Of a DNA stretch of 64,000 nucleotides, positions 1-64,000 are shown piece by piece; the stretch's first letter is position 1; each line of letters opens with the position of its first letter. A program made the position numbers and the translations under genes. A model generated the notes under the pieces. That model did no database searches and was not told the DNA's origin. It worked only from the letters and a program-made list of their open reading frames with translations. The DNA lies in contig NC_060028.1 in the NCBI RefSeq assembly GCF_021134715.1, positions 9,771,482 to 9,835,481 on the forward strand, in the 5' to 3' direction. The stretch is from Daphnia pulex. Its lineage: Eukaryota; Arthropoda; Branchiopoda; Diplostraca; Daphniidae.

Positions 1-2296
1 GGTATATTGATGGAGCCATAAAAGTTATTTATACACACTGTATGGGTATTAGTACACAGCTGGGAGGTGCACATCTCGAAATGAATTCAATTTAGTCCCA
101 CAATTTGCATTTCAATTTCTATTATAGTCCATTAATCCATTTAATTGCATTAATTCACTTTATGTCTTTTTAGAAATTGCTTTTGGTTTCATTTGAGTTA
201 TCATATTGGGTGGTTGTTTTTTTCAAGGGAGTCTGGGCAATTTTCCCAAGGTTTTCCTTGGATTTTTGTTCGTTCAAAATCTTTTTTTTCTTTAACCTTT
301 ACCTTTTTCTTTCGTTTACTTTTCCTGACCCTTCCCTCTCTGCTTTGCATCACAAAATTTGTAACTTCCAGGGGACTGGTGACAATATGGGGTTAGGGAT
401 GGTATAATATCATCAGTTAGATTTAGTTAGTTAGAGAGGATAGTGCCTCGCAGTCCTGTGTTTACACGTGCTACGATGTCTTATTTTTCATATAAAAGTT
501 TATGCGCAACTTTAAGTAATTAGTGGTTATTACGGTTAGGGCATTATAAATAGAAAGTGGGCGGATTTCCTCAATTTTTTGTTCGTTTTAGAAAATTCTT
601 TTATCATTTCTTTTTTCTTTTGTTTACTTTTCCCGACCCTTCCTCAACATTTTCAAATTCCATGGGACTGGTGACATTAGTTGGGGATGGTAAAATACCA
701 TTAGATTTAGTTAGTTATTGAGGGTGGTGCTTTGCAGTCGTGTGTTTACACGTGCATTTCTCTACAATGTGTTACTTTTTCATCAAAGTTGTTACGCAAC
801 TTTTTAAAAAGTCAATGTTCTAAAAGTGACTAATTTTACACGCGTTATGTGAATGGATATTGCGCCAAAGGTGATTGTAGACGGCGTGCTAATCAATCCT
901 GGATTTCGTGGACATCTGAATCAATTTTCGGTAAGTCGTGAATCATCTGTGTTATTCAGTAGTCGGCTAGTCGCTAGCTCAAAGTTCACCGAAAAATCCC
1001 GACCATTTCCCAATGGGTTATTCCAAGTATTGCGCATTTGTTCCGAGTATTTCGGCGAACATTTTTGAAATTAATTTGTACGAACGTGGACACTTTTGAC
1101 GAAATTCTGGTCGAACCCATTAGGTAACCCGCTATTACCACCAGGCTCTGGAAAAAAAAAGAAAGGGAAAGATTTGACGCCATTGGCTAATTATACTTAG
1201 CGTGTGCGTGTACTACGTGCGGAGAGAGAACTTGCGTCATCAAAACACACAAGATGGTGGTGGTCTCAGAAACGTTCCAGGACGTTCAAATTAAAAACAG
1301 GATGAAAATGAAAACAACAAAAAAGAACTCTGGGCGCATTGATACACTCTTGGGTTTCGTCTCGAAAAGATTGCGCGACTCCTTTTTCTCCCGAAAAACG
1401 ATGTTGAGAGAGAAATGGAGAGAAAAACGCTTCGTGTGAGCGTTCTAATCTTAGCTCGCGGGACACCTTTCCACCGTCTTGCGACGAGATGCGCGGACCA
1501 TGTTGCGTCGGGACGAGCCAGAGGGGCGGAGAGGGCGCGAGACGGGCGCGCGGGGTGGTTTTAAAATTAGAACTGGAAGAAGAAAATGAGTAAGAGTTTT
1601 TCAAGGGAGGCCAAAACACACACACAGAACAGAACAGCTAGAGATTGGGAAAAAAAATGTTTCGGTGGAGAGAGGGGGGGAACTTATATTTTCCACTGCG
1701 GAGTTGTTGCGTGTGTACACATACACACCCTCTCCCGCGGATTGCAGACTCGCTCGTCCGTTTAGGACCAGTAGCCTCTTGCTTACCGTCCCAGACACAC
1801 ACATACAAGACTTGCCCAGTGTATGTCTAGTCTCGACGTCGTGTCGACATCCTTGAAAGCAACTCTGAACTGAACGCGGATCGGATCGGGAGAGAAACCC
1901 AATTTTGTTGTTCGGTGCGGGACGTCTCAAAGTGTGTTGGAGAGGGGCTTCTGTTGTACAGTGGTGAATAACATATTATACCCCTCTTCAAGTGTTGGGG
2001 GGTGTATTTTTTTCTTTCTCTTTTATCTCTTCCGGAAGCCGGAAGAAGAGAATTTGTTTTGCGGGAGAAAGAGAGAGGATGTTTTGTTTTGATCCAGCCC
2101 GACTGCTGGATTCCTAAGATTTCTGGCTGTTAGGAGTAGTAGGAGGAGCTAGACGGAAGTGGTCCAATGAGGAGTGTGCTCTAGTTTCCGGAGTGGGGAA
2201 ACAGACAAAATCCGTTCGCGCAAAATAAACGGACGGACCGCCATCATTTTTGCCATCGTTGGATCCCAAACTTTTTGTCCATTTCACGTTTAGAAC
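1..2296. other. upstream non-coding region of the kinase gene
   Basis: No open frame here looks like a protein. The first 800 bases are AT-rich and hold a diverged direct repeat (entered separately). From about 1,200 onward the sequence becomes GC-richer with CA/GT runs, as expected for a 5' flank or untranslated exon of the gene starting at 2,297. No convincing TATA/Inr pair was found. Confidence 0.5.
285..790. repeat. two diverged direct-repeat copies of about 200 bp
   Basis: A block at about 285-505 recurs at about 595-790 in the same orientation. Shared landmarks, in order, are a 'gtttacttttcc' stretch followed by 'gacccttcc', 'ggactggtgaca', 'ggggatggta', 'agatttagttagtta', 'gtgtttacacgtgc' and a 'gcgcaact' or 'acgcaact' element. 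Substitutions and small indels separate the copies, so this is an old local duplication. No coding potential or terminal repeats are visible. Confidence 0.75.
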
Positions 2297-4456
2297 ATGT
2301 CCGCCTCCCGGCGGCGTCATTCGGAACAATTGCCGTTGCAGCTGGCGCTAGCGGATGAAGTCGTCCAAGTGCCGGGTGGCGCAATCCGCCACGACAGCAG
2401 CAATCACGGAATTCACAAACTCCATCGCTCGTCGCAGCACCAGTCTCAGCAGCAGCCGCACGGGCAGCAGCCGCTGGTGAGAACGCGCAGCTCTGCTCAT
2501 TTGTTTCTTGGACAATTGACAGGAACGTGTTCCAGTCTCTTGCGCCGTCTGTCGGTCAAAGTCCGTTACTTGTCGCTCTCGCTCATCCCGGGTTCATCCG
2601 GTTCCCGTTCTGGTTCGCTGACTGGCGCCGCCGCATCCAGGCCTTGCACTCCGCCGTCCGCCAGGAACCGACCGCAATCAGCCGACCGAGTCGTCGAAGA
2701 CATTGGAGCTGGGCAGCGGGTCCGTCCCAGACGTCACACCACTACCGTATGCACGGCCACGATGGATGAGTCGACACCCGTGGCCAACCACCGCCATCTC
2801 TCCTCCCACGATTCCGGAATGCTGGTCGACTACCGGACGGCCAGACATTCGCCCAGTCCCGGATCGGACAGCGAAGCCACTCCGACGCCCAGTCCGTGTA
2901 CTTTCTCCATGCCGGTGGCGGCGGTGGAAGACACGCTCTACACTTCCGGCCAGCAACACCTGAGGGCTGACGATTATCCGACATTAAAAGGATCGAGTCG
3001 GCGGAGGCGGCGCCACCATCACCACAGCAGCAGTGGCAGCAGCGGTGGCAACAACAACAACAACAACAACAATCATCATCACAACCGTCATCATCAGCAG
3101 CAGCATAACCGGAAGAGTCAGACGGAAGCGTCTACAGGTCGCGATCGAACGAGTCCAGGATCGGAGGGCAAGCGGAACAGCTGCGCCACCACCGACAACG
3201 ACGACGACCACCAGTTGTTGGGCGAGTCGACTACTGCAACTACTGCAACAACGCCTTTGGCACTGGACCAATGTTTTGCTCTGGGCCTAAATTTAACCAC
3301 TGCGACTCCGTCCAATAAGTCGACGGATACATTTTTGGCCGCCGACCAGGAAAACGAGGAGGAGGAAGAAGACGACGAAGACGATGCTGCGGCTGTTGCC
3401 GGATCGTCTGCTGCTGCCGATCCGCAGTCTGAGCAAGTAGATAGCGAGTTGTTGACCAACAACAATACGACAGCCAATCCTTACTTTGATTGGTTTCTTT
3501 CGTGCAATTTGCAAGAGGAAAAAGCCTCGTCACTGGGCGGCTGCTCCTCCAAAGTGTCTCAGAAATCCATCCGGCCGGAAGAAGAAGACGACGACGAAGA
3601 AGAAGAAGAGGATCAACAAACGTCGCTGGAAGATTTGCCTTACCCCATTTTGCTGGACGATTGGATTTCCACGCCAGCGTGTCCGCCTTCACCTCCGCCG
3701 CCCATCCCGGAGCATCAGCACCTCCTAACAACGGGTGAGAGTTGCAGCTCAATGGATCGCGATCCATTGGCGGCCTTGCGCCATCATTCGACCTGGTTCG
3801 AAGAGTACGCCTATCCGGCTTACTCCAGCAAATCGAATCCGGCCGGTGGTGGCGCCGGAAGCAGTAGCAGTAAATCGTCGAATCGCCTGTCGGCCACCGG
3901 AACGTCGTCGGTGGGGGGCAGCAGCCGGATGATGGCCGAGAAAGCCTATCCGTACGTGTCGTCGCCGGCCACTCCGTCGCGGCACAGTAACACGAAATAC
4001 CATCAAACGGCGACGCCTTCCTACCTGCTGGATCCTTACGACCTCCTTTACGACGAAACGGCTTACCAGGTGTCGGAATTGGGAGTCAAACCGCTTTCCT
4101 CTTCTTCCGGAGTCAATAAGTCGTTGATGACTTCTTCTACTTCCTCGTCTACTATCATTCCGGTGCCATTGTCTTCGTCATCCGGCAATAATAACAACGA
4201 ACGCGGTGTTCATCCGGGACCCGAATCCTTTCCTGGCGTCGAGCCCGGCACGCGCCTCGGCGGTGGCGGTAGCCATGGCTACGGCCAAACAAGCAGCACG
4301 GTTGGTAGCAGCAGCAGCACGACGGCCGGTAGTAGCAAAATTCTACCTTCGTCGTCGTCATCATCATCCATCGTGGCGGCAGCAGGAGCCGGGATTGGCC
4401 AACATCATCAGCCGTCTGGAACATGTTCATCTAACGCCACCACCACCACCAGAACG
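2297..4456 (+). CDS. probable long N-terminal exon of the Doa/CLK kinase gene (low-complexity)
   Basis: A long ATG-initiated frame encodes about 720 residues rich in Ser, Gln, His, Asn and acidic runs (a poly-Asn/His stretch near 3,047-3,110 and Glu/Asp runs near 3,355-3,385 and 3,583-3,620). No folded domain is recognisable. It lies on the same strand 1 kb upstream of the kinase exons. A GT at 4,457 (acg|gttaga) would end it in phase 0 and join in frame to the exon near 5,426. Fly Doa is known to make long isoforms with unstructured N-terminal extensions, which supports but does not prove the link. The open frame continues to 4,573 if the donor is not used. It could instead be a separate gene or an alternative first exon. 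The domain-free composition prevents a homology call. Confidence 0.55.
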
Positions 4457-5425
4457 GTTAGACCTGGACTGGCAGACAAAAGACCAGCGGGGCGCCCCCT
4501 TTACTTTTTCGCACATTTCCGTCTACTTCTTCTTCTTGCTCCCGCCCGGCGCATGGATCATCATCTTATATGACATTGTGTTCATACTAATCCTTAGAGA
4601 CTCATCCTCCTCAACAACTCCCAGGAGCAGCCGGAATGAGCTAGGCATGTGCTATCATTTCTAATGGTATGGGGTGTGTGTGTGTGTGTGAGCTTTTGCG
4701 TGCGTGAGTGCATTTCGGCTAGAGAAAATGAAAGTAAAAAAAAAAGGGTTGGGTCTTGAAATCGGGGACAGTCGGTCCGTGCTGGATTTGTCTCTACACT
4801 GGAAGGGCCGAGAATAACACGCCATCAAATGACAAAAGATGGGGACGAATTTAGAGCATAGTTTGGACGTTTGCCCGTTCTCCAACTAACTTCACCTTGT
4901 GTGTGTGTGTGTGTGTTTTGTCTCTTGCGTGCGTGTGTAAATGACGTTTTTCCTTTTTGTTTTGATCTCAATTGTCTTTTTTTTATTTTGTTTTTATGTC
5001 GCAATCTTTATTTTTAGAGTTCATTAAAATTTATTGCATGATTTGCTGTATATAGACTGCTTCGTTTAGTCTCGTTTAAATTATAAGTAAGAAACAAAAT
5101 ATCAAAAATATCGAGGACGAGATCGCCATTGTCTTTGGTCTCTTTCTCCTTCCTCTATGGGTTCTTTCGTTGCTCGCGTCCGTCCATCCGCCCCCGATCC
5201 ATTGAACACACGGCCACTGCCACGCGCGATTCCATTCGGGTCTTTTCGCCTCCGCCGTCGCCCCTGCCGCGCGTCCGTTCGTTCAACCACCACCACCACG
5301 ATGATGATGATGATGATGAATTGTTTGCTGGTGCCTTTGGTTTCGGTGTTTCCGTTCGACTTTGATGACGACTGCCATCCCTGTGTGCCGTGCCCAATCA
5401 ACCAACCAACCAACTGGGCGAATAG

Positions 5426-7976
5426 AGTTCCCGTGCCCCATCGGTGGAGGACGACGAAGACGGACATCTTCTTTACCGAAATGGCGACATTCTCCAGAAT
5501 CGATGTTCGTTTGCCATTGCTACACACAAAACCACAACCATATTAACACTACCACACAGACAGAACAATTTTTTTTTTTTAATTCTTTATCTATTTATTT
5601 ATCAATTTCAATGTAGAAAAAGTCTCGTAAAAACCAATTATCAAACCTACGAAAGAGTGGGGGTGGGGGCATTCATTTCTAGGAAACGATTTTTATTCAA
5701 TTGCTTCAATTATTTTATTCTTTTTTTTTTTATTTGATTGGTTGCTTATTCCTGTTTTGATTTCAAAAAGATAATTGATTGCTGGGTTTCCCTATAATTT
5801 CATTTGAAAAAAGAGAAATCGATAGACAACTAGAATTGGCAATTGAAATCAAGTGCTCAAAACTGATTGCCCTTTGTTTGATTGAAATCGAAAAAGATTT
5901 GAAAGTGGAATCGTTAAAGTTTAAGTGGATTTTTGTCATCATTATCTTGACGTTCTTTTTGTCGTTTTGTTACAATTTCAGATCGAGTGCAGGCCACCCT
6001 GGGCGAGGGCACCTTTGGTAAAGTGGTCAAAGTCAAAGACGTGACCAAATCCAGGTATGTTCCTCTTCTTCTTTTATTTCAAAGTTATTTGCGTCATTCT
6101 TGGTTGCGTTTCTCGCATTTTGATGCATTTCGTCTAAAATTACAAGCAGTTTCGCTCTTTTTTTGTACAGCTGCAGCAGACGTGTTATTATATAGTTTAC
6201 CATAATACTTAACGACCTTTTGTTTTTGGTCTTTTTTAAAAATAAAGACTTTTGTTGATGTTGTTTTTAAAATGATCCGCACAAAAAATTCACAGGGACG
6301 AGAGCTTCGCCTTAAAGATTATCAAGAATGTCGAGAAATATCGTGAGGCGGCCAAACTGGAGATCAACGTGCTGGAAAAGTTGGATCGCAAAGATCCCGA
6401 AGGCAAATTGTAAGTGGTTGGGTTGTTTTTGTTACTCAATGGCTCGTTTGAAGTTATTAAGATGTCTGGGCCGTGGAAGATTCTGCTGTTCATCTGTTAT
6501 TGTATTTAAAAGAAAAAAACGTTTTTCTGGTTTCTCTTTCCTTTTGTAGCCTCTGCGTCAAGATGTTGGACTGGTTCGATTATCACGGCCACATGTGCAT
6601 CGCCTTTGAAATGCTTGGCCTTTCCGTCTTTGATTTCCTGGTCAGTTTTCGCAATTTGTTAAATTGTATTTTGGCTTTCCAATTTCTCCAACTTTCTAAT
6701 CGAATTGGATCGAATTTGATGAAATAACAGAAGGACAACAACTACCAGCCGTACTCGTTGGATCAGGTGCGTCACATTGGCTACCAGTTGTCGTACGCCG
6801 TTCGATTCCTGCACGACAACAAGTTGACCCATACGGACTTGAAGCCCGAAAACATTCTCTTTGTCGACTCGGACTTTGACATCTCCTACAACCCCAAAAA
6901 GGTGATCCAAGCGAATATCTCTAATTTCTCGGTCAAACAATTGACGACGAGTGACGGATTGCACATTTCTAATCGAAAGAGATGGAATCTCCTTTTATTG
7001 TGCAAAATAAAAAATCCCTCGGTGCTGCTATAAGGCGTCGTGACGGCGACGGCCCTGATTCTCCAATCTTTTTTGGCTCTCGTCCCGGCGACGCCATTCA
7101 CCTTCACTTTTTATTTCATTGGGTCGTTTCGTTGTTTTCTATCGGGCCACTCGGCGACTCTTTTTCTTCTTTTCACTTGGGTTATTATTACGACGCTTTA
7201 TGCAATTTCTTTCTTTCTTTCGTTCTTTGTGTGTTTTACCTTGGCTGGAAAACAGAAAAGGGATTACAGGCGAGTGAAAAGGACGGACGTGCGACTGATT
7301 GATTTCGGCAGCGCCACTTTCGACCACGAACATCACAGCACCATCGTCTCGACCCGCCACTACCGCGCACCCGAAGTCATTCTCGGTAAGACACAATGAT
7401 GTCATGTGCCACAATCAAAAGATCAAATAATAATTAACGACTGCCATTGGTTGCTGCTGTACGTGTAGAATTGGGCTGGGCGCAGCCGTGCGATGTCTGG
7501 TCGGTTGGCTGCATCCTCTTTGAACTTTACTTGGGCGTGACCCTCTTTCAGACCCACGATAATCGGGAACATTTGGCCATGATGGAGCGCATTCTCGGCC
7601 CCATCCCCTACAGGTATGGTTCAGCTGCTGCTTGACACTTTGCTTGATTTAAAATTCGTTTGTCGTTTGATGCAGAATGGGAAGGAAGACCAAGACCAAG
7701 TATTTCTACCACGGCCGGTTGGACTGGGACGAAAAGAGTTCGGCCGGTCGGTACGTCCGTGAAAACTGCAAGCCGCTGAAACGCTATCAAGTGTCGGATG
7801 AAGAGGACCACGTCCTCCTCTTTGACTTGATCCAGCGGATGCTCGAGTACGAGCCGTCGCAGCGGATCGCCTTGACGGAAGCTCTCAAACATCCGTTCTT
7901 CGACAAGATCGCGCCTCACCTTCGCCTAGGAGCCGACCGAGTGGACCGTGAACGCAGTCATTCGCTCTCCAGATGA
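5426..7976 (+). CDS. Doa: LAMMER-family dual-specificity kinase (Doa / CLK orthologue), catalytic exons
   Basis: Doa/CLK kinases phosphorylate SR splicing factors in the nucleus. Eight exons read in phase: ~5426-5504, 5982-6054, 6296-6409, 6550-6640, 6731-6901, 7256-7385, 7469-7613 and 7676-7976, giving about 367 residues. The first carries the family's EDDEDGHL lead-in. Next come the glycine loop (GEGTFGKV), the catalytic lysine (ALKIIKN), the family-specific HTDLKPEN instead of [16 protein letters not shown], the RAPE motif and the diagnostic LAMMER motif [11 protein letters not shown]. The C-terminus ends RERSHSLSR, as I recall for fly Doa. All catalytic residues are present. The only weak junction is the first acceptor (gaatag|ag at 5,425), which lacks a pyrimidine tract, although a stop codon just upstream forces the exon to begin there or slightly later. 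The intron between 6,901 and 7,256 is the largest after the second exon. Confidence 0.95.
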
Positions 7977-10900
7977 CTGACGATGTCATCCGTGTGATGT
8001 GGAGAATTTATTAAATTGAAAATTGCATTGAATAATTGCCCCCCTTATTGAACTTTTCTCTTATTTCCTACACGCCCCTCCTCCCGCCCCTTTAGCCCAT
8101 CACTCCGCCTAACTTCTTCTAAATACCAACTCCGTTTTTTACTATTTTTCGTTCTCCAATTTGTCTCTTGTTACTCACAGGCAGGCCGGACACAGGGGAT
8201 TGGGATACAGTTAAACAAAACAAAAAGAGAATGTCGGAAGAGTCTCCCAATGTTTCGGTTGGCAAAAAGACAAAAAAGAGACAACTGAATTGTTTATTCC
8301 TTTTTTGGAACCCTGACCGCCCCCATACAATTTTGTTTAGGAAAACTTTTGTTTCTGTTTTTTTTTTTTTTCAACTTTCGCTGAAATGTTTCGGCCACGA
8401 GATGATACGCGGTGAAACACGATGCGATTGTGTTTGTTTGTGTGTGTAAAAGCCCTGACAAGCCAAGCGCGACAATTAAGGACATCAAATGGAATTGGTG
8501 ATTGAGAGAGATTCAAATCTGCTCCTCGTCGTCTCTTGCTGATGTTGTTGCCGTTCGTGTGGGAATAGAAAAGAACGTGACAGTCTCCTCCTCGTCGTCG
8601 ATCCTCTCCTTCTGCCCCTACTCCACACATCCATCGTAAATATAAAAACTATTAAAGGAAATATTTGAATTGACATCTTTCACAAGTCCCAACTCTACAA
8701 CTACTAGATGATTCCCACTTTGCGAATTTCTTTTTCCTTTCTTGCCAGTCCTTGATTTAGTCATGAACTGTAGCTAATTATCAAACGCCACTTCCAATTT
8801 TGTTTTTTGTTTTCTCTTTGGTTCTGTCACTTCTGTGCCGGACAGCCGTGATGTTCGCTTGACGATCTACGTTTTTTCCTTATTATTATAATTCTTCTTA
8901 TTTTTTTTTTTTATTTGTTTGTGTGTGTCACATCACCTTTACAAACTCCCCCCCCCCATGTGTTTCCTCGTCGACGACTATGAATAATAATTGAGTAAAC
9001 ATTTGATGAATAAATACATGGAAAACCGAATTATGAATTTGCTCTTTCTTTGCAGACCTCGGCCTAGTTGACGTCACCAGCGCTCGGTCATTGGAACAAA
9101 CAGCCCCAAAGGTAAAAGCACACGCTATATGCTAAGCCGCCGAAAACAAATGTTTTTCTTTGGTTCAATTTCCAGAAGTTGCAGCGGCGGAAGAAGAAAC
9201 AACTTTTTTTTTTCCAACCTGATGACCATCGTTTTCCTTTAAAAAGTTTAAGGTCAAAACAGGACTTTCTCGCGGGCTTCAACTCGTTTCGACATGTAAT
9301 AACTAATATTCACACGCGGAATATTTTTGGGAAGAAAAAGAAAAGAAAAGAAACATCATCTTGGTTTTCACGAACTCTTGACAACGACGATAATGATGAC
9401 TCGTTTGTACTGCGTGATTCTCCGCTGTATAGAGAAACAGAAAGACCTTGGTGTTGTCCAGGTGCACCGAGTCTAAAGAAGTCAAACGGAATGTACCGAA
9501 AGGATATTTAAGGAGTTCGTTTGGTGGGTATTTTTTGTTATTTTCACTATCAGCTTAACTTGAATTTATTCATTTGTGTAGCAACAACTTTTCTCTATTA
9601 TTCCGTGTCCTTGCCAGCGTGTTGGCCAAAGAAAGAACTTGTAATATCCAAGGTATCAACGTCATGTACGACCGGCGATGATTCAACGCACTGTCGGATT
9701 AATCATACGTACATATATATATCCGCAAGGTTATTATTCATTTAAGAGAATTGCGTACACACAGGGGGAAAATGAGATTCAGCGACATTTGGTTTACGTC
9801 GGTTTCGCCATGAAATTATTACGAGACCAACATGGAGATAATATCCGTCGCGGTTGCGAAATAATAAATGTGACTGAATACTTGGGTGGAGTCATTAATC
9901 TTTTCCTTCCTGGCGGTGATATGGCGCAACGACAAAGGAGAAGATGGATTCTTTGACAACTCTCGTCATCATTATATGTTACGATGGGCAGCTGTGATTT
10001 GAGTGAGGGGAAAAAAGGAAGAAAACTGGCCAACAAGGAAACAGAGCGTAGTGGCATCGGTACACAAAGGAGACATTTCTCTCACGACAGCAAGAGAAGA
10101 GTGGCGTCTTTCTTCTTTTGTGTGTGTGCGGATCCGTTATCGATCTGGATGATCGTCACGAGAAAAACCTTAAAGAGAAGAAAATCGTTTCGCTGACAGA
10201 CGGACGGAAACATCTGCAATCATTTCAATTTAGTCTCCTTGCGTCTGTCTCCTACTTATCTCAAGTGAAATAATCGAATTCTAAATTAAAGATTGATGAT
10301 GGGTGCTGCGCACCGCAAGGCCCGACGACCACCCACGAAACATCGTTAGTCTCGTTAACTTGGGAATTGATGGATTCAACAATGAACTCCCATCAAGACG
10401 TTGACACACTAGAATTCCGGCCATGGGGCCAAGGTCATTTGTATTATTCTGTTTTTTTTTTTTTACTGTGTCGCGACGAGCGTGATTAGAAATTCAATCG
10501 CTGAAAGATAAATGTTGTTCGTGCGCAATTTTGAACGAGCTTCAAAATCGACCGCTAGATGCCAGCGCCGAGCCTCTTATCCCAAAATCGATGGACTGCA
10601 CACACATGGGGGGCCTCGACCGAATCGAGTCCTTGCTTGCCTTGCCATGCCAGTGTTTCCGTCAACTTGTCCCTATGCAGTCGAGTTTTAATCCATTCTG
10701 GTATAATACACATAAAGCAGACTCTCTCTCTCTATCCCAGTGTGCGTGCTTAGACATAATAGATTGTGCGGCCTGTTTGAACCAAAACAACAAGCTGATT
10801 GACTGACGTCCGGTACTTGTGGCCAAAGAACAGGAAAAAGCGAAACCAAAATTGAAATAAAAGTAAGTCAGTCTACCGTCAATGTAATTCCTGTCGACAT

Positions 10901-12071
10901 GTAATGGAATGAAACGATACAATTTTTCCTCGTGCTTATCAGCCAGAACATATTTTTGAGAAGTTTTCCACGTATGCATAGACAGAGTGTGGAATGTGCA
11001 AGAGGGGGCTGTGTGTGCATTTTGTTCTTCCACCTGCCCTTTTTCCCCTCACCTTTTGGGTTTACTTTCTTGTGGTAACCTTGGCAACCTTGTGAGCAAG
11101 AGGGGAGAGACCAAGAGAAACCTTTTTTCCCTGTGTGCATTTTCTCTCTTGAAGAATTGAGTAGAGACGTCATGAACCATATAAAAGGCAAGGAATTGGC
11201 AGAGGGGGGGAGAACGCGTAATTGGATCGTCGAATCGAGCATGCGCCGTGACTGAACGAACTCTACTCCCCACCCATCTGTTTTTCTTCGGATTTGGTTG
11301 CGTCTTCGAACGTTATTTCCTAACCCGAAAAACGAGAGGCCTTACAACGTATGTGCCAAAGAGATATCGATTAGTGACGATCACTAATTTAGCCCTGTGT
11401 ACACACACACACACACCCACACCGCAGCCCCAGACTCGGTAGATGTTGCAATAGTCCAAAAGTCAGGGGAGCGTGAACGGGAAGTCGACACAGCGCACGC
11501 ATCGAGTCACGCGTCTATTATTTTCTCCTGTATTTTATGTTTTTATATGTGTGTGTGTGTGTATACGTTACGTAGAGAGAGCCTTGGTAACTACCAACGA
11601 CAGTTGCTCTACCCTTGGTCGACGCCAGGTGGTCCGAGGAGAAGAAAAATACTGGGCAGAGAAACCATCCAAAGCCTCCTTCTCTTTTCTGCTCATATCT
11701 TTTAACAGACTACGACTCTTGTTGCCCAGTGTGTAGCGTGACTCAGCCGTGGCGAGTAACCGGCGTCAGCAGCAGCCCCCCAAACATTTCGGTCGTGTGA
11801 ACTAATCGCATCTTTCAATCAAAAATAAACGTTTCATTGTTATTGTTAGTAGTCTCTCTCTCTATTTTAACGTGTGCTTCTTTTGTTCTAACTGCTCGCT
11901 TTTGTTGTTTATTCTTTTGTTATGATAGTGTCGGATTTCGACGGAATGGCACGCGACGACTAAAAAAGAAGAATCCTCTCAACTGCTTTCCTTGGTAACT
12001 TTGGGAAATGATCCCAGCAGGACGACGACTATCGACGCTATTCTGAAGATCCTGGAGATTATTCGGAATCC
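7977..12071. other. 3' UTR of the kinase gene and intergenic/5' flank of the membrane-protein gene
   Basis: About 4.1 kb without a supportable coding region. It contains poly-T and poly-C tracts (for example 8,947-8,956), CA/GT microsatellites (near 11,400 and 11,550) and AATAAA-like motifs near 9,010. Small open frames here have no domain, start context or splice support. Part is presumably the kinase 3' UTR and part the promoter and leader of the gene whose first coding exon is at 12,072. Confidence 0.5.
11180..11187 (+). promoter_or_regulatory. candidate TATA box (TATAAAAG)
   Basis: A consensus TATAAAAG lies about 0.9 kb upstream of the first coding exon of the membrane-protein gene, on the same strand. 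No clear arthropod initiator (TCAGT) lies 25-35 bp downstream, so this is only a candidate core promoter. Confidence 0.25.
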
Positions 12072-15000
12072 ATGGAACTTGGAATAGTCTTTCTCTGTAA
12101 GTTGATTCTCGTTTATCTCTTGAACACTCTTAAGAAAACATTTTTGCGGGTAGAAAACTTTCAACGATCTCTGCTTACCGTCCGAAACTTTTTATTATTA
12201 AACTTGGAAAAATTTTATAAGGCAATGATGAAATTTTTTCTTTTTTTGTCTGTGGGGTGTTTCCGCCGGAAAAACGATTTCGGCTCGCTTGAAAAGATCC
12301 TCCAAACGTCGTGAAGGGGAAAGCAGCTCGACGTTTTCCGCCAATAGTTTCTCGTTTAAGCGAAAAAAGCTTATAGCGTCGTCGTAATGATCTCGGTTGA
12401 CGTCGTTGGTGTGTTTTTTACTGGACATTTTACCCCCACCAAAAGTTATAAATAATAGTAACACACACACGATCAAGAGCGAGGGGGGGGAAATCCACTG
12501 CGACACGCAGCTGTTTTTGTTGTAGTTAGTTGGATCTTAATTCTCATCTAATGGAGACGGACAGCTGTGAAACAAACTGAACAAACGGCCACTTGGCGTT
12601 GACATGTGGCGGTGAGTTTCGACTGTCATCTCTTTCACTTAAAAGCTCTTTAAAAAGTAAAGAAAGAAGACAAAGAAATTGTTTCAAATGGTCGTTAAAA
12701 GTAAAGAAACATCGTCAGTTGCTCACCACAAACAGGCACCCGACCGAGTTTATAAAAGAAGAAAAAAAGGGGGGAGAGAAAAAGATATACATTTAATACT
12801 TCAAAAGAGAGAGATCCGCTCGGTTTGGCAAGTGGGATGCGCCCGGAACGGCCCTATATAGACTCGCCATCCACCAGCCTACACACACTACAAACAGTTG
12901 CTCCATCGTTGGCCAGTCACGCCCCGTTCGTTTTCTGTAGCCGTAATTGGATTTCGGGAGTGTCTGGACCAAGCCAAAAAGACAAGTTTTTCTTCTTCTT
13001 GGACGGAATTCCGCACGGCGGTTTTCAACCGATCTCCTTGGTGTCGTTCTCGGGCAATTGCGGATCAAAAATAACAATCGAATATTACAGTAATCATCTC
13101 CTCCGTGAATAAGGCTTCCTATTAAAGTTACAACAGGGTCGCCCAGTCGAAAATGATGTTATAAAAAAGTGTAATCACAAGAATCCTGGAAGTGTTATAC
13201 TACCTGATCCCAAGGACGGTCGCGCAATTGTTTTCGTTGGCCATTTTTGGGGTATCAACACGTTCCGGATTATCCCTTGCGTCAAGGGCATTTACATGTG
13301 TTAACATCAAGGGCATAAACATTTTTGTTCTGTCCTTCTCTCGGTTGAATAAGGTGCAAAACTACCATCGTGTACTTTTATAGGCAAATGACCTGCCGGG
13401 GCTTTTTAGCAGGCTCCCTTTTTTGATTTTCTAACTCGATTAGCAGCACTCTTGGCAACTAAAGCCCAAATGATGGAATACACGTACGTATGTATCTACG
13501 CTGCGAAAACCTCCAGGCAACAACAAGTAGAGAGGCTTTATTTTTCATTTCAATCAAAAACATTTTAAAAGGCCTCTCTGACATAACCGCAGGGTTCTTC
13601 ACGTCCGTCTTTGTCTAGAAACTTGAAGCTCTTTGAAGACTAGCGAGAAGTTGAGATCACGTTTCGGCGCCGCTATCCAACAACAGCGACGCTTAGGTTT
13701 CAGGTATAAAAACATTGGGAAAAAAACAAGATTCAAGGTCTTCTCTTGACGAACGAAAATAATGAGGGGCTTTCCAATTAATTGGCAGTGACATTGATTG
13801 GATTCGATCACCTCTTAGCCTAGGTCCCTTGAGCCATCTCGAATGAATGATTTTGTTATTTGAGCTCTACTACTAGTAGGGAAAAGAAGAGGTTGCCATG
13901 GTGACGTTTAATTCCTCGTATTCAGCCAAGCCTACCGTCGCCTAAAACTCTATTGTCTCCCATTTCCAAGAATAGGATCAGTTCAGTTTAGTTTTTCATC
14001 GATTTTGGAAGAGTTTCTAAATCGCCTAATAATAGTTTGAGTGTATATAGTACGTAGAAAGCTTATCATCAAGATTCATGAGGATTTCACACGGTTGTTA
14101 AGTCGTTCCACGGTGGAAGTATAGTGTATCGCATTTAGGAGAAAAATTAGAGAAAATGTCAAGACGACGACGAAGGGAAAACTAAAAAAAAGTAGAACCA
14201 CAAAATTGGACGCCGTAGTAGATTAACCGGTCTGATGATCTGCTATAATTTTTTGTTATTGTATTTTTCAAAATTTTCTAATGAACAATTATTTTGTCAT
14301 TGTAGACTCGTTGCTGCTTGTCACAGCGAGATCACAACCGGCTCTAAGCGGTTCAACGCATCGTGACGAATGGCCTGAATCGCCACCGCTGGCTGCTGGG
14401 CCAAATGAAGAACGGATCGATCCGTTGATGAGAGGCCGCGACGAAAACCCCGTAATAACGTCATCCGCTCTTGAAGAACAATTGAAGAATGACGCAAATT
14501 CAGTCAGCGTGTCTGACGTAACTCGCGTCCATCGGACCATTTCAGATGTGACAGGAAGAGGAAAGCGACGATGGAAGAAACGAGCCGCGGAAATCCTAGT
14601 CGGCACGAGCGTCAAACATCAGGTGGCCGGCGTATCCTCGGCCATTTTGCCGCCGGAAACGTCCACGCAGCCGCCACCACCACCAGTGACGTCCGTGTCT
14701 AATTCGACCCATGTCCCCGATTCATCATCGCAGACTGCGGAGGAGTCCGTCGAGCCCAGCAGCTCTGAACCTGCGACAACTTATTTCCTATCATCCAGCA
14801 CTCCTAGCACTCCCACTACATTGATGGAAACCACTGCATCCGTCACCGGTGTCGACCTCCCCTTATCGTCGTCGTCCATTCAACCCGAGCTACAAGATGA
14901 ATCGGTCCAGTCATATCAGACCGTTTCAACTTCTGCTCAGAGTTCGACAACAACTACATCAACTACTACACCAGCCAACAGCAATGCGGATGAATATGTT

Positions 15001-16167
15001 GCGGACGATGCGTCGAGTAGTTCGTCGACGACGGACGCCAATTTGGACGACGAAGAGACTACAATAGTCACAGATCAAATTACCATTTCGCCATCGCCGA
15101 TTCAGCATCCGGAAATGGAATCTGAACATGCCAACACTTGGCCCGCTTTGATGGACCAAGTTAATAACCATCCGACGACGACGACTAGTCCCGACACTTC
15201 AGCCCGACCGTTGCTAGCCGTGTCATCTGTCGTGGCCGTTGGACGGGCCCTGTCACAAGAAGAAAGCGTTCCATGGCCGGAAGCCAAGTCGACGAAAGTG
15301 ATTGGCACAATCATCGAAGACATTCACGGACCTTTCAGCGATGGCGTTTCCTCCGTCAGCACCATCAGCCCGGATGTCCTTACTAGCAGTGGAATCGCTG
15401 CCATCGTCATGTGCATTTTCCTGGTTCTGGTGACTACAGCCGGTGAGTCAAATTTTCAGGCGATACAAGAAAAAAGAAAAATACAAAATCGTTAGGATTT
15501 GATGGCTGCGTCAGGTGGCCAAGCGCAGCCGGTTTTATATTAAAAAAACAAGTAGAGAATCCATTTTTCTGTTGTTGTGGGGAGCCATATCAAGGCGGAT
15601 AAATACGAATAAGACTAATGTGAGAGCCTTCCTTTCTTTGTTGTGACGACAGGTGCCAGTGGATATTGGTGGTACCGTCGGCGTTACCTGCTGAACCGTC
15701 CCGAAACGCTGAGCGAACGCTACGCTCCGTCCGAGACGGGCCTGGGGGCTGCCGACGACATTTTCCGCGTCGGATACGTCCATTCTCCCGAACTTCCGAG
15801 GGTATGTTTTGAATGAAAGGAAAAAAAAGAAAAATCCTTATAATTAATTTAGTCTCTGATTTTCTTACACGCCGCCGCTGCGGTCGTTCAACTGTTCTTT
15901 TTCTTTTTGCAATCGAAAATTAGTTTTTTTTTTGTTTCTTTCCGTGACTTGATTGGCAACTGTGGAAACCGAAACGGTGACGACGAGGTTCTTTTCATCT
16001 TACACAAACTCATGGCCTACTTTTCTCTCTCTTTCTCTCGTCCCACTGAATAGCAGGACAGTTCAGAAGAGATGTATTCCCTCGATAATGACTCCTTCTT
16101 GACGAGCCTGGAAGCCATGACGATTCCTACCTACTGGACCGAGACCATCAAACATACTAAACTATAA
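12072..16167 (+). CDS. mucin-like type I single-pass membrane protein, function unknown
   Basis: Four exons read in phase: 12072-12096, 14306-15442, 15653-15801 and 16057-16167, giving 473 residues. The first exon has a GTAAGT donor and supplies only eight codons plus one base. Joined to the acceptor at 14,305 it makes a typical signal peptide, MELGIVFLYSLLLVTA, which is why I prefer this start to the ATG at 14,281. Residues ~25-365 are a Ser/Thr/Pro-rich ectodomain with a basic cluster (GKRRWKKR) near residue 100. A hydrophobic segment at ~369-391 is followed by WWYRRRY and an ~80-residue cytoplasmic tail ending in a Leu/Asp-rich block (EMYSLDNDSFLTSLEAM) and HTKL. The tail looks like the constrained part and may be a docking surface. 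I do not recognise the family. The last exon has a NAGNAG acceptor (tagcag at 16,051-16,056), adding or omitting one Gln. Confidence 0.82.
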
Positions 16168-17463
16168 TAAAGTTAGTTAGCCCCTATTTTATTCTTCGCC
16201 TTGGAGCTGCATTTCACTGGAAATTGGCCTACTACAGACACGACAGTCATGGGAAGGAAGAACAAATCTTTTGTGTTTCAAACCACAATCGAGTTACATT
16301 CCGACGGTTGGGCAACACATATAGACATAGCAGCCGAGTGATGACTTCGCGTATATTCATATTATATATATATATACTGAGCGTATTGATTATTGTGTCG
16401 AGCGGTGTGTGTGTGTGTGTAGTGTAGTGTGCGAGTGTGTAGAGAGGAAAAAACGGGACAGGCACAATTTATATGGTGCGCACGTTAGAGATGCCTGCCC
16501 AAGTTATATACGTACTACGTCAGTGTACCGGATGAGTTGTGCTGTGTTAACTGTAGACGTATCATCAGCAGCATCACCATTCCAGAGACTTTAAAAGAGT
16601 TACTTTTTAATGCGATTCCATCCGAGTTGTAGTACATTCCTACTACTTTTCTTAACCTGTTTGGCCTGAAAAAGAAATTAGGAACAAGTTTACTCTATCC
16701 TGCCCACATAATACCGTAAGTAATTATTTAGTAGAGGTATATTTATACTTAAGTCTAATCATATTTCATTTGAAAATGAAAAATTTTAAAATTTGATTTC
16801 GTGTGTCTTAAACAAAAAATTATACTTTTGACTCGACTATAAACATACGGGTTGGGTAAAAAAAACGTAATGGGGTCATTCTTGATGACGATAGGAGAAG
16901 AAAAAAAATTCCGTCTTTTATTGTTATTGGGGAATTTACCGACTCCCGTTTCCCCTTCTCGGATGTTCCGAGTAATAAACTTTTACCTAATAGACCCTGG
17001 GTAGGAAAATGTTTATTTTTCGGCTGAAAAATTCTCGTTTATGTATACAATATATATATTTACATATAAACATAATATTAACCTAATCGCTCACCCCATT
17101 TATTTTGTTTTTTAACATTGTTTTCGGTGTGTCTGTACCGTATTTTTGTTTCTTTTGAATCTGTGGTCCCTCATCTTATAACCGCGCGCGTCTCCTGATC
17201 TCGTTCTCTGAATTGTTTCGTTTTCTTTCCCGATTAAATTCTTTTGTAACCCGCAATACACTTGTACGCATATCGATCAAATAATATTCCGTGTCCCCGT
17301 TGTATGCTTTAAACAACTTGAAAGTAAAAACATTTATTCATTTTGTGTTAGTGCTGAAGGCTACACAGGAACTCTTTGTTGAAAATGATTTAAAAAATCT
17401 TTTAAGAAAATAGGAACTTTGCAAAAGGTAAAATGATACAATTGGACATCAGCTCAGAATAAC
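16168..17463. other. intergenic, convergent 3' ends
   Basis: This separates the + strand membrane-protein gene from the - strand GLTP gene. It is AT-rich, with AATAAA-like motifs near 16,167 and 16,973, TA and GT microsatellites (near 16,365-16,430), and no supportable gene. Confidence 0.5.
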
Positions 17464-18380
17464 CTATACTTTAACGTCTAAATTCAAATTGTACGTTACG
17501 TACAACCGGTTTATAATGGCCACGTTTTTCTTCAAGTTGACAAGAACTTCTTCCATTTGTGCCAGTACGATGGATTCCATGTCCGTTTTCCCGAGGGCTA
17601 GGCTCAGTAACAGATCTCGCCTCCAAGGGCAAGCCCTAGAGACAAGCTGCCGTGCAACAAATGCACAATGTAAGGTTAAAAAGAGTCTGACATGTAAAAA
17701 AGGACAAGGACTTGCATTGAATATTTGTTGAACCATCCAGCCATGGTATTTTTTTAGTGTCTTCTCATATGCTTGGAGACAAAGGGGCCTCAAATCCTCA
17801 TTAGCTGTTCCATTCTTGCTGTCACATACAATATCATCAATGAATACCATGGTGAACTCAAGAGCTCTGCAAGGATACAAAGTACGAGTTAGTAAGGTGT
17901 TTTCAACGTATTTTAGTTAAGTATTATAGCACCGTTTTAACCAAAGCAGTGCATCAATGGCAATGGACTCTGTTGAATTAGCCTCTAGTAAAATTATATC
18001 ATTCACATAGACCACTTTCCCAGGGTTATCTTCTATAAACTTTCTCAGTTTCTACAAAAAGAAAATGTCAAAACGGTAAAATTAGAGAGAGGAACTGTAT
18101 TCTAGAAAACAGAAGTAATTAGGTTTAATTTACCTTGACATTTCCTGCTATGTCTGACTGAACAGGAGTAAAAACAGTTCCTAGAATCCCTGTATGTGAG
18201 CATTAAGACAGTTAATTTTCTATACTAACCAAAAAGTTGCATGTTTGGAAAACCAAAAAAGTTGGCAAGGTGGGTAGAAGCCAATAAAAATTCATCGGCG
18301 CTGATTTTTTCATCCTCGGTGGGTCCAGGAAAAGGAGAATTAGATTGAGTGAAAAAAGTCTCAGATTTGACATCAGCCAT
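17464..18380 (-). CDS. GLTP: glycolipid transfer protein (GLTP)
   Basis: A cytosolic protein that moves glycosphingolipids between membranes. Five exons on the minus strand: 18380-18254, 18189-18134, 18051-17933, 17866-17716 and 17646-17464. They give 211 residues, against 209 in human GLTP as I recall. The glycolipid-headgroup residues of the family are present: D55 and N59 (SDIAGN), W98 (LLWLKR) and H142 (KKYHGW). The C-terminus (NLNLDVKV) matches the family ending. The last intron (17,647-17,715) is 69 nt with a GC donor (GCAAGT) and AG acceptor. It has no stop and a length divisible by three, so retention would insert 23 residues, but only its removal gives a gap-free match around IFNLVSRACPWRRDLL. 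The first intron can be 64 nt (donor after 18,254) or 40 nt (donor GTTAGT after 18,230). I chose 64 because 40 nt is unusually short and the shorter protein fits better. The frame stays open upstream to an ATG at 18,584. Confidence 0.93.
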
Positions 18381-19895
18381 TGTGTTTAAATATTTAAAAG
18401 GACTATGTGATCGTGAATATTGTGTTCCTATGTGCTTGAAAATACTATGTTCTCTGATAAGCTCACTTCCGGCATTTACTAGGCAGGAAATAATCAGCGC
18501 GTCTAATCTTTGTTTTTGTTTTTGTAATAAGCAACTAAAGGTTTTTGAAGTTGCCCCAATTCCCAAGTGAAAAAATGTTTTCATAACGAACTTGAGGCGT
18601 TGCCAAACAAAAAATGTGTGAAATTAAAATTTTTAAGACCAGTTTTAATTTCCTTGTTCTTACAATTAAATTCGGTTGTAATATTAATTATACTGCTTAA
18701 ATGTGAAATTAAGATCCATTTCAAATGTTGATTGCCCAATAGATTAAAGAATATGACCAATAAAGTCATCAGAGGGAATCTCCTGAGTGAGTAGGAAATA
18801 AAGAAGAAAAAAAAAGCTTTGTGTGACACACCACAAAACAATTCCCGTAGATGTATCGTCTCACTTATTTCACTTCGACGGCGATTCGTTCCAGACTCCA
18901 GTCCAGTTCCGCGGTTGCAGTTCTGTCGTATAATGGGTCAGTAAATGTCGTCATTACATTACTCTAGCTTTTGATGGCAGGGAAGGAAAAACAAATTTAA
19001 TTTATGATTCACTCTATTGCAGTAACAGAGAGCAATCGACGAAGAGTACGTGAGAAAATAGCCATTGTTATAGGACAAACCAAAAAAACTCTTTCTCTTT
19101 TCTTCCTATCCTACTTTCTATTATCCTCCCATGATTCTCCTTTTTTCAAATTTGTAAGCCGATAACTCACAAGCCGATAACTAAGAAATGTATATCCAAG
19201 CGATTGAAAATTACGTGTAAATAAGAAATCATTGCAAGTCTTTCGAAAAGAAAATTCATATTTTATTTTTTGTCAATTTTTTGTAGTTTAGACGTTTGCC
19301 TCCAGGTGGATTTAAAAATGGCAACGACGCCATCTTTGAGTTAACATTCCAAATCAATGCAACTTAATTCGAATGAGTTCACAGAAATAACGAAGAATAA
19401 AAAATAATCCATCAAGAGAATTTTTTTAATAATTTAACGTGTATTTCAGTTTTATTTTTCATCAGGCAATCTCAAAGAAAGAAACCGACGCGATACGCAA
19501 TTATTTCAGCTCCATCTGGCGGTTGATCGTCCTACCTTCGTATGTCCTCTATTCCCCATCCCCCACACAGTGAGACGGCAACGAGACGCCGAAGCTGAGT
19601 CGAATTATTCATACGAAAATCTGAGAAATTGCGTCTGTCTATCACCTGTGATCCAAATCTTGTACTAATAGCAATGACGATTCCCGACTTATTTTGAAAG
19701 TGTTAATTATAAATAAGGGACGTTTTGTTTCACATCAGTGAAAAGTTGTTTTCAGTTCATCATATTTGAAACTTGTCCAAGTTTTGTAGCAGTAAATGAA
19801 TGAACCAACGTTAAAATTGATGTGACATTGACGTCCCCCGGTTCTGGCATCATGCGAAGTTGAATTATTCAATAAAAGTTGCTAGAATTTTCAAT
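18381..19895. other. divergent intergenic region (GLTP / AT-hook gene promoters)
   Basis: About 1.5 kb between two genes transcribed away from each other, so it should hold both promoters. It is AT-rich. A more GC-rich patch near 18,850-18,930 could be a leader exon. No gene or clear core-promoter pair is supportable. The GLTP frame has no stop back to an in-frame ATG at 18,584. Confidence 0.45.
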
Positions 19896-22800
19896 ATGGA
19901 AGGAATTGTTGTTCCAGAACCCCAAGTTTTGGAAACCAATTCAGAGGTCGAAGTCAATCAGTTAGCTGATGTTGAGCAGTCTAACAATGTTCATTCTAGT
20001 GAAAGCTTGGTGCCAAATATTAGCAGTGATGTTGTGTCAACTGGGGATGTCAGTATGGCTGCCATGGCTGCAAGCCCTAGTGAAAATGTACTGAATGAAG
20101 ACAAAGAAGATTGCAGTCAAGGTGCTGATTTAGAACAAGTTTCAAGCTCTACTGAATCATTCACTGGTCAATGCAGGGATGTCTTGCCATCTGTCAATCA
20201 TCAAATGGTGGTAATTCCGAACATGGAACCGTATTTGGAAGATGGATCTCTAGATGGAACATCCAAAGAACTTCAAGATCCTACATCTACCAATGGAAAT
20301 CTAGCGATGGAAGATAACTCCAATCCGGACCCCACTTCCAACCATGTTGATTCAGCAGATCCAGAAGTAACCCTTGTGCAAGAAAACAGGGAGGATAATC
20401 TGGAATCAAATTTGAATTCAGGTGCTTGCCAACACTCTGAAGAAGTTACAATAAACTCCGACAGCACTGAAACTGCTCTTAATAATGGGACAACACCTGA
20501 TGATGAACAGGTGGCTAGCTGTAGCAATCAGCTGATTGAAAAGGCCACCCCTGCAATAAGTGATGATGCACCTGTCATAGCAGACACTGAAGAATATGGC
20601 ATTGCATCAGTTCCATTAACTAGCGAAGATGTTGTGCCTGGAAACGACAGCGTTGGTTCAGAATTACAAACGGCTAACGTTGAACCTGGAATTGCCGAAG
20701 CTGAATCTGCCGAGCAATTCAACAGTATTGATGAAAGTGCAACAACCCATTTCACAGCAGGAGAAACGTATTCGGAAGGTGATGTCATTAACGAAGACCA
20801 AAGCCTCGTGACCTCACTGTCTCAAACAGAGATGACATCTCATTCCGAAGTATCCAACAGTGTTGCTGATTGCACAACAGAAGCAAACTGTAACGAGATG
20901 GAACACGGAGAAAATGCCCCAGAATCTGCATGTCAACTACTAGAAGTAAACGAAGGATTAGGAGAAGCTGCAGTCTTGGAAAGTGATTTCGCCGATTCTA
21001 GCACACTCGAAATTGAAGAACGGGAATTGGTCGCTACTGATGCAGAAGCATCCGAAATTCAACCGGAAGATTTGAATGGTATTCCTGATCCTGAAACAAG
21101 TGAATCATTCGCTGTAGTTGAGCCTGAACATTTGGAAAATGGAATTTGTGTCCCCGAAGTAGTAACCGTGGATTCCAGTGTTGATGATACGATTCAGGAG
21201 CATGTTGATCGTACACCATTGGAAGGCACGTCGAGTACGCTTGTATGTGGTAGCTATGAAAGCGAGTGCATCGAAGGAGGGAACGTCGAAGAGAATGTAG
21301 AAGCCAACCAGGCAGATAGTGGAGTCCCAGAAAGCGACTTTGTTGATGGCGGAGCTACAGAGAGTGACTTTGTTGATGGAGGAACCGCAGAAGGCGATTT
21401 TGTTGATGGCGGAACCACCGAAGGTGATTTTGTTGTTATTGGAGCTGTTGAATCCGAATTAGTGAATGAAGAAGCCATGGAAACTGACCAGATTCAAGCT
21501 GGAACTATAGAAAATGATGCACCAACTGTAGAAGCTGACCCAATCGACGAGCAAGTTGGTGAGCCTGATGAAAGCCAAGGTATTACCCTTGACAATCCCG
21601 TCGCAACTGAACAAGGCGAAGTTATTTATGGCGATCCCGTTGAAAGTGGAACGATCGAGGAAGAGTCTACTGAAGCACAATCCGTTGACACGCAATTAAT
21701 GGAAGCACATCTCATTGGAGCTCAACCTGTTGAAGTTCGGCCAGGTGACGAAGGAGTCGATTCCAGTTACTATATGAATTCAGTCGACATTGAACAGCCG
21801 GATGGAGCTATCGTGGAAGGAGTGGAGGCTTCTGCAGACCTCGAGAATCCAACGTCTTCTCATCTGGAAACTAATTATGGAGACAATGAGGTGGAGAATT
21901 CTGAATTGATTAACATGGACACGAACATGTCGAACCCGACTGCTGTCTGCGAAGCTGATAGTTCGGCTGCAGGGATGGAAGAACCCGCCTACGAGACGCA
22001 GCAAATGGTTGACACGCAGAACGTTTACGTAGTGGAAGACGGTCGGTTGACTCTCAATTCTGTTCAGCCATCAAATTCCATCAATAATTATCACAACGCC
22101 GAGAATGCCATGTTGGTAGAGATGGCTCCTCTTTCTACCGATGGATCTTACGTCGATTCTCAGGTCTGTTTAATAATTTTTCGCTGCATGAATTGTTTAA
22201 TAAAATATTTTGTTGATTCATAGGTGAGTTATGTCGACGCTGGGCAAGAAGGAATGATAACAGATGCACAGGCTGCTGAACTTTTAATGAGGGTTAGTGA
22301 ACATAGACCCATGTCTCTACAGTCACTTCAGCAAGATTCTTCTTCATCTTCCGGCCCTTACGTCCAGGTGCAATTAGCACAGACCGTAGATGGTATTACC
22401 CATCTTGTAGAAGTTCCTGTTTCAGCCCTTGCCGGCTACGGTCTGTCTTCCACGTTAGTCTATTCGACGTCGGGAGGAGGTAGCTCTGGAAGTGGAGGTT
22501 CGGATATGAATACTTGGGTGCAAATGCATGAAAATGCTAATAACATGGAACAACATCATCTTCGCACGGAAAATAAGTTTTCAGATATTGTGTCTGCCTC
22601 GATAGAAGCCATCGGCTTCCCAGAATCTTCTACTCCCGGAGCCAACATCTTATCTCAAGCTGAGCAGATTTTAATTGCCTCTGAAAATGCCGCTCAAGAA
22701 TCTGCGGCGGCAGCAGCTGCGTCTAGCAACTTCGAGTTTGATGAAAGCTCCAATTCTTCCATTACGTTAATCAACGATAAAGCCACTACTTCCTACCCCA

Positions 22801-25315
22801 GGCCAAAGCGAGAAAGCATTGAGTCACGAATTCATAAGCTGCTTCGAGGTGCCAATGCTCCAGCGTTAGAAGTTATTGAAGAACCTATGCAAATTCCAGG
22901 GAAAGCTTCACCTAGGAATGTAAAACTTGGCCCGGTACAATCTCCTAAGCCTGCTATTTCCTCTACTGCTTCATCACCGGCCACTGTGACATTGAGCTTG
23001 AGCCCAAATCAAATGAAAAAACCTGGACGATTGGTTACAGCTACCAATTCAATGGGTCGCACCGTGACTATTCCTACTGTTTTTACGGCCACAAATCAAT
23101 CCGCAAATAAAGCACCAGCCTCGACATTGCCGCCTGGAAGTGTTGATTATTTTATGCCTCGGGGAGTGAGTAAACGCAAAGCACAAACTTTTAAAGCTTC
23201 CAAAATCAACGCATCGAATCCGAATTCCATCGACGTGGAACCCGCACCACCTGAAGAAACCCAGGTAAATTACTGAATGTTTTGTCAACCGATAAGTTCT
23301 AAACGAATTTTTTTGTGTGGTAGGTGAAATTGGCTATGGGAGTTGATATGCTGGACGAAGACGATTTGCACAAGGATGACGACGATTTTAACCGAGCTGT
23401 TCTGTTGCAAGCCCGGCAACGGCTGCAGTCGGAACAGGGAACGAATTATAATAAATTCAGTGGTCATTCTTCCTCTTCAGTCCACCTATCATTGCCGAGT
23501 GGGACGATTAAAGTAGACGAAGAAGATATGACTCCCGCCAAGCGAGTGAGGTTGTCGTTCCCTCCGGAAAAGTACGCCAATCTAGAGAGCGTCAGTTCCT
23601 CGTACATGGCTGATCTTCAAACTCCCAAACTAACCTACACGTAAAGTTGCCTATAATTGAATTCTTGAGAAAGGGGAAACTAATTTGAATGTTTTATTAG
23701 AATTCCTCGAACCCGGCAAGTTCGACCGAAAATAATTAAGGAAGCAGTTAGTATTGATAATTCGCCGAAGCCAGAGAAGGAGATAAGTGTGCGGCTTCCT
23801 TGGATGGAAGACGAAGAAGAATTAAAGCGGAAGCGCACGCCTCCACGTATCATCCGTCAAACGATAGCCGCTGAATCTAAGCCCAGGGAAGTTGATGTAA
23901 CAACATTCGACATCGATCCAGACTCGGAACAGTCTGATCAAGTTATCGTTATCGGCTTGGATGAAACCGGCCAACAACCCTCAGAAGAGCAACTGACGGC
24001 CATTATTCAGGTACTTTGAAATAGTTTATTTTGTCTGGCCCCGTTTCTAACTTAATTAACTGTTTTACAGGCGGCTATGACAAAACGCGAAACTTTGGTT
24101 CCTGAAAGGCCAACCCCACCGCGGCCTTCGCCTGCTCCCGTCGCTAGTGTCAACACACCCAAATCCTATTCGATGAAGCGGAAAGCAGTAGATGACGAGA
24201 ACGGTGTTGAAACAGAGGAAAATGGTGTCCGACTAAAGGTAAGCCATGTCGTTGTACGGGATTCCTTTTAGTGGATAACGACTAAAAAGTTGTTTTCGTC
24301 ATTGAATGCAGGTTATTCGCACGTATGATCGAGGTCTTGGCACACCACGGAAGAGACCGCCTCGCTCAAAGAAACTTTCCACTTTTCTGGAAATCTTCGA
24401 GTTTGACGAAGACGAAGAAGAGGAAGAAGATGAAGAGGAAGTTGATGATCTGGAACGTTTCTCGCAAGCCCTAGTGGATGAAGAAAATGCTATTAGAGAG
24501 AAGGAGGGTCAGCCGAAGAAGCCAGTCGCTTCAGCATCGAAGAATGCAGCTGTTTCGACTGCGACATATTCTCGTGGCCGAGGTAGAGGACGTGGTCGTG
24601 CTTCTAGCCACGGTAGTGGATTGCGCCAAACTCCGGATGCGCCTGGTTCTATTGCTTCTCCAGCTGTCAGAGGTTCCCGATCACGGGGAAGGCCACCGCG
24701 TGGATCGAAAATATCCTTCCGTTCGAAAATAAAAGACGAGAATTCAGAAGATGATTACGTTGCCTACGAGGATGACGAGGACGACGATTACAAGCCCAGA
24801 GGACGTGGCCGTGGTCGGGGCCGAGGTCAAAGCCGTGGAAAAAGGTAATGAACAAATTCCAACTATTTACGGAACCGTAAACTTTCCGGGCGGAACAAGG
24901 CATTTAATTTTTAATTTGTTTTTTCCTCCACCAATTTTCAGGGGTCGGCCTCGATCGGTATCGAGGGAAGAGCCTGTCGTCGAAGCTCAGGAGGAGGATG
25001 AGGAGGAGGAAGAGGAAGACGAAGCGAGGATTCCGGGCATGCCTTCTAAACCTTGTCCTCAATGTGACGAACGATTTACTACTCGGGAGGGATTCTTGGA
25101 CCATATTGTTGTTCATTCAAGTATAGTTTCTTGTTACCGGTTGACAAGTCGACCCTATTATTAATTCAATTTGTCACATTTTAGGTGCCAACTGTTTGAT
25201 GGAAATGTGCGATTGGGTGAATCCCGCTTCGAAGGAGAAGACGGCGCGTTTGAAACGGGAACAGCTAAAGCAACACATGCTGAGCGTTCACTCTGAATCT
25301 ATCCCGACAGCATAG
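19896..25315 (+). CDS. large acidic nuclear protein with AT-hooks and C-terminal C2H2 zinc finger, unassigned
   Basis: Eight exons read in phase: 19896-22163, 22224-23264, 23324-23640, 23701-24010, 24071-24238, 24312-24844, 24942-25120 and 25185-25315, giving 1,648 residues. The ATG at 19,896 (caatATGG) is preferred. The first ~750 residues are highly acidic and disordered and include a decapeptide repeat. A Ser/Ala-rich middle region follows. The C-terminal part has basic stretches, an acidic run, Arg-Gly repeats (GRGRGRGRG) and AT-hook-like RGRPPRGSK and RGRPRS motifs. A classical C2H2 finger (CPQCDERF...H-x3-H, exon 7) is followed by a second Cys/His pair (CLMEMC...H-x4-H) in the last exon. 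AT-hooks and fingers bind DNA, so a chromatin or transcription role is inferred. Several introns are phase 0 and about 60 nt. I do not recognise the orthologue. Confidence 0.88.
21330..21449 (+). repeat. in-frame 30-bp (10-residue) tandem repeat in the acidic protein
   Basis: Four adjacent units of the type E(S/G)DFVDGG(A/T)(T/A) are encoded, with two further degenerate units to about 21,509. Units differ at both silent and replacement sites. This is an expressed coding minisatellite inside the acidic N-terminal half. Confidence 0.8.
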
Positions 25316-26381
25316 CATCATAGCCGCTCGATAAAACAAGAGTGGTGTGTAATTGTACAAAATGAGCCAACTTTATTTAGTTTCTCATCCTTGCAAGCCA
25401 TACCGCCTTTTTCCTGCTACTCTTTTAAGGGAGGTATTTCGTAATCTCTCGTCTGTGTAGCTATTTCTCTCCTTTCGTTTTCAGATTTTTTTATTATTAT
25501 TTTTTTTTGGTGACATGGATAATTTTTTTTTCTTCTGACTTTTTCTTTTCTCATGAAGCGCAATCAATTTTATGAGATTGAAACAGTTACTACTAATACA
25601 CACCCAAGTCAAATGAAGAATAGAGGCCAACTTCAATGTTCACGAATGGATCAAGTGTGGGATTAGGTAAGAATTCTACAGGTAATTACGAATCAGAATT
25701 TTTTTTAACAGTCTAGAGTGTGTATAGTCCAAGATTTACAATTTTTTTTTCTCTAAAAGTAAAATATCCCACACATTTCCGTAGATGGGGGGAGAATCCG
25801 AAAGAAAAGAAAGCGCAGAAAAGAAAGAAAAATCGGGGCGTGTCGCTTTAAAGTTGAACTAAAGAAGGAGACCGAAGAAAAATTGGACGCGATAGATTTG
25901 GGGGGGGGGGGGGGGGGGGGGGAAAGGGGAAGAGTGACTAGCCCGAATAGCTACATTGCGTTACTTTTTTTTCCACACTAGTTTCGATTTTCTACTCAAA
26001 GAGATAGAGACAGACATCCACCATAGAAAGACAAGAGAGAAGGGGGGAAGAGCAAAAAGGCTTTGTCTTCATTTCCGTAACGCCCTTCAATATTATTTGT
26101 ATACGATAAAATTTTTCATTTTCTCTAAATATAGAATTCGTCTTGACGAGCGACTGAAAAAAGGTAATAATTACAACAACAGAGAAACAACGTGAAAGAC
26201 AAGAAGTCCAGCTGTTAGCCAAAAGAAAAAAAAAGTGGGGGATTGGTCTCGCAGCCGCCCGAGACAAGATATCACAGCTGACCGAAACACACAAATATTT
26301 TTACTGAAATCTTTCCGCGACAATTCAATTTTTTCTTGTTTTGAGAAAGGGGACAGATTATATTTTCGAAGTAATTTCTTG
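25316..26381. other. 3' UTR and intergenic region, convergent genes
   Basis: Lies between the stop codons of the AT-hook gene (+) and the Atossa-like gene (-). It is AT- and purine-rich, with a long G homopolymer at 25,900-25,922. No coding feature is supported. Confidence 0.5.
25900..25922. repeat. poly-G tract (23 G)
   Basis: Twenty-three consecutive G residues on the + strand between convergent genes. Long G runs can form quadruplexes and are prone to polymerase slippage, so the exact length is doubtful. Confidence 0.9.
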
Positions 26382-28945
26382 TTAACGGCTGGAGAAGCGT
26401 GGGCTGGACGGGCCGCGTGTGAACGATTTCCATTCGTAAGAGCTTTCAGCAATATGTGCCGAGGCCGTGTCGACATCCGACTTGCGCAACACAATCATTC
26501 GAATGTCTGTGTGCAAGTGGATTCTACCGGACTTTGAACTGCGGAACCTGAGGTGAAAAGAAAGAAAAATATTCGTTGTCAGTAACCTCTGCGGGAAGCC
26601 GGTTGCGAATTGATAGTAGAAAGAACCTGAGATGAATGAGGTAGCGGAGCCATTTGGCAGAAACGGGAGAGGCGTCCGTTTCGTGTGATGGCATGTAAAA
26701 GGTCCGCTGGCGAAGAAATGTCTCTGAATTGGGAGGCATTTCAGTGAGGTCAAAGAGTATGACGAACATCTTTACAACCGTTCCTTGCGGGTTGAAGAGC
26801 GTCAGCTGCACAGTTCCCCTCCTAGGTACTTGGTATCTGCAGGTAATCATCAAATAATTTGCCTTAATCAATAACGACCGATTCTATTAATGATTTTATA
26901 CCCTTTAGCGCCCAAATTCAAATGGGCTAGATATGGGGAGCCGGATTTATCTGATTCAAAACCGCCAATGTTGTAGAAGAAAACGCTGACTGGTAGCAAT
27001 TCGTGTGATGGACAAAATGATCCACTGGCTCCCAGCTCAGCGCCGAATCCTTCCACCGTAGACATGGGTTCAAGCCGTCCGTTCAACAAACATTCCTGTG
27101 CAACCGTACCGTAGAAGAACAACACGTCGACAAGTGGCCAAGAAAATCATTTTTAATACCTCGAAGCTGCCCAGGAGAGGGGACGAGGACATGCGGAGTG
27201 GCGGCGAGCGTAGGAACTTGTTGAGCGGAAACCGTTGGCCGAGCAGTGGGGTTTTTTTGGAATCCGTTCCAGAGGTGCAGTTCGTTGTATGGAACAACAA
27301 AGAAGCAGCAGAATTAAGCGACCGCTGGAAACGCAGCTTGTCATCCGTAGTCGGAACGCTTTTTCCCGCTTGCTGCAGTGCCGGTGTCATTTCCGGTTCT
27401 TTCGATTCGGTTACGCTGAGTAATTTGTCGGTGAAACAATCTTTACGAGACCGCCGACTACGACCTCGCTCCGTCGGCCCCATTACTGGCTCACGATCCA
27501 ATCCGCGCCTTCCACGCTCCAAATCGTGGCCCCAACGATCGCCGTGACCTGCCGGCAGTTTCAATTCGACCACGTCAGACTCGTCTTTTTCGCATTTGCA
27601 GTCGTGTTTGCCTATTCGGTTGCAATCAATACGCATCCGATCATCCACAAGTTTCTTGGCAACGCCACTAGAGGGTGGCGGCGGTTGTGCCCTGTGTGTC
27701 GTCGGATGAACAAGTTGCCTGACGGATTGTAACGAAGGCGAACTGGATCGCGATCGGGAACGCTGTAGGCGCTGTAAGCGTAACTGAGCTGGAGGCAGAT
27801 CCAGGAGACCTTCCCCTAGACAACTGCTGCTGTCCTGCTTTTGTTGCAACTGTCGCTGGCCCACATCCGCATTCTGCTTGGGCGTGATAAAGCGACACTT
27901 GCCACAATGAACATGTGGAATTACATCCGTCCGAGGAAGCGAGCTGACGGAAACCTAAACCCACGAGAGAAAAATAATTATGGTTAATCCAAATTCCGAG
28001 TGAAAAACAAAAAAAGTAATGAGAGAATCGGACTTTGATTGCGTGTGTAGCAAGTCGTCCAACGTGTGCCAAAGGGAAGTGATGGTCGACTGGTTTCGAT
28101 GCGAATTTCGAAGCGAAAGCCTGGCCGGGCATGGTAACTCGATAGAGCAGCTGCTGGGGTCGAGATCCGCTGCTCTTGTTCAACCAGGCACTCAGCTGCG
28201 AAAAATGGAGAAAAGAGCGGACAGCCTGGACCAAACAGATGCCAGCAATACTGGCTTCTCCATCCCTGGATAAATAAATAATACGGAAAGAAAACAAATG
28301 GTTACACGTGCAAAAACTCCCCAGCAAACAAGTCGATGACGCCGGTGATTTCTACTTTACCGTCGTCATCACAAGAGTGTCGTGACTTGACTAAAAGAAA
28401 AACCAGGAGCATACTTTTTGGGCGAGCACGTAACAGTCCAACGTTCCAGGAGGAGAAAGTCTGGATGGGGCGTGCAGGTTACTTCAACTTGTTTGGCTCG
28501 CTGCGAACCGTGACTGCATTCGGGCCCCACCAAAACCTACAAGGTCAGAGTTGTTGTTTTTCTTTCTTTCTGTCGTTTATTTTAGATCGAGTTTCTACTA
28601 GTCGTATACCTCAACGCAGAGCGGCACTCCGTTCTTTCCCAACAGGCAAGCGTGTTTGCGAAGGGACTGGAATCTCTGACAGTGGAGCTTGTCGGGCGAG
28701 CAGACATGCTGTCCAGGTCGGCTCCCATTATTGCTGTGATGAATGTTGTTGTTATTATGGTTGTTGCTACTACTACTACTACTAATTTGGGCATGGCTGA
28801 AATAAGGGGGACAGTGCGGTCCCTCTCCGTAGCCGCGCCCGCTGTCACCACGGCCTGGCACACGGGCCTCTAATATGAGCGTGCCCAGGTCGCAAAAGAC
28901 ATCCAGCGGGTCCGGCTCGTTCTCTTCAGCTAGCCTTGCATGCAT
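26382..28945 (-). CDS. atos: Atossa / FAM214 family transcriptional regulator
   Basis: Atossa (fly CG9005; vertebrate ATOSA/ATOSB, formerly FAM214) is a nuclear regulator that raises metabolic gene expression in invading macrophages. Seven exons read in phase on the minus strand: ~28945-28610, 28536-28415, 28265-28034, 27954-27160, 27095-26902, 26836-26627 and 26547-26382, giving about 684 residues. The N-terminal conserved block contains GTLILEARVPG, VPLCVE, VEVTCTPHP and LHFSQLSAWL. A Cys pair (HCGKCRF) and a long Arg/Ser-rich linker follow. The C-terminal block has LLGSFEE, VEGFGAELGASGSFCP, RRGTVQLTLFNPQGTVVKMF, TFLRQRTF and YLIHLRFRSSKSG, all strong matches to the family as I remember it. 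The start is least certain: the frame is open upstream of the ATG at 28,945 and another leader exon may exist. The donor after 28,034 is a weak GTCCGA. Confidence 0.9.
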
Positions 28946-31900
28946 TCTCGTATTCCCGGCGAAACTTCTCTCCCAACTCTCTCGATCAATTTTCTTTCCA
29001 CCAAAAAAACAGAAAAAGGAAAACAAAAGTCTCTGTGTCTAATCCGCAATCACTACTCGGTTGGACAATTCACACGATCGACTGGCCGATGGATTGATGT
29101 TGAAAGCAGCCGCAGTCGAGTCGAGACCGATCGCGCTATCGTCAAGTTTGGACGACAACGAAAACCTTTGAAAACAAATAACCGGGTTGCCGAATTCCAT
29201 ACATGACCAGTCCACCTGTAAACGAAACCAAGCCGTTATTAAGTACGTGAATTGCAACACATCGTCCCTACAGACACATTTAAAAGAATCATTTTGGGGC
29301 CAGACTACGTGTTGGTTTTTCGCATCATCATTTTTTTGCTACCATCAAAAAGTAGATAACCGTAAATGGGCAAAAGGCAATGACCTCCGTTTGTTTGATT
29401 TTTTGTTAGAAATGGCGCAGTTGGCTTACTGCAAAGCGGAGAAAATAATTTATTCGTTCAATTGTTGTGGGATTTTACGGATGAAAAAGCTCGGGTATCA
29501 AGAGTCTTCCGCCCAACAATAATAACAACGTAGGGAAGTTTTCTGGGCAACAGCCCAAGTTTTTTTCTTTTTTTTGTTGACGTCACGTTAACTAGCTTTT
29601 TTGTTTGCTCATGCACGACCGCAGTAGAATAATGGCGTTCAACTCGGCCGTAATCGCAGAAATAGGAGACGAGGAAAAAAAACATCCTGTTAAAATATGC
29701 CAATTCCTATGAATTAAATTGTCGACAGAACAGATTTTTTTGTTTTGGTGTTGGTAAATGTCAAATAGGCAACAAGATCAGTCCGGATATCGCTTATAAT
29801 TGGATGGAGATGAAACGACCGCTAGGTGGCATTGATTGAATAAAAAGAAAAACGACGCCCATGGACGCTGCTCCAGTGACGTAACTCTCTCCCCCGCTCT
29901 ACCCATTATCCTCAATAAATCCATCTTTTTTTTTGTTCTGCTTCAGGTTGGAAGGAAAGTCGCAGCTGTTATCTTTGACCGAGCGGAAACCAGCACCATT
30001 TCTTATTCGTGCCGACAACCAAATAGAAAGGGAGAGAGAACGAGAGAGACAAACCTAATTTCTCTCTATACTTTTTGGCACAAAGTAATCATTCGTTCTC
30101 CCTCCTTCTTCTTCTTCTTCAATTCCTTCCTTTCTCTCCACCGTTCAAGGCTTTTATCATCCTTTGCTTGCTAGCACCAAATTCGTCGGTCGACTATTTT
30201 CGGTTCGTCCTCGGTGTCTCTCTCTTTTTTTCCTTTTTTAAAAGGCCCACGTCCCGGGGTTCGTGTACGATCTTTGGCCCCTCTACACCCAGATCCCCAG
30301 TTTCTAGGGAGAGCGGCTAAATTGTGGGATTGCGTTGACTGAAGCAGTTGTTGGCAAACACTAGGCCTCCTTTCCCTTGGTGAAGTTGAACGAACCTGAT
30401 GCCAACAACTCGCGTGATTACGTTGCGCGTCTATTCGGTTTTTGTTTTCCCAATTCCACAGCTGTGGGTAGCTCCGCCTCTTTTGGAATCCAAAAGGTGA
30501 AAAGGCGGAGTTTGGAGACGATCGTCGTCGCTCTGCTACTGATTACCTCACCCAATCCCGAGGCCAAAACAGAAACGAGTCGAGCTTCGTCAACAGAAAA
30601 ATGAAAACAAAAATACGGCGTGAGTCCCACGTGAACAGAATCTTATCAACCTAGTCGATAGCAATGACCAAAAACATTTTCTAATAGCCTTTTAATTACT
30701 GAGTAGCCCTTCACGTTCACGGGAATCTGTTTAAAAAAGAATATCGGGGTAGATAGGAACGGACTTAATAATGCAAAACTATGGGTTTGTCGCTTCTGCA
30801 AAAACTTTCTCTTTACTTCAACTTTCGATTAAATCGACTCACCGTGAGTTCTTAACTATTAATGCTCGATTGTTCGGAGGGGAAAAAAACAAGGTGTCAG
30901 TCTCTTAATAACGGTAAGTTGGTCGCCTTAGCAACTGCAGCCCTTGTATCCGGGATTGATAATAGGGCCATTGATTTTCTTTCTCTCTTCTACCCTTCGT
31001 TTTTTTTTTAATTTTATTTTAGGAGGCAACAAACAGTAGAGAAGCAGCAGGAAACGAACATACAATAGCTTAAAGCTGCTGATGTCCTCGACTGTTTGGT
31101 TTGAGGGCCTCGACGATGAAGCAAGAGATCAGCAGTTTGGGTCCACAACGGCTCGGGGCAAAATAACTGGCCCTGTGCATGTGCGGCACGGGGGCTGAAG
31201 AGAAACAAAGACGAGAGGGGCAGCAACAGCGGATCAGCTGATGCGCACCTCGTCATCGTTTAAAGGGAACATTTTTCTGGGGGAGGTCTCACCCATGTGC
31301 CAGCTGCCAAAACCAGTTCTTTGTTACTGCGGGGGTCGTTTAAAAAAAAAACACCACGTATTCAAATTTAAAAAACATGAAATATCAGTGATATTCCGAG
31401 TGGGTATTTTCCTGCGGTATCGATTCCTATTTTTATCAGTTGCTGTGTGAAAAAAAGGGGGTTTGTTGTGCATTTGCTGCGGGATAAACAGTTGCGCACC
31501 AGGGTCTTTGTCACTCGATGAAAAGTCAATACTTAAAAAACTGGGACACATTATTTTAAAGGGAAAAACAGGTCACTTTCAGATGATTCTTGTTCGACGT
31601 TGCTGTGCTTTTACGCACTTTCATGGGTTAAAGAAATACGATTTCCCAACTCCCAAGGTTATACTACTCCCGATAGTCCCCATAGCTCGAGCAGGTTCTC
31701 ACTTTAAACACAACAACTCAAAAGTAGAAGAATATCAACAGAAACTAAAGCGAATCTTCCTCTGAAAAATATACTAACATATATTCAATCGTGCTCTTCA
31801 AGCTCACGCAATCCACAATCAATAAGAAAGTTTGGAATCGACTTAAACTAGGAGAAATGTATACAAAGGACTCTTACTGTGCTCTCCGTTCACGACTGCA

Positions 31901-32273
31901 ACTCACTCTCTCTACTATGTTCCGTGTCTAGAATCGCACTGACCTGTTTCTATGAGCAGACGATAGGGCTCCCTACCTTCTCCCTCCAATCGATTTGCGA
32001 TCGTTTTAACTTTTACAAGAAAATTCTCCAACTGACTTTATTATGTAATACTATAATATATTTACGTAAATACTAATCATTTGCTGTTTTCTACGGTGGA
32101 TGATTCTTGAAATGTTTCATTCTTTAATATTAGATTGCCAAATGGCAGCTTTGCCTGGAGTTGTCATGGAAACCCAAACCTAGAGTTGTTTTGGTTGACT
32201 GTAGATTCAGAAGTGAGCTCCCGGTGCCCTAAAGAACTTAATGACTTAAAACGTTCATATTTTTTTAGAAAAC
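28946..32273. other. divergent intergenic region (Atossa-like / TAF5L)
   Basis: About 3.3 kb separating two divergently transcribed genes. It contains several pyrimidine-rich stretches (near 30,090-30,140) and probably untranslated leader exons of the Atossa-like gene. No protein-coding segment with splice or homology support was found. Confidence 0.45.
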
Positions 32274-34332
32274 ATGAAAACCTCCAAACATGATGGAATT
32301 ATAACTGCTGCCGGGATACACCTTTCCAGGCGAAATTTCACTGTAAATTGATTCATTCTGTAATCATACTTTTCCTTTATGATTTTACTATTTGCTACAC
32401 AGGACTCAGATTTTCTCAAAAAGAACAAATTGAAATTGAAACAGAGCACTGAACAGTTCGAGAATTCAGCAACATGGCCTCAAAGGATAATTTCAGTTCA
32501 AAATTTCAACCTAACTGAGCAGGAAGCTGAGCTTCAGTTTTTAAAGTAATGAGATTCAGTTTTTTTTTCTTGCTAAAGATTCATAGAATTCGATGGTGCC
32601 TGTTACAGGTTGAAAGCATGGGTGGAATCACTGGATGATAACATCAAAATCGAATTGGATGAAATTCTCTTTCCTGCATTTATTTCCTTGTACAGAAGAA
32701 TGAATGTTAGCGGTAACATGATTGGGGCTAGAGGATTTTATACTCGAAACCAGTCTAACTTTTTAAAAGTGCCTGAACTAAGAAAAATGGCTGAAAAATT
32801 TTGTTCTGAAAACAATAGGTAGGTAGCCTACAATATGATGCAATGTTTTCTGTCATAAAATTTTGTTATTCTTTTTCTTGACAGCCATTTCATTCTGGAA
32901 CTGTCAAGTGAATCCTTTGAAGTGTTGCATAGTTACATTGGGAGCAATGATCACCCGCTATTGCAACAGCTACTCAACACCACCCTGGAGGTAAACATCA
33001 TCAAATCGAAAATTGATACCAGCAGTGCTAATCAAGCAAATCCAAAAACCATTGTGAGTCATTTTCAGCTACAAACTATTGAAAACAAAAATGTGTGACT
33101 GACATTTATTTTCATACTACAAAAATAGGTTGACTCGTCTAATATGGAAGAAGTGCACGGTTTGTTGGCCGCCATATCTCGATTGAAAGAAGTTCCTCCG
33201 ACTGCTCCTTTGCTTAAATTGTACTCTATCGACACGGGGCAAAGAAAAATGAGTGCAGCTTCGGCATCACCTTGTGAAAACTATCTCTCTTGTGGATTTC
33301 AAGATTCCTCCGTTGCTATCTGGGATGTTAAGAAACTTCGGTCACCCTCCAAATCTGATCTCACTCGATTAGACCTCTCGGAAGCCTGCGCCATCAGCAT
33401 TTATCACCCAGCAACTTCTGCACCGCTTCGGACAGAATCGGACTCTTCTGTCTCAGTTTGCTTGGGGCATTCCGGTCCAGTCTATGCCACACAGTTTACC
33501 CCTACTAATAGCCACGTGCTAAGTTGTAGTGACGATACAACTCTAAGGCTTTGGGAGATCTCTTCCATGGAAAATGTGTTTGTTTACCGAGGACACACTT
33601 ACCCTGTATGGGACGTGAACATATCTCAAAATGGACAATTTTTCGCTTCTGCATCGCAAGATCGAACAGCCAAAATCTGGATGTTTGATCGTACATACCC
33701 TTTACGAATTCTAGCCGGTCATACTGCCGATGTTGACGTAAAACAAAACTTTTTCCCCAATTACAAGTTATCCATGTAAAACTAATTTTTTAACCTTTTC
33801 ATAGTGTGTGACCTTCCATCCAAATGGGTTGTATTTGGCCACGGGCTCAGCTGATAGTTGTGTTCGTATGTGGAATGTTGCTGAAGGAAAAACTGTTCGA
33901 ATCTTAGTTGGCCATTGCGGCACAGTATTATCCGTTGCTTTCAGCCCTTGTGGAACGTTGTTGGCATCAGCTGGTAATTATAATGATATCGTTATTTCGT
34001 AGTTATATCTTAAATAGCATTTTTGTTTAGGTGAAGACCATCGTGTGATAGTTTGGGATGTTGCAGCTGGGCGTATTCTTCATGATTATAATGGCCATCA
34101 ATATGTCGTTCACGGATTGGTTTGGATTTCCGAACATGTTCTCTGTTCTTACAGTGCAGATGGTAACATTCGCGTGTGGAATGTCGCACATCCGTCCACG
34201 TCCAGTTTGACACCAGCGTCACAACTACAACAGCAAGAGTTAGCTTCTTACCAGGTTGCGTCACCCGCGAAAATTGTCCATCTTGGTCGAGGTAACCGGG
34301 ATAGTTTGGTCTGCATCGCCGCCTCCGATTAA
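32274..34332 (+). CDS. TAF5L: SAGA subunit TAF5L (fly wda), WD40 protein
   Basis: TAF5L/wda is the SAGA-specific counterpart of TFIID TAF5 and scaffolds the histone-fold core of the acetyltransferase complex. Seven exons: 32274-32342, 32403-32545, 32609-32818, 32885-33053, 33129-33737, 33805-33973 and 34031-34332, giving 556 residues (human TAF5L about 589). The start MKTSKHDGII...RRNFTDSDFLK aligns with the family N-terminus. Residues ~65-190 are the TAF5 N-terminal helical domain (LKAWVESLDD...LFPAFISLYRR...FY). The C-terminal half is a WD40 propeller with GHSGPVYATQF, GHTYPVWDVN, FDRTYPLRILAGHTADVD and GHCGTVLSVAFSP blades. The FDRTYPLRI wording and the EEVHGLLAAISRLKEVPP linker favour TAF5L over TAF5. 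The final blade diverges from the human protein. Confidence 0.92.
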
Positions 34333-34741
34333 AGACTTGTAAATATTCCTTTATTTTCCGACTTTTGGGTGTCTTTTTTAAAAAAATTGAAATTAATCGA
34401 ACACAGTATATTGGATTAAAAGCTTGAATTCGATCCGATGAAAAGTTCATGTATTTCTTTATGTCTTGCTACAGTAAAGCACCCTATACCTTGATAATTA
34501 GAGGGAGTGGTGGGTGGCTATAAAATCTCTTCGACGCTCGGTTAATTTTTACACGCGCACGCACAATTGAAAGAAGACAAAAGGGGTATCCTCAAACATG
34601 TATAACACAGTCACATGACAGTTTTGTTTTTCGACTCGAGCAAAATGATGAAATCTGTACCAAGTCGTTCACACCAACTTCTTTGAATAATAATCAGTTC
34701 TGGCATTTGAAAATTCTGCTTCAAAGAATCTAAAAAATGAC
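34333..34741. other. short convergent 3' region
   Basis: About 410 bp between the stop codons of TAF5L (+) and Elongin A (-), holding both 3' UTRs. No other feature is seen. Transcripts from the two genes may overlap here. Confidence 0.5.
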
Positions 34742-36819
34742 TTATCGACGATAACGATTTTTCAAGGCTTTGAGAGTCTTCTGCATTAAGGGTGCTACCT
34801 TTGGTTTCTTGGCCGCAGCTAAAAGTGAACACAATATGTTATATTAATTTGCAAATAATGTTATGAACTTGTTATTAAATCTTACATGCAGTAGACGAAC
34901 TAGAAGATCGCGGAGCAGACCCACCCATTTTGACTACTTCGGCCACGGCAGTGCTTCCGTTTCCAGCATGATTAGCTGAGGCTTCAAATGGACGAGCTCC
35001 AGACTTTGCGTTCGTCATGCTGGCCAGCACAGCAGATGCACCTTGCTTAACCTTTACATATTTCAACGTGATTAATTAGGCCCTCGGAGGAAACGGATAT
35101 CAAGACTTACAACGTACAACAAAACGTAAGAGAACTGAAAAGTACAAATTTAGGGGAAAATTGGAGTACCTGTCCTGGTTTGCCTACACCTCGCGGTGCT
35201 TTAGCCACACTCTCAACGTATGCCAACTTGGTGGTGCGCTGTGGTGTAGCTTTTGCCATAGATTGTTTGTGACTTGATGTGAGACTCTTTAATCGTGCTT
35301 CACGTTCCTCGTGACATCTCTATCGAGTCACGAAATTTAGAAATAGTGAATTTAGAAAAATACGAGGAATAGGTAGGTAAGGAACGGACCAGGTACAAGT
35401 CTCGCCAAGTTTCCATTTCTTCTCGAACAGCTTTCCTATATTCCTTTTGACAAAGAACCTTCCACAGCTCGTCCGTGTCCTCCAATAAATAGGGGTTGTG
35501 GTGTTCCAGTAAATACAACTGATGAGAATTGGCTCTCTCAAGTACGGGACGAATAAGTTCATACGGCACTCCTAGGTAATCGAGAGCTGAAGAAAAAGGA
35601 TAAAAGGTATTTAGTCAAAGAAAATAACAGTCATATTTTATTATACTTACAATCCACATTTGATTGCAAAAACCTGATGCAGCTGTCAAACAACGTTGGT
35701 ACAAACGCAAGACCACTAGAACGATTTCCTGAGAAAACTTTCGTTCTAAACAGATGGGAAAAAATTGTTTTGCTTGAAAAGAAACGAGTCAAAAGAAATT
35801 TAAAAATTTAACATACCTGTTTCCTTTTTGAGAAAAGCTCAAAGCCGTGGTTAATGCTTCCTCCGAAGATTTTGCCTTATCTTTCATTGACGGGAGAGGG
35901 TCAGCAGCAAATTTCAGTGGCAGGGGCTTATAGTGAGGAGAAATTTCAAGGTCTGCAGGTCGAAGAATATCGAAAGACTTTGGTGGTGGCAGAACAGGTT
36001 TCGAAATTACTGAGGATTCAGGGGCAGGTGATGGTAAAAATGAAAACTTCTTCTCTTCTCTTTTCTTTTCTCCACTGTGTTTTTCCTTATCTTTGCTCTT
36101 TTTCTTCTTACTGATGGTCTTGATGCTACCTAAGGCATCTGCAAAACTTTGTGTGGGTGCTTCATCACCATCTTCCTCATCAGCTGTGCTATTGGAATCT
36201 TCCTGAGAGTGACGTCTTTTTCTTGATGATTTGGATTTTGATGATTCCCCATCTTTAACATCCTTCCGTTTTTCAGACCCCTTGCTTGACTTGGAAGCAT
36301 GCTTTTCTGGTGATTTTTCTTTAGATGAACTACTTTTGCTTTTTGATGTAGACACAGACTCTTCTTTACATTTGTCCTTGAGTGAATCTTTCTTTTTAGA
36401 ATCTTTGTCCTTTTTACGATGAGTTGGTGAGCTTGAGTTATCACTAGTTGTTTCTAATTGATGATGGCTGACGTCTTCTTCTTGTTGATCAGAGTCACTT
36501 TTGTCTTCTGCCGCAACCATCTCTTTCCATTTGTTGACCAGAGATCGTGCCTCCTCTCCAACAGCTCCATCTGCTTTTCTCATGCCATTGATTGTCCGTC
36601 CTATACCAGTTGCTTGGAGATGTTCAACTCCAATTGGAAGTTTTGTCAATTTATTTAAACAATGGAGCAATACCTAAAAGATTAAGATTCATGTGTTTTT
36701 TTTAGCAAGATGAGATAATTTTTTATAACTGAAACAGTTCATTAACTCACTTTAGAATCAGATCCATATTTCAGAATCTTTCTCTGGTAATGAAGGATCT
36801 CCTCATTGGTGGATGACAT
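34742..36819 (-). CDS. EloA: Elongin A (RNA polymerase II elongation factor / Cullin-5 ligase subunit)
   Basis: Elongin A with Elongins B and C suppresses Pol II pausing and can act as a substrate receptor for ubiquitylating stalled Pol II. Seven exons on the minus strand: 36819-36751, 36673-35817, 35745-35651, 35586-35390, 35319-35170, 35051-34886 and 34818-34742, giving 536 residues. The N-terminal TFIIS-type helical domain starts with EEILHYQRKILK and continues LLHCLNKLTKLPI...RTINGMRK. A long Lys/Ser-rich linker follows. A BC-box (TLFDSCIRFL) for Elongin C binding precedes the conserved VPYELIRPVLER...LYLLEHHNPYLLEDTDELWK region. The end is PLMQKTLKALKNRYRR. Exon 4 uses a weak donor (CTG|GTCCGT). 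The protein is shorter than the human one (about 770), mainly in the linker and C-terminal parts. Confidence 0.94.
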
Positions 36820-37833
36820 AGTAGTTGTGTAGTTGGTTAGTACGCAATAAGTAATCACAACTAGATTTCCGCCTCGCAAAAGGCTAATTCGTTATGGTTC
36901 CTAAAGTTATATGGATTATGTCAACATAAGGAAGTTAATTTCCGTGTTGACTACTTTTTCATTTAAAGATAAAGAAATCAAACTGACGTGATAAAGAGGT
37001 CGGACGAAGAGAAAGAAAAGTGCCAGAAACAAGAATATTATCGATGTTCACCGTTATTGGTCTTACTGCTTAGCAGCGACCTTTGGTTTTCCGGCTCAAA
37101 AGTACGTGTCATCTAGCGGCCGTAACAGGACTTACGTCGATTTTTTAAAACAAGTTGATGAAACCCAATTGCGCAATGTCAACGTGCATGATTTTAGTTT
37201 GTTATCACAAAATAAAAAAGAAATTTTAGGTAATCATCATGGAATTGCAAATAAAATATAACGATCCCATTTTACTTAAAATAGGGTTCATGTCTATGTC
37301 GTTCGCAGAGGTCCTTTGCAAATGACGATTTTCAAGTTCATGTAGTACTAAATCATTTATAGCTGCCAAATATAATTTTAAGCGATCAAATTTGAGATAC
37401 GAAATCCGCAAAGGGTGCGTTCAAGGGTTCACTTTCGTCGCACTAAGTTAAGAGAGAAGATAAAATTTGATTAGAAAAATGAACAGTACGGATTTTTTTT
37501 AACCTAAATGGTGCACAAATCAGTATTAAAAAGTACAAAACCCGATTGTTTCACCCTCAATAATATGATGCAATTTACAGCATTGGGTATTTGTTATGAC
37601 GTGGTGTACCATGGGGTTTGAAACCAAATTCAAGCAGACCGCCCTTTTTCTCTCGTCCAATGGTATCCCACCGCGTAGTGAGTATAGATGTGTCAAAAAT
37701 CCATTGCTTCTTAGACTGGCCAGAATGATGCTTTGATCACACATTCACATTTGACCGGCAGTTTAGTTTTGCTTTCTTTCTCGTCCTGTTAAGGTTTTAT
37801 ATTTGAACTGGAGATTGATACACAACTTCAGTC
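36820..37833. other. divergent intergenic region (Elongin A / PDIA6)
   Basis: About 1 kb between two divergently transcribed housekeeping genes. It must contain both promoters, but no TATA/Inr pair stands out. Open frames here are short and unsupported. Confidence 0.5.
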
Positions 37834-39351
37834 ATGATTAAAATAGGTAAATAATAATATTCACAAGTCCAATTTCTAAAATGAAACTTAACTAACATAA
37901 AATTTTCTCCAACCAGCCTTCTACTGCTTTATCGCTTGTTTTGTGAGCTTGACTCACGCATTATATCCTTCCAGTTCGGACGTAATTGAACTCACACCAA
38001 GCAACTTTAATAAACTTGTTATCAACAGTGATGAAGTGTGGGTTGTGGAATTCTATGCACCATGGTGCGGTCATTGTAAATCATTAGTACCTGAGTACAC
38101 AAAAGCTGCATCAGCGTTAAAGGTATGGAAAATAATGCATATCAGGTATTATCAGGATCTTTTATTGATTAATTATTGCTCTTCTCTGTAGGGTGTTGTC
38201 AAAGTTGGATCGGTTAATGCTGATGAGCACAAATCACTAGGTGGTCAGTATGGTGTTCGTGGCTTTCCTACAATTAAAATCTTCGGAAGCAACAAGAACA
38301 AACCAGATGACTTCAATGGCCAGAGGGCAGCTCAAAGTATTGTGGAAGCAGCTTTAAAGGCTGCCAAAGACAAGGTTGAGGGGCAAATGGGTGGTGGAAA
38401 AAAGAAATCTTCCAGCTCTAGCAAAGATGATGTAATTGAACTTACTGATGATAACTTTGATAAACTAGTCCTGAAATCAGATGACATCTGGCTGGTTGAG
38501 TTTTATGCTCCTTGGTGTGGCCATTGCAAAAATTTGGCTCCCCATTGGGCTCAAGCAGCAAGTGAACTAAAAGGGAAGGTTAAACTGGGTGCTCTCGACG
38601 CAACCATCCACACATCAAAGGCCAGTCAATATGGCATCCAGGGTTTCCCTACAATTAAGTATTTCCCTGCTGGCCCCAAAACTTCCTCTTCGGCTGAAGA
38701 ATACGACGGTGGCCGAACAGCAGGAGACATCGTCACCTGGGCTTCCAACAAAGCTGCGGAAAATATTCCTGCTCCAGAAATCAAACAACTGACTGGCGAA
38801 GATGTGATGAAATCAAACTGTGTAGATCATCCGCTTTGCGTTGTCGCAATTCTGCCAAATATCTTAGACTGTCAATCAGAATGTCGTAATGGTTATTTGA
38901 AAACATTGGCAGCTCTTGGAGACAAGTACAAGAAGAAAATGTGGGGGTAAGCATGAAGTCCTACTAATGTTAAAATGTGTTTTCGTGTATTTTTACGTCA
39001 GTTTAACAATCCCTTTTAATTAACAGGTGGATCTGGTCTGAAGCTGGGGCACAGCCTGAAGTAGAGGATGCTTTAGGTTTAGGTGGTTTCGGCTACCCCG
39101 CCATGTCTGTGTTCAGCCCCAAAAAACTTAAATATTCTGTCCTTCGTGGATCGTTTGGAAATGATGGTATCAACGAGTATCTGCGAGATCTATCTTATGG
39201 ACGAGGATCCACTTTCCCAGTCAAGGGAGCCACCATTCCTGCTGTTCAATCCATCACACCATGGGATGGAAAAGATGGACAACTTGAAATTGAAGAGGAA
39301 ATTGATTTGTCTGATGTAGACCTAGATGATTTAAGTAAAGATGAGCTGTGA
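37834..39351 (+). CDS. PDIA6: protein disulfide-isomerase A6 (P5), ER-resident
   Basis: Catalyses disulfide formation and isomerisation in the endoplasmic reticulum. Four exons: 37834-37846, 37917-38122, 38192-38946 and 39027-39351, giving 432 residues, close to the family's ~440. A signal peptide (residues 1-19, ending SLTHA) is split by the first intron. Two active thioredoxin domains follow, each with APWCGHCK (C55/C58 and C182/C185), joined by a Lys/Ser linker. A third, redox-inactive b-type domain (~residues 270-400) and an acidic tail end in the ER-retention signal KDEL. All expected catalytic residues are present. A poly(A) signal lies 127 bp after the stop. The gene abuts the left end of the giant palindrome but lies outside it. 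Confidence 0.97.
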
Positions 39352-39856
39352 AACCCTTCGTTCGGCTATGAAGCATTTTGATCGAATTCTTGTTCGGGGG
39401 TTTTCCCGACGTGTTGTGAAGACGCGTGTTGATCCTGAACATTATTATGTTTGTCGTATTTCATTTTTCATTCTCAAAATAAAACTGTCATACCTTGACA
39501 TTTTATAGTTGCTTGTTGTGTTTGCGTTAAGTCGATAATTAGTTTTTAGTAGATTACTAAATATATAATTTTGAATTGTTTTGCGATCAACAGATTTGTA
39601 TTGATGCTATTAGTCAGAGTTTAATCGTTATAGCGAATTCGTATTCGAGTTTCCAACCAAATATAGGATACATTTCAAAGGCCGCTTTTTAAATACAAAA
39701 AAAACAAAACAGTTTTGAGCTCTTAAAACAAGTTTTTAAATCGAAATATTTTATATTTGGGCGACGTTGCAACTACAAATAGCAGACGAATTATTATGAT
39801 TTTCAATTTTCAGTGCGATCTGCGAAAACAGAATGCTGCGATCGAAACTTTTTTCG
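39352..39856. other. PDIA6 3' UTR and flank of the palindrome
   Basis: Single-copy in this window: its reverse complement is not found beyond the right end of the palindrome. It contains the PDIA6 poly(A) signal and otherwise AT-rich sequence without a gene. Confidence 0.6.
39478..39483 (+). terminator. PDIA6 polyadenylation signal (AATAAA)
   Basis: A canonical AATAAA lies 127 bp downstream of the PDIA6 stop codon, followed by a T/GT-rich stretch (from about 39,500), the usual arrangement for cleavage and polyadenylation. Confidence 0.7.
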
Positions 39857-40253
39857 CGAGTCGCAATCAAATTGTTACTTTGTACGTTTCCTTTTTCTAA
39901 CGCTAGAAGACTTCATCAGTCAGTTTCAGCTACTTTGCACATCTCTGTATAAATAATTCCACCAACAAAGCTCACTTGTTAATTTTTCGATAATTGCTTT
40001 ATTTATCTACTTAATCTATTTCACGGAGATGACGAATATTGGTTTATCTTCCGTCTTGAGTGTCTGACTTTTATAGTGTCCATGGATGATAATAAGGGCT
40101 GTCACTAGGTGGCCAAATATTTCAGTGTGTTTAGGGATTGAACTATTTAGCTCTAGTGTGTAGAGGGATGAAAGGGGGCGCACTTAAGGTTGGGACGACA
40201 TTCCCGCATCGCATTCCGTCCGTTTTATTCAACCGTGACGCTGGCAGATATTG

Positions 40254-40259
40254 GTAAGT
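40254..40259 (+). other. splice-donor-like site of a possible non-coding transcript
   Basis: A GTAAGT follows a G/C-richer stretch (40,150-40,253) resembling a first exon. Acceptor-like sites lie at 41,400 and 42,599 (tttcag). No protein is encoded by the implied exons, so an inward-transcribed non-coding RNA is conceivable. The mirror copy is at about 61,612-61,617. Confidence 0.25.
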
Positions 40260-41118
40260 ACTATGGTTTGAGTACTTCTTTTCTGAAATTTATCAAGAAA
40301 GGTAATTCCTGCGTGAATTTTTTAAGATTCTAAGATGAAAATATTTTGTGTGGTAAATCTACGGGCTTCATGTTCTTTAATTTATCCTTGGTCATGTTGC
40401 CATGTGATTTGCTGTACATTTTCCTAAAACGTCTCTTGTTGCATGTTGCACGTTTCGTCACATGTAGAATAACTAAACAAAAGTACAAGTAAAAGTGCTG
40501 ATTAGCTCAAAAATTCTAAGACTGTTTCTGAATTGAAATTCCTTGATTGGTTTCTGGTTGTAATTGAGTTTTATTTTTCAATGAGCAGCCTTATGGAGTT
40601 TGAGCTTCTTCATGTGTTGCGTGCACGTTATCACCTACTCGTCACGAAGATGTGTCTTAAAGTGTTCTACCATATTGAAAGACAAATGAGAAGCAAAGAG
40701 GAAATCAGGAAAGGTAAAAAGTTACTTTTGAGCTGAATCATGTAACATTTTATTCTTGATTGTTGGTAGATAGGTGACATTATTTATTGCTTCCATGACA
40801 GCTTTTCTGAAAATTTGTCAGTTTGAACCGATCAGTGGGTTAGCATTTTGCTTGAATTAATTTATGGTTTGTAACACACATTCTTTGTTTAGAATTTACT
40901 CGAGATTGACATTATATTTTTTATAGAGATAAATGTGACAAATGCTTGTTTTTACATAAGAAAGTTTTTGTGAAAAATCTTTATCAGCTAATAAGAGAGA
41001 TTTAGACTTTTTATGGAAACAGATTTATTAAAATCTGGAAATGTTCTTGGTTTATTTAAGTCCTTTTGGTTTGTAGGATTTCTTGGTCAGTTTGGTGTTT
41101 GAGCTGTTAATGGTGTTG

Positions 41119-42770
41119 TCTGGTGTGGATCTTGCAGTCATTTTCCATCTGAGAGATTCCCTGAAATGGAACTCGTGCAAACTTGCAGTTGGACATCATA
41201 CTTCTACGTCTTATGGTTGTGTTGATGTAGTGTTGCACTAATGTGCAAGAGTCGATGCAGTCTGATGAATATCGAAAATTATTATTTCGGCTGCATTTTG
41301 TCGATCTGTCGTCTCTTGCTACCTGTACGCACGCTGAGGTAATGCTTGAATAGTTAAATTTAATTATCAACTTGAAACTAAATTTCTTTTCTCGTTTCAG
41401 TTCAATCGTTCGCCACCACTCTTCAGACTAGATCCATCGGTGAAACGGAGGAGAGGCTGCTGAGATTCAAGACTGATAAATCATTTAGATTAAGACAAAT
41501 TACAAAAGCATATCTATTCTCCCTGTTCCCTAAGTAAATAGTGTGTCAGCTGTTAGTTACTCGTGTGAAAACTAGGAGTGTTCTTATCGAAAGGAAAGTT
41601 GCAGAGTCTTTTTCGCATAAAATGGCGGTGACCATTGGGGAATTTTTTTTGTATCTCGTGCAGAAACACTTCAGAGCTAGTAAAGTAATTTTGTTGATAA
41701 GTTTCCCTGCAATAATGCAACAGGTTTTATTAGTTGATGTTTAGGTCAGAGACAGAGATCCCTTTGCTTAACTGTTGCAGAAATTGAGAACATAACAAAG
41801 TCTGAGCTTCATGTATGCCTTATATGGCTGCCGTATCATTAATATGGTTTTGTTGCAGTCAGTTGGTGAAAGGTGTGATCGGGCGTCAAGTTGAGCTGCA
41901 GCTGTTGCATGCAGTTTATCAAGTTGGTGTTATCTGAATTCTGAAGTGTCACTGCAGGAAGACTTCTTGAATTGGTAATTATATTAATATTATTGGTTGT
42001 ATTGGCAAGTCTTCTGTTTTTTTTTTGTTTTTTTAAATGTTGTATTCAACTGACAAGTCTAAATTTATGTGATGTCGAAAATTACGAATCAAACTAGAAA
42101 AAAATTTCTCAATTAGTATTACCAAGTTTTTACAACATTGGAAGTAGTTTTACAGAATTATTTCCTGGTATCATTTTTTATTATTAATTTTAAATGAAGT
42201 AAATTTTATCATTGGTATCCTTTTTCACATTTCAAAATGTTAGTGGTTCATTAATGTTCTTTTGCTGTGTAGGAGTTGTGGTTGGTATGATGTTATGGTG
42301 TTGCTGTTTGGTGTAAAGTGGTTTTGCAGCCCCTTTCCAGTCGAGAGATGCTCTGAAATGTAGCTTGTGCAGACTTGCAGTTTAACATCACACTTAAATG
42401 TGTCATTTGCCTATGTTGGTGTTCATACAGTATATGCTGTGTTGAAAAGTTGGGTTAAATAGTCAATGTTGCCTGATGGCTGTCGGTCTTGTGTTATCGG
42501 CTGCATTTCGTCGATATGTCGTCTCTTGCTACCTGTACCGGCTTTGAGTGATGTTTCGTTCAGTTATTGACTATTAATTAAATCTATTCTTTTTTTCAGT
42601 TGAATCGTTTGCTGCCGTTCCATGGACTTGATCCATTGGTAACACTGACTGAGGAGAATTTGCTGAAATTCAAGACTCGTCAATAAATTATGTAGATGCT
42701 GTAGATAAATTACAAGTACATATCTGGGCTCCGTTCTTCAGTGGCCCAGTTTCCCTAAATAACCACTAAG
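41119..42770 (+). repeat. diverged tandem duplication of a ~0.45-kb unit (left arm)
   Basis: Unit 1 (about 41,119-41,540) and unit 2 (about 42,293-42,770) share, in order, 'ttgcag', 'gagagat', 'gcagacttgcagtt'-like, 'cggctgcatttYgtcgat' and 'gtcgtctcttgctacctgta' blocks. Both also share a 'ttcagttSaatcgtt' acceptor-like site and an ending of 'ccctaaRtaa'. The second unit is the more diverged. The mirror units are at about 58,129-58,606 and 59,360-59,781. No conserved reading frame is seen. Confidence 0.65.
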
Positions 42771-43048
42771 GCACTAACCAACGCCCGCCGATGGCCACTC
42801 ACTCGCTGCCACAACCAGGAGGAAAGGAGATGTCTGGTCGAACGGGGACTTGCGAGGCGCATGATTCGATGAAATCTGTTGGAGGGTCATGAGTCTAAGC
42901 CGGAAGCCTACTAATATGATGATGCATTGCTTTCATAATAACTGCTTCTTCGCTCTTTTTCCGGTTTCTCTTAACCACAGCCGGGTAATCCTCCCTGGTA
43001 GAGTCAGTCGGGCAGTGTCTCCCCCTGCTTGACTGGCTGCAGTTTTTA

Positions 43049-43202
43049 CCGGACGGTTTGTTTAATAAATAAAACAAGTATAAAAAACCATATAATGTTT
43101 TCATTTTATAAATTGTTATTAATTAATTAAATATAAATAGGTAACAACTTGATTATTAACAAGCATATTTATGTAACTTTGTTTATTAAACAGACCGTCC
43201 GA
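43049..43202. mobile_element. 154-bp MITE-like element flanked by TA (left arm)
   Basis: Terminal inverted repeats of about 24 bp start CCGGACGGTTTGTTTAATAA on the left and, on the opposite strand at the right end, TCGGACGGTCTGTTTAATAA. The element is flanked by TA on both sides and has an AT-rich core. The size, structure and TA duplication fit a Tc1/mariner-type non-autonomous DNA transposon. It occurs at the mirror position in the right arm, so it predates the palindrome or was copied with it. Confidence 0.7.
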
Positions 43203-43961
43203 TACAAACTCTTAGTTAGTACTATTACTCAAAAACTGATTCTCTTGAATCAGCAGATTCGAGTGTTTATAGCGCCGTCAAGGTAGATATTTCTGAATGG
43301 TACCCGTCTTGTCAACTGCTAATAATTCGTGTTCTTGGTTTGACAGAAGCTGTGTTTTGTGTGTTGATCGTCTCCACCATGCACGCGGTATTCAAGACCA
43401 GCAACGTCTTGATCAAGAAGAAGAAAAGAACGGAGAAGCAAAGAACGACGATGTAACTACTAAATAGCGGGGTGGGTACCGCTAAATTCATTCTTAGTTG
43501 AATGTCGAATCGCTAATAGCATTGTTGGTTATGGTAGAACAGTTTTCCGCAGTTTTCCACACTGGTACGCTGTATGACGTCGAGCAATGCCAATAATGGA
43601 AGTGCTCTTTGAAGAACTGAGCGTCTAGATCTTCTTCAGTCAGATGAAGCTAACGGATTCGGAAATCGTCGAAGAAGCAGAGGACATCACAGCTGAAAAC
43701 AAACGTGAGTCAAACTCCTGTGGTTAAGTTTTGCAGCTACTCTCAAAATATTTTGTCTTGTTTGCTCGTGTTGATTGAGACTGCTTTTAAATTGTCGGTA
43801 AATTCGTTCGACATTGACTGTGTGCGACCTCTATATTTCAGCTGCTTCTCAGCAAACAAAAGAACAACAAAAACGGGGGATAGGTGAGAGATGGCGCTCA
43901 GGTGGGCGGACCTTTCCCTTAGACACATCAGATCTCTTTTCGCTCTCGTTGTGCAAACATC

Positions 43962-44753
43962 ATGTCGGATCCCGAACAGTCAAGCGATTCTAGCTCAAAT
44001 TCTAGTAGTTCAGGCTCCGACTCATCAAGAAGAGGAGGCGTAAAGAAATTTCGTCTCTCAAGTGAAAAGTCAGCTAGTTTGGCCGACTGGGTCGTATCGG
44101 GTTTAGATGACACTCGAGCGAAAAGTGCTAGAGAGGCCTTTAGACCCAAGCTAAAGAAGAACGCCGACCTGCTGATCAACCCCAATCTAGATGATGCATT
44201 CTACATCCGGCTGAAGGCAGTTAAGTCATCTTCGGCAGCCAAGGTCAACATCGACCCAATCGAGAAAATCTACAGAAACCAAACCTTCAAGATCCTTGAC
44301 TTAGTCAAGCCCATCATGTTTCTAGCAAGTCGGCTCAAGAAAAAGAAGAAATCCCGAGCCGACGCCAAGGCGGTCAAAACAGCTCTGAAGCTCTGGGCGG
44401 TGGTGTACCACGACATCACGAACGCGCGACGCCGCAACATTCTGGCCCAAATCTACCCGCAGAATATTGGACTGCTAGACGACAAAGCTGTCCTGCCAAC
44501 GGGTGGAGAACACCTCTTCGGTCCGAAGTTCACCCAGGCCCTGGTCGAGCAAGTGAAAACTCTGAACGCTCTCGAAAACGCGGGAGCCCCTCGCGCGCCC
44601 GGATCTAAAGGTGGTCATGATCAACGCCAATCGAATCGCGATTTCAGCCACCCCCCTTCATCTTCAGGCGGTCGCTATTCCAATTTTAAAGGATCTCGGT
44701 ATGTCCAATCTATTCTCCTTTCCTTTTATGGGTTTTTTCTCTTGGACGCATAG
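43962..44753 (+). pseudogene. gag-like frame of the DIRS-like fossil
   Basis: An open frame of about 263 residues begins just inside the left terminal repeat. It has a Ser/Asp-rich start, a helical middle section and a Gly/Ser/Asn-rich basic end. The position and composition fit the first gene of DIRS-group elements, but I see no diagnostic motif. It is part of a broken element and is not a host gene. Confidence 0.6.
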
Positions 44754-45967
44754 CGCGTTTTTATGTTAAATTGTCAAGACCGGCTTTCGATCGGTGGAAT
44801 TTATCAACGGTGGCCCCATATCTACAACTAAATTCTATTTGTGATCCCGTCCAATTATTTGGGAGCGGGTTGGCTCACCAAGCTGAACTTGATTGACTCA
44901 TACTTGTCGGTCTCAATTTTTTCCTATTTTTGAAGGCCTTTTGAAATTCCTTCAGTTTAAATGGGGGCGTTTTTCTTCGAATTCGTGCCCCCCCTCCTTC
45001 GTTTTAAACTCAATGTGATGGGCGTTCACCAGACTAGTAAGGGGAGTGGTAACCTTCCTGCGGAAGAACGACCTTCGCCTCGAACTTTATTGGGATGAGA
45101 TTTTAATCTCGGCGCACGGGTATAGCATTGCCCCAGCACACTTCCGTGCTCTTCGGATCCCCTTAGATTCCAAACCGGATGGTCATCTGATCAGGTCAAG
45201 AGAGCAATTTACGCTTTCGGCACGTTTACAAGAGGCTCGTAGAAGTCCTTCTTGGTTGGTTTCAAAGGCAGATTTTACATCTGGCCGTCCGCTCATTTTT
45301 CCCGACGACGGATTTGTCCAGGGCGTCGGATGCATCCTTTTTAAGAAGGGAGGGGGGCAGTATGAAACGAATAAGGACTAGGAAACTAGCCGAGATTGCC
45401 CTAGCAACACCACTGACCTCCCGTCCCTGATAGAGCTAGCAACGGAAATTCCGCTCCTTCTCTTCCCATCCAAGTAGGCTGATCTCCCCGTTGGGGGAGG
45501 GTCATCCATTGACAGGAACGAATCCATCTGTTTTATCGCTCGGTGGTTCTCCGGAGTTGTCTGGAAGAACGAACCTTTCCGAAGGAAATTATCGAGCTCA
45601 TACTGGGAGCAATTCGATCGAATACGCACCCTGCATACCAGTCCGCTGAGGTCGCTGGGAGCAGTTGGTGTAAGCAACGGAACCACAACTCTCTGTTGTC
45701 TGGCGTCAAGGAGGTATTAGCTTTCCTTGTTAATTTTCATTCCAGCAAGAGCTGCAGCACGGTGGGAAGGAACCCTTCGACAACTATTCGTATGAAAGAG
45801 TATTGACGCCCTTTTAGACGAAATGCCGATTTGGTGGCGCATCCATGTTACACAGTCCAGCAGGGCTCCCACGAGCTCCAATTTTCAATCAGGCGTTGGT
45901 AACTGTCGACCATCAGGGGGTCTCATCTTATATCTTATTATATCTGATTATATCTTGCTTTAAAGAC

Positions 45968-46073
45968 ACAGTCAATGTCGAACGAATTTACCGACAATTT
46001 GTAAATTGTTCGAGCGAGCTTTAGCTCGCGATGAGCAATTTGGATTGTTGGGGGAATGGAGTGAAGACATTGA
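45968..46073. repeat. internal complementary region of the DIRS-like element
   Basis: Reads as the reverse complement of the left terminus, then AATTT, then the reverse complement of the right-terminal extension. This is the expected signature of a circle junction used as template in DIRS replication. It distinguishes the element from LTR retrotransposons and from simple foldback elements. Confidence 0.8.
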
Positions 46074-47574
46074 CTGTCTTCTAACCACCCATCCCGCCCA
46101 CTTCATTCCCGTTATCATTATGTTATTTAACTTGAATTAGGTGCAGCATCCGATTATTGACGGCCCACTAATTCCTCTTTCCTTCTATCTTTTTGCTAGA
46201 TACAACAATGATAGCCGCAGATCCAATTTCGACCGTGGCTCACCCAATCCCGCCAATAAAGGCGATCAGAACATCAACAACAAATAGGCCATTTGAACCA
46301 TGGATCACCTTACACATTTTCCGTTAAGCCAGATCCACAGTTTGTTTTTGCTTCCAATTCTGATGTGTCTAAGGGAAAGGTCCGCCCACCTGAGCGCCAT
46401 CTCTCACCTATCCCCCGTTTTTGTTGTTCTTTTGTTTGCTGAGAAGCAGCTGAAATATAGAGGTCGCACACAGTCAATGTCTTCACTCCATTCCCCCAAC
46501 AATCCAAATTGCTCATCGCGAGCTAAAGCTCGCTCGAACAATTTACAAATTATCTATCAGGGAAGCCCTAATAAGAGGTCCAAGAGAAATTTATTCGGGT
46601 CAACTGATACCATGCCACGTACTAAATCGTTAATGGTTTTCAGGTAAAAAATAACCATGGGAATATGGGGTCGCATAAATAGATGTCACTGGTGGAAAAT
46701 AAGAAGGTGATATGGTATTTTTCTTTTCTACTGTCTGATTTTTAAAGATTTGGTGAGGAACATCCAATCTGTCGATCGCGGTCGCTAACCAATTGTTAGA
46801 AAAACAGCACCAATAATGGTAAGAAGGTGTGCTGTGAAGTGGCGTGATAATTTTAATCATGGACATTCAGGTTTCATTTCGTGATTTGTTAGGTCGAACT
46901 CGGATGTGCTTTATTCGAGATTTTAACACAAATTGCATTTTATACATAAAAAAATTTATCAGGAAGCTACAATGTTACAGCATTACCCGTACTATGGCTC
47001 GTCCCGGTTTGTATTGCTTTGTATAATCTTTAGTTGAACGCTAAGTATATTATTAGAGGCTAGCTAAGAGAATTTGGCTAGATCTTTACAAGATTAGTGA
47101 ATGTGATTTTTTAAAGAAATTGTGCCTGTTGCACATCGATATTATTGGCCTTGATTCTTAAAGGTGGCTTGTTTAAACTTTCGACGGTTAAAGTTAAACT
47201 CTATTTAATAAAGAGATAATATAACATTTAGCTAATGATCTTGCATTCTTGACTAAATATTTTCAGGCAACTTTTGAAGTTTTTGTGGGCACTGATTTGC
47301 AGAGTGCTCGTGACCAACAGATAAAATGGCCCAATCCATATTGCAAATTTGCAAGCTGTCTTCCAAAACCATCCAAAACCAAGGAATTTCTATTTGCAAG
47401 GTAATTATTTCAACCAGCAATGTTTCTTTTAATTACTGTGGTAATAATTCAAGATGATGAAGTCTAATTAGGTAGAAAACCTTTCTGAAAAGTTTAGGAG
47501 CCATTGTTAATTTCAATTGGTGTAAAGTGAGTTTTAAGCCATAATCATTTGGTATTAATTTTTATATTGGTTGT

Positions 47575-47985
47575 TGTAGAACCATTCCAATCCCCAGCAA
47601 CGTAAACCTGCAGAAGGAAAGGCACGTAAAACTTGTCATGCAGTGGTGTAGAGGTTGGGTGAGAACGGGATGTGTTACATAACCATTTGGTATTCATTTT
47701 GAATTTTGATATTGGTTGTTGTAGACCCACCCCCAGCAACGACAACCTGCTAAAGGAAAGGCACGTAAAACTTGTCAAAAAGAGGTTGGGTGAGAACGGG
47801 ATGTGTTACTGTTACATAACCATTTTCATTTTGATATTCGTTGTTGTAGACCCATCCCCAGAAACTTCAACCTGCAAAAGGAAAGGGCAGTCCGCATGTC
47901 CTTCACATTCGAAGGTCACGGAGATCATCATTACATAAAACGTGCCATGCAGTGATGTAGAGGTTGGGTGAGAACGGGACGTGTT
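47575..47985 (+). repeat. three tandem units of ~110-140 bp (left arm)
   Basis: Each unit runs 'ttgttgtaga-cc', 'ccccag-aac', 'aacctgc', 'aaaggaaag', then 'gaggttgggtgagaacggga'. Units start near 47,575, 47,720 and 47,845. They differ by substitutions and indels. No stable frame is seen. The mirror copy is at about 55,672-56,082. Confidence 0.75.
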
Positions 47986-48048
47986 TCATCATTTTCAAGC
48001 AGCTACAATAGCCGCAAGGCTTAAGAGGTGAGGGTGATCAAAAAATCG

Positions 48049-48085
48049 TATAAAAGGAGAGAGAAAAGGCGAAGGTAAATCAGTC
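48049..48085 (+). promoter_or_regulatory. TATA box plus initiator of a tyrosine-rich gene relic (left arm)
   Basis: TATAAAAG at 48,049-48,056 is followed about 33 bp later by TCAGTC at 48,080-48,085, the usual arthropod TATA-to-Inr spacing. It precedes the first exon of the tyrosine-rich repeat gene copy 1. The promoter looks intact although the gene behind it is broken. A mirror copy lies at 55,572-55,608 on the minus strand. Confidence 0.6.
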
Positions 48086-49074
48086 GAGGGAGCATCTCCG
48101 ACACGGCAACAACTGCAGCGCTCTGTCTGTCAGTTCACATCCATAGGTAAATATTCTGTCTTTTACATAGAGTTTGTTATCAATCCTTCTTTTGATTATG
48201 TATGCTTGTTATTATGTAATATTTATGTTAAAATTTATAATTGTTTAGCAAACTATGGCGTAGTGCTGCTGTTGTGTGTTGAATCTTTGATGGCTGGGTC
48301 GACCACTGGTGTACCGATGTTTTCTTGGTATGGCGGATACCAAACCGCAACGCCGCCGCCTTACTACCCAAAAGCAACTTACGCAACGACCAGTTACTGC
48401 ACCGAGGTCTTCCAAGTACTACACCACTAAAGCACCGGACTTGAATAGCACAACTTACGCTGCCCCGAGCCACTACACTGACGCCCTGAAGTATTACTCT
48501 GCCCCGAGTTACTACACCACCAAGGCGACGGAGGATGACTACGAATGCTGCCCCAATCCCCATCCTCCGAGGCTCATACACCGAGGCTCCTAAGTATAAC
48601 TCTGTTCTCATCTACTTACTGCACCGATTTTCCTAAATACTACTCTGTTCCCAGCTGCTACACCGAGGCTCGCGCCGATTACTACACCGAAGCTTGAAAG
48701 TACTACTCTGCCCCGATCTACACAACCATAACTGACACGGCCAATTATTACGCTGTCCCGACTTGCTGCACAGAAGCTGCTCTTTCGTACTACGTTGAAA
48801 AGAAATACTACACTGATGCTCCAGTTCACTACACCACAGCCCCCAAGTACTACACCGGAGAAGCCGCCTACAACGTATGCTGCCTAGTTTACTACACCGA
48901 GGCTCCAAGTACTACATCACTAAGGCACCGGAATTCTGCACGTCTATGTATGCTACCCCTGCCTACTACGCCGAGGCCCCGCATTACTACAACACTGAAG
49001 CGCTCAAGTACTACACTACAACCTGCGTTTCCCCGAGCTACTACACCCACGTCCCTAAGTATTACTGTGCGTAA
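48080..49074 (+). pseudogene. tyrosine-rich repeat protein gene, copy 1, left arm (broken)
   Basis: The two-exon structure is still visible: exon 1 to 48,146 (donor GTAAAT), exon 2 from 48,249. It encodes a signal-like NYGVVLLLC stretch, then repeats such as YYTTKAPDL, YAAPSHYTDALKYY and YYTEA, ending KYYCA. The expected start ATGG at the end of exon 1 is ATAG here. The repeats run through at least three reading frames, and one frame carries an internal stop. The family resembles secreted Tyr-rich proteins abundant in Daphnia (established only from memory); eggshell or cuticle roles have been guessed for such proteins. No product is expected. Confidence 0.75.
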
Positions 49075-49158
49075 AAGGAATCTTCAAAAAAAAAGAAGTG
49101 CCCGAACTGCAGTGCCCTATCTGTCACCAACTGCTTTCCTCGTAACCGATTCGCAATT

Positions 49159-50120
49159 ATGGGTAAATATTCTTATTTTTATATGAGTTTTGCATCAATT
49201 ATATATTTTTTAATTTTTTAATATGCCTGTTAATATTTAATATTAATGTTTCAATTTATTTACTGTTTAGTGAACTATTGCGTCGTGCTCCTGTTGGGTG
49301 TTGTAGCTGTCGTTGATGGCTGGGTCGACTGCTGTTGCAGCGATGTCTCCTTGGTATGGCGGAAACCAAACCGTAACGCCGCCGCCTTCCTACTCAACTT
49401 ACGCAACGACCAGTTCCTGCACCGATGTCTTCAAGTACTACACCACCAAACCACGGGAGTTTTATACCACAACTTACGCTGCCCCGAGCCACTACACTGA
49501 TGCCCTGAAGTATTACTCTGCCCTGAGTTACTACACCATCTAGGCGACGGATGGCACCACATGACTACGTATACTGCCTATCCTACTACACCGAGGCTTC
49601 AAAGTATAACTCTGTTCTCAGCTACTTATTGCACCGATTTTCCTAAATACTATTCTGTTCCCAGCTGCTTTACCGAGGCTCCTGCTGATGTCTCCACCAA
49701 GACGGTCGAATACTACACTGAAGCGACAAAGTACTACTCTGCCCCGATCTACATAACCACAACTGAGGCGGCCAAGTATTACGCAGTCCCGACTTGCTAC
49801 ACCAAAGCTGCTCTTTCGTGCTGCGTCGAACAGAGATACTACACTGATGCTCCAGTCTACTACACCACGACCTACGCTACACCTAGCTACAACACCGCAG
49901 ACCCCAAGTTCTACACCGAAGAAGGCGTCCATACACAACTACGTACGCTGCCTAGCTTACTACATCGAGGAATTTAAGTATTACTCCAAACTACTACCAA
50001 ACTGAGGTTCATATGTATTACATCAGCAATTCTCCCCACCTTGTCACCACTATTTACGCTGCTCCGAGCTGTATACCGAAGTTCTGAAATATTTTTTGGA
50101 TGTGTTGAAAGATTGTTGAA
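49159..50120 (+). pseudogene. tyrosine-rich repeat protein gene, copy 2, left arm (broken)
   Basis: Exon 1 ends ATGG|GTAAAT at 49,162. Exon 2 starts at 49,271 and restores a signal peptide, MVNYCVVLLLGVVAVVDG. After that the frame is lost: the repeat units (YYTTKPREFYTTTYAAPSHY, then KYYSAPIYITTTEAAKYY) lie in other frames with stops between them. A likely end is near 50,120 and an AATAAA at 50,262 could be its poly(A) signal. It is a tandem paralogue of copy 1, 85 bp downstream. Start and signal peptide are kept here, so it decayed independently of copy 1. Confidence 0.75.
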
Positions 50121-50994
50121 ATACAAGATTGATTGATAAATCACAATTGCATGTCTATTTTCTCTTAAGTACCTTTCCTCCTGCTGATCATTGCATGATG
50201 TGAGAACACATTTTTGAGTGCTGTGTAAACTTACAAAAATAATCGATCTTGCAAAATACAACAATAAAAATTCAAACTCCTGTTTTACATTTCATAAACA
50301 TATCAACATCTTTTTTTTCTATCATTAAAATTCAAGTCCAACAAACAATATTTTTCTAAAAATTCAAGTCCATTTTTCTAAAAATTCAAAGTCCACCACC
50401 TATTATGCTAAGTCCAGACTTTTGTTTTTGAAAAAAATTTTAAAAAAATTCCCCTTACACAAAGTTTTAAAAAAATTATCGCGAAAAAATTTAACTCGAA
50501 TATTTCATTGTATGCAAAATTTATTTTTATAATATCCATACATCATATACATTTTTCCTGTGGCCCCCAGGGGGGGGGGGGGCCTGTCGCTTTCTCTACC
50601 GCGATAATAACATGATGCAAGTTATATGCAAGTTATTATTTGTTTGGTGCAGAAAGCTTGTTTTATCTAGCAGTTCTCGACTGTTTCAAACCTGACATTG
50701 ATCAGGTTGCCTCAGTCGTATACTGCATGATTGAATGAAAACTCAAAAGACAACAGATCAAACTATTTGAAGTCACAACACAAAATATCACTGGCAGAGC
50801 AATTTCATATGGCATGGATGAAAACGACAACACAAAATTTTTGAAGTCAGGAACCCAGATGGAACAGCTCAGCTACAACAGCACAGCAACTTCTGGATTA
50901 CACTGCAATCGCATTCAGCATACAATGGTTCAATCTCTCTTTGTCACACCTTTCACCATTTGGCTGCAACAAGGTAACCACCAGCATGTGCTTT

Positions 50995-51579
50995 ACCTGT
51001 TTAAGAAAAGAAAATTATTTTCGAGAAACACAACTGTGTACACATTATGACAAAAGAATACAAAGAGTGACAGAAAACTACGCAGTCCAACAGAAAAACT
51101 TTGATATCTGATTCAAAATTTCTATAGTTAACTAAATCTGTAGTACTTTTGCAAGACATTTGATCAAAATAATTACTTTTTACTGTTGAATGGGGTGAGA
51201 CGTAAGCCAAAGAACAGGCAGCGAGACACACGAGGCACGCCATTTCGGAAATGTACAGGCACTTCCCAAGTCTGAGTTGAATGATTTGACAAATTGGTTT
51301 CTACGTGCCAAATCACCTGTAAATTTTCACATCAACATTTTACATTCAATACCATTAGGAAATTAACAATAAATACCTTTTAATTTTCATCGTGAGAAAC
51401 GTCACAACCAACAACCCTTTTCTGCTGCGTCTTGGATCAAAATGGCCGCTAAACGTCCCTGAAGACACTCGCGCTACCTGGTGGACATCATACAGTTGGG
51501 GTGTCAGAGATGTCCAACAGATGTCATAGGCGTCGACGTTTTCATGTGATGGCGGATTGTTGTGTTGAGTGATTGTCAA
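50995..51579 (-). CDS. possible small spliced secreted-peptide gene near the palindrome centre (left arm copy)
   Basis: Mirror of the right-arm copy at 52,079-52,662. Exon 2 (about 51,316-51,177) holds an ATG at 51,243 followed by a signal-peptide-like stretch, MACLVCLAACSLAYVS. A leader exon with a GTATTT donor (51,376) and a 60-nt intron precede it. The downstream splice choice, and so the C-terminus, is unresolved: two donors give different endings of about 36 or 53 residues. No family is recognised. Coding status is uncertain. Confidence 0.3.
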
Positions 51580-51760
51580 AAGTTTTCCTATTTCTTCATG
51601 AAAATTACCGATGAATTCATCAGTAAATTCAAGTTTTTTTCTTTGAAACTTGTTTGTGATGTGATTTATTCCTTATGTGTGCTGGATCAAATTCAAAATT
51701 CCTCAATCTAACCTGTAGGAACGGGACAGGAAACAGTAGCATACAAATAGCCTAGCATCA

Positions 51761-51893
51761 CGGGACAGGAAATTGATTGATTGCAGGATTTGATAGATTG
51801 TATTTTCTCTCATAGGTAAAGCTACGAAAAATATCATATCATCTAGGCCATGGGTAATCTTCTGGTTTATTATATTAATAGAGTTTGTGGTAG
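51761..51893. other. 133-bp spacer at the palindrome centre
   Basis: Non-palindromic sequence between the two arms. Its first 12 bases (cgggacaggaaa) repeat a stretch of the adjacent left arm at 51,722-51,733. That gives a short direct repeat across the junction, as expected if the arm was formed by template switching. No gene or promoter is visible. Confidence 0.85.
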
Positions 51894-52078
51894 TGATGCT
51901 AGGCTATTTGTATGCTACTGTTTCCTGTCCCGTTCCTTCCCACAGGTTAGATTGAGGAATTTTGAATTTGATCCAGCACACATAAGGAATAAATCACATC
52001 ACAAACAAGTTTCAAAGAAAAAAACTTGAATTTACTGATGAATTCATCGGTAATTTTCATGAAGAAATAGGAAAACTT

Positions 52079-52700
52079 TTGACAATCACTCAACACAACA
52101 ATCCGCCATCACATGAAAACGTCGACGCCTATGACATCTGTTGGACATCTCTGACACCCCAACTGTATGATGTCCACCAGGTAGCGCGAGTGTCTTCAGG
52201 GACGTTTAGCGGCCATTTTGATCCAAGACGCAGCAGAAAAGGGTTGTTGGTTGTGACGTTTCTCACGATGAAAATTAAAAGGTATTTATTGTTAATTTCC
52301 TAATGGTATTGAATGTAAAATGTTGATGTGAAAATTTACAGGTGATTTGGCACGTAGAAACCAATTTGTCAAATCATTCAACTCAGACTTGGGAAGTGCC
52401 TGTACATTTCCGAAATGGCGTGCCTCGTGTGTCTCGCTGCCTGTTCTTTGGCTTACGTCTCACCCCATTCAACAGTAAAAAGTAATTATTTTGATCAAAT
52501 GTCTTGCAAAAGTACTACAGATTTAGTTAACTATAGAAATTTTGAATCAGATATCAAAGTTTTTCTGTTGGACTGCGTAGTTTTCTGTCACTCTTTGTAT
52601 TCTTTTGTCATAATGTGTACACAGTTGTGTTTCTCGAAAATAATTTTCTTTTCTTAAACAGGTAAAGCACATGCTGGTGGTTACCTTGTTGCAGCCAAAT
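52079..52700 (+). CDS. possible small spliced secreted-peptide gene near the palindrome centre (right arm copy)
   Basis: Leader exon to 52,281, intron 52,282-52,341 (GTATTT...TTTACAG), exon 2 52,342-52,481 with an ATG at 52,415 (ccgaaATGG), then an acceptor (TTAAACAG) before 52,662. Exon 2 encodes a signal-like MACLVCLAACSLAYVS. Joining at 52,481 gives a 36-residue peptide ending GGYLVAAKW. Joining at the alternative GT at 52,475 gives about 53 residues with two extra Cys. The frame in exon 2 also stays open to 52,657 without splicing. Intron-like boundaries make transcription plausible, but protein coding is not shown. The two arm copies are identical over this frame. Confidence 0.3.
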
Positions 52701-53536
52701 GGTGAAAGGTGTGACAAAGAGAGATTGAACCATTGTATGCTGAATGCGATTGCAGTGTAATCCAGAAGTTGCTGTGCTGTTGTAGCTGAGCTGTTCCATC
52801 TGGGTTCCTGACTTCAAAAATTTTGTGTTGTCGTTTTCATCCATGCCATATGAAATTGCTCTGCCAGTGATATTTTGTGTTGTGACTTCAAATAGTTTGA
52901 TCTGTTGTCTTTTGAGTTTTCATTCAATCATGCAGTATACGACTGAGGCAACCTGATCAATGTCAGGTTTGAAACAGTCGAGAACTGCTAGATAAAACAA
53001 GCTTTCTGCACCAAACAAATAATAACTTGCATATAACTTGCATCATGTTATTATCGCGGTAGAGAAAGCGACAGGCCCCCCCCCCCCTGGGGGCCACAGG
53101 AAAAATGTATATGATGTATGGATATTATAAAAATAAATTTTGCATACAATGAAATATTCGAGTTAAATTTTTTCGCGATAATTTTTTTAAAACTTTGTGT
53201 AAGGGGAATTTTTTTAAAATTTTTTTCAAAAACAAAAGTCTGGACTTAGCATAATAGGTGGTGGACTTTGAATTTTTAGAAAAATGGACTTGAATTTTTA
53301 GAAAAATATTGTTTGTTGGACTTGAATTTTAATGATAGAAAAAAAAGATGTTGATATGTTTATGAAATGTAAAACAGGAGTTTGAATTTTTATTGTTGTA
53401 TTTTGCAAGATCGATTATTTTTGTAAGTTTACACAGCACTCAAAAATGTGTTCTCACATCATGCAATGATCAGCAGGAGGAAAGGTACTTAAGAGAAAAT
53501 AGACATGCAATTGTGATTTATCAATCAATCTTGTAT

Positions 53537-54498
53537 TTCAACAATCTTTCAACACATCCAAAAAATATTTCAGAACTTCGGTATACAGCTCGGAGCAGCG
53601 TAAATAGTGGTGACAAGGTGGGGAGAATTGCTGATGTAATACATATGAACCTCAGTTTGGTAGTAGTTTGGAGTAATACTTAAATTCCTCGATGTAGTAA
53701 GCTAGGCAGCGTACGTAGTTGTGTATGGACGCCTTCTTCGGTGTAGAACTTGGGGTCTGCGGTGTTGTAGCTAGGTGTAGCGTAGGTCGTGGTGTAGTAG
53801 ACTGGAGCATCAGTGTAGTATCTCTGTTCGACGCAGCACGAAAGAGCAGCTTTGGTGTAGCAAGTCGGGACTGCGTAATACTTGGCCGCCTCAGTTGTGG
53901 TTATGTAGATCGGGGCAGAGTAGTACTTTGTCGCTTCAGTGTAGTATTCGACCGTCTTGGTGGAGACATCAGCAGGAGCCTCGGTAAAGCAGCTGGGAAC
54001 AGAATAGTATTTAGGAAAATCGGTGCAATAAGTAGCTGAGAACAGAGTTATACTTTGAAGCCTCGGTGTAGTAGGATAGGCAGTATACGTAGTCATGTGG
54101 TGCCATCCGTCGCCTAGATGGTGTAGTAACTCAGGGCAGAGTAATACTTCAGGGCATCAGTGTAGTGGCTCGGGGCAGCGTAAGTTGTGGTATAAAACTC
54201 CCGTGGTTTGGTGGTGTAGTACTTGAAGACATCGGTGCAGGAACTGGTCGTTGCGTAAGTTGAGTAGGAAGGCGGCGGCGTTACGGTTTGGTTTCCGCCA
54301 TACCAAGGAGACATCGCTGCAACAGCAGTCGACCCAGCCATCAACGACAGCTACAACACCCAACAGGAGCACGACGCAATAGTTCACTAAACAGTAAATA
54401 AATTGAAACATTAATATTAAATATTAACAGGCATATTAAAAAATTAAAAAATATATAATTGATGCAAAACTCATATAAAAATAAGAATATTTACCCAT
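53537..54498 (-). pseudogene. tyrosine-rich repeat protein gene, copy 2, right arm (broken)
   Basis: Mirror of the 49,159-50,120 relic, with the same signal peptide, frame losses and repeat units. The translated fragments of the two arms are identical where compared. The damage was therefore already present before the arms formed, or has been shared by gene conversion. Confidence 0.75.
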
Positions 54499-54582
54499 AA
54501 TTGCGAATCGGTTACGAGGAAAGCAGTTGGTGACAGATAGGGCACTGCAGTTCGGGCACTTCTTTTTTTTTGAAGATTCCTT

Positions 54583-55577
54583 TTACGCACAGTAATACTT
54601 AGGGACGTGGGTGTAGTAGCTCGGGGAAACGCAGGTTGTAGTGTAGTACTTGAGCGCTTCAGTGTTGTAGTAATGCGGGGCCTCGGCGTAGTAGGCAGGG
54701 GTAGCATACATAGACGTGCAGAATTCCGGTGCCTTAGTGATGTAGTACTTGGAGCCTCGGTGTAGTAAACTAGGCAGCATACGTTGTAGGCGGCTTCTCC
54801 GGTGTAGTACTTGGGGGCTGTGGTGTAGTGAACTGGAGCATCAGTGTAGTATTTCTTTTCAACGTAGTACGAAAGAGCAGCTTCTGTGCAGCAAGTCGGG
54901 ACAGCGTAATAATTGGCCGTGTCAGTTATGGTTGTGTAGATCGGGGCAGAGTAGTACTTTCAAGCTTCGGTGTAGTAATCGGCGCGAGCCTCGGTGTAGC
55001 AGCTGGGAACAGAGTAGTATTTAGGAAAATCGGTGCAGTAAGTAGATGAGAACAGAGTTATACTTAGGAGCCTCGGTGTATGAGCCTCGGAGGATGGGGA
55101 TTGGGGCAGCATTCGTAGTCATCCTCCGTCGCCTTGGTGGTGTAGTAACTCGGGGCAGAGTAATACTTCAGGGCGTCAGTGTAGTGGCTCGGGGCAGCGT
55201 AAGTTGTGCTATTCAAGTCCGGTGCTTTAGTGGTGTAGTACTTGGAAGACCTCGGTGCAGTAACTGGTCGTTGCGTAAGTTGCTTTTGGGTAGTAAGGCG
55301 GCGGCGTTGCGGTTTGGTATCCGCCATACCAAGAAAACATCGGTACACCAGTGGTCGACCCAGCCATCAAAGATTCAACACACAACAGCAGCACTACGCC
55401 ATAGTTTGCTAAACAATTATAAATTTTAACATAAATATTACATAATAACAAGCATACATAATCAAAAGAAGGATTGATAACAAACTCTATGTAAAAGACA
55501 GAATATTTACCTATGGATGTGAACTGACAGACAGAGCGCTGCAGTTGTTGCCGTGTCGGAGATGCTCCCTCGACTGA
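54583..55577 (-). pseudogene. tyrosine-rich repeat protein gene, copy 1, right arm (broken)
   Basis: Mirror of the 48,080-49,074 relic. It has the same ATA in place of the start codon and the same frame changes, behind the same TATA/Inr pair (55,572-55,608 on this strand). The four relics form two head-to-head pairs pointing at the palindrome centre. Confidence 0.75.
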
Positions 55578-55608
55578 TTTACCTTCGCCTTTTCTCTCTC
55601 CTTTTATA
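55572..55608 (-). promoter_or_regulatory. TATA box plus initiator of a tyrosine-rich gene relic (right arm)
   Basis: Mirror of 48,049-48,085: TATAAAAG followed about 33 bp later by TCAGTC on the minus strand, just upstream of the right-arm copy 1 relic. Confidence 0.6.
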
Positions 55609-55671
55609 CGATTTTTTGATCACCCTCACCTCTTAAGCCTTGCGGCTATTGTAGCTGCTTGAAAATGATGA

Positions 55672-56082
55672 AACACGTCCCGTTCTCACCCAACCTCTAC
55701 ATCACTGCATGGCACGTTTTATGTAATGATGATCTCCGTGACCTTCGAATGTGAAGGACATGCGGACTGCCCTTTCCTTTTGCAGGTTGAAGTTTCTGGG
55801 GATGGGTCTACAACAACGAATATCAAAATGAAAATGGTTATGTAACAGTAACACATCCCGTTCTCACCCAACCTCTTTTTGACAAGTTTTACGTGCCTTT
55901 CCTTTAGCAGGTTGTCGTTGCTGGGGGTGGGTCTACAACAACCAATATCAAAATTCAAAATGAATACCAAATGGTTATGTAACACATCCCGTTCTCACCC
56001 AACCTCTACACCACTGCATGACAAGTTTTACGTGCCTTTCCTTCTGCAGGTTTACGTTGCTGGGGATTGGAATGGTTCTACA
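55672..56082 (-). repeat. three tandem units of ~110-140 bp (right arm)
   Basis: Mirror of the tandem array at 47,575-47,985, with the same unit order and the 'gaggttgggtgagaacggga' core. Confidence 0.75.
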
Positions 56083-57696
56083 ACAACCAATATAAAAATT
56101 AATACCAAATGATTATGGCTTAAAACTCACTTTACACCAATTGAAATTAACAATGGCTCCTAAACTTTTCAGAAAGGTTTTCTACCTAATTAGACTTCAT
56201 CATCTTGAATTATTACCACAGTAATTAAAAGAAACATTGCTGGTTGAAATAATTACCTTGCAAATAGAAATTCCTTGGTTTTGGATGGTTTTGGAAGACA
56301 GCTTGCAAATTTGCAATATGGATTGGGCCATTTTATCTGTTGGTCACGAGCACTCTGCAAATCAGTGCCAACAAAAACTTCAAAAGTTGCCTGAAAATAT
56401 TTAGTCAAGAATGCAAGATCATTAGCTAAATGTTATATTATCTCTTTATTAAATAGAGTTTAACTTTAACCGTCGAAAGTTTAAACAAGCCACCTTTAAG
56501 AATCAAGGCCAATAATATCGATGTGCAACAGGCACAATTTCTTTAAAAAATCACATTCACTAATCTTGTAAAGATCTAGCCAAATTCTCTTAGCTAGCCT
56601 CTAATAATATACTTAGCGTTCAACTAAAGATTATACAAAGCAATACAAACCGGGACGAGCCATAGTACGGGTAATGCTGTAACATTGTAGCTTCCTGATA
56701 AATTTTTTTATGTATAAAATGCAATTTGTGTTAAAATCTCGAATAAAGCACATCCGAGTTCGACCTAACAAATCACGAAATGAAACCTGAATGTCCATGA
56801 TTAAAATTATCACGCCACTTCACAGCACACCTTCTTACCATTATTGGTGCTGTTTTTCTAACAATTGGTTAGCGACCGCGATCGACAGATTGGATGTTCC
56901 TCACCAAATCTTTAAAAATCAGACAGTAGAAAAGAAAAATACCATATCACCTTCTTATTTTCCACCAGTGACATCTATTTATGCGACCCCATATTCCCAT
57001 GGTTATTTTTTACCTGAAAACCATTAACGATTTAGTACGTGGCATGGTATCAGTTGACCCGAATAAATTTCTCTTGGACCTCTTATTAGGGCTTCCCTGA
57101 TAGATAATTTAAAAGCAGTCTCAATCAACACGAGCAAACAAGACAAAATATTTTGAGAGTAGCTGCAAAACTTAACCACAGGAGTTTGACTCACGTTTGT
57201 TTTCAGCTGTGATGTCCTCTGCTTCTTCGACGATTTCCGAATCCGTTAGCTTCATCTGACTGAAGAAGATCTAGACGCTCAGTTCTTCAAAGAGCACTTC
57301 CATTATTGGCATTGCTCGACGTCATACAGCGTACCAGTGTGGAAAACTGCGGAAAACTGTTCTACCATAACCAACAATGCTATTAGCGATTCGACATTCA
57401 ACTAAGAATGAATTTAGCGGTACCCACCCCGCTATTTAGTAGTTACATCGTCGTTCTTTGCTTCTCCGTTCTTTTCTTCTTCTTGATCAAGACGTTGCTG
57501 GTCTTGAATACCGCGTGCATGGTGGAGACGATCAACACACAAAACACAGCTTCTGTCAAACCAAGAACACGAATTATTAGCAGTTGACAAGACGGGTACC
57601 ATTCAGAAATATCTACCTTGACGGCGCTATAAACACTCGAATCTGCTGATTCAAGAGAATCAGTTTTTGAGTAATAGTACTAACTAAGAGTTTGTA

Positions 57697-57850
57697 TCGG
57701 ACGGTCTGTTTAATAAACAAAGTTACATAAATATGCTTGTTAATAATCAAGTTGTTACCTATTTATATTTAATTAATTAATAACAATTTATAAAATGAAA
57801 ACATTATATGGTTTTTTATACTTGTTTTATTTATTAAACAAACCGTCCGG
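57697..57850. mobile_element. 154-bp MITE-like element flanked by TA (right arm)
   Basis: Mirror copy of the element at 43,049-43,202, with the same TCGGACGG...CCGTCCGG ends and flanking TA. Being present in both arms at the matching position, it predates the duplication. Confidence 0.7.
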
Positions 57851-58128
57851 TAAAAACTGCAGCCAGTCAAGCAGGGGGAGACACTGCCCGACTGACTCTA
57901 CCAGGGAGGATTACCCGGCTGTGGTTAAGAGAAACCGGAAAAAGAGCGAAGAAGCAGTTATTATGAAAGCAATGCATCATCATATTAGTAGGCTTCCGGC
58001 TTAGACTCATGACCCTCCAACAGATTTCATCGAATCATGCGCCTCGCAAGTCCCCGTTCGACCAGACATCTCCCTTCCTCCTGGTTGTGGCAGCGAGTGA
58101 GTGGCCATCGGCGGGCGTTGGTTAGTGC

Positions 58129-59781
58129 CTTAGTGGTTATTTAGGGAAACTGGGCCACTGAAGAACGGAGCCCAGATATGTACTTGTAATTTATCTACAG
58201 CATCTACATAATTTATTGACGAGTCTTGAATTTCAGCAAATTCTCCTCAGTCAGTGTTACCAATGGATCAAGTCCATGGAACGGCAGCAAACGATTCAAC
58301 TGAAAAAAAGAATAGATTTAATTAATAGTCAATAACTGAACGAAACATCACTCAAAGCCGGTACAGGTAGCAAGAGACGACATATCGACGAAATGCAGCC
58401 GATAACACAAGACCGACAGCCATCAGGCAACATTGACTATTTAACCCAACTTTTCAACACAGCATATACTGTATGAACACCAACATAGGCAAATGACACA
58501 TTTAAGTGTGATGTTAAACTGCAAGTCTGCACAAGCTACATTTCAGAGCATCTCTCGACTGGAAAGGGGCTGCAAAACCACTTTACACCAAACAGCAACA
58601 CCATAACATCATACCAACCACAACTCCTACACAGCAAAAGAACATTAATGAACCACTAACATTTTGAAATGTGAAAAAGGATACCAATGATAAAATTTAC
58701 TTCATTTAAAATTAATAATAAAAAATGATACCAGGAAATAATTCTGTAAAACTACTTCCAATGTTGTAAAAACTTGGTAATACTAATTGAGAAATTTTTT
58801 TCTAGTTTGATTCGTAATTTTCGACATCACATAAATTTAGACTTGTCAGTTGAATACAACATTTAAAAAAACAAAAAAAAAAACAGAAGACTTGCCAATA
58901 CAACCAATAATATTAATATAATTACCAATTCAAGAAGTCTTCCTGCAGTGACACTTCAGAATTCAGATAACACCAACTTGATAAACTGCATGCAACAGCT
59001 GCAGCTCAACTTGACGCCCGATCACACCTTTCACCAACTGACTGCAACAAAACCATATTAATGATACGGCAGCCATATAAGGCATACATGAAGCTCAGAC
59101 TTTGTTATGTTCTCAATTTCTGCAACAGTTAAGCAAAGGGATCTCTGTCTCTGACCTAAACATCAACTAATAAAACCTGTTGCATTATTGCAGGGAAACT
59201 TATCAACAAAATTACTTTACTAGCTCTGAAGTGTTTCTGCACGAGATACAAAAAAAATTCCCCAATGGTCACCGCCATTTTATGCGAAAAAGACTCTGCA
59301 ACTTTCCTTTCGATAAGAACACTCCTAGTTTTCACACGAGTAACTAACAGCTGACACACTATTTACTTAGGGAACAGGGAGAATAGATATGCTTTTGTAA
59401 TTTGTCTTAATCTAAATGATTTATCAGTCTTGAATCTCAGCAGCCTCTCCTCCGTTTCACCGATGGATCTAGTCTGAAGAGTGGTGGCGAACGATTGAAC
59501 TGAAACGAGAAAAGAAATTTAGTTTCAAGTTGATAATTAAATTTAACTATTCAAGCATTACCTCAGCGTGCGTACAGGTAGCAAGAGACGACAGATCGAC
59601 AAAATGCAGCCGAAATAATAATTTTCGATATTCATCAGACTGCATCGACTCTTGCACATTAGTGCAACACTACATCAACACAACCATAAGACGTAGAAGT
59701 ATGATGTCCAACTGCAAGTTTGCACGAGTTCCATTTCAGGGAATCTCTCAGATGGAAAATGACTGCAAGATCCACACCAGA
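58129..59781 (-). repeat. diverged tandem duplication of a ~0.45-kb unit (right arm)
   Basis: Mirror of the pair at 41,119-42,770. Units lie at about 58,129-58,606 and 59,360-59,781 and share the 'gtcgtctcttgctacctgta' block (here on the minus strand). Confidence 0.65.
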
Positions 59782-60243
59782 CAACACCATTAACAGCTCA
59801 AACACCAAACTGACCAAGAAATCCTACAAACCAAAAGGACTTAAATAAACCAAGAACATTTCCAGATTTTAATAAATCTGTTTCCATAAAAAGTCTAAAT
59901 CTCTCTTATTAGCTGATAAAGATTTTTCACAAAAACTTTCTTATGTAAAAACAAGCATTTGTCACATTTATCTCTATAAAAAATATAATGTCAATCTCGA
60001 GTAAATTCTAAACAAAGAATGTGTGTTACAAACCATAAATTAATTCAAGCAAAATGCTAACCCACTGATCGGTTCAAACTGACAAATTTTCAGAAAAGCT
60101 GTCATGGAAGCAATAAATAATGTCACCTATCTACCAACAATCAAGAATAAAATGTTACATGATTCAGCTCAAAAGTAACTTTTTACCTTTCCTGATTTCC
60201 TCTTTGCTTCTCATTTGTCTTTCAATATGGTAGAACACTTTAA

Positions 60244-61210
60244 CAAGCGATCTCCCACTCAACCGGACCGAAATGGTGGGGGTACTTTTCGGATCGTAAT
60301 CCGGAAAAGAACTTTAAAAATCCGGACTAGGTCTATTCTGTTCAGAATCGCAAGGCGATTCCAACGGAATTAAGTCCGGATTTTTATCTTTTCCCGTTCA
60401 CGAGATAATCACGGTTGAAAATCGTGAAATATCACGAAAACCCAAAGTCTCCCCGTTCGACTACATCGCTTTTAGCCGTATATTCGGCTTGTAAAAAAAA
60501 ACTAATTGATACAAAATGTAGCTCTTTCATCCCTCTTTCAGAATCCAAAAGGATTTTTTATAATTCTTTGAGATGTTTGAGATATCACGATTTTCGTGAT
60601 ACCCCCATTTCGACAAATTTTTCAGGCATTTCATTCGGCGTTGCCGATTGCCGTATATGTGACTTCGCCCCCACTCCTTCGCTTTTTCCATTGTTTCCTA
60701 TGTATCAAGTCCCATCTGTATCGATATACAAGGCCTTGATACATAGGAAACAGGGAAAAAGCGAAGGAGTGGACAGGAAAGGGGGCGAAAAGCACATATA
60801 CGGCAATCGGCAACGCCGAATGAAATGCCTGAAAAATTTGTCGAAATGGGGGTATCACAAAAATCGTGATATCTCAAACATCTCAAAGAATTATAAAAAA
60901 TCCTTTTGGATTCTGAAAGAGGGATGAAAGAGCTACATTTTGTATCAATTAGTTTTTTTTTACAAGCCGAATATACGGCTAAAAGCGATGTAGTCGAACG
61001 GGGAGACTTTGGGTTTTCGTGATATTTCACGATTTTCAACCGTGATTATCTCGTGAACGGGAAAAGATAAAAATCCGGACTTAATTCCGTTGGAATCGCC
61101 TTGCGATTCTGAACAGAATAGACCTAGTCCGGATTTTTAAAGTTCTTTTCCGGATTACGATCCGAAAAGTACCCCCACCATTTCGGTCCGGTTGAGTGGG
61201 AGATCGCTTG
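60244..61210. mobile_element. 967-bp self-complementary TTAA element (foldback/MITE), right arm only
   Basis: The element is a near-perfect inverted repeat: arms of about 460 bp around a ~40-bp loop near 60,710-60,745. The ends read CAAGCGATCTCCCACTC on both strands and are flanked by TTAA at 60,240-60,243 and 61,211-61,214. The left arm has the empty site with a single TTAA (near 40,658). The 971-bp length difference between arms equals the element plus one TTAA. There is no transposase, so it is non-autonomous. TTAA targeting fits piggyBac-, Kolobok- or Sola3-type transposases. The ends lack the CCC start usual for piggyBac, so the superfamily is open. The open frames inside are palindromic shadows. 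Confidence 0.88.
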
Positions 61211-62048
61211 TTAAGACACATCTTCGTGACGAGTAGGTGATAACGTGCACGCAACACATGAAGAAGCTCAAACTCCATAAGGCTGCTCATTGAAAAATAA
61301 AACTCAATTACAACCAGAAACCAATCAAGGAATTTCAATTCAGAAACAGTCTTAGAATTTTTGAGCTAATCAGCACTTTTACTTGTACTTTTGTTTAGTT
61401 ATTCTACATGTGACGAAACGTGCAACATGCAACAAGAGACGTTTTAGGAAAATGTACAGCAAATCACATGGCAACATGACCAAGGATAAATTAAAGAACA
61501 TGAAGCCCGTAGATTTACCACACAAAATATTTTCATCTTAGAATCTTAAAAAATTCACGCAGGAATTACCTTTCTTGATAAATTTCAGAAAAGAAGTACT
61601 CAAACCATAGTACTTACCAATATCTGCCAGCGTCACGGTTGAATAAAACGGACGGAATGCGATGCGGGAATGTCGTCCCAACCTTAAGTGCGCCCCCTTT
61701 CATCCCTCTACACACTAGAGCTAAATAGTTCAATCCCTAAACACACTGAAATATTTGGCCACCTAGTGACAGCCCATCCATGGACACTATAAAAGTCAGA
61801 CACTCAAGACGGAAGATAAACCAATATTCGTCATCTCCGTGAAATAGATTAAGTAGATAAATAAAGCAATTATCGAAAAATTAACAAGTGAGCTTTGTTG
61901 GTGGAATTATTTATACAGAGATGTTCAAAGTAGCTGAAACTGACTTATTTGACAGCTGAAAATGACCAAAGTCTATGATAAAGTCTTCTAGCGTTAGAAA
62001 AAATTAACGAAAAATAACAATTCGTTTGCGAGTTTGCGACTCGCAAAG

Positions 62049-62557
62049 AGGGCCTAATTGATTACGCAGACACAGAGTTCAAAGCCAGTAGATTATTAGT
62101 AATTAATCGTAATTAATCTACGAAAATAGGTGAATTGTAGGGTACCTAGGCATAATCATGTCGCAGCGGACTAAAGTCCAACTCGTCAAGACTGTCTGTT
62201 GTGTAGCAGTGAAGCTAGATGAGTGTGAGCGCAAAGATTAGGAATTAGGATGGAGCAGCAGAACGTCACTCTTCTGTCATCGTCATAAAAACGAAATAAT
62301 TTTTTTTTCTGTCATCGTCATAAAAACTAAAAAAATCGCCGTCTTTTTGCAACACCTCCAAATAAAAATAAATGGCAAACGTCATCGGTTTGTTTAGCAG
62401 ACGAAAAAAAACGTGATTGTTTCGTAACATAACAAACAAATGTGTGAAAATTGTTTTCAGATTTAAATGCATCTGTTTTCTGTCCGGTAAAAAATGTAAA
62501 TAAAGTTAAATAATATTGGAATCCACTCACCTTTTATCAAAACTTGTCTAGGTAATA
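62049..62557. other. flank between palindrome and DNAJC30
   Basis: Single-copy AT-rich sequence. A 20-bp stretch (tctgtcatcgtcataaaaac) occurs twice, near 62,274 and 62,309. A tag acceptor-like site sits just before the DNAJC30 start, hinting at an untranslated leader exon. No gene is supported. Confidence 0.5.
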
Positions 62558-63214
62558 ATGTATGTCTGCTCCTTGGGATGGCGGAGCGTCAGCTGTTCTA
62601 GGCAAGGAAATAATGGCAGACTTTGGATTGGAATACCTAGCAGATTTCTATCTTCCAAAAAAAGTCAACCTCCAGTAAATCACTACAGAGTGCTCGGCAT
62701 ATCTTCAAAAGCAACACAAGCGGAAATTAAAGCTTCATTTTACAAATTGTCAAAACTTTTCCATCCCGATGTCAGTGATCAAAGTGAAGAGACTGCCACA
62801 AAATTTAGACAAATTACAGCAGCCTATGAGATTCTTGGCAATTTGAAATTAAGGAAAATGTATGATAGAGGACTTTTGCCACATCATGAAAATGTTTACC
62901 CTGGAGTTGAAGTTGATTATAATGAGCCTGAAGTGAAATCTCCATATAAGAAAACAGGAAAACAGCCAGCAACTGGTAGAACTACTATTTATGACTTTGA
63001 TGCATGGTCTAGAATGCATTACGGAACTGCAATGAACCGCAAAGCAGCAGCCAAGGGAAAGTGGCATTCTCAAAACAATGCAAGAGAAGAAATTAATGAA
63101 AATGCTAAATCAGATCATACTATTGGATTGGTTTTGATAGGTATCACAATTGTGGCATTACTTCACATAGCAGCCCAACCCAACTATGATGTACCAAATG
63201 ATAACAAGAAATGA
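62558..63214 (+). CDS. DNAJC30: mitochondrial J-domain protein DNAJC30
   Basis: DNAJC30 is an inner-membrane J-protein linked in mammals to ATP synthase function and complex I repair. A single open exon encodes 218 residues. The first ~35 residues are Arg/Ser-rich without acids (R9, R15, R21, R29), fitting a mitochondrial presequence. The J domain spans about residues 41-105 with HPD at 69-71 and ends KMYDRGLL, as in the family. The conserved IYDFDAWSRMHYG block is the DNAJC30 hallmark, and a hydrophobic segment (GLVLIGITIVALLHIAA, ~190-206) lies near the C-terminus. The ATG at 62,558 directly follows an acceptor-like ctag, so the 5' UTR may be spliced. Its stop is 94 bp from that of the convergent VPS37 gene. 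Confidence 0.93.
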   Translation: MYVCSLGWRSVSCSRQGNNGRLWIGIPSRFLSSKKSQPPVNHYRVLGISSKATQAEIKASFYKLSKLFHPDVSDQSEETATKFRQITAAYEILGNLKLRKMYDRGLLPHHENVYPGVEVDYNEPEVKSPYKKTGKQPATGRTTIYDFDAWSRMHYGTAMNRKAAAKGKWHSQNNAREEINENAKSDHTIGLVLIGITIVALLHIAAQPNYDVPNDNKK

Positions 63215-63308
63215 TTCATTTTGTTGTGTTTGTGTACAGTTACATCCTTGTTAATATGTAGGCTTTCTAATACAATGGAAAGAAAAACATAATGATCACT
63301 CAATCAAC

Positions 63309-64000
63309 TTAAAATCTAGGAGGATACATATTAGAATTTGGATACATGGGGTATGGCATATTAGGAGCATTATTGGGAGGGAAGATTGGATAGGGAAGGT
63401 TACCAGCAGTATTATGTATTGGATAAGGTGGAAGTGGATTATTGCTGAAAGGCTGGTTAGCATAGCTTGGTGGAGGAGGAGCTGGTCTTGCTGGATTTGA
63501 AACCCCAAATTGCTGAGCAGAATGTTTTTGCTTTGCAACCAGCTCTTTCATTTTATCAGCTTTGACTTTTCTCAAGTGTGCCGTCTTTCTTCTTTGTTGA
63601 AACTCTTCAACAAAAGTATCTACATCTAGGGCTCTGTCAAGAAATTTCTCTGCCAACTGTTCTGATTCTTCTTCAGCTTGCAGTGTAGCAGACTGAAGCA
63701 ACCCAATTGCGGTGTCAAGTGAAATGCTGTCTGCCTGTCCCTCCACTTCTTTTTCCTTTTCTTCTCGACTTCTTTCAAGCTGAGAAGCTATTTGATAGAG
63801 CTCAACTAGTTTCTGCTTTCCAGAATTGAGTTTCGGTTCCCAAGTCAAGTTATACTCAGCTAAAGACTTATTACTAGCCAACAGGACATCCTTCTCTGCT
63901 TCTTGTTGTTTGACCTTGAATGTATAAAAAAATATTTTAATAAGATTGGTACTATAAAGTTTCACAATAACGTCATTTGATTACCAACTGAGAATCGCGT
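63309..64000 (-). CDS. VPS37: ESCRT-I subunit VPS37 (VPS37B/C-like), 5' part beyond the window
   Basis: VPS37 is the third subunit of ESCRT-I (with TSG101 and VPS28) and acts in sorting ubiquitylated cargo into multivesicular endosomes. The last coding exon is 63914-63309. The preceding exon is cut by the window edge (64,000-63,985, donor GTAATC), and the two join as DSQL|VKQQEAEKD in phase. The visible part is the Mod(r) domain: a long coiled coil (LLASNKSLAEYNLTWEPKL...KQKLVELYQIASQLE), then the AEEESEQLAEKFLD core and RRKTAHLRKVKADKMKELV. A Pro/Tyr/Asn-rich tail ends MYPPRF, the type of tail seen in VPS37B and C. The N-terminus is not in the window. Confidence 0.92.

Follow-up and report, generated by a model that had tools for sequence, protein, structure and literature searches.

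A palindrome of about 22 kb in the Daphnia pulex assembly has nearly identical inner arms and diverged outer ends

A palindrome of about 22 kb is confirmed as real assembled sequence in a 64-kb window of Daphnia pulex NC_060028.1 (the window is the whole stretch of DNA that was analysed). Its two facing arms are nearly identical over their interior, pass into diverged homologous sequence at their outer edges and carry one clean insertion each. We tentatively favour, with somewhat less than even confidence, a genuine long inverted repeat whose arms were recently and almost fully homogenised by arm-to-arm gene conversion.

An earlier note had claimed a near-perfect palindrome at 39857-62048, and both self-alignment and base-by-base alignment bear this out. 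The arms (placed by these two alignments), the spacer and the neighbouring genes are as follows:

38192-39351, plus strand: last exons of a PDIA6-like gene in the left outer flank (from ORFs, Pfam and solved-structure matches)
39857-51761, plus strand: left palindrome arm, including a DIRS-like insertion
51762-51892, no strand: spacer of 131 bp between the facing arms
51893-62048, minus strand: right palindrome arm, including a TTAA element
62552-63214, plus strand: DNAJC30-like gene in the right outer flank (frame open from stop to stop; Pfam and a solved-structure match)

In the self-alignment, the inverted matches share 99.885% identity (46547-51761 with 51893-57110), 99.904% (40657-43796 with 57103-60243) and 98.66% (39915-40660 with 61211-61948), and a chance origin of an inverted match of such extent is far out of reach. 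The window has no N. Long inverted arms more than 99% identical around a unique spacer, as in conversion-maintained palindromes, are thus seen here. The centre, which had been put at 133 bp, measures 131 bp in the alignment. Against its own reverse complement the spacer reaches a best score of 20, near the background median of 22 (the background comes from longer segments), and nowhere in its 131 bp is there a diverged continuation of the arm homology. The inner arm end continues into the spacer in two different ways. Besides, a 13-bp direct repeat, ACGGGACAGGAAA, lies at 51721 and 51760 (rough chance 1.4e-4), the second copy being completed by the first spacer bases. A spacer of sufficient length limits cruciform instability, and we view the 131-bp spacer in that way.

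The flanks had been described as unlike, with PDIA6 on one side and DNAJC30 on the other, and they turned out to be PDIA6-like (left) and DNAJC30-like (right). The left gene has two thioredoxin stretches in Pfam and its frame ends in KDEL; PDIA6 chains are among its solved-structure matches at about 1e-44, with DNAJC10 and other PDI chains scoring higher, and the match to the Pfam PDIA6 C-terminal model is below its cut-off. The right gene has its best solved-structure match in WBSCR18, which we take to be DNAJC30. A protein search of genome contigs also gave 10 bacterial MAG loci that are 25-44% identical to the thioredoxin region of the query; these were not used.

For the inner arms, we counted left positions 39939-51761 minus the insertion, with the arm-specific insertion of each arm taken out. 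It turned out that only 2 of 9,052 aligned sites (0.022%) are substituted, at L47287/R56370 and L42825/R58074. There are also four small indels: one of 8 bp (40096), one of 4 bp (51716) and two of 1 bp in homopolymers (of C at 50582, of A at 42026). Set against the ratio in D. obtusa, indels are over-represented here, with four to two substitutions (P 0.003; P 0.07 when the two homopolymer indels are left out), and assembly error may be a source of the surplus. Unique sequence is no more than 1 kb away from each of the four inner differences outside homopolymers (chance 0.074), and from 4 of all 6 inner differences (chance of at least four, 0.38). GC-biased conversion was dropped as an idea, as arm GC is not elevated (0.390 vs 0.432 for window positions 1-39856); the available part of the D. 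obtusa study (PMC12926508) reports no GC bias.

The palindrome does not simply stop at its ends. Its edge passes into diverged homologous sequence, which the earlier note overlooked:

39857-39918, plus strand: outermost, diverged part of the left arm, adjoining PDIA6; homologous to 61976-62048 and much more diverged than the inner arm
61976-62048, minus strand: outermost, diverged part of the right arm, lying upstream of DNAJC30; homologous to the left outer end

The outer 82 bp (39857-39938) hold 9 substitutions in 80 sites and three internal indels (31, 2 and 8 bp); the 5-bp gap at 39857 is an effect of the alignment end and is not counted. The previous remark that only two substitutions separate the arms therefore stands for the inner arms and fails for these 82 bp, which add 9. 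A 31-bp segment (61945-61975) adjoins the right outer end and is missing from the left arm. The homology of the outer ends scores 63 against a background maximum of 37 (385 pairs) and includes one 22-bp identical run; no further match to them was found in the window below E 0.03. The contrast between the interior (2 of 9,052) and the outer end (9 of 80) is strong (Fisher P about 1e-17). It persists when the boundary is shifted to give 3 substitutions inside and 8 of 62 sites outside (P 5e-16), and also in a boundary-free test on 100-bp bins (P 3e-12). Identity is thus greater in the interior than where homology ends, a yardstick of our own; a single copying event would produce it too. Because of the divergence at the outer edge, the near-identity cannot be the uniform age of a single duplication, and the contrast leaves two forms of recent copying on top of an inverted repeat that was older or already there: arm-to-arm conversion that overwrote an old inverted repeat, or a fold-back copy captured at a short inverted repeat that predates it.

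Arm-specific insertions had also been claimed, and both were located. Both resemble ordinary transposons, and the opposite arm has a clean empty site for each:

43794-46551, plus strand: short retrotransposon of DIRS-like type, confined to the left arm (shown by its inverted terminal repeats, an internal complementary region and a clean empty site opposite)
60244-61210, no strand: nearly self-complementary DNA transposon of 967 bp, right arm only (TTAA duplication and terminal repeat)

The left element has identical 123-bp inverted terminal repeats (43810-43932 and 46359-46481) and an internal complementary region (45966-46077) that matches both termini, as in DIRS1-like elements. It has no target-site duplication, and a single AAATT, common to both edges, stands at the empty site of the right arm, so that the insertion ends can shift by up to 5 bp. 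Inverted terminal repeats, an internal complementary region linking both ends and the lack of a target duplication are shared with DIRS1-like retrotransposons, whereas the length (2.76 kb) is less than that of intact D. pulex elements (4.3-5.5 kb) and recombinase and reverse transcriptase domains are not recognised (tyrosine recombinase or reverse transcriptase Pfam domains in 0 of 19 listed ORFs overlapping the element). We named the 2.76-kb element DIRS-like from its ends; it is presumably a deleted copy. The right element is bounded by TTAA target duplications (60240-60243 and 61211-61214), the matching unoccupied site of the left arm having a single TTAA, and has a 351-bp perfect terminal inverted repeat, its halves being alike in 468 of 495 columns. 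TTAA duplication and terminal inverted repeats are features of piggyBac-like TTAA transposons, and the element may be piggyBac-like or belong to another TTAA superfamily; its ORF at 60409-60927, the only one scanned in this element, matched no Pfam family.

The recognisable cargo of the arms consists of tyrosine-rich repeat pseudogenes, which read toward the palindrome centre from both arms:

48298-49074, plus strand: pseudogene 1, left arm (frame switches and an in-frame stop inside the repeats; limits by eye)
about 54583-55359, minus strand: mirror of pseudogene 1, right arm (mirror ORFs identical)
49310-50005, plus strand: pseudogene 2, left arm (stops and frameshifts; limits by eye)
about 53652-54347, minus strand: mirror of pseudogene 2, right arm

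Pseudogene 2 is a tandem copy of pseudogene 1 (about 77-81% identical), and the damage is identical in both arms. Upstream of them, TATA-like and initiator-like sequences are seen by eye at about 48049-48085. The description of the arms as carrying mostly broken genes holds for these two recognisable genes, with their frameshifts and stops; the remainder has no Pfam match above the curated cut-off. None of the 54 left-arm ORFs (all of at least 62 aa, a scan that short-exon or non-coding genes would escape) passed that cut-off, some being scanned at E up to 0.01 and the others at E up to 0.1. Those scanned at E up to 0.01 gave no match, and some of the others gave weak matches under the curated cut-offs, which were taken as chance. 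Intact genes, usual for Y palindromes and not strictly defining, were not found in the arms. No Rfam family appeared in the window at the gathering threshold, nor in 39800-51900 when E values up to 1 were admitted, and no tRNA genes were found. Protein searches of viral contigs gave no relatives for one PDIA6-like exon, the DIRS gag-like ORF or one tyrosine-rich ORF, and no papers were found in the open-access literature with the string YYTEAP.

In the history that we tentatively favour, the inverted pair would be older than the identity of its arms suggests. Arm-to-arm gene conversion would recently have homogenised nearly the whole arms, and the outermost 80 bp or so would have escaped and kept their older divergence, because conversion near the end of homology is seldom completed. 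One transposon would then have entered each arm after homogenisation. We infer from the sequence that conversion, rather than a single copying event, made the contrast between interior and edge. With the D. obtusa mutation rate, as given in the available part of PMC12926508, the interior would be about 45,000 generations old (5,500-163,000) and the outer end (8 of 62 sites) about 26 million; the D. galeata rate, from the accessible part of PMC8975155, gives about 148,000 and 87 million generations. The palindrome is probably neutral, since no host gene recognised in the arms is intact. Several points weigh against conversion. The diverged end is just 60-80 bp or so, and a single copying event ending in a pre-existing short inverted repeat fits equally; the inner differences cluster near unique sequence, as collapse or polishing would give; the spacer holds no diverged continuation of the arms, and arm GC is not raised. 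An argument that two transposons beside two substitutions favour conversion was dropped as too rate-dependent, given the D. magna transposon gain data in the accessible part of PMC8594854.

A single recent fold-back is possible but doubtful. Here a fork or a broken end would have changed strands close to the spacer and copied outward along the arm, until it was captured by an older 60-bp inverted repeat present on both sides beforehand. This reading needs no ongoing conversion and would account for the abrupt change at an outer boundary with a short inverted repeat and its 22-bp identical run; template switching can leave a footprint of the same kind as the 13-bp direct repeat beside the spacer, and the available part of PMC10766186 documents palindromic junctions that lie at short interrupted inverted repeats. 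However, it requires a pre-existing diverged inverted repeat precisely at both ends, where the outer ends are otherwise unmatched in the window (E <0.03), and the model in that part of the paper predicts an inverted triplication and 5-6 bp repeats 40-80 bp apart, a geometry that differs from the one here. The idea that the whole palindrome is one giant foldback transposon was rejected in view of its pseudogene cargo and the absence of a recognised transposase domain.

We consider an assembly artefact unlikely, whether a chimeric join, two haplotypes head to head, or real arms with identity inflated by collapse or polishing. The clustering of inner differences near unique anchors and the two of four inner indels in homopolymers are what it would predict, but it is opposed by the unlike flanks, the different transposon insertion in each arm, the outer ends that are diverged yet homologous, the window free of N and the two inner-arm continuations into the spacer. 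A hairpin read, against which the flanks and insertions had already been cited, would not make an edge that passes into diverged homology; transposon ends, intact empty sites and the diverged edge support that argument, and this artefact was rejected. Misassembly of a heterozygous, single-copy inversion into a palindrome was likewise rejected, as the two spacer junctions would then not differ. We give hardly any credence to a functional long hairpin RNA locus, in which double-stranded RNA, made from the pseudogenes by transcription through the centre, would yield small RNAs acting on intact family members and selection would keep the arms alike. The centreward pseudogenes and the TATA-like and initiator-like sequences would suit it, but there is no Rfam match, several kb of arm lack recognisable genes and an insertion in each arm interrupts pairing. 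Very improbable, too, is a palindrome held near-identical by conversion despite dead genes, with hairpin small RNAs regulating intact tyrosine-rich family members, in a cyclically parthenogenetic arthropod and not known to be sex-chromosomal.

Among the matches listed in the open-access literature, titles and abstract openings do not describe this palindrome, which is weak evidence of absence. If confirmed, it would offer a clean natural setting in which to measure conversion between arms beyond the known sex-chromosome palindromes, with a nearly identical interior, a measurable edge effect, pseudogene cargo that leaves no obvious gene function to account for arm identity, and a marker transposon in each arm. 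It could also separate arm-to-arm conversion from conversion between homologues in cyclical parthenogens, the latter having been measured in mutation-accumulation lines.

Most Y palindromes have longer arms than the palindrome here. Conversion-maintained palindromes of the mammalian Y and X share its long inverted arms of at least 99.9% identity, and its divergence of 0.022% compares with 0.021% and 0.028% for human and chimpanzee Y palindromes under conversion (available part of PMC3403216), whereas the arms here carry pseudogenes and no recognised intact host gene. The palindromes of the parthenogens Adineta vaga and Folsomia candida are likewise inverted duplications on one chromosome of an invertebrate, but they are defined through collinear gene blocks, and that screen omitted D. 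pulex for want of annotation (both according to the accessible part of PMC7953838). Inverted duplications by ODIRA or template switching resemble it in the palindromic junction, the short spacer and the short repeat at the junction; unlike them, as far as the available descriptions go, it has no triplication, a spacer of 131 bp instead of 40-80 bp and an outer end in a longer diverged inverted repeat. We judge the palindrome to be a further case of a known kind of structure.

Self-alignment located two inverted arms facing each other across a spacer of 131 bases, which bears out the palindrome coordinates of an earlier note but shortens its spacer of 133 bp, and each arm carries a single insertion:

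39857-51761, left arm, facing the right arm in inverted orientation
51893-62048, right arm, inverted relative to the left arm
43794-46551, left arm, DIRS-like insertion with 123-bp identical inverted terminal repeats and an internal region matching both termini
60244-61210, right arm, TTAA transposon of 967 bp with TTAA duplication and a 351-bp perfect terminal inverted repeat

A spacer of this length should limit cruciform extrusion. The left arm without its insertion, together with the spacer, had no matches elsewhere in the window outside the palindrome (E up to 1e-3). A 13-bp direct repeat (51721-51733 and 51760-51772) lies astride the left arm's inner end and is a possible template-switch footprint.

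With both insertions taken out, the arm-to-arm alignment of 9,052 inner sites contains 2 substitutions and 4 indels (8, 4, 1 and 1 bp), both 1-bp indels sitting in homopolymer runs. The near-identity described in the earlier note thus holds for the interior, but the note overlooked a diverged outer end. There, 39857-39938 and its right counterpart (61925-62048) are separated by 9 substitutions together with 3 internal indels, the longest of 31 bp; the extra gap at the terminus (39857) reflects an alignment-end effect and is not counted. The outer ends are homologous, with a local score of 63 against a maximum of 37 among 385 random pairs of similar length (400 drawn from window positions 1-38,614, those less than 700 bp apart being removed). 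The contrast between outer end and interior gave a Fisher P of about 1e-17 at our chosen boundary, 5e-16 after the boundary was shifted, and 3e-12 by 100-bp bins without a chosen boundary. Besides, a 31-bp segment present at the right outer edge only (61945-61975) looks by eye like the adjoining sequence, as would be expected of templated insertion or local duplication.

The D. obtusa rate (PMC12926508) puts the age of the interior at about 45,000 generations (5,500-163,000) and that of the outer end at about 26 million (from 8 of 62 sites), while the lower D. galeata rate (PMC8975155) gives about 148,000 and 87 million, all presupposing a Daphnia-like host and neutral change. Interior and outer end cannot both be compatible with one molecular clock.

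Collapse or polishing in the assembly could have inflated arm identity. As expected of it, all 4 non-homopolymer inner differences lie less than 1 kb from unique sequence (chance 0.074), but counting all inner differences, 4 of 6 do so (chance of at least four, 0.38). Inner-arm indels are also in excess (P 0.003; 0.07 without homopolymer indels). In view of both patterns, 99.98% is an upper limit for arm identity. In an older inverted repeat, arm-to-arm conversion would make the interior identical and leave a diverged edge remaining. Judged from sequence, conversion would account for both with nothing added. One fold-back copying event would explain the same data if it was captured where a short inverted repeat already existed, and conversion stands slightly ahead of it. 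The fold-back event is somewhat favoured by the 13-bp repeat at the inner edge (rough chance 1.4e-4) and by palindromic junctions reported at short inverted repeats (PMC10766186).

For both insertions, the opposite arm keeps an intact empty site, therefore both postdate the last copying of that stretch. The left insertion (2.76 kb) has no target duplication, and in this, its repeats and its internal region it shares the layout described for DIRS1-like elements (PMC3266345). The 19 intact DIRS elements reported from D. pulex measure 4.3-5.5 kb, and their terminal repeats average 119 bp (range 88-170 bp; PMC2996953). No Pfam model was matched above its cut-off by any of the 19 listed ORFs that overlap the insertion, which is therefore taken for a deleted DIRS-like copy. 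The halves of the TTAA element are alike in 468 of 495 columns, so the element is nearly one palindrome by itself, nested within an arm of the large one. Pokey, a Daphnia piggyBac element, is likewise reported to use TTAA (PMC3849761), and we found nothing placing the 967-bp element in any superfamily.

A tyrosine-rich repeat gene occurs twice in tandem in the inner half of each arm; the tandem copies are 77-81% alike, and every copy carries frameshifts and stops. The damage is identical in left and right arms, whose alignment has no differences there. The motif presumably resembles Daphnia proteins; a literature search for the motif string found it in no paper. The host is likely to be a cladoceran, with which the DIRS content agrees. 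Degenerate tandem repeats with a period of about 125 bp (47540-47989, mirrored in the right arm) lie just upstream of these pseudogenes. In the outer half, where no gene was recognised, an old internal duplication (41039-41515 and 42235-42725, 68% identity) possibly represents exons of a non-coding RNA. None of the 54 listed left-arm ORFs of at least 62 aa, all scanned, was above the Pfam cut-off, and Rfam searches of the window and of the left-arm region gave no matches.

One screen, which could not include D. pulex, reported palindromes in 10 of 23 parthenogenetic genomes, with scaffolding errors flagged as a hazard (PMC7953838). The interior divergence of conversion-maintained Y palindromes, as given in PMC3403216, matches that of the palindrome described here.
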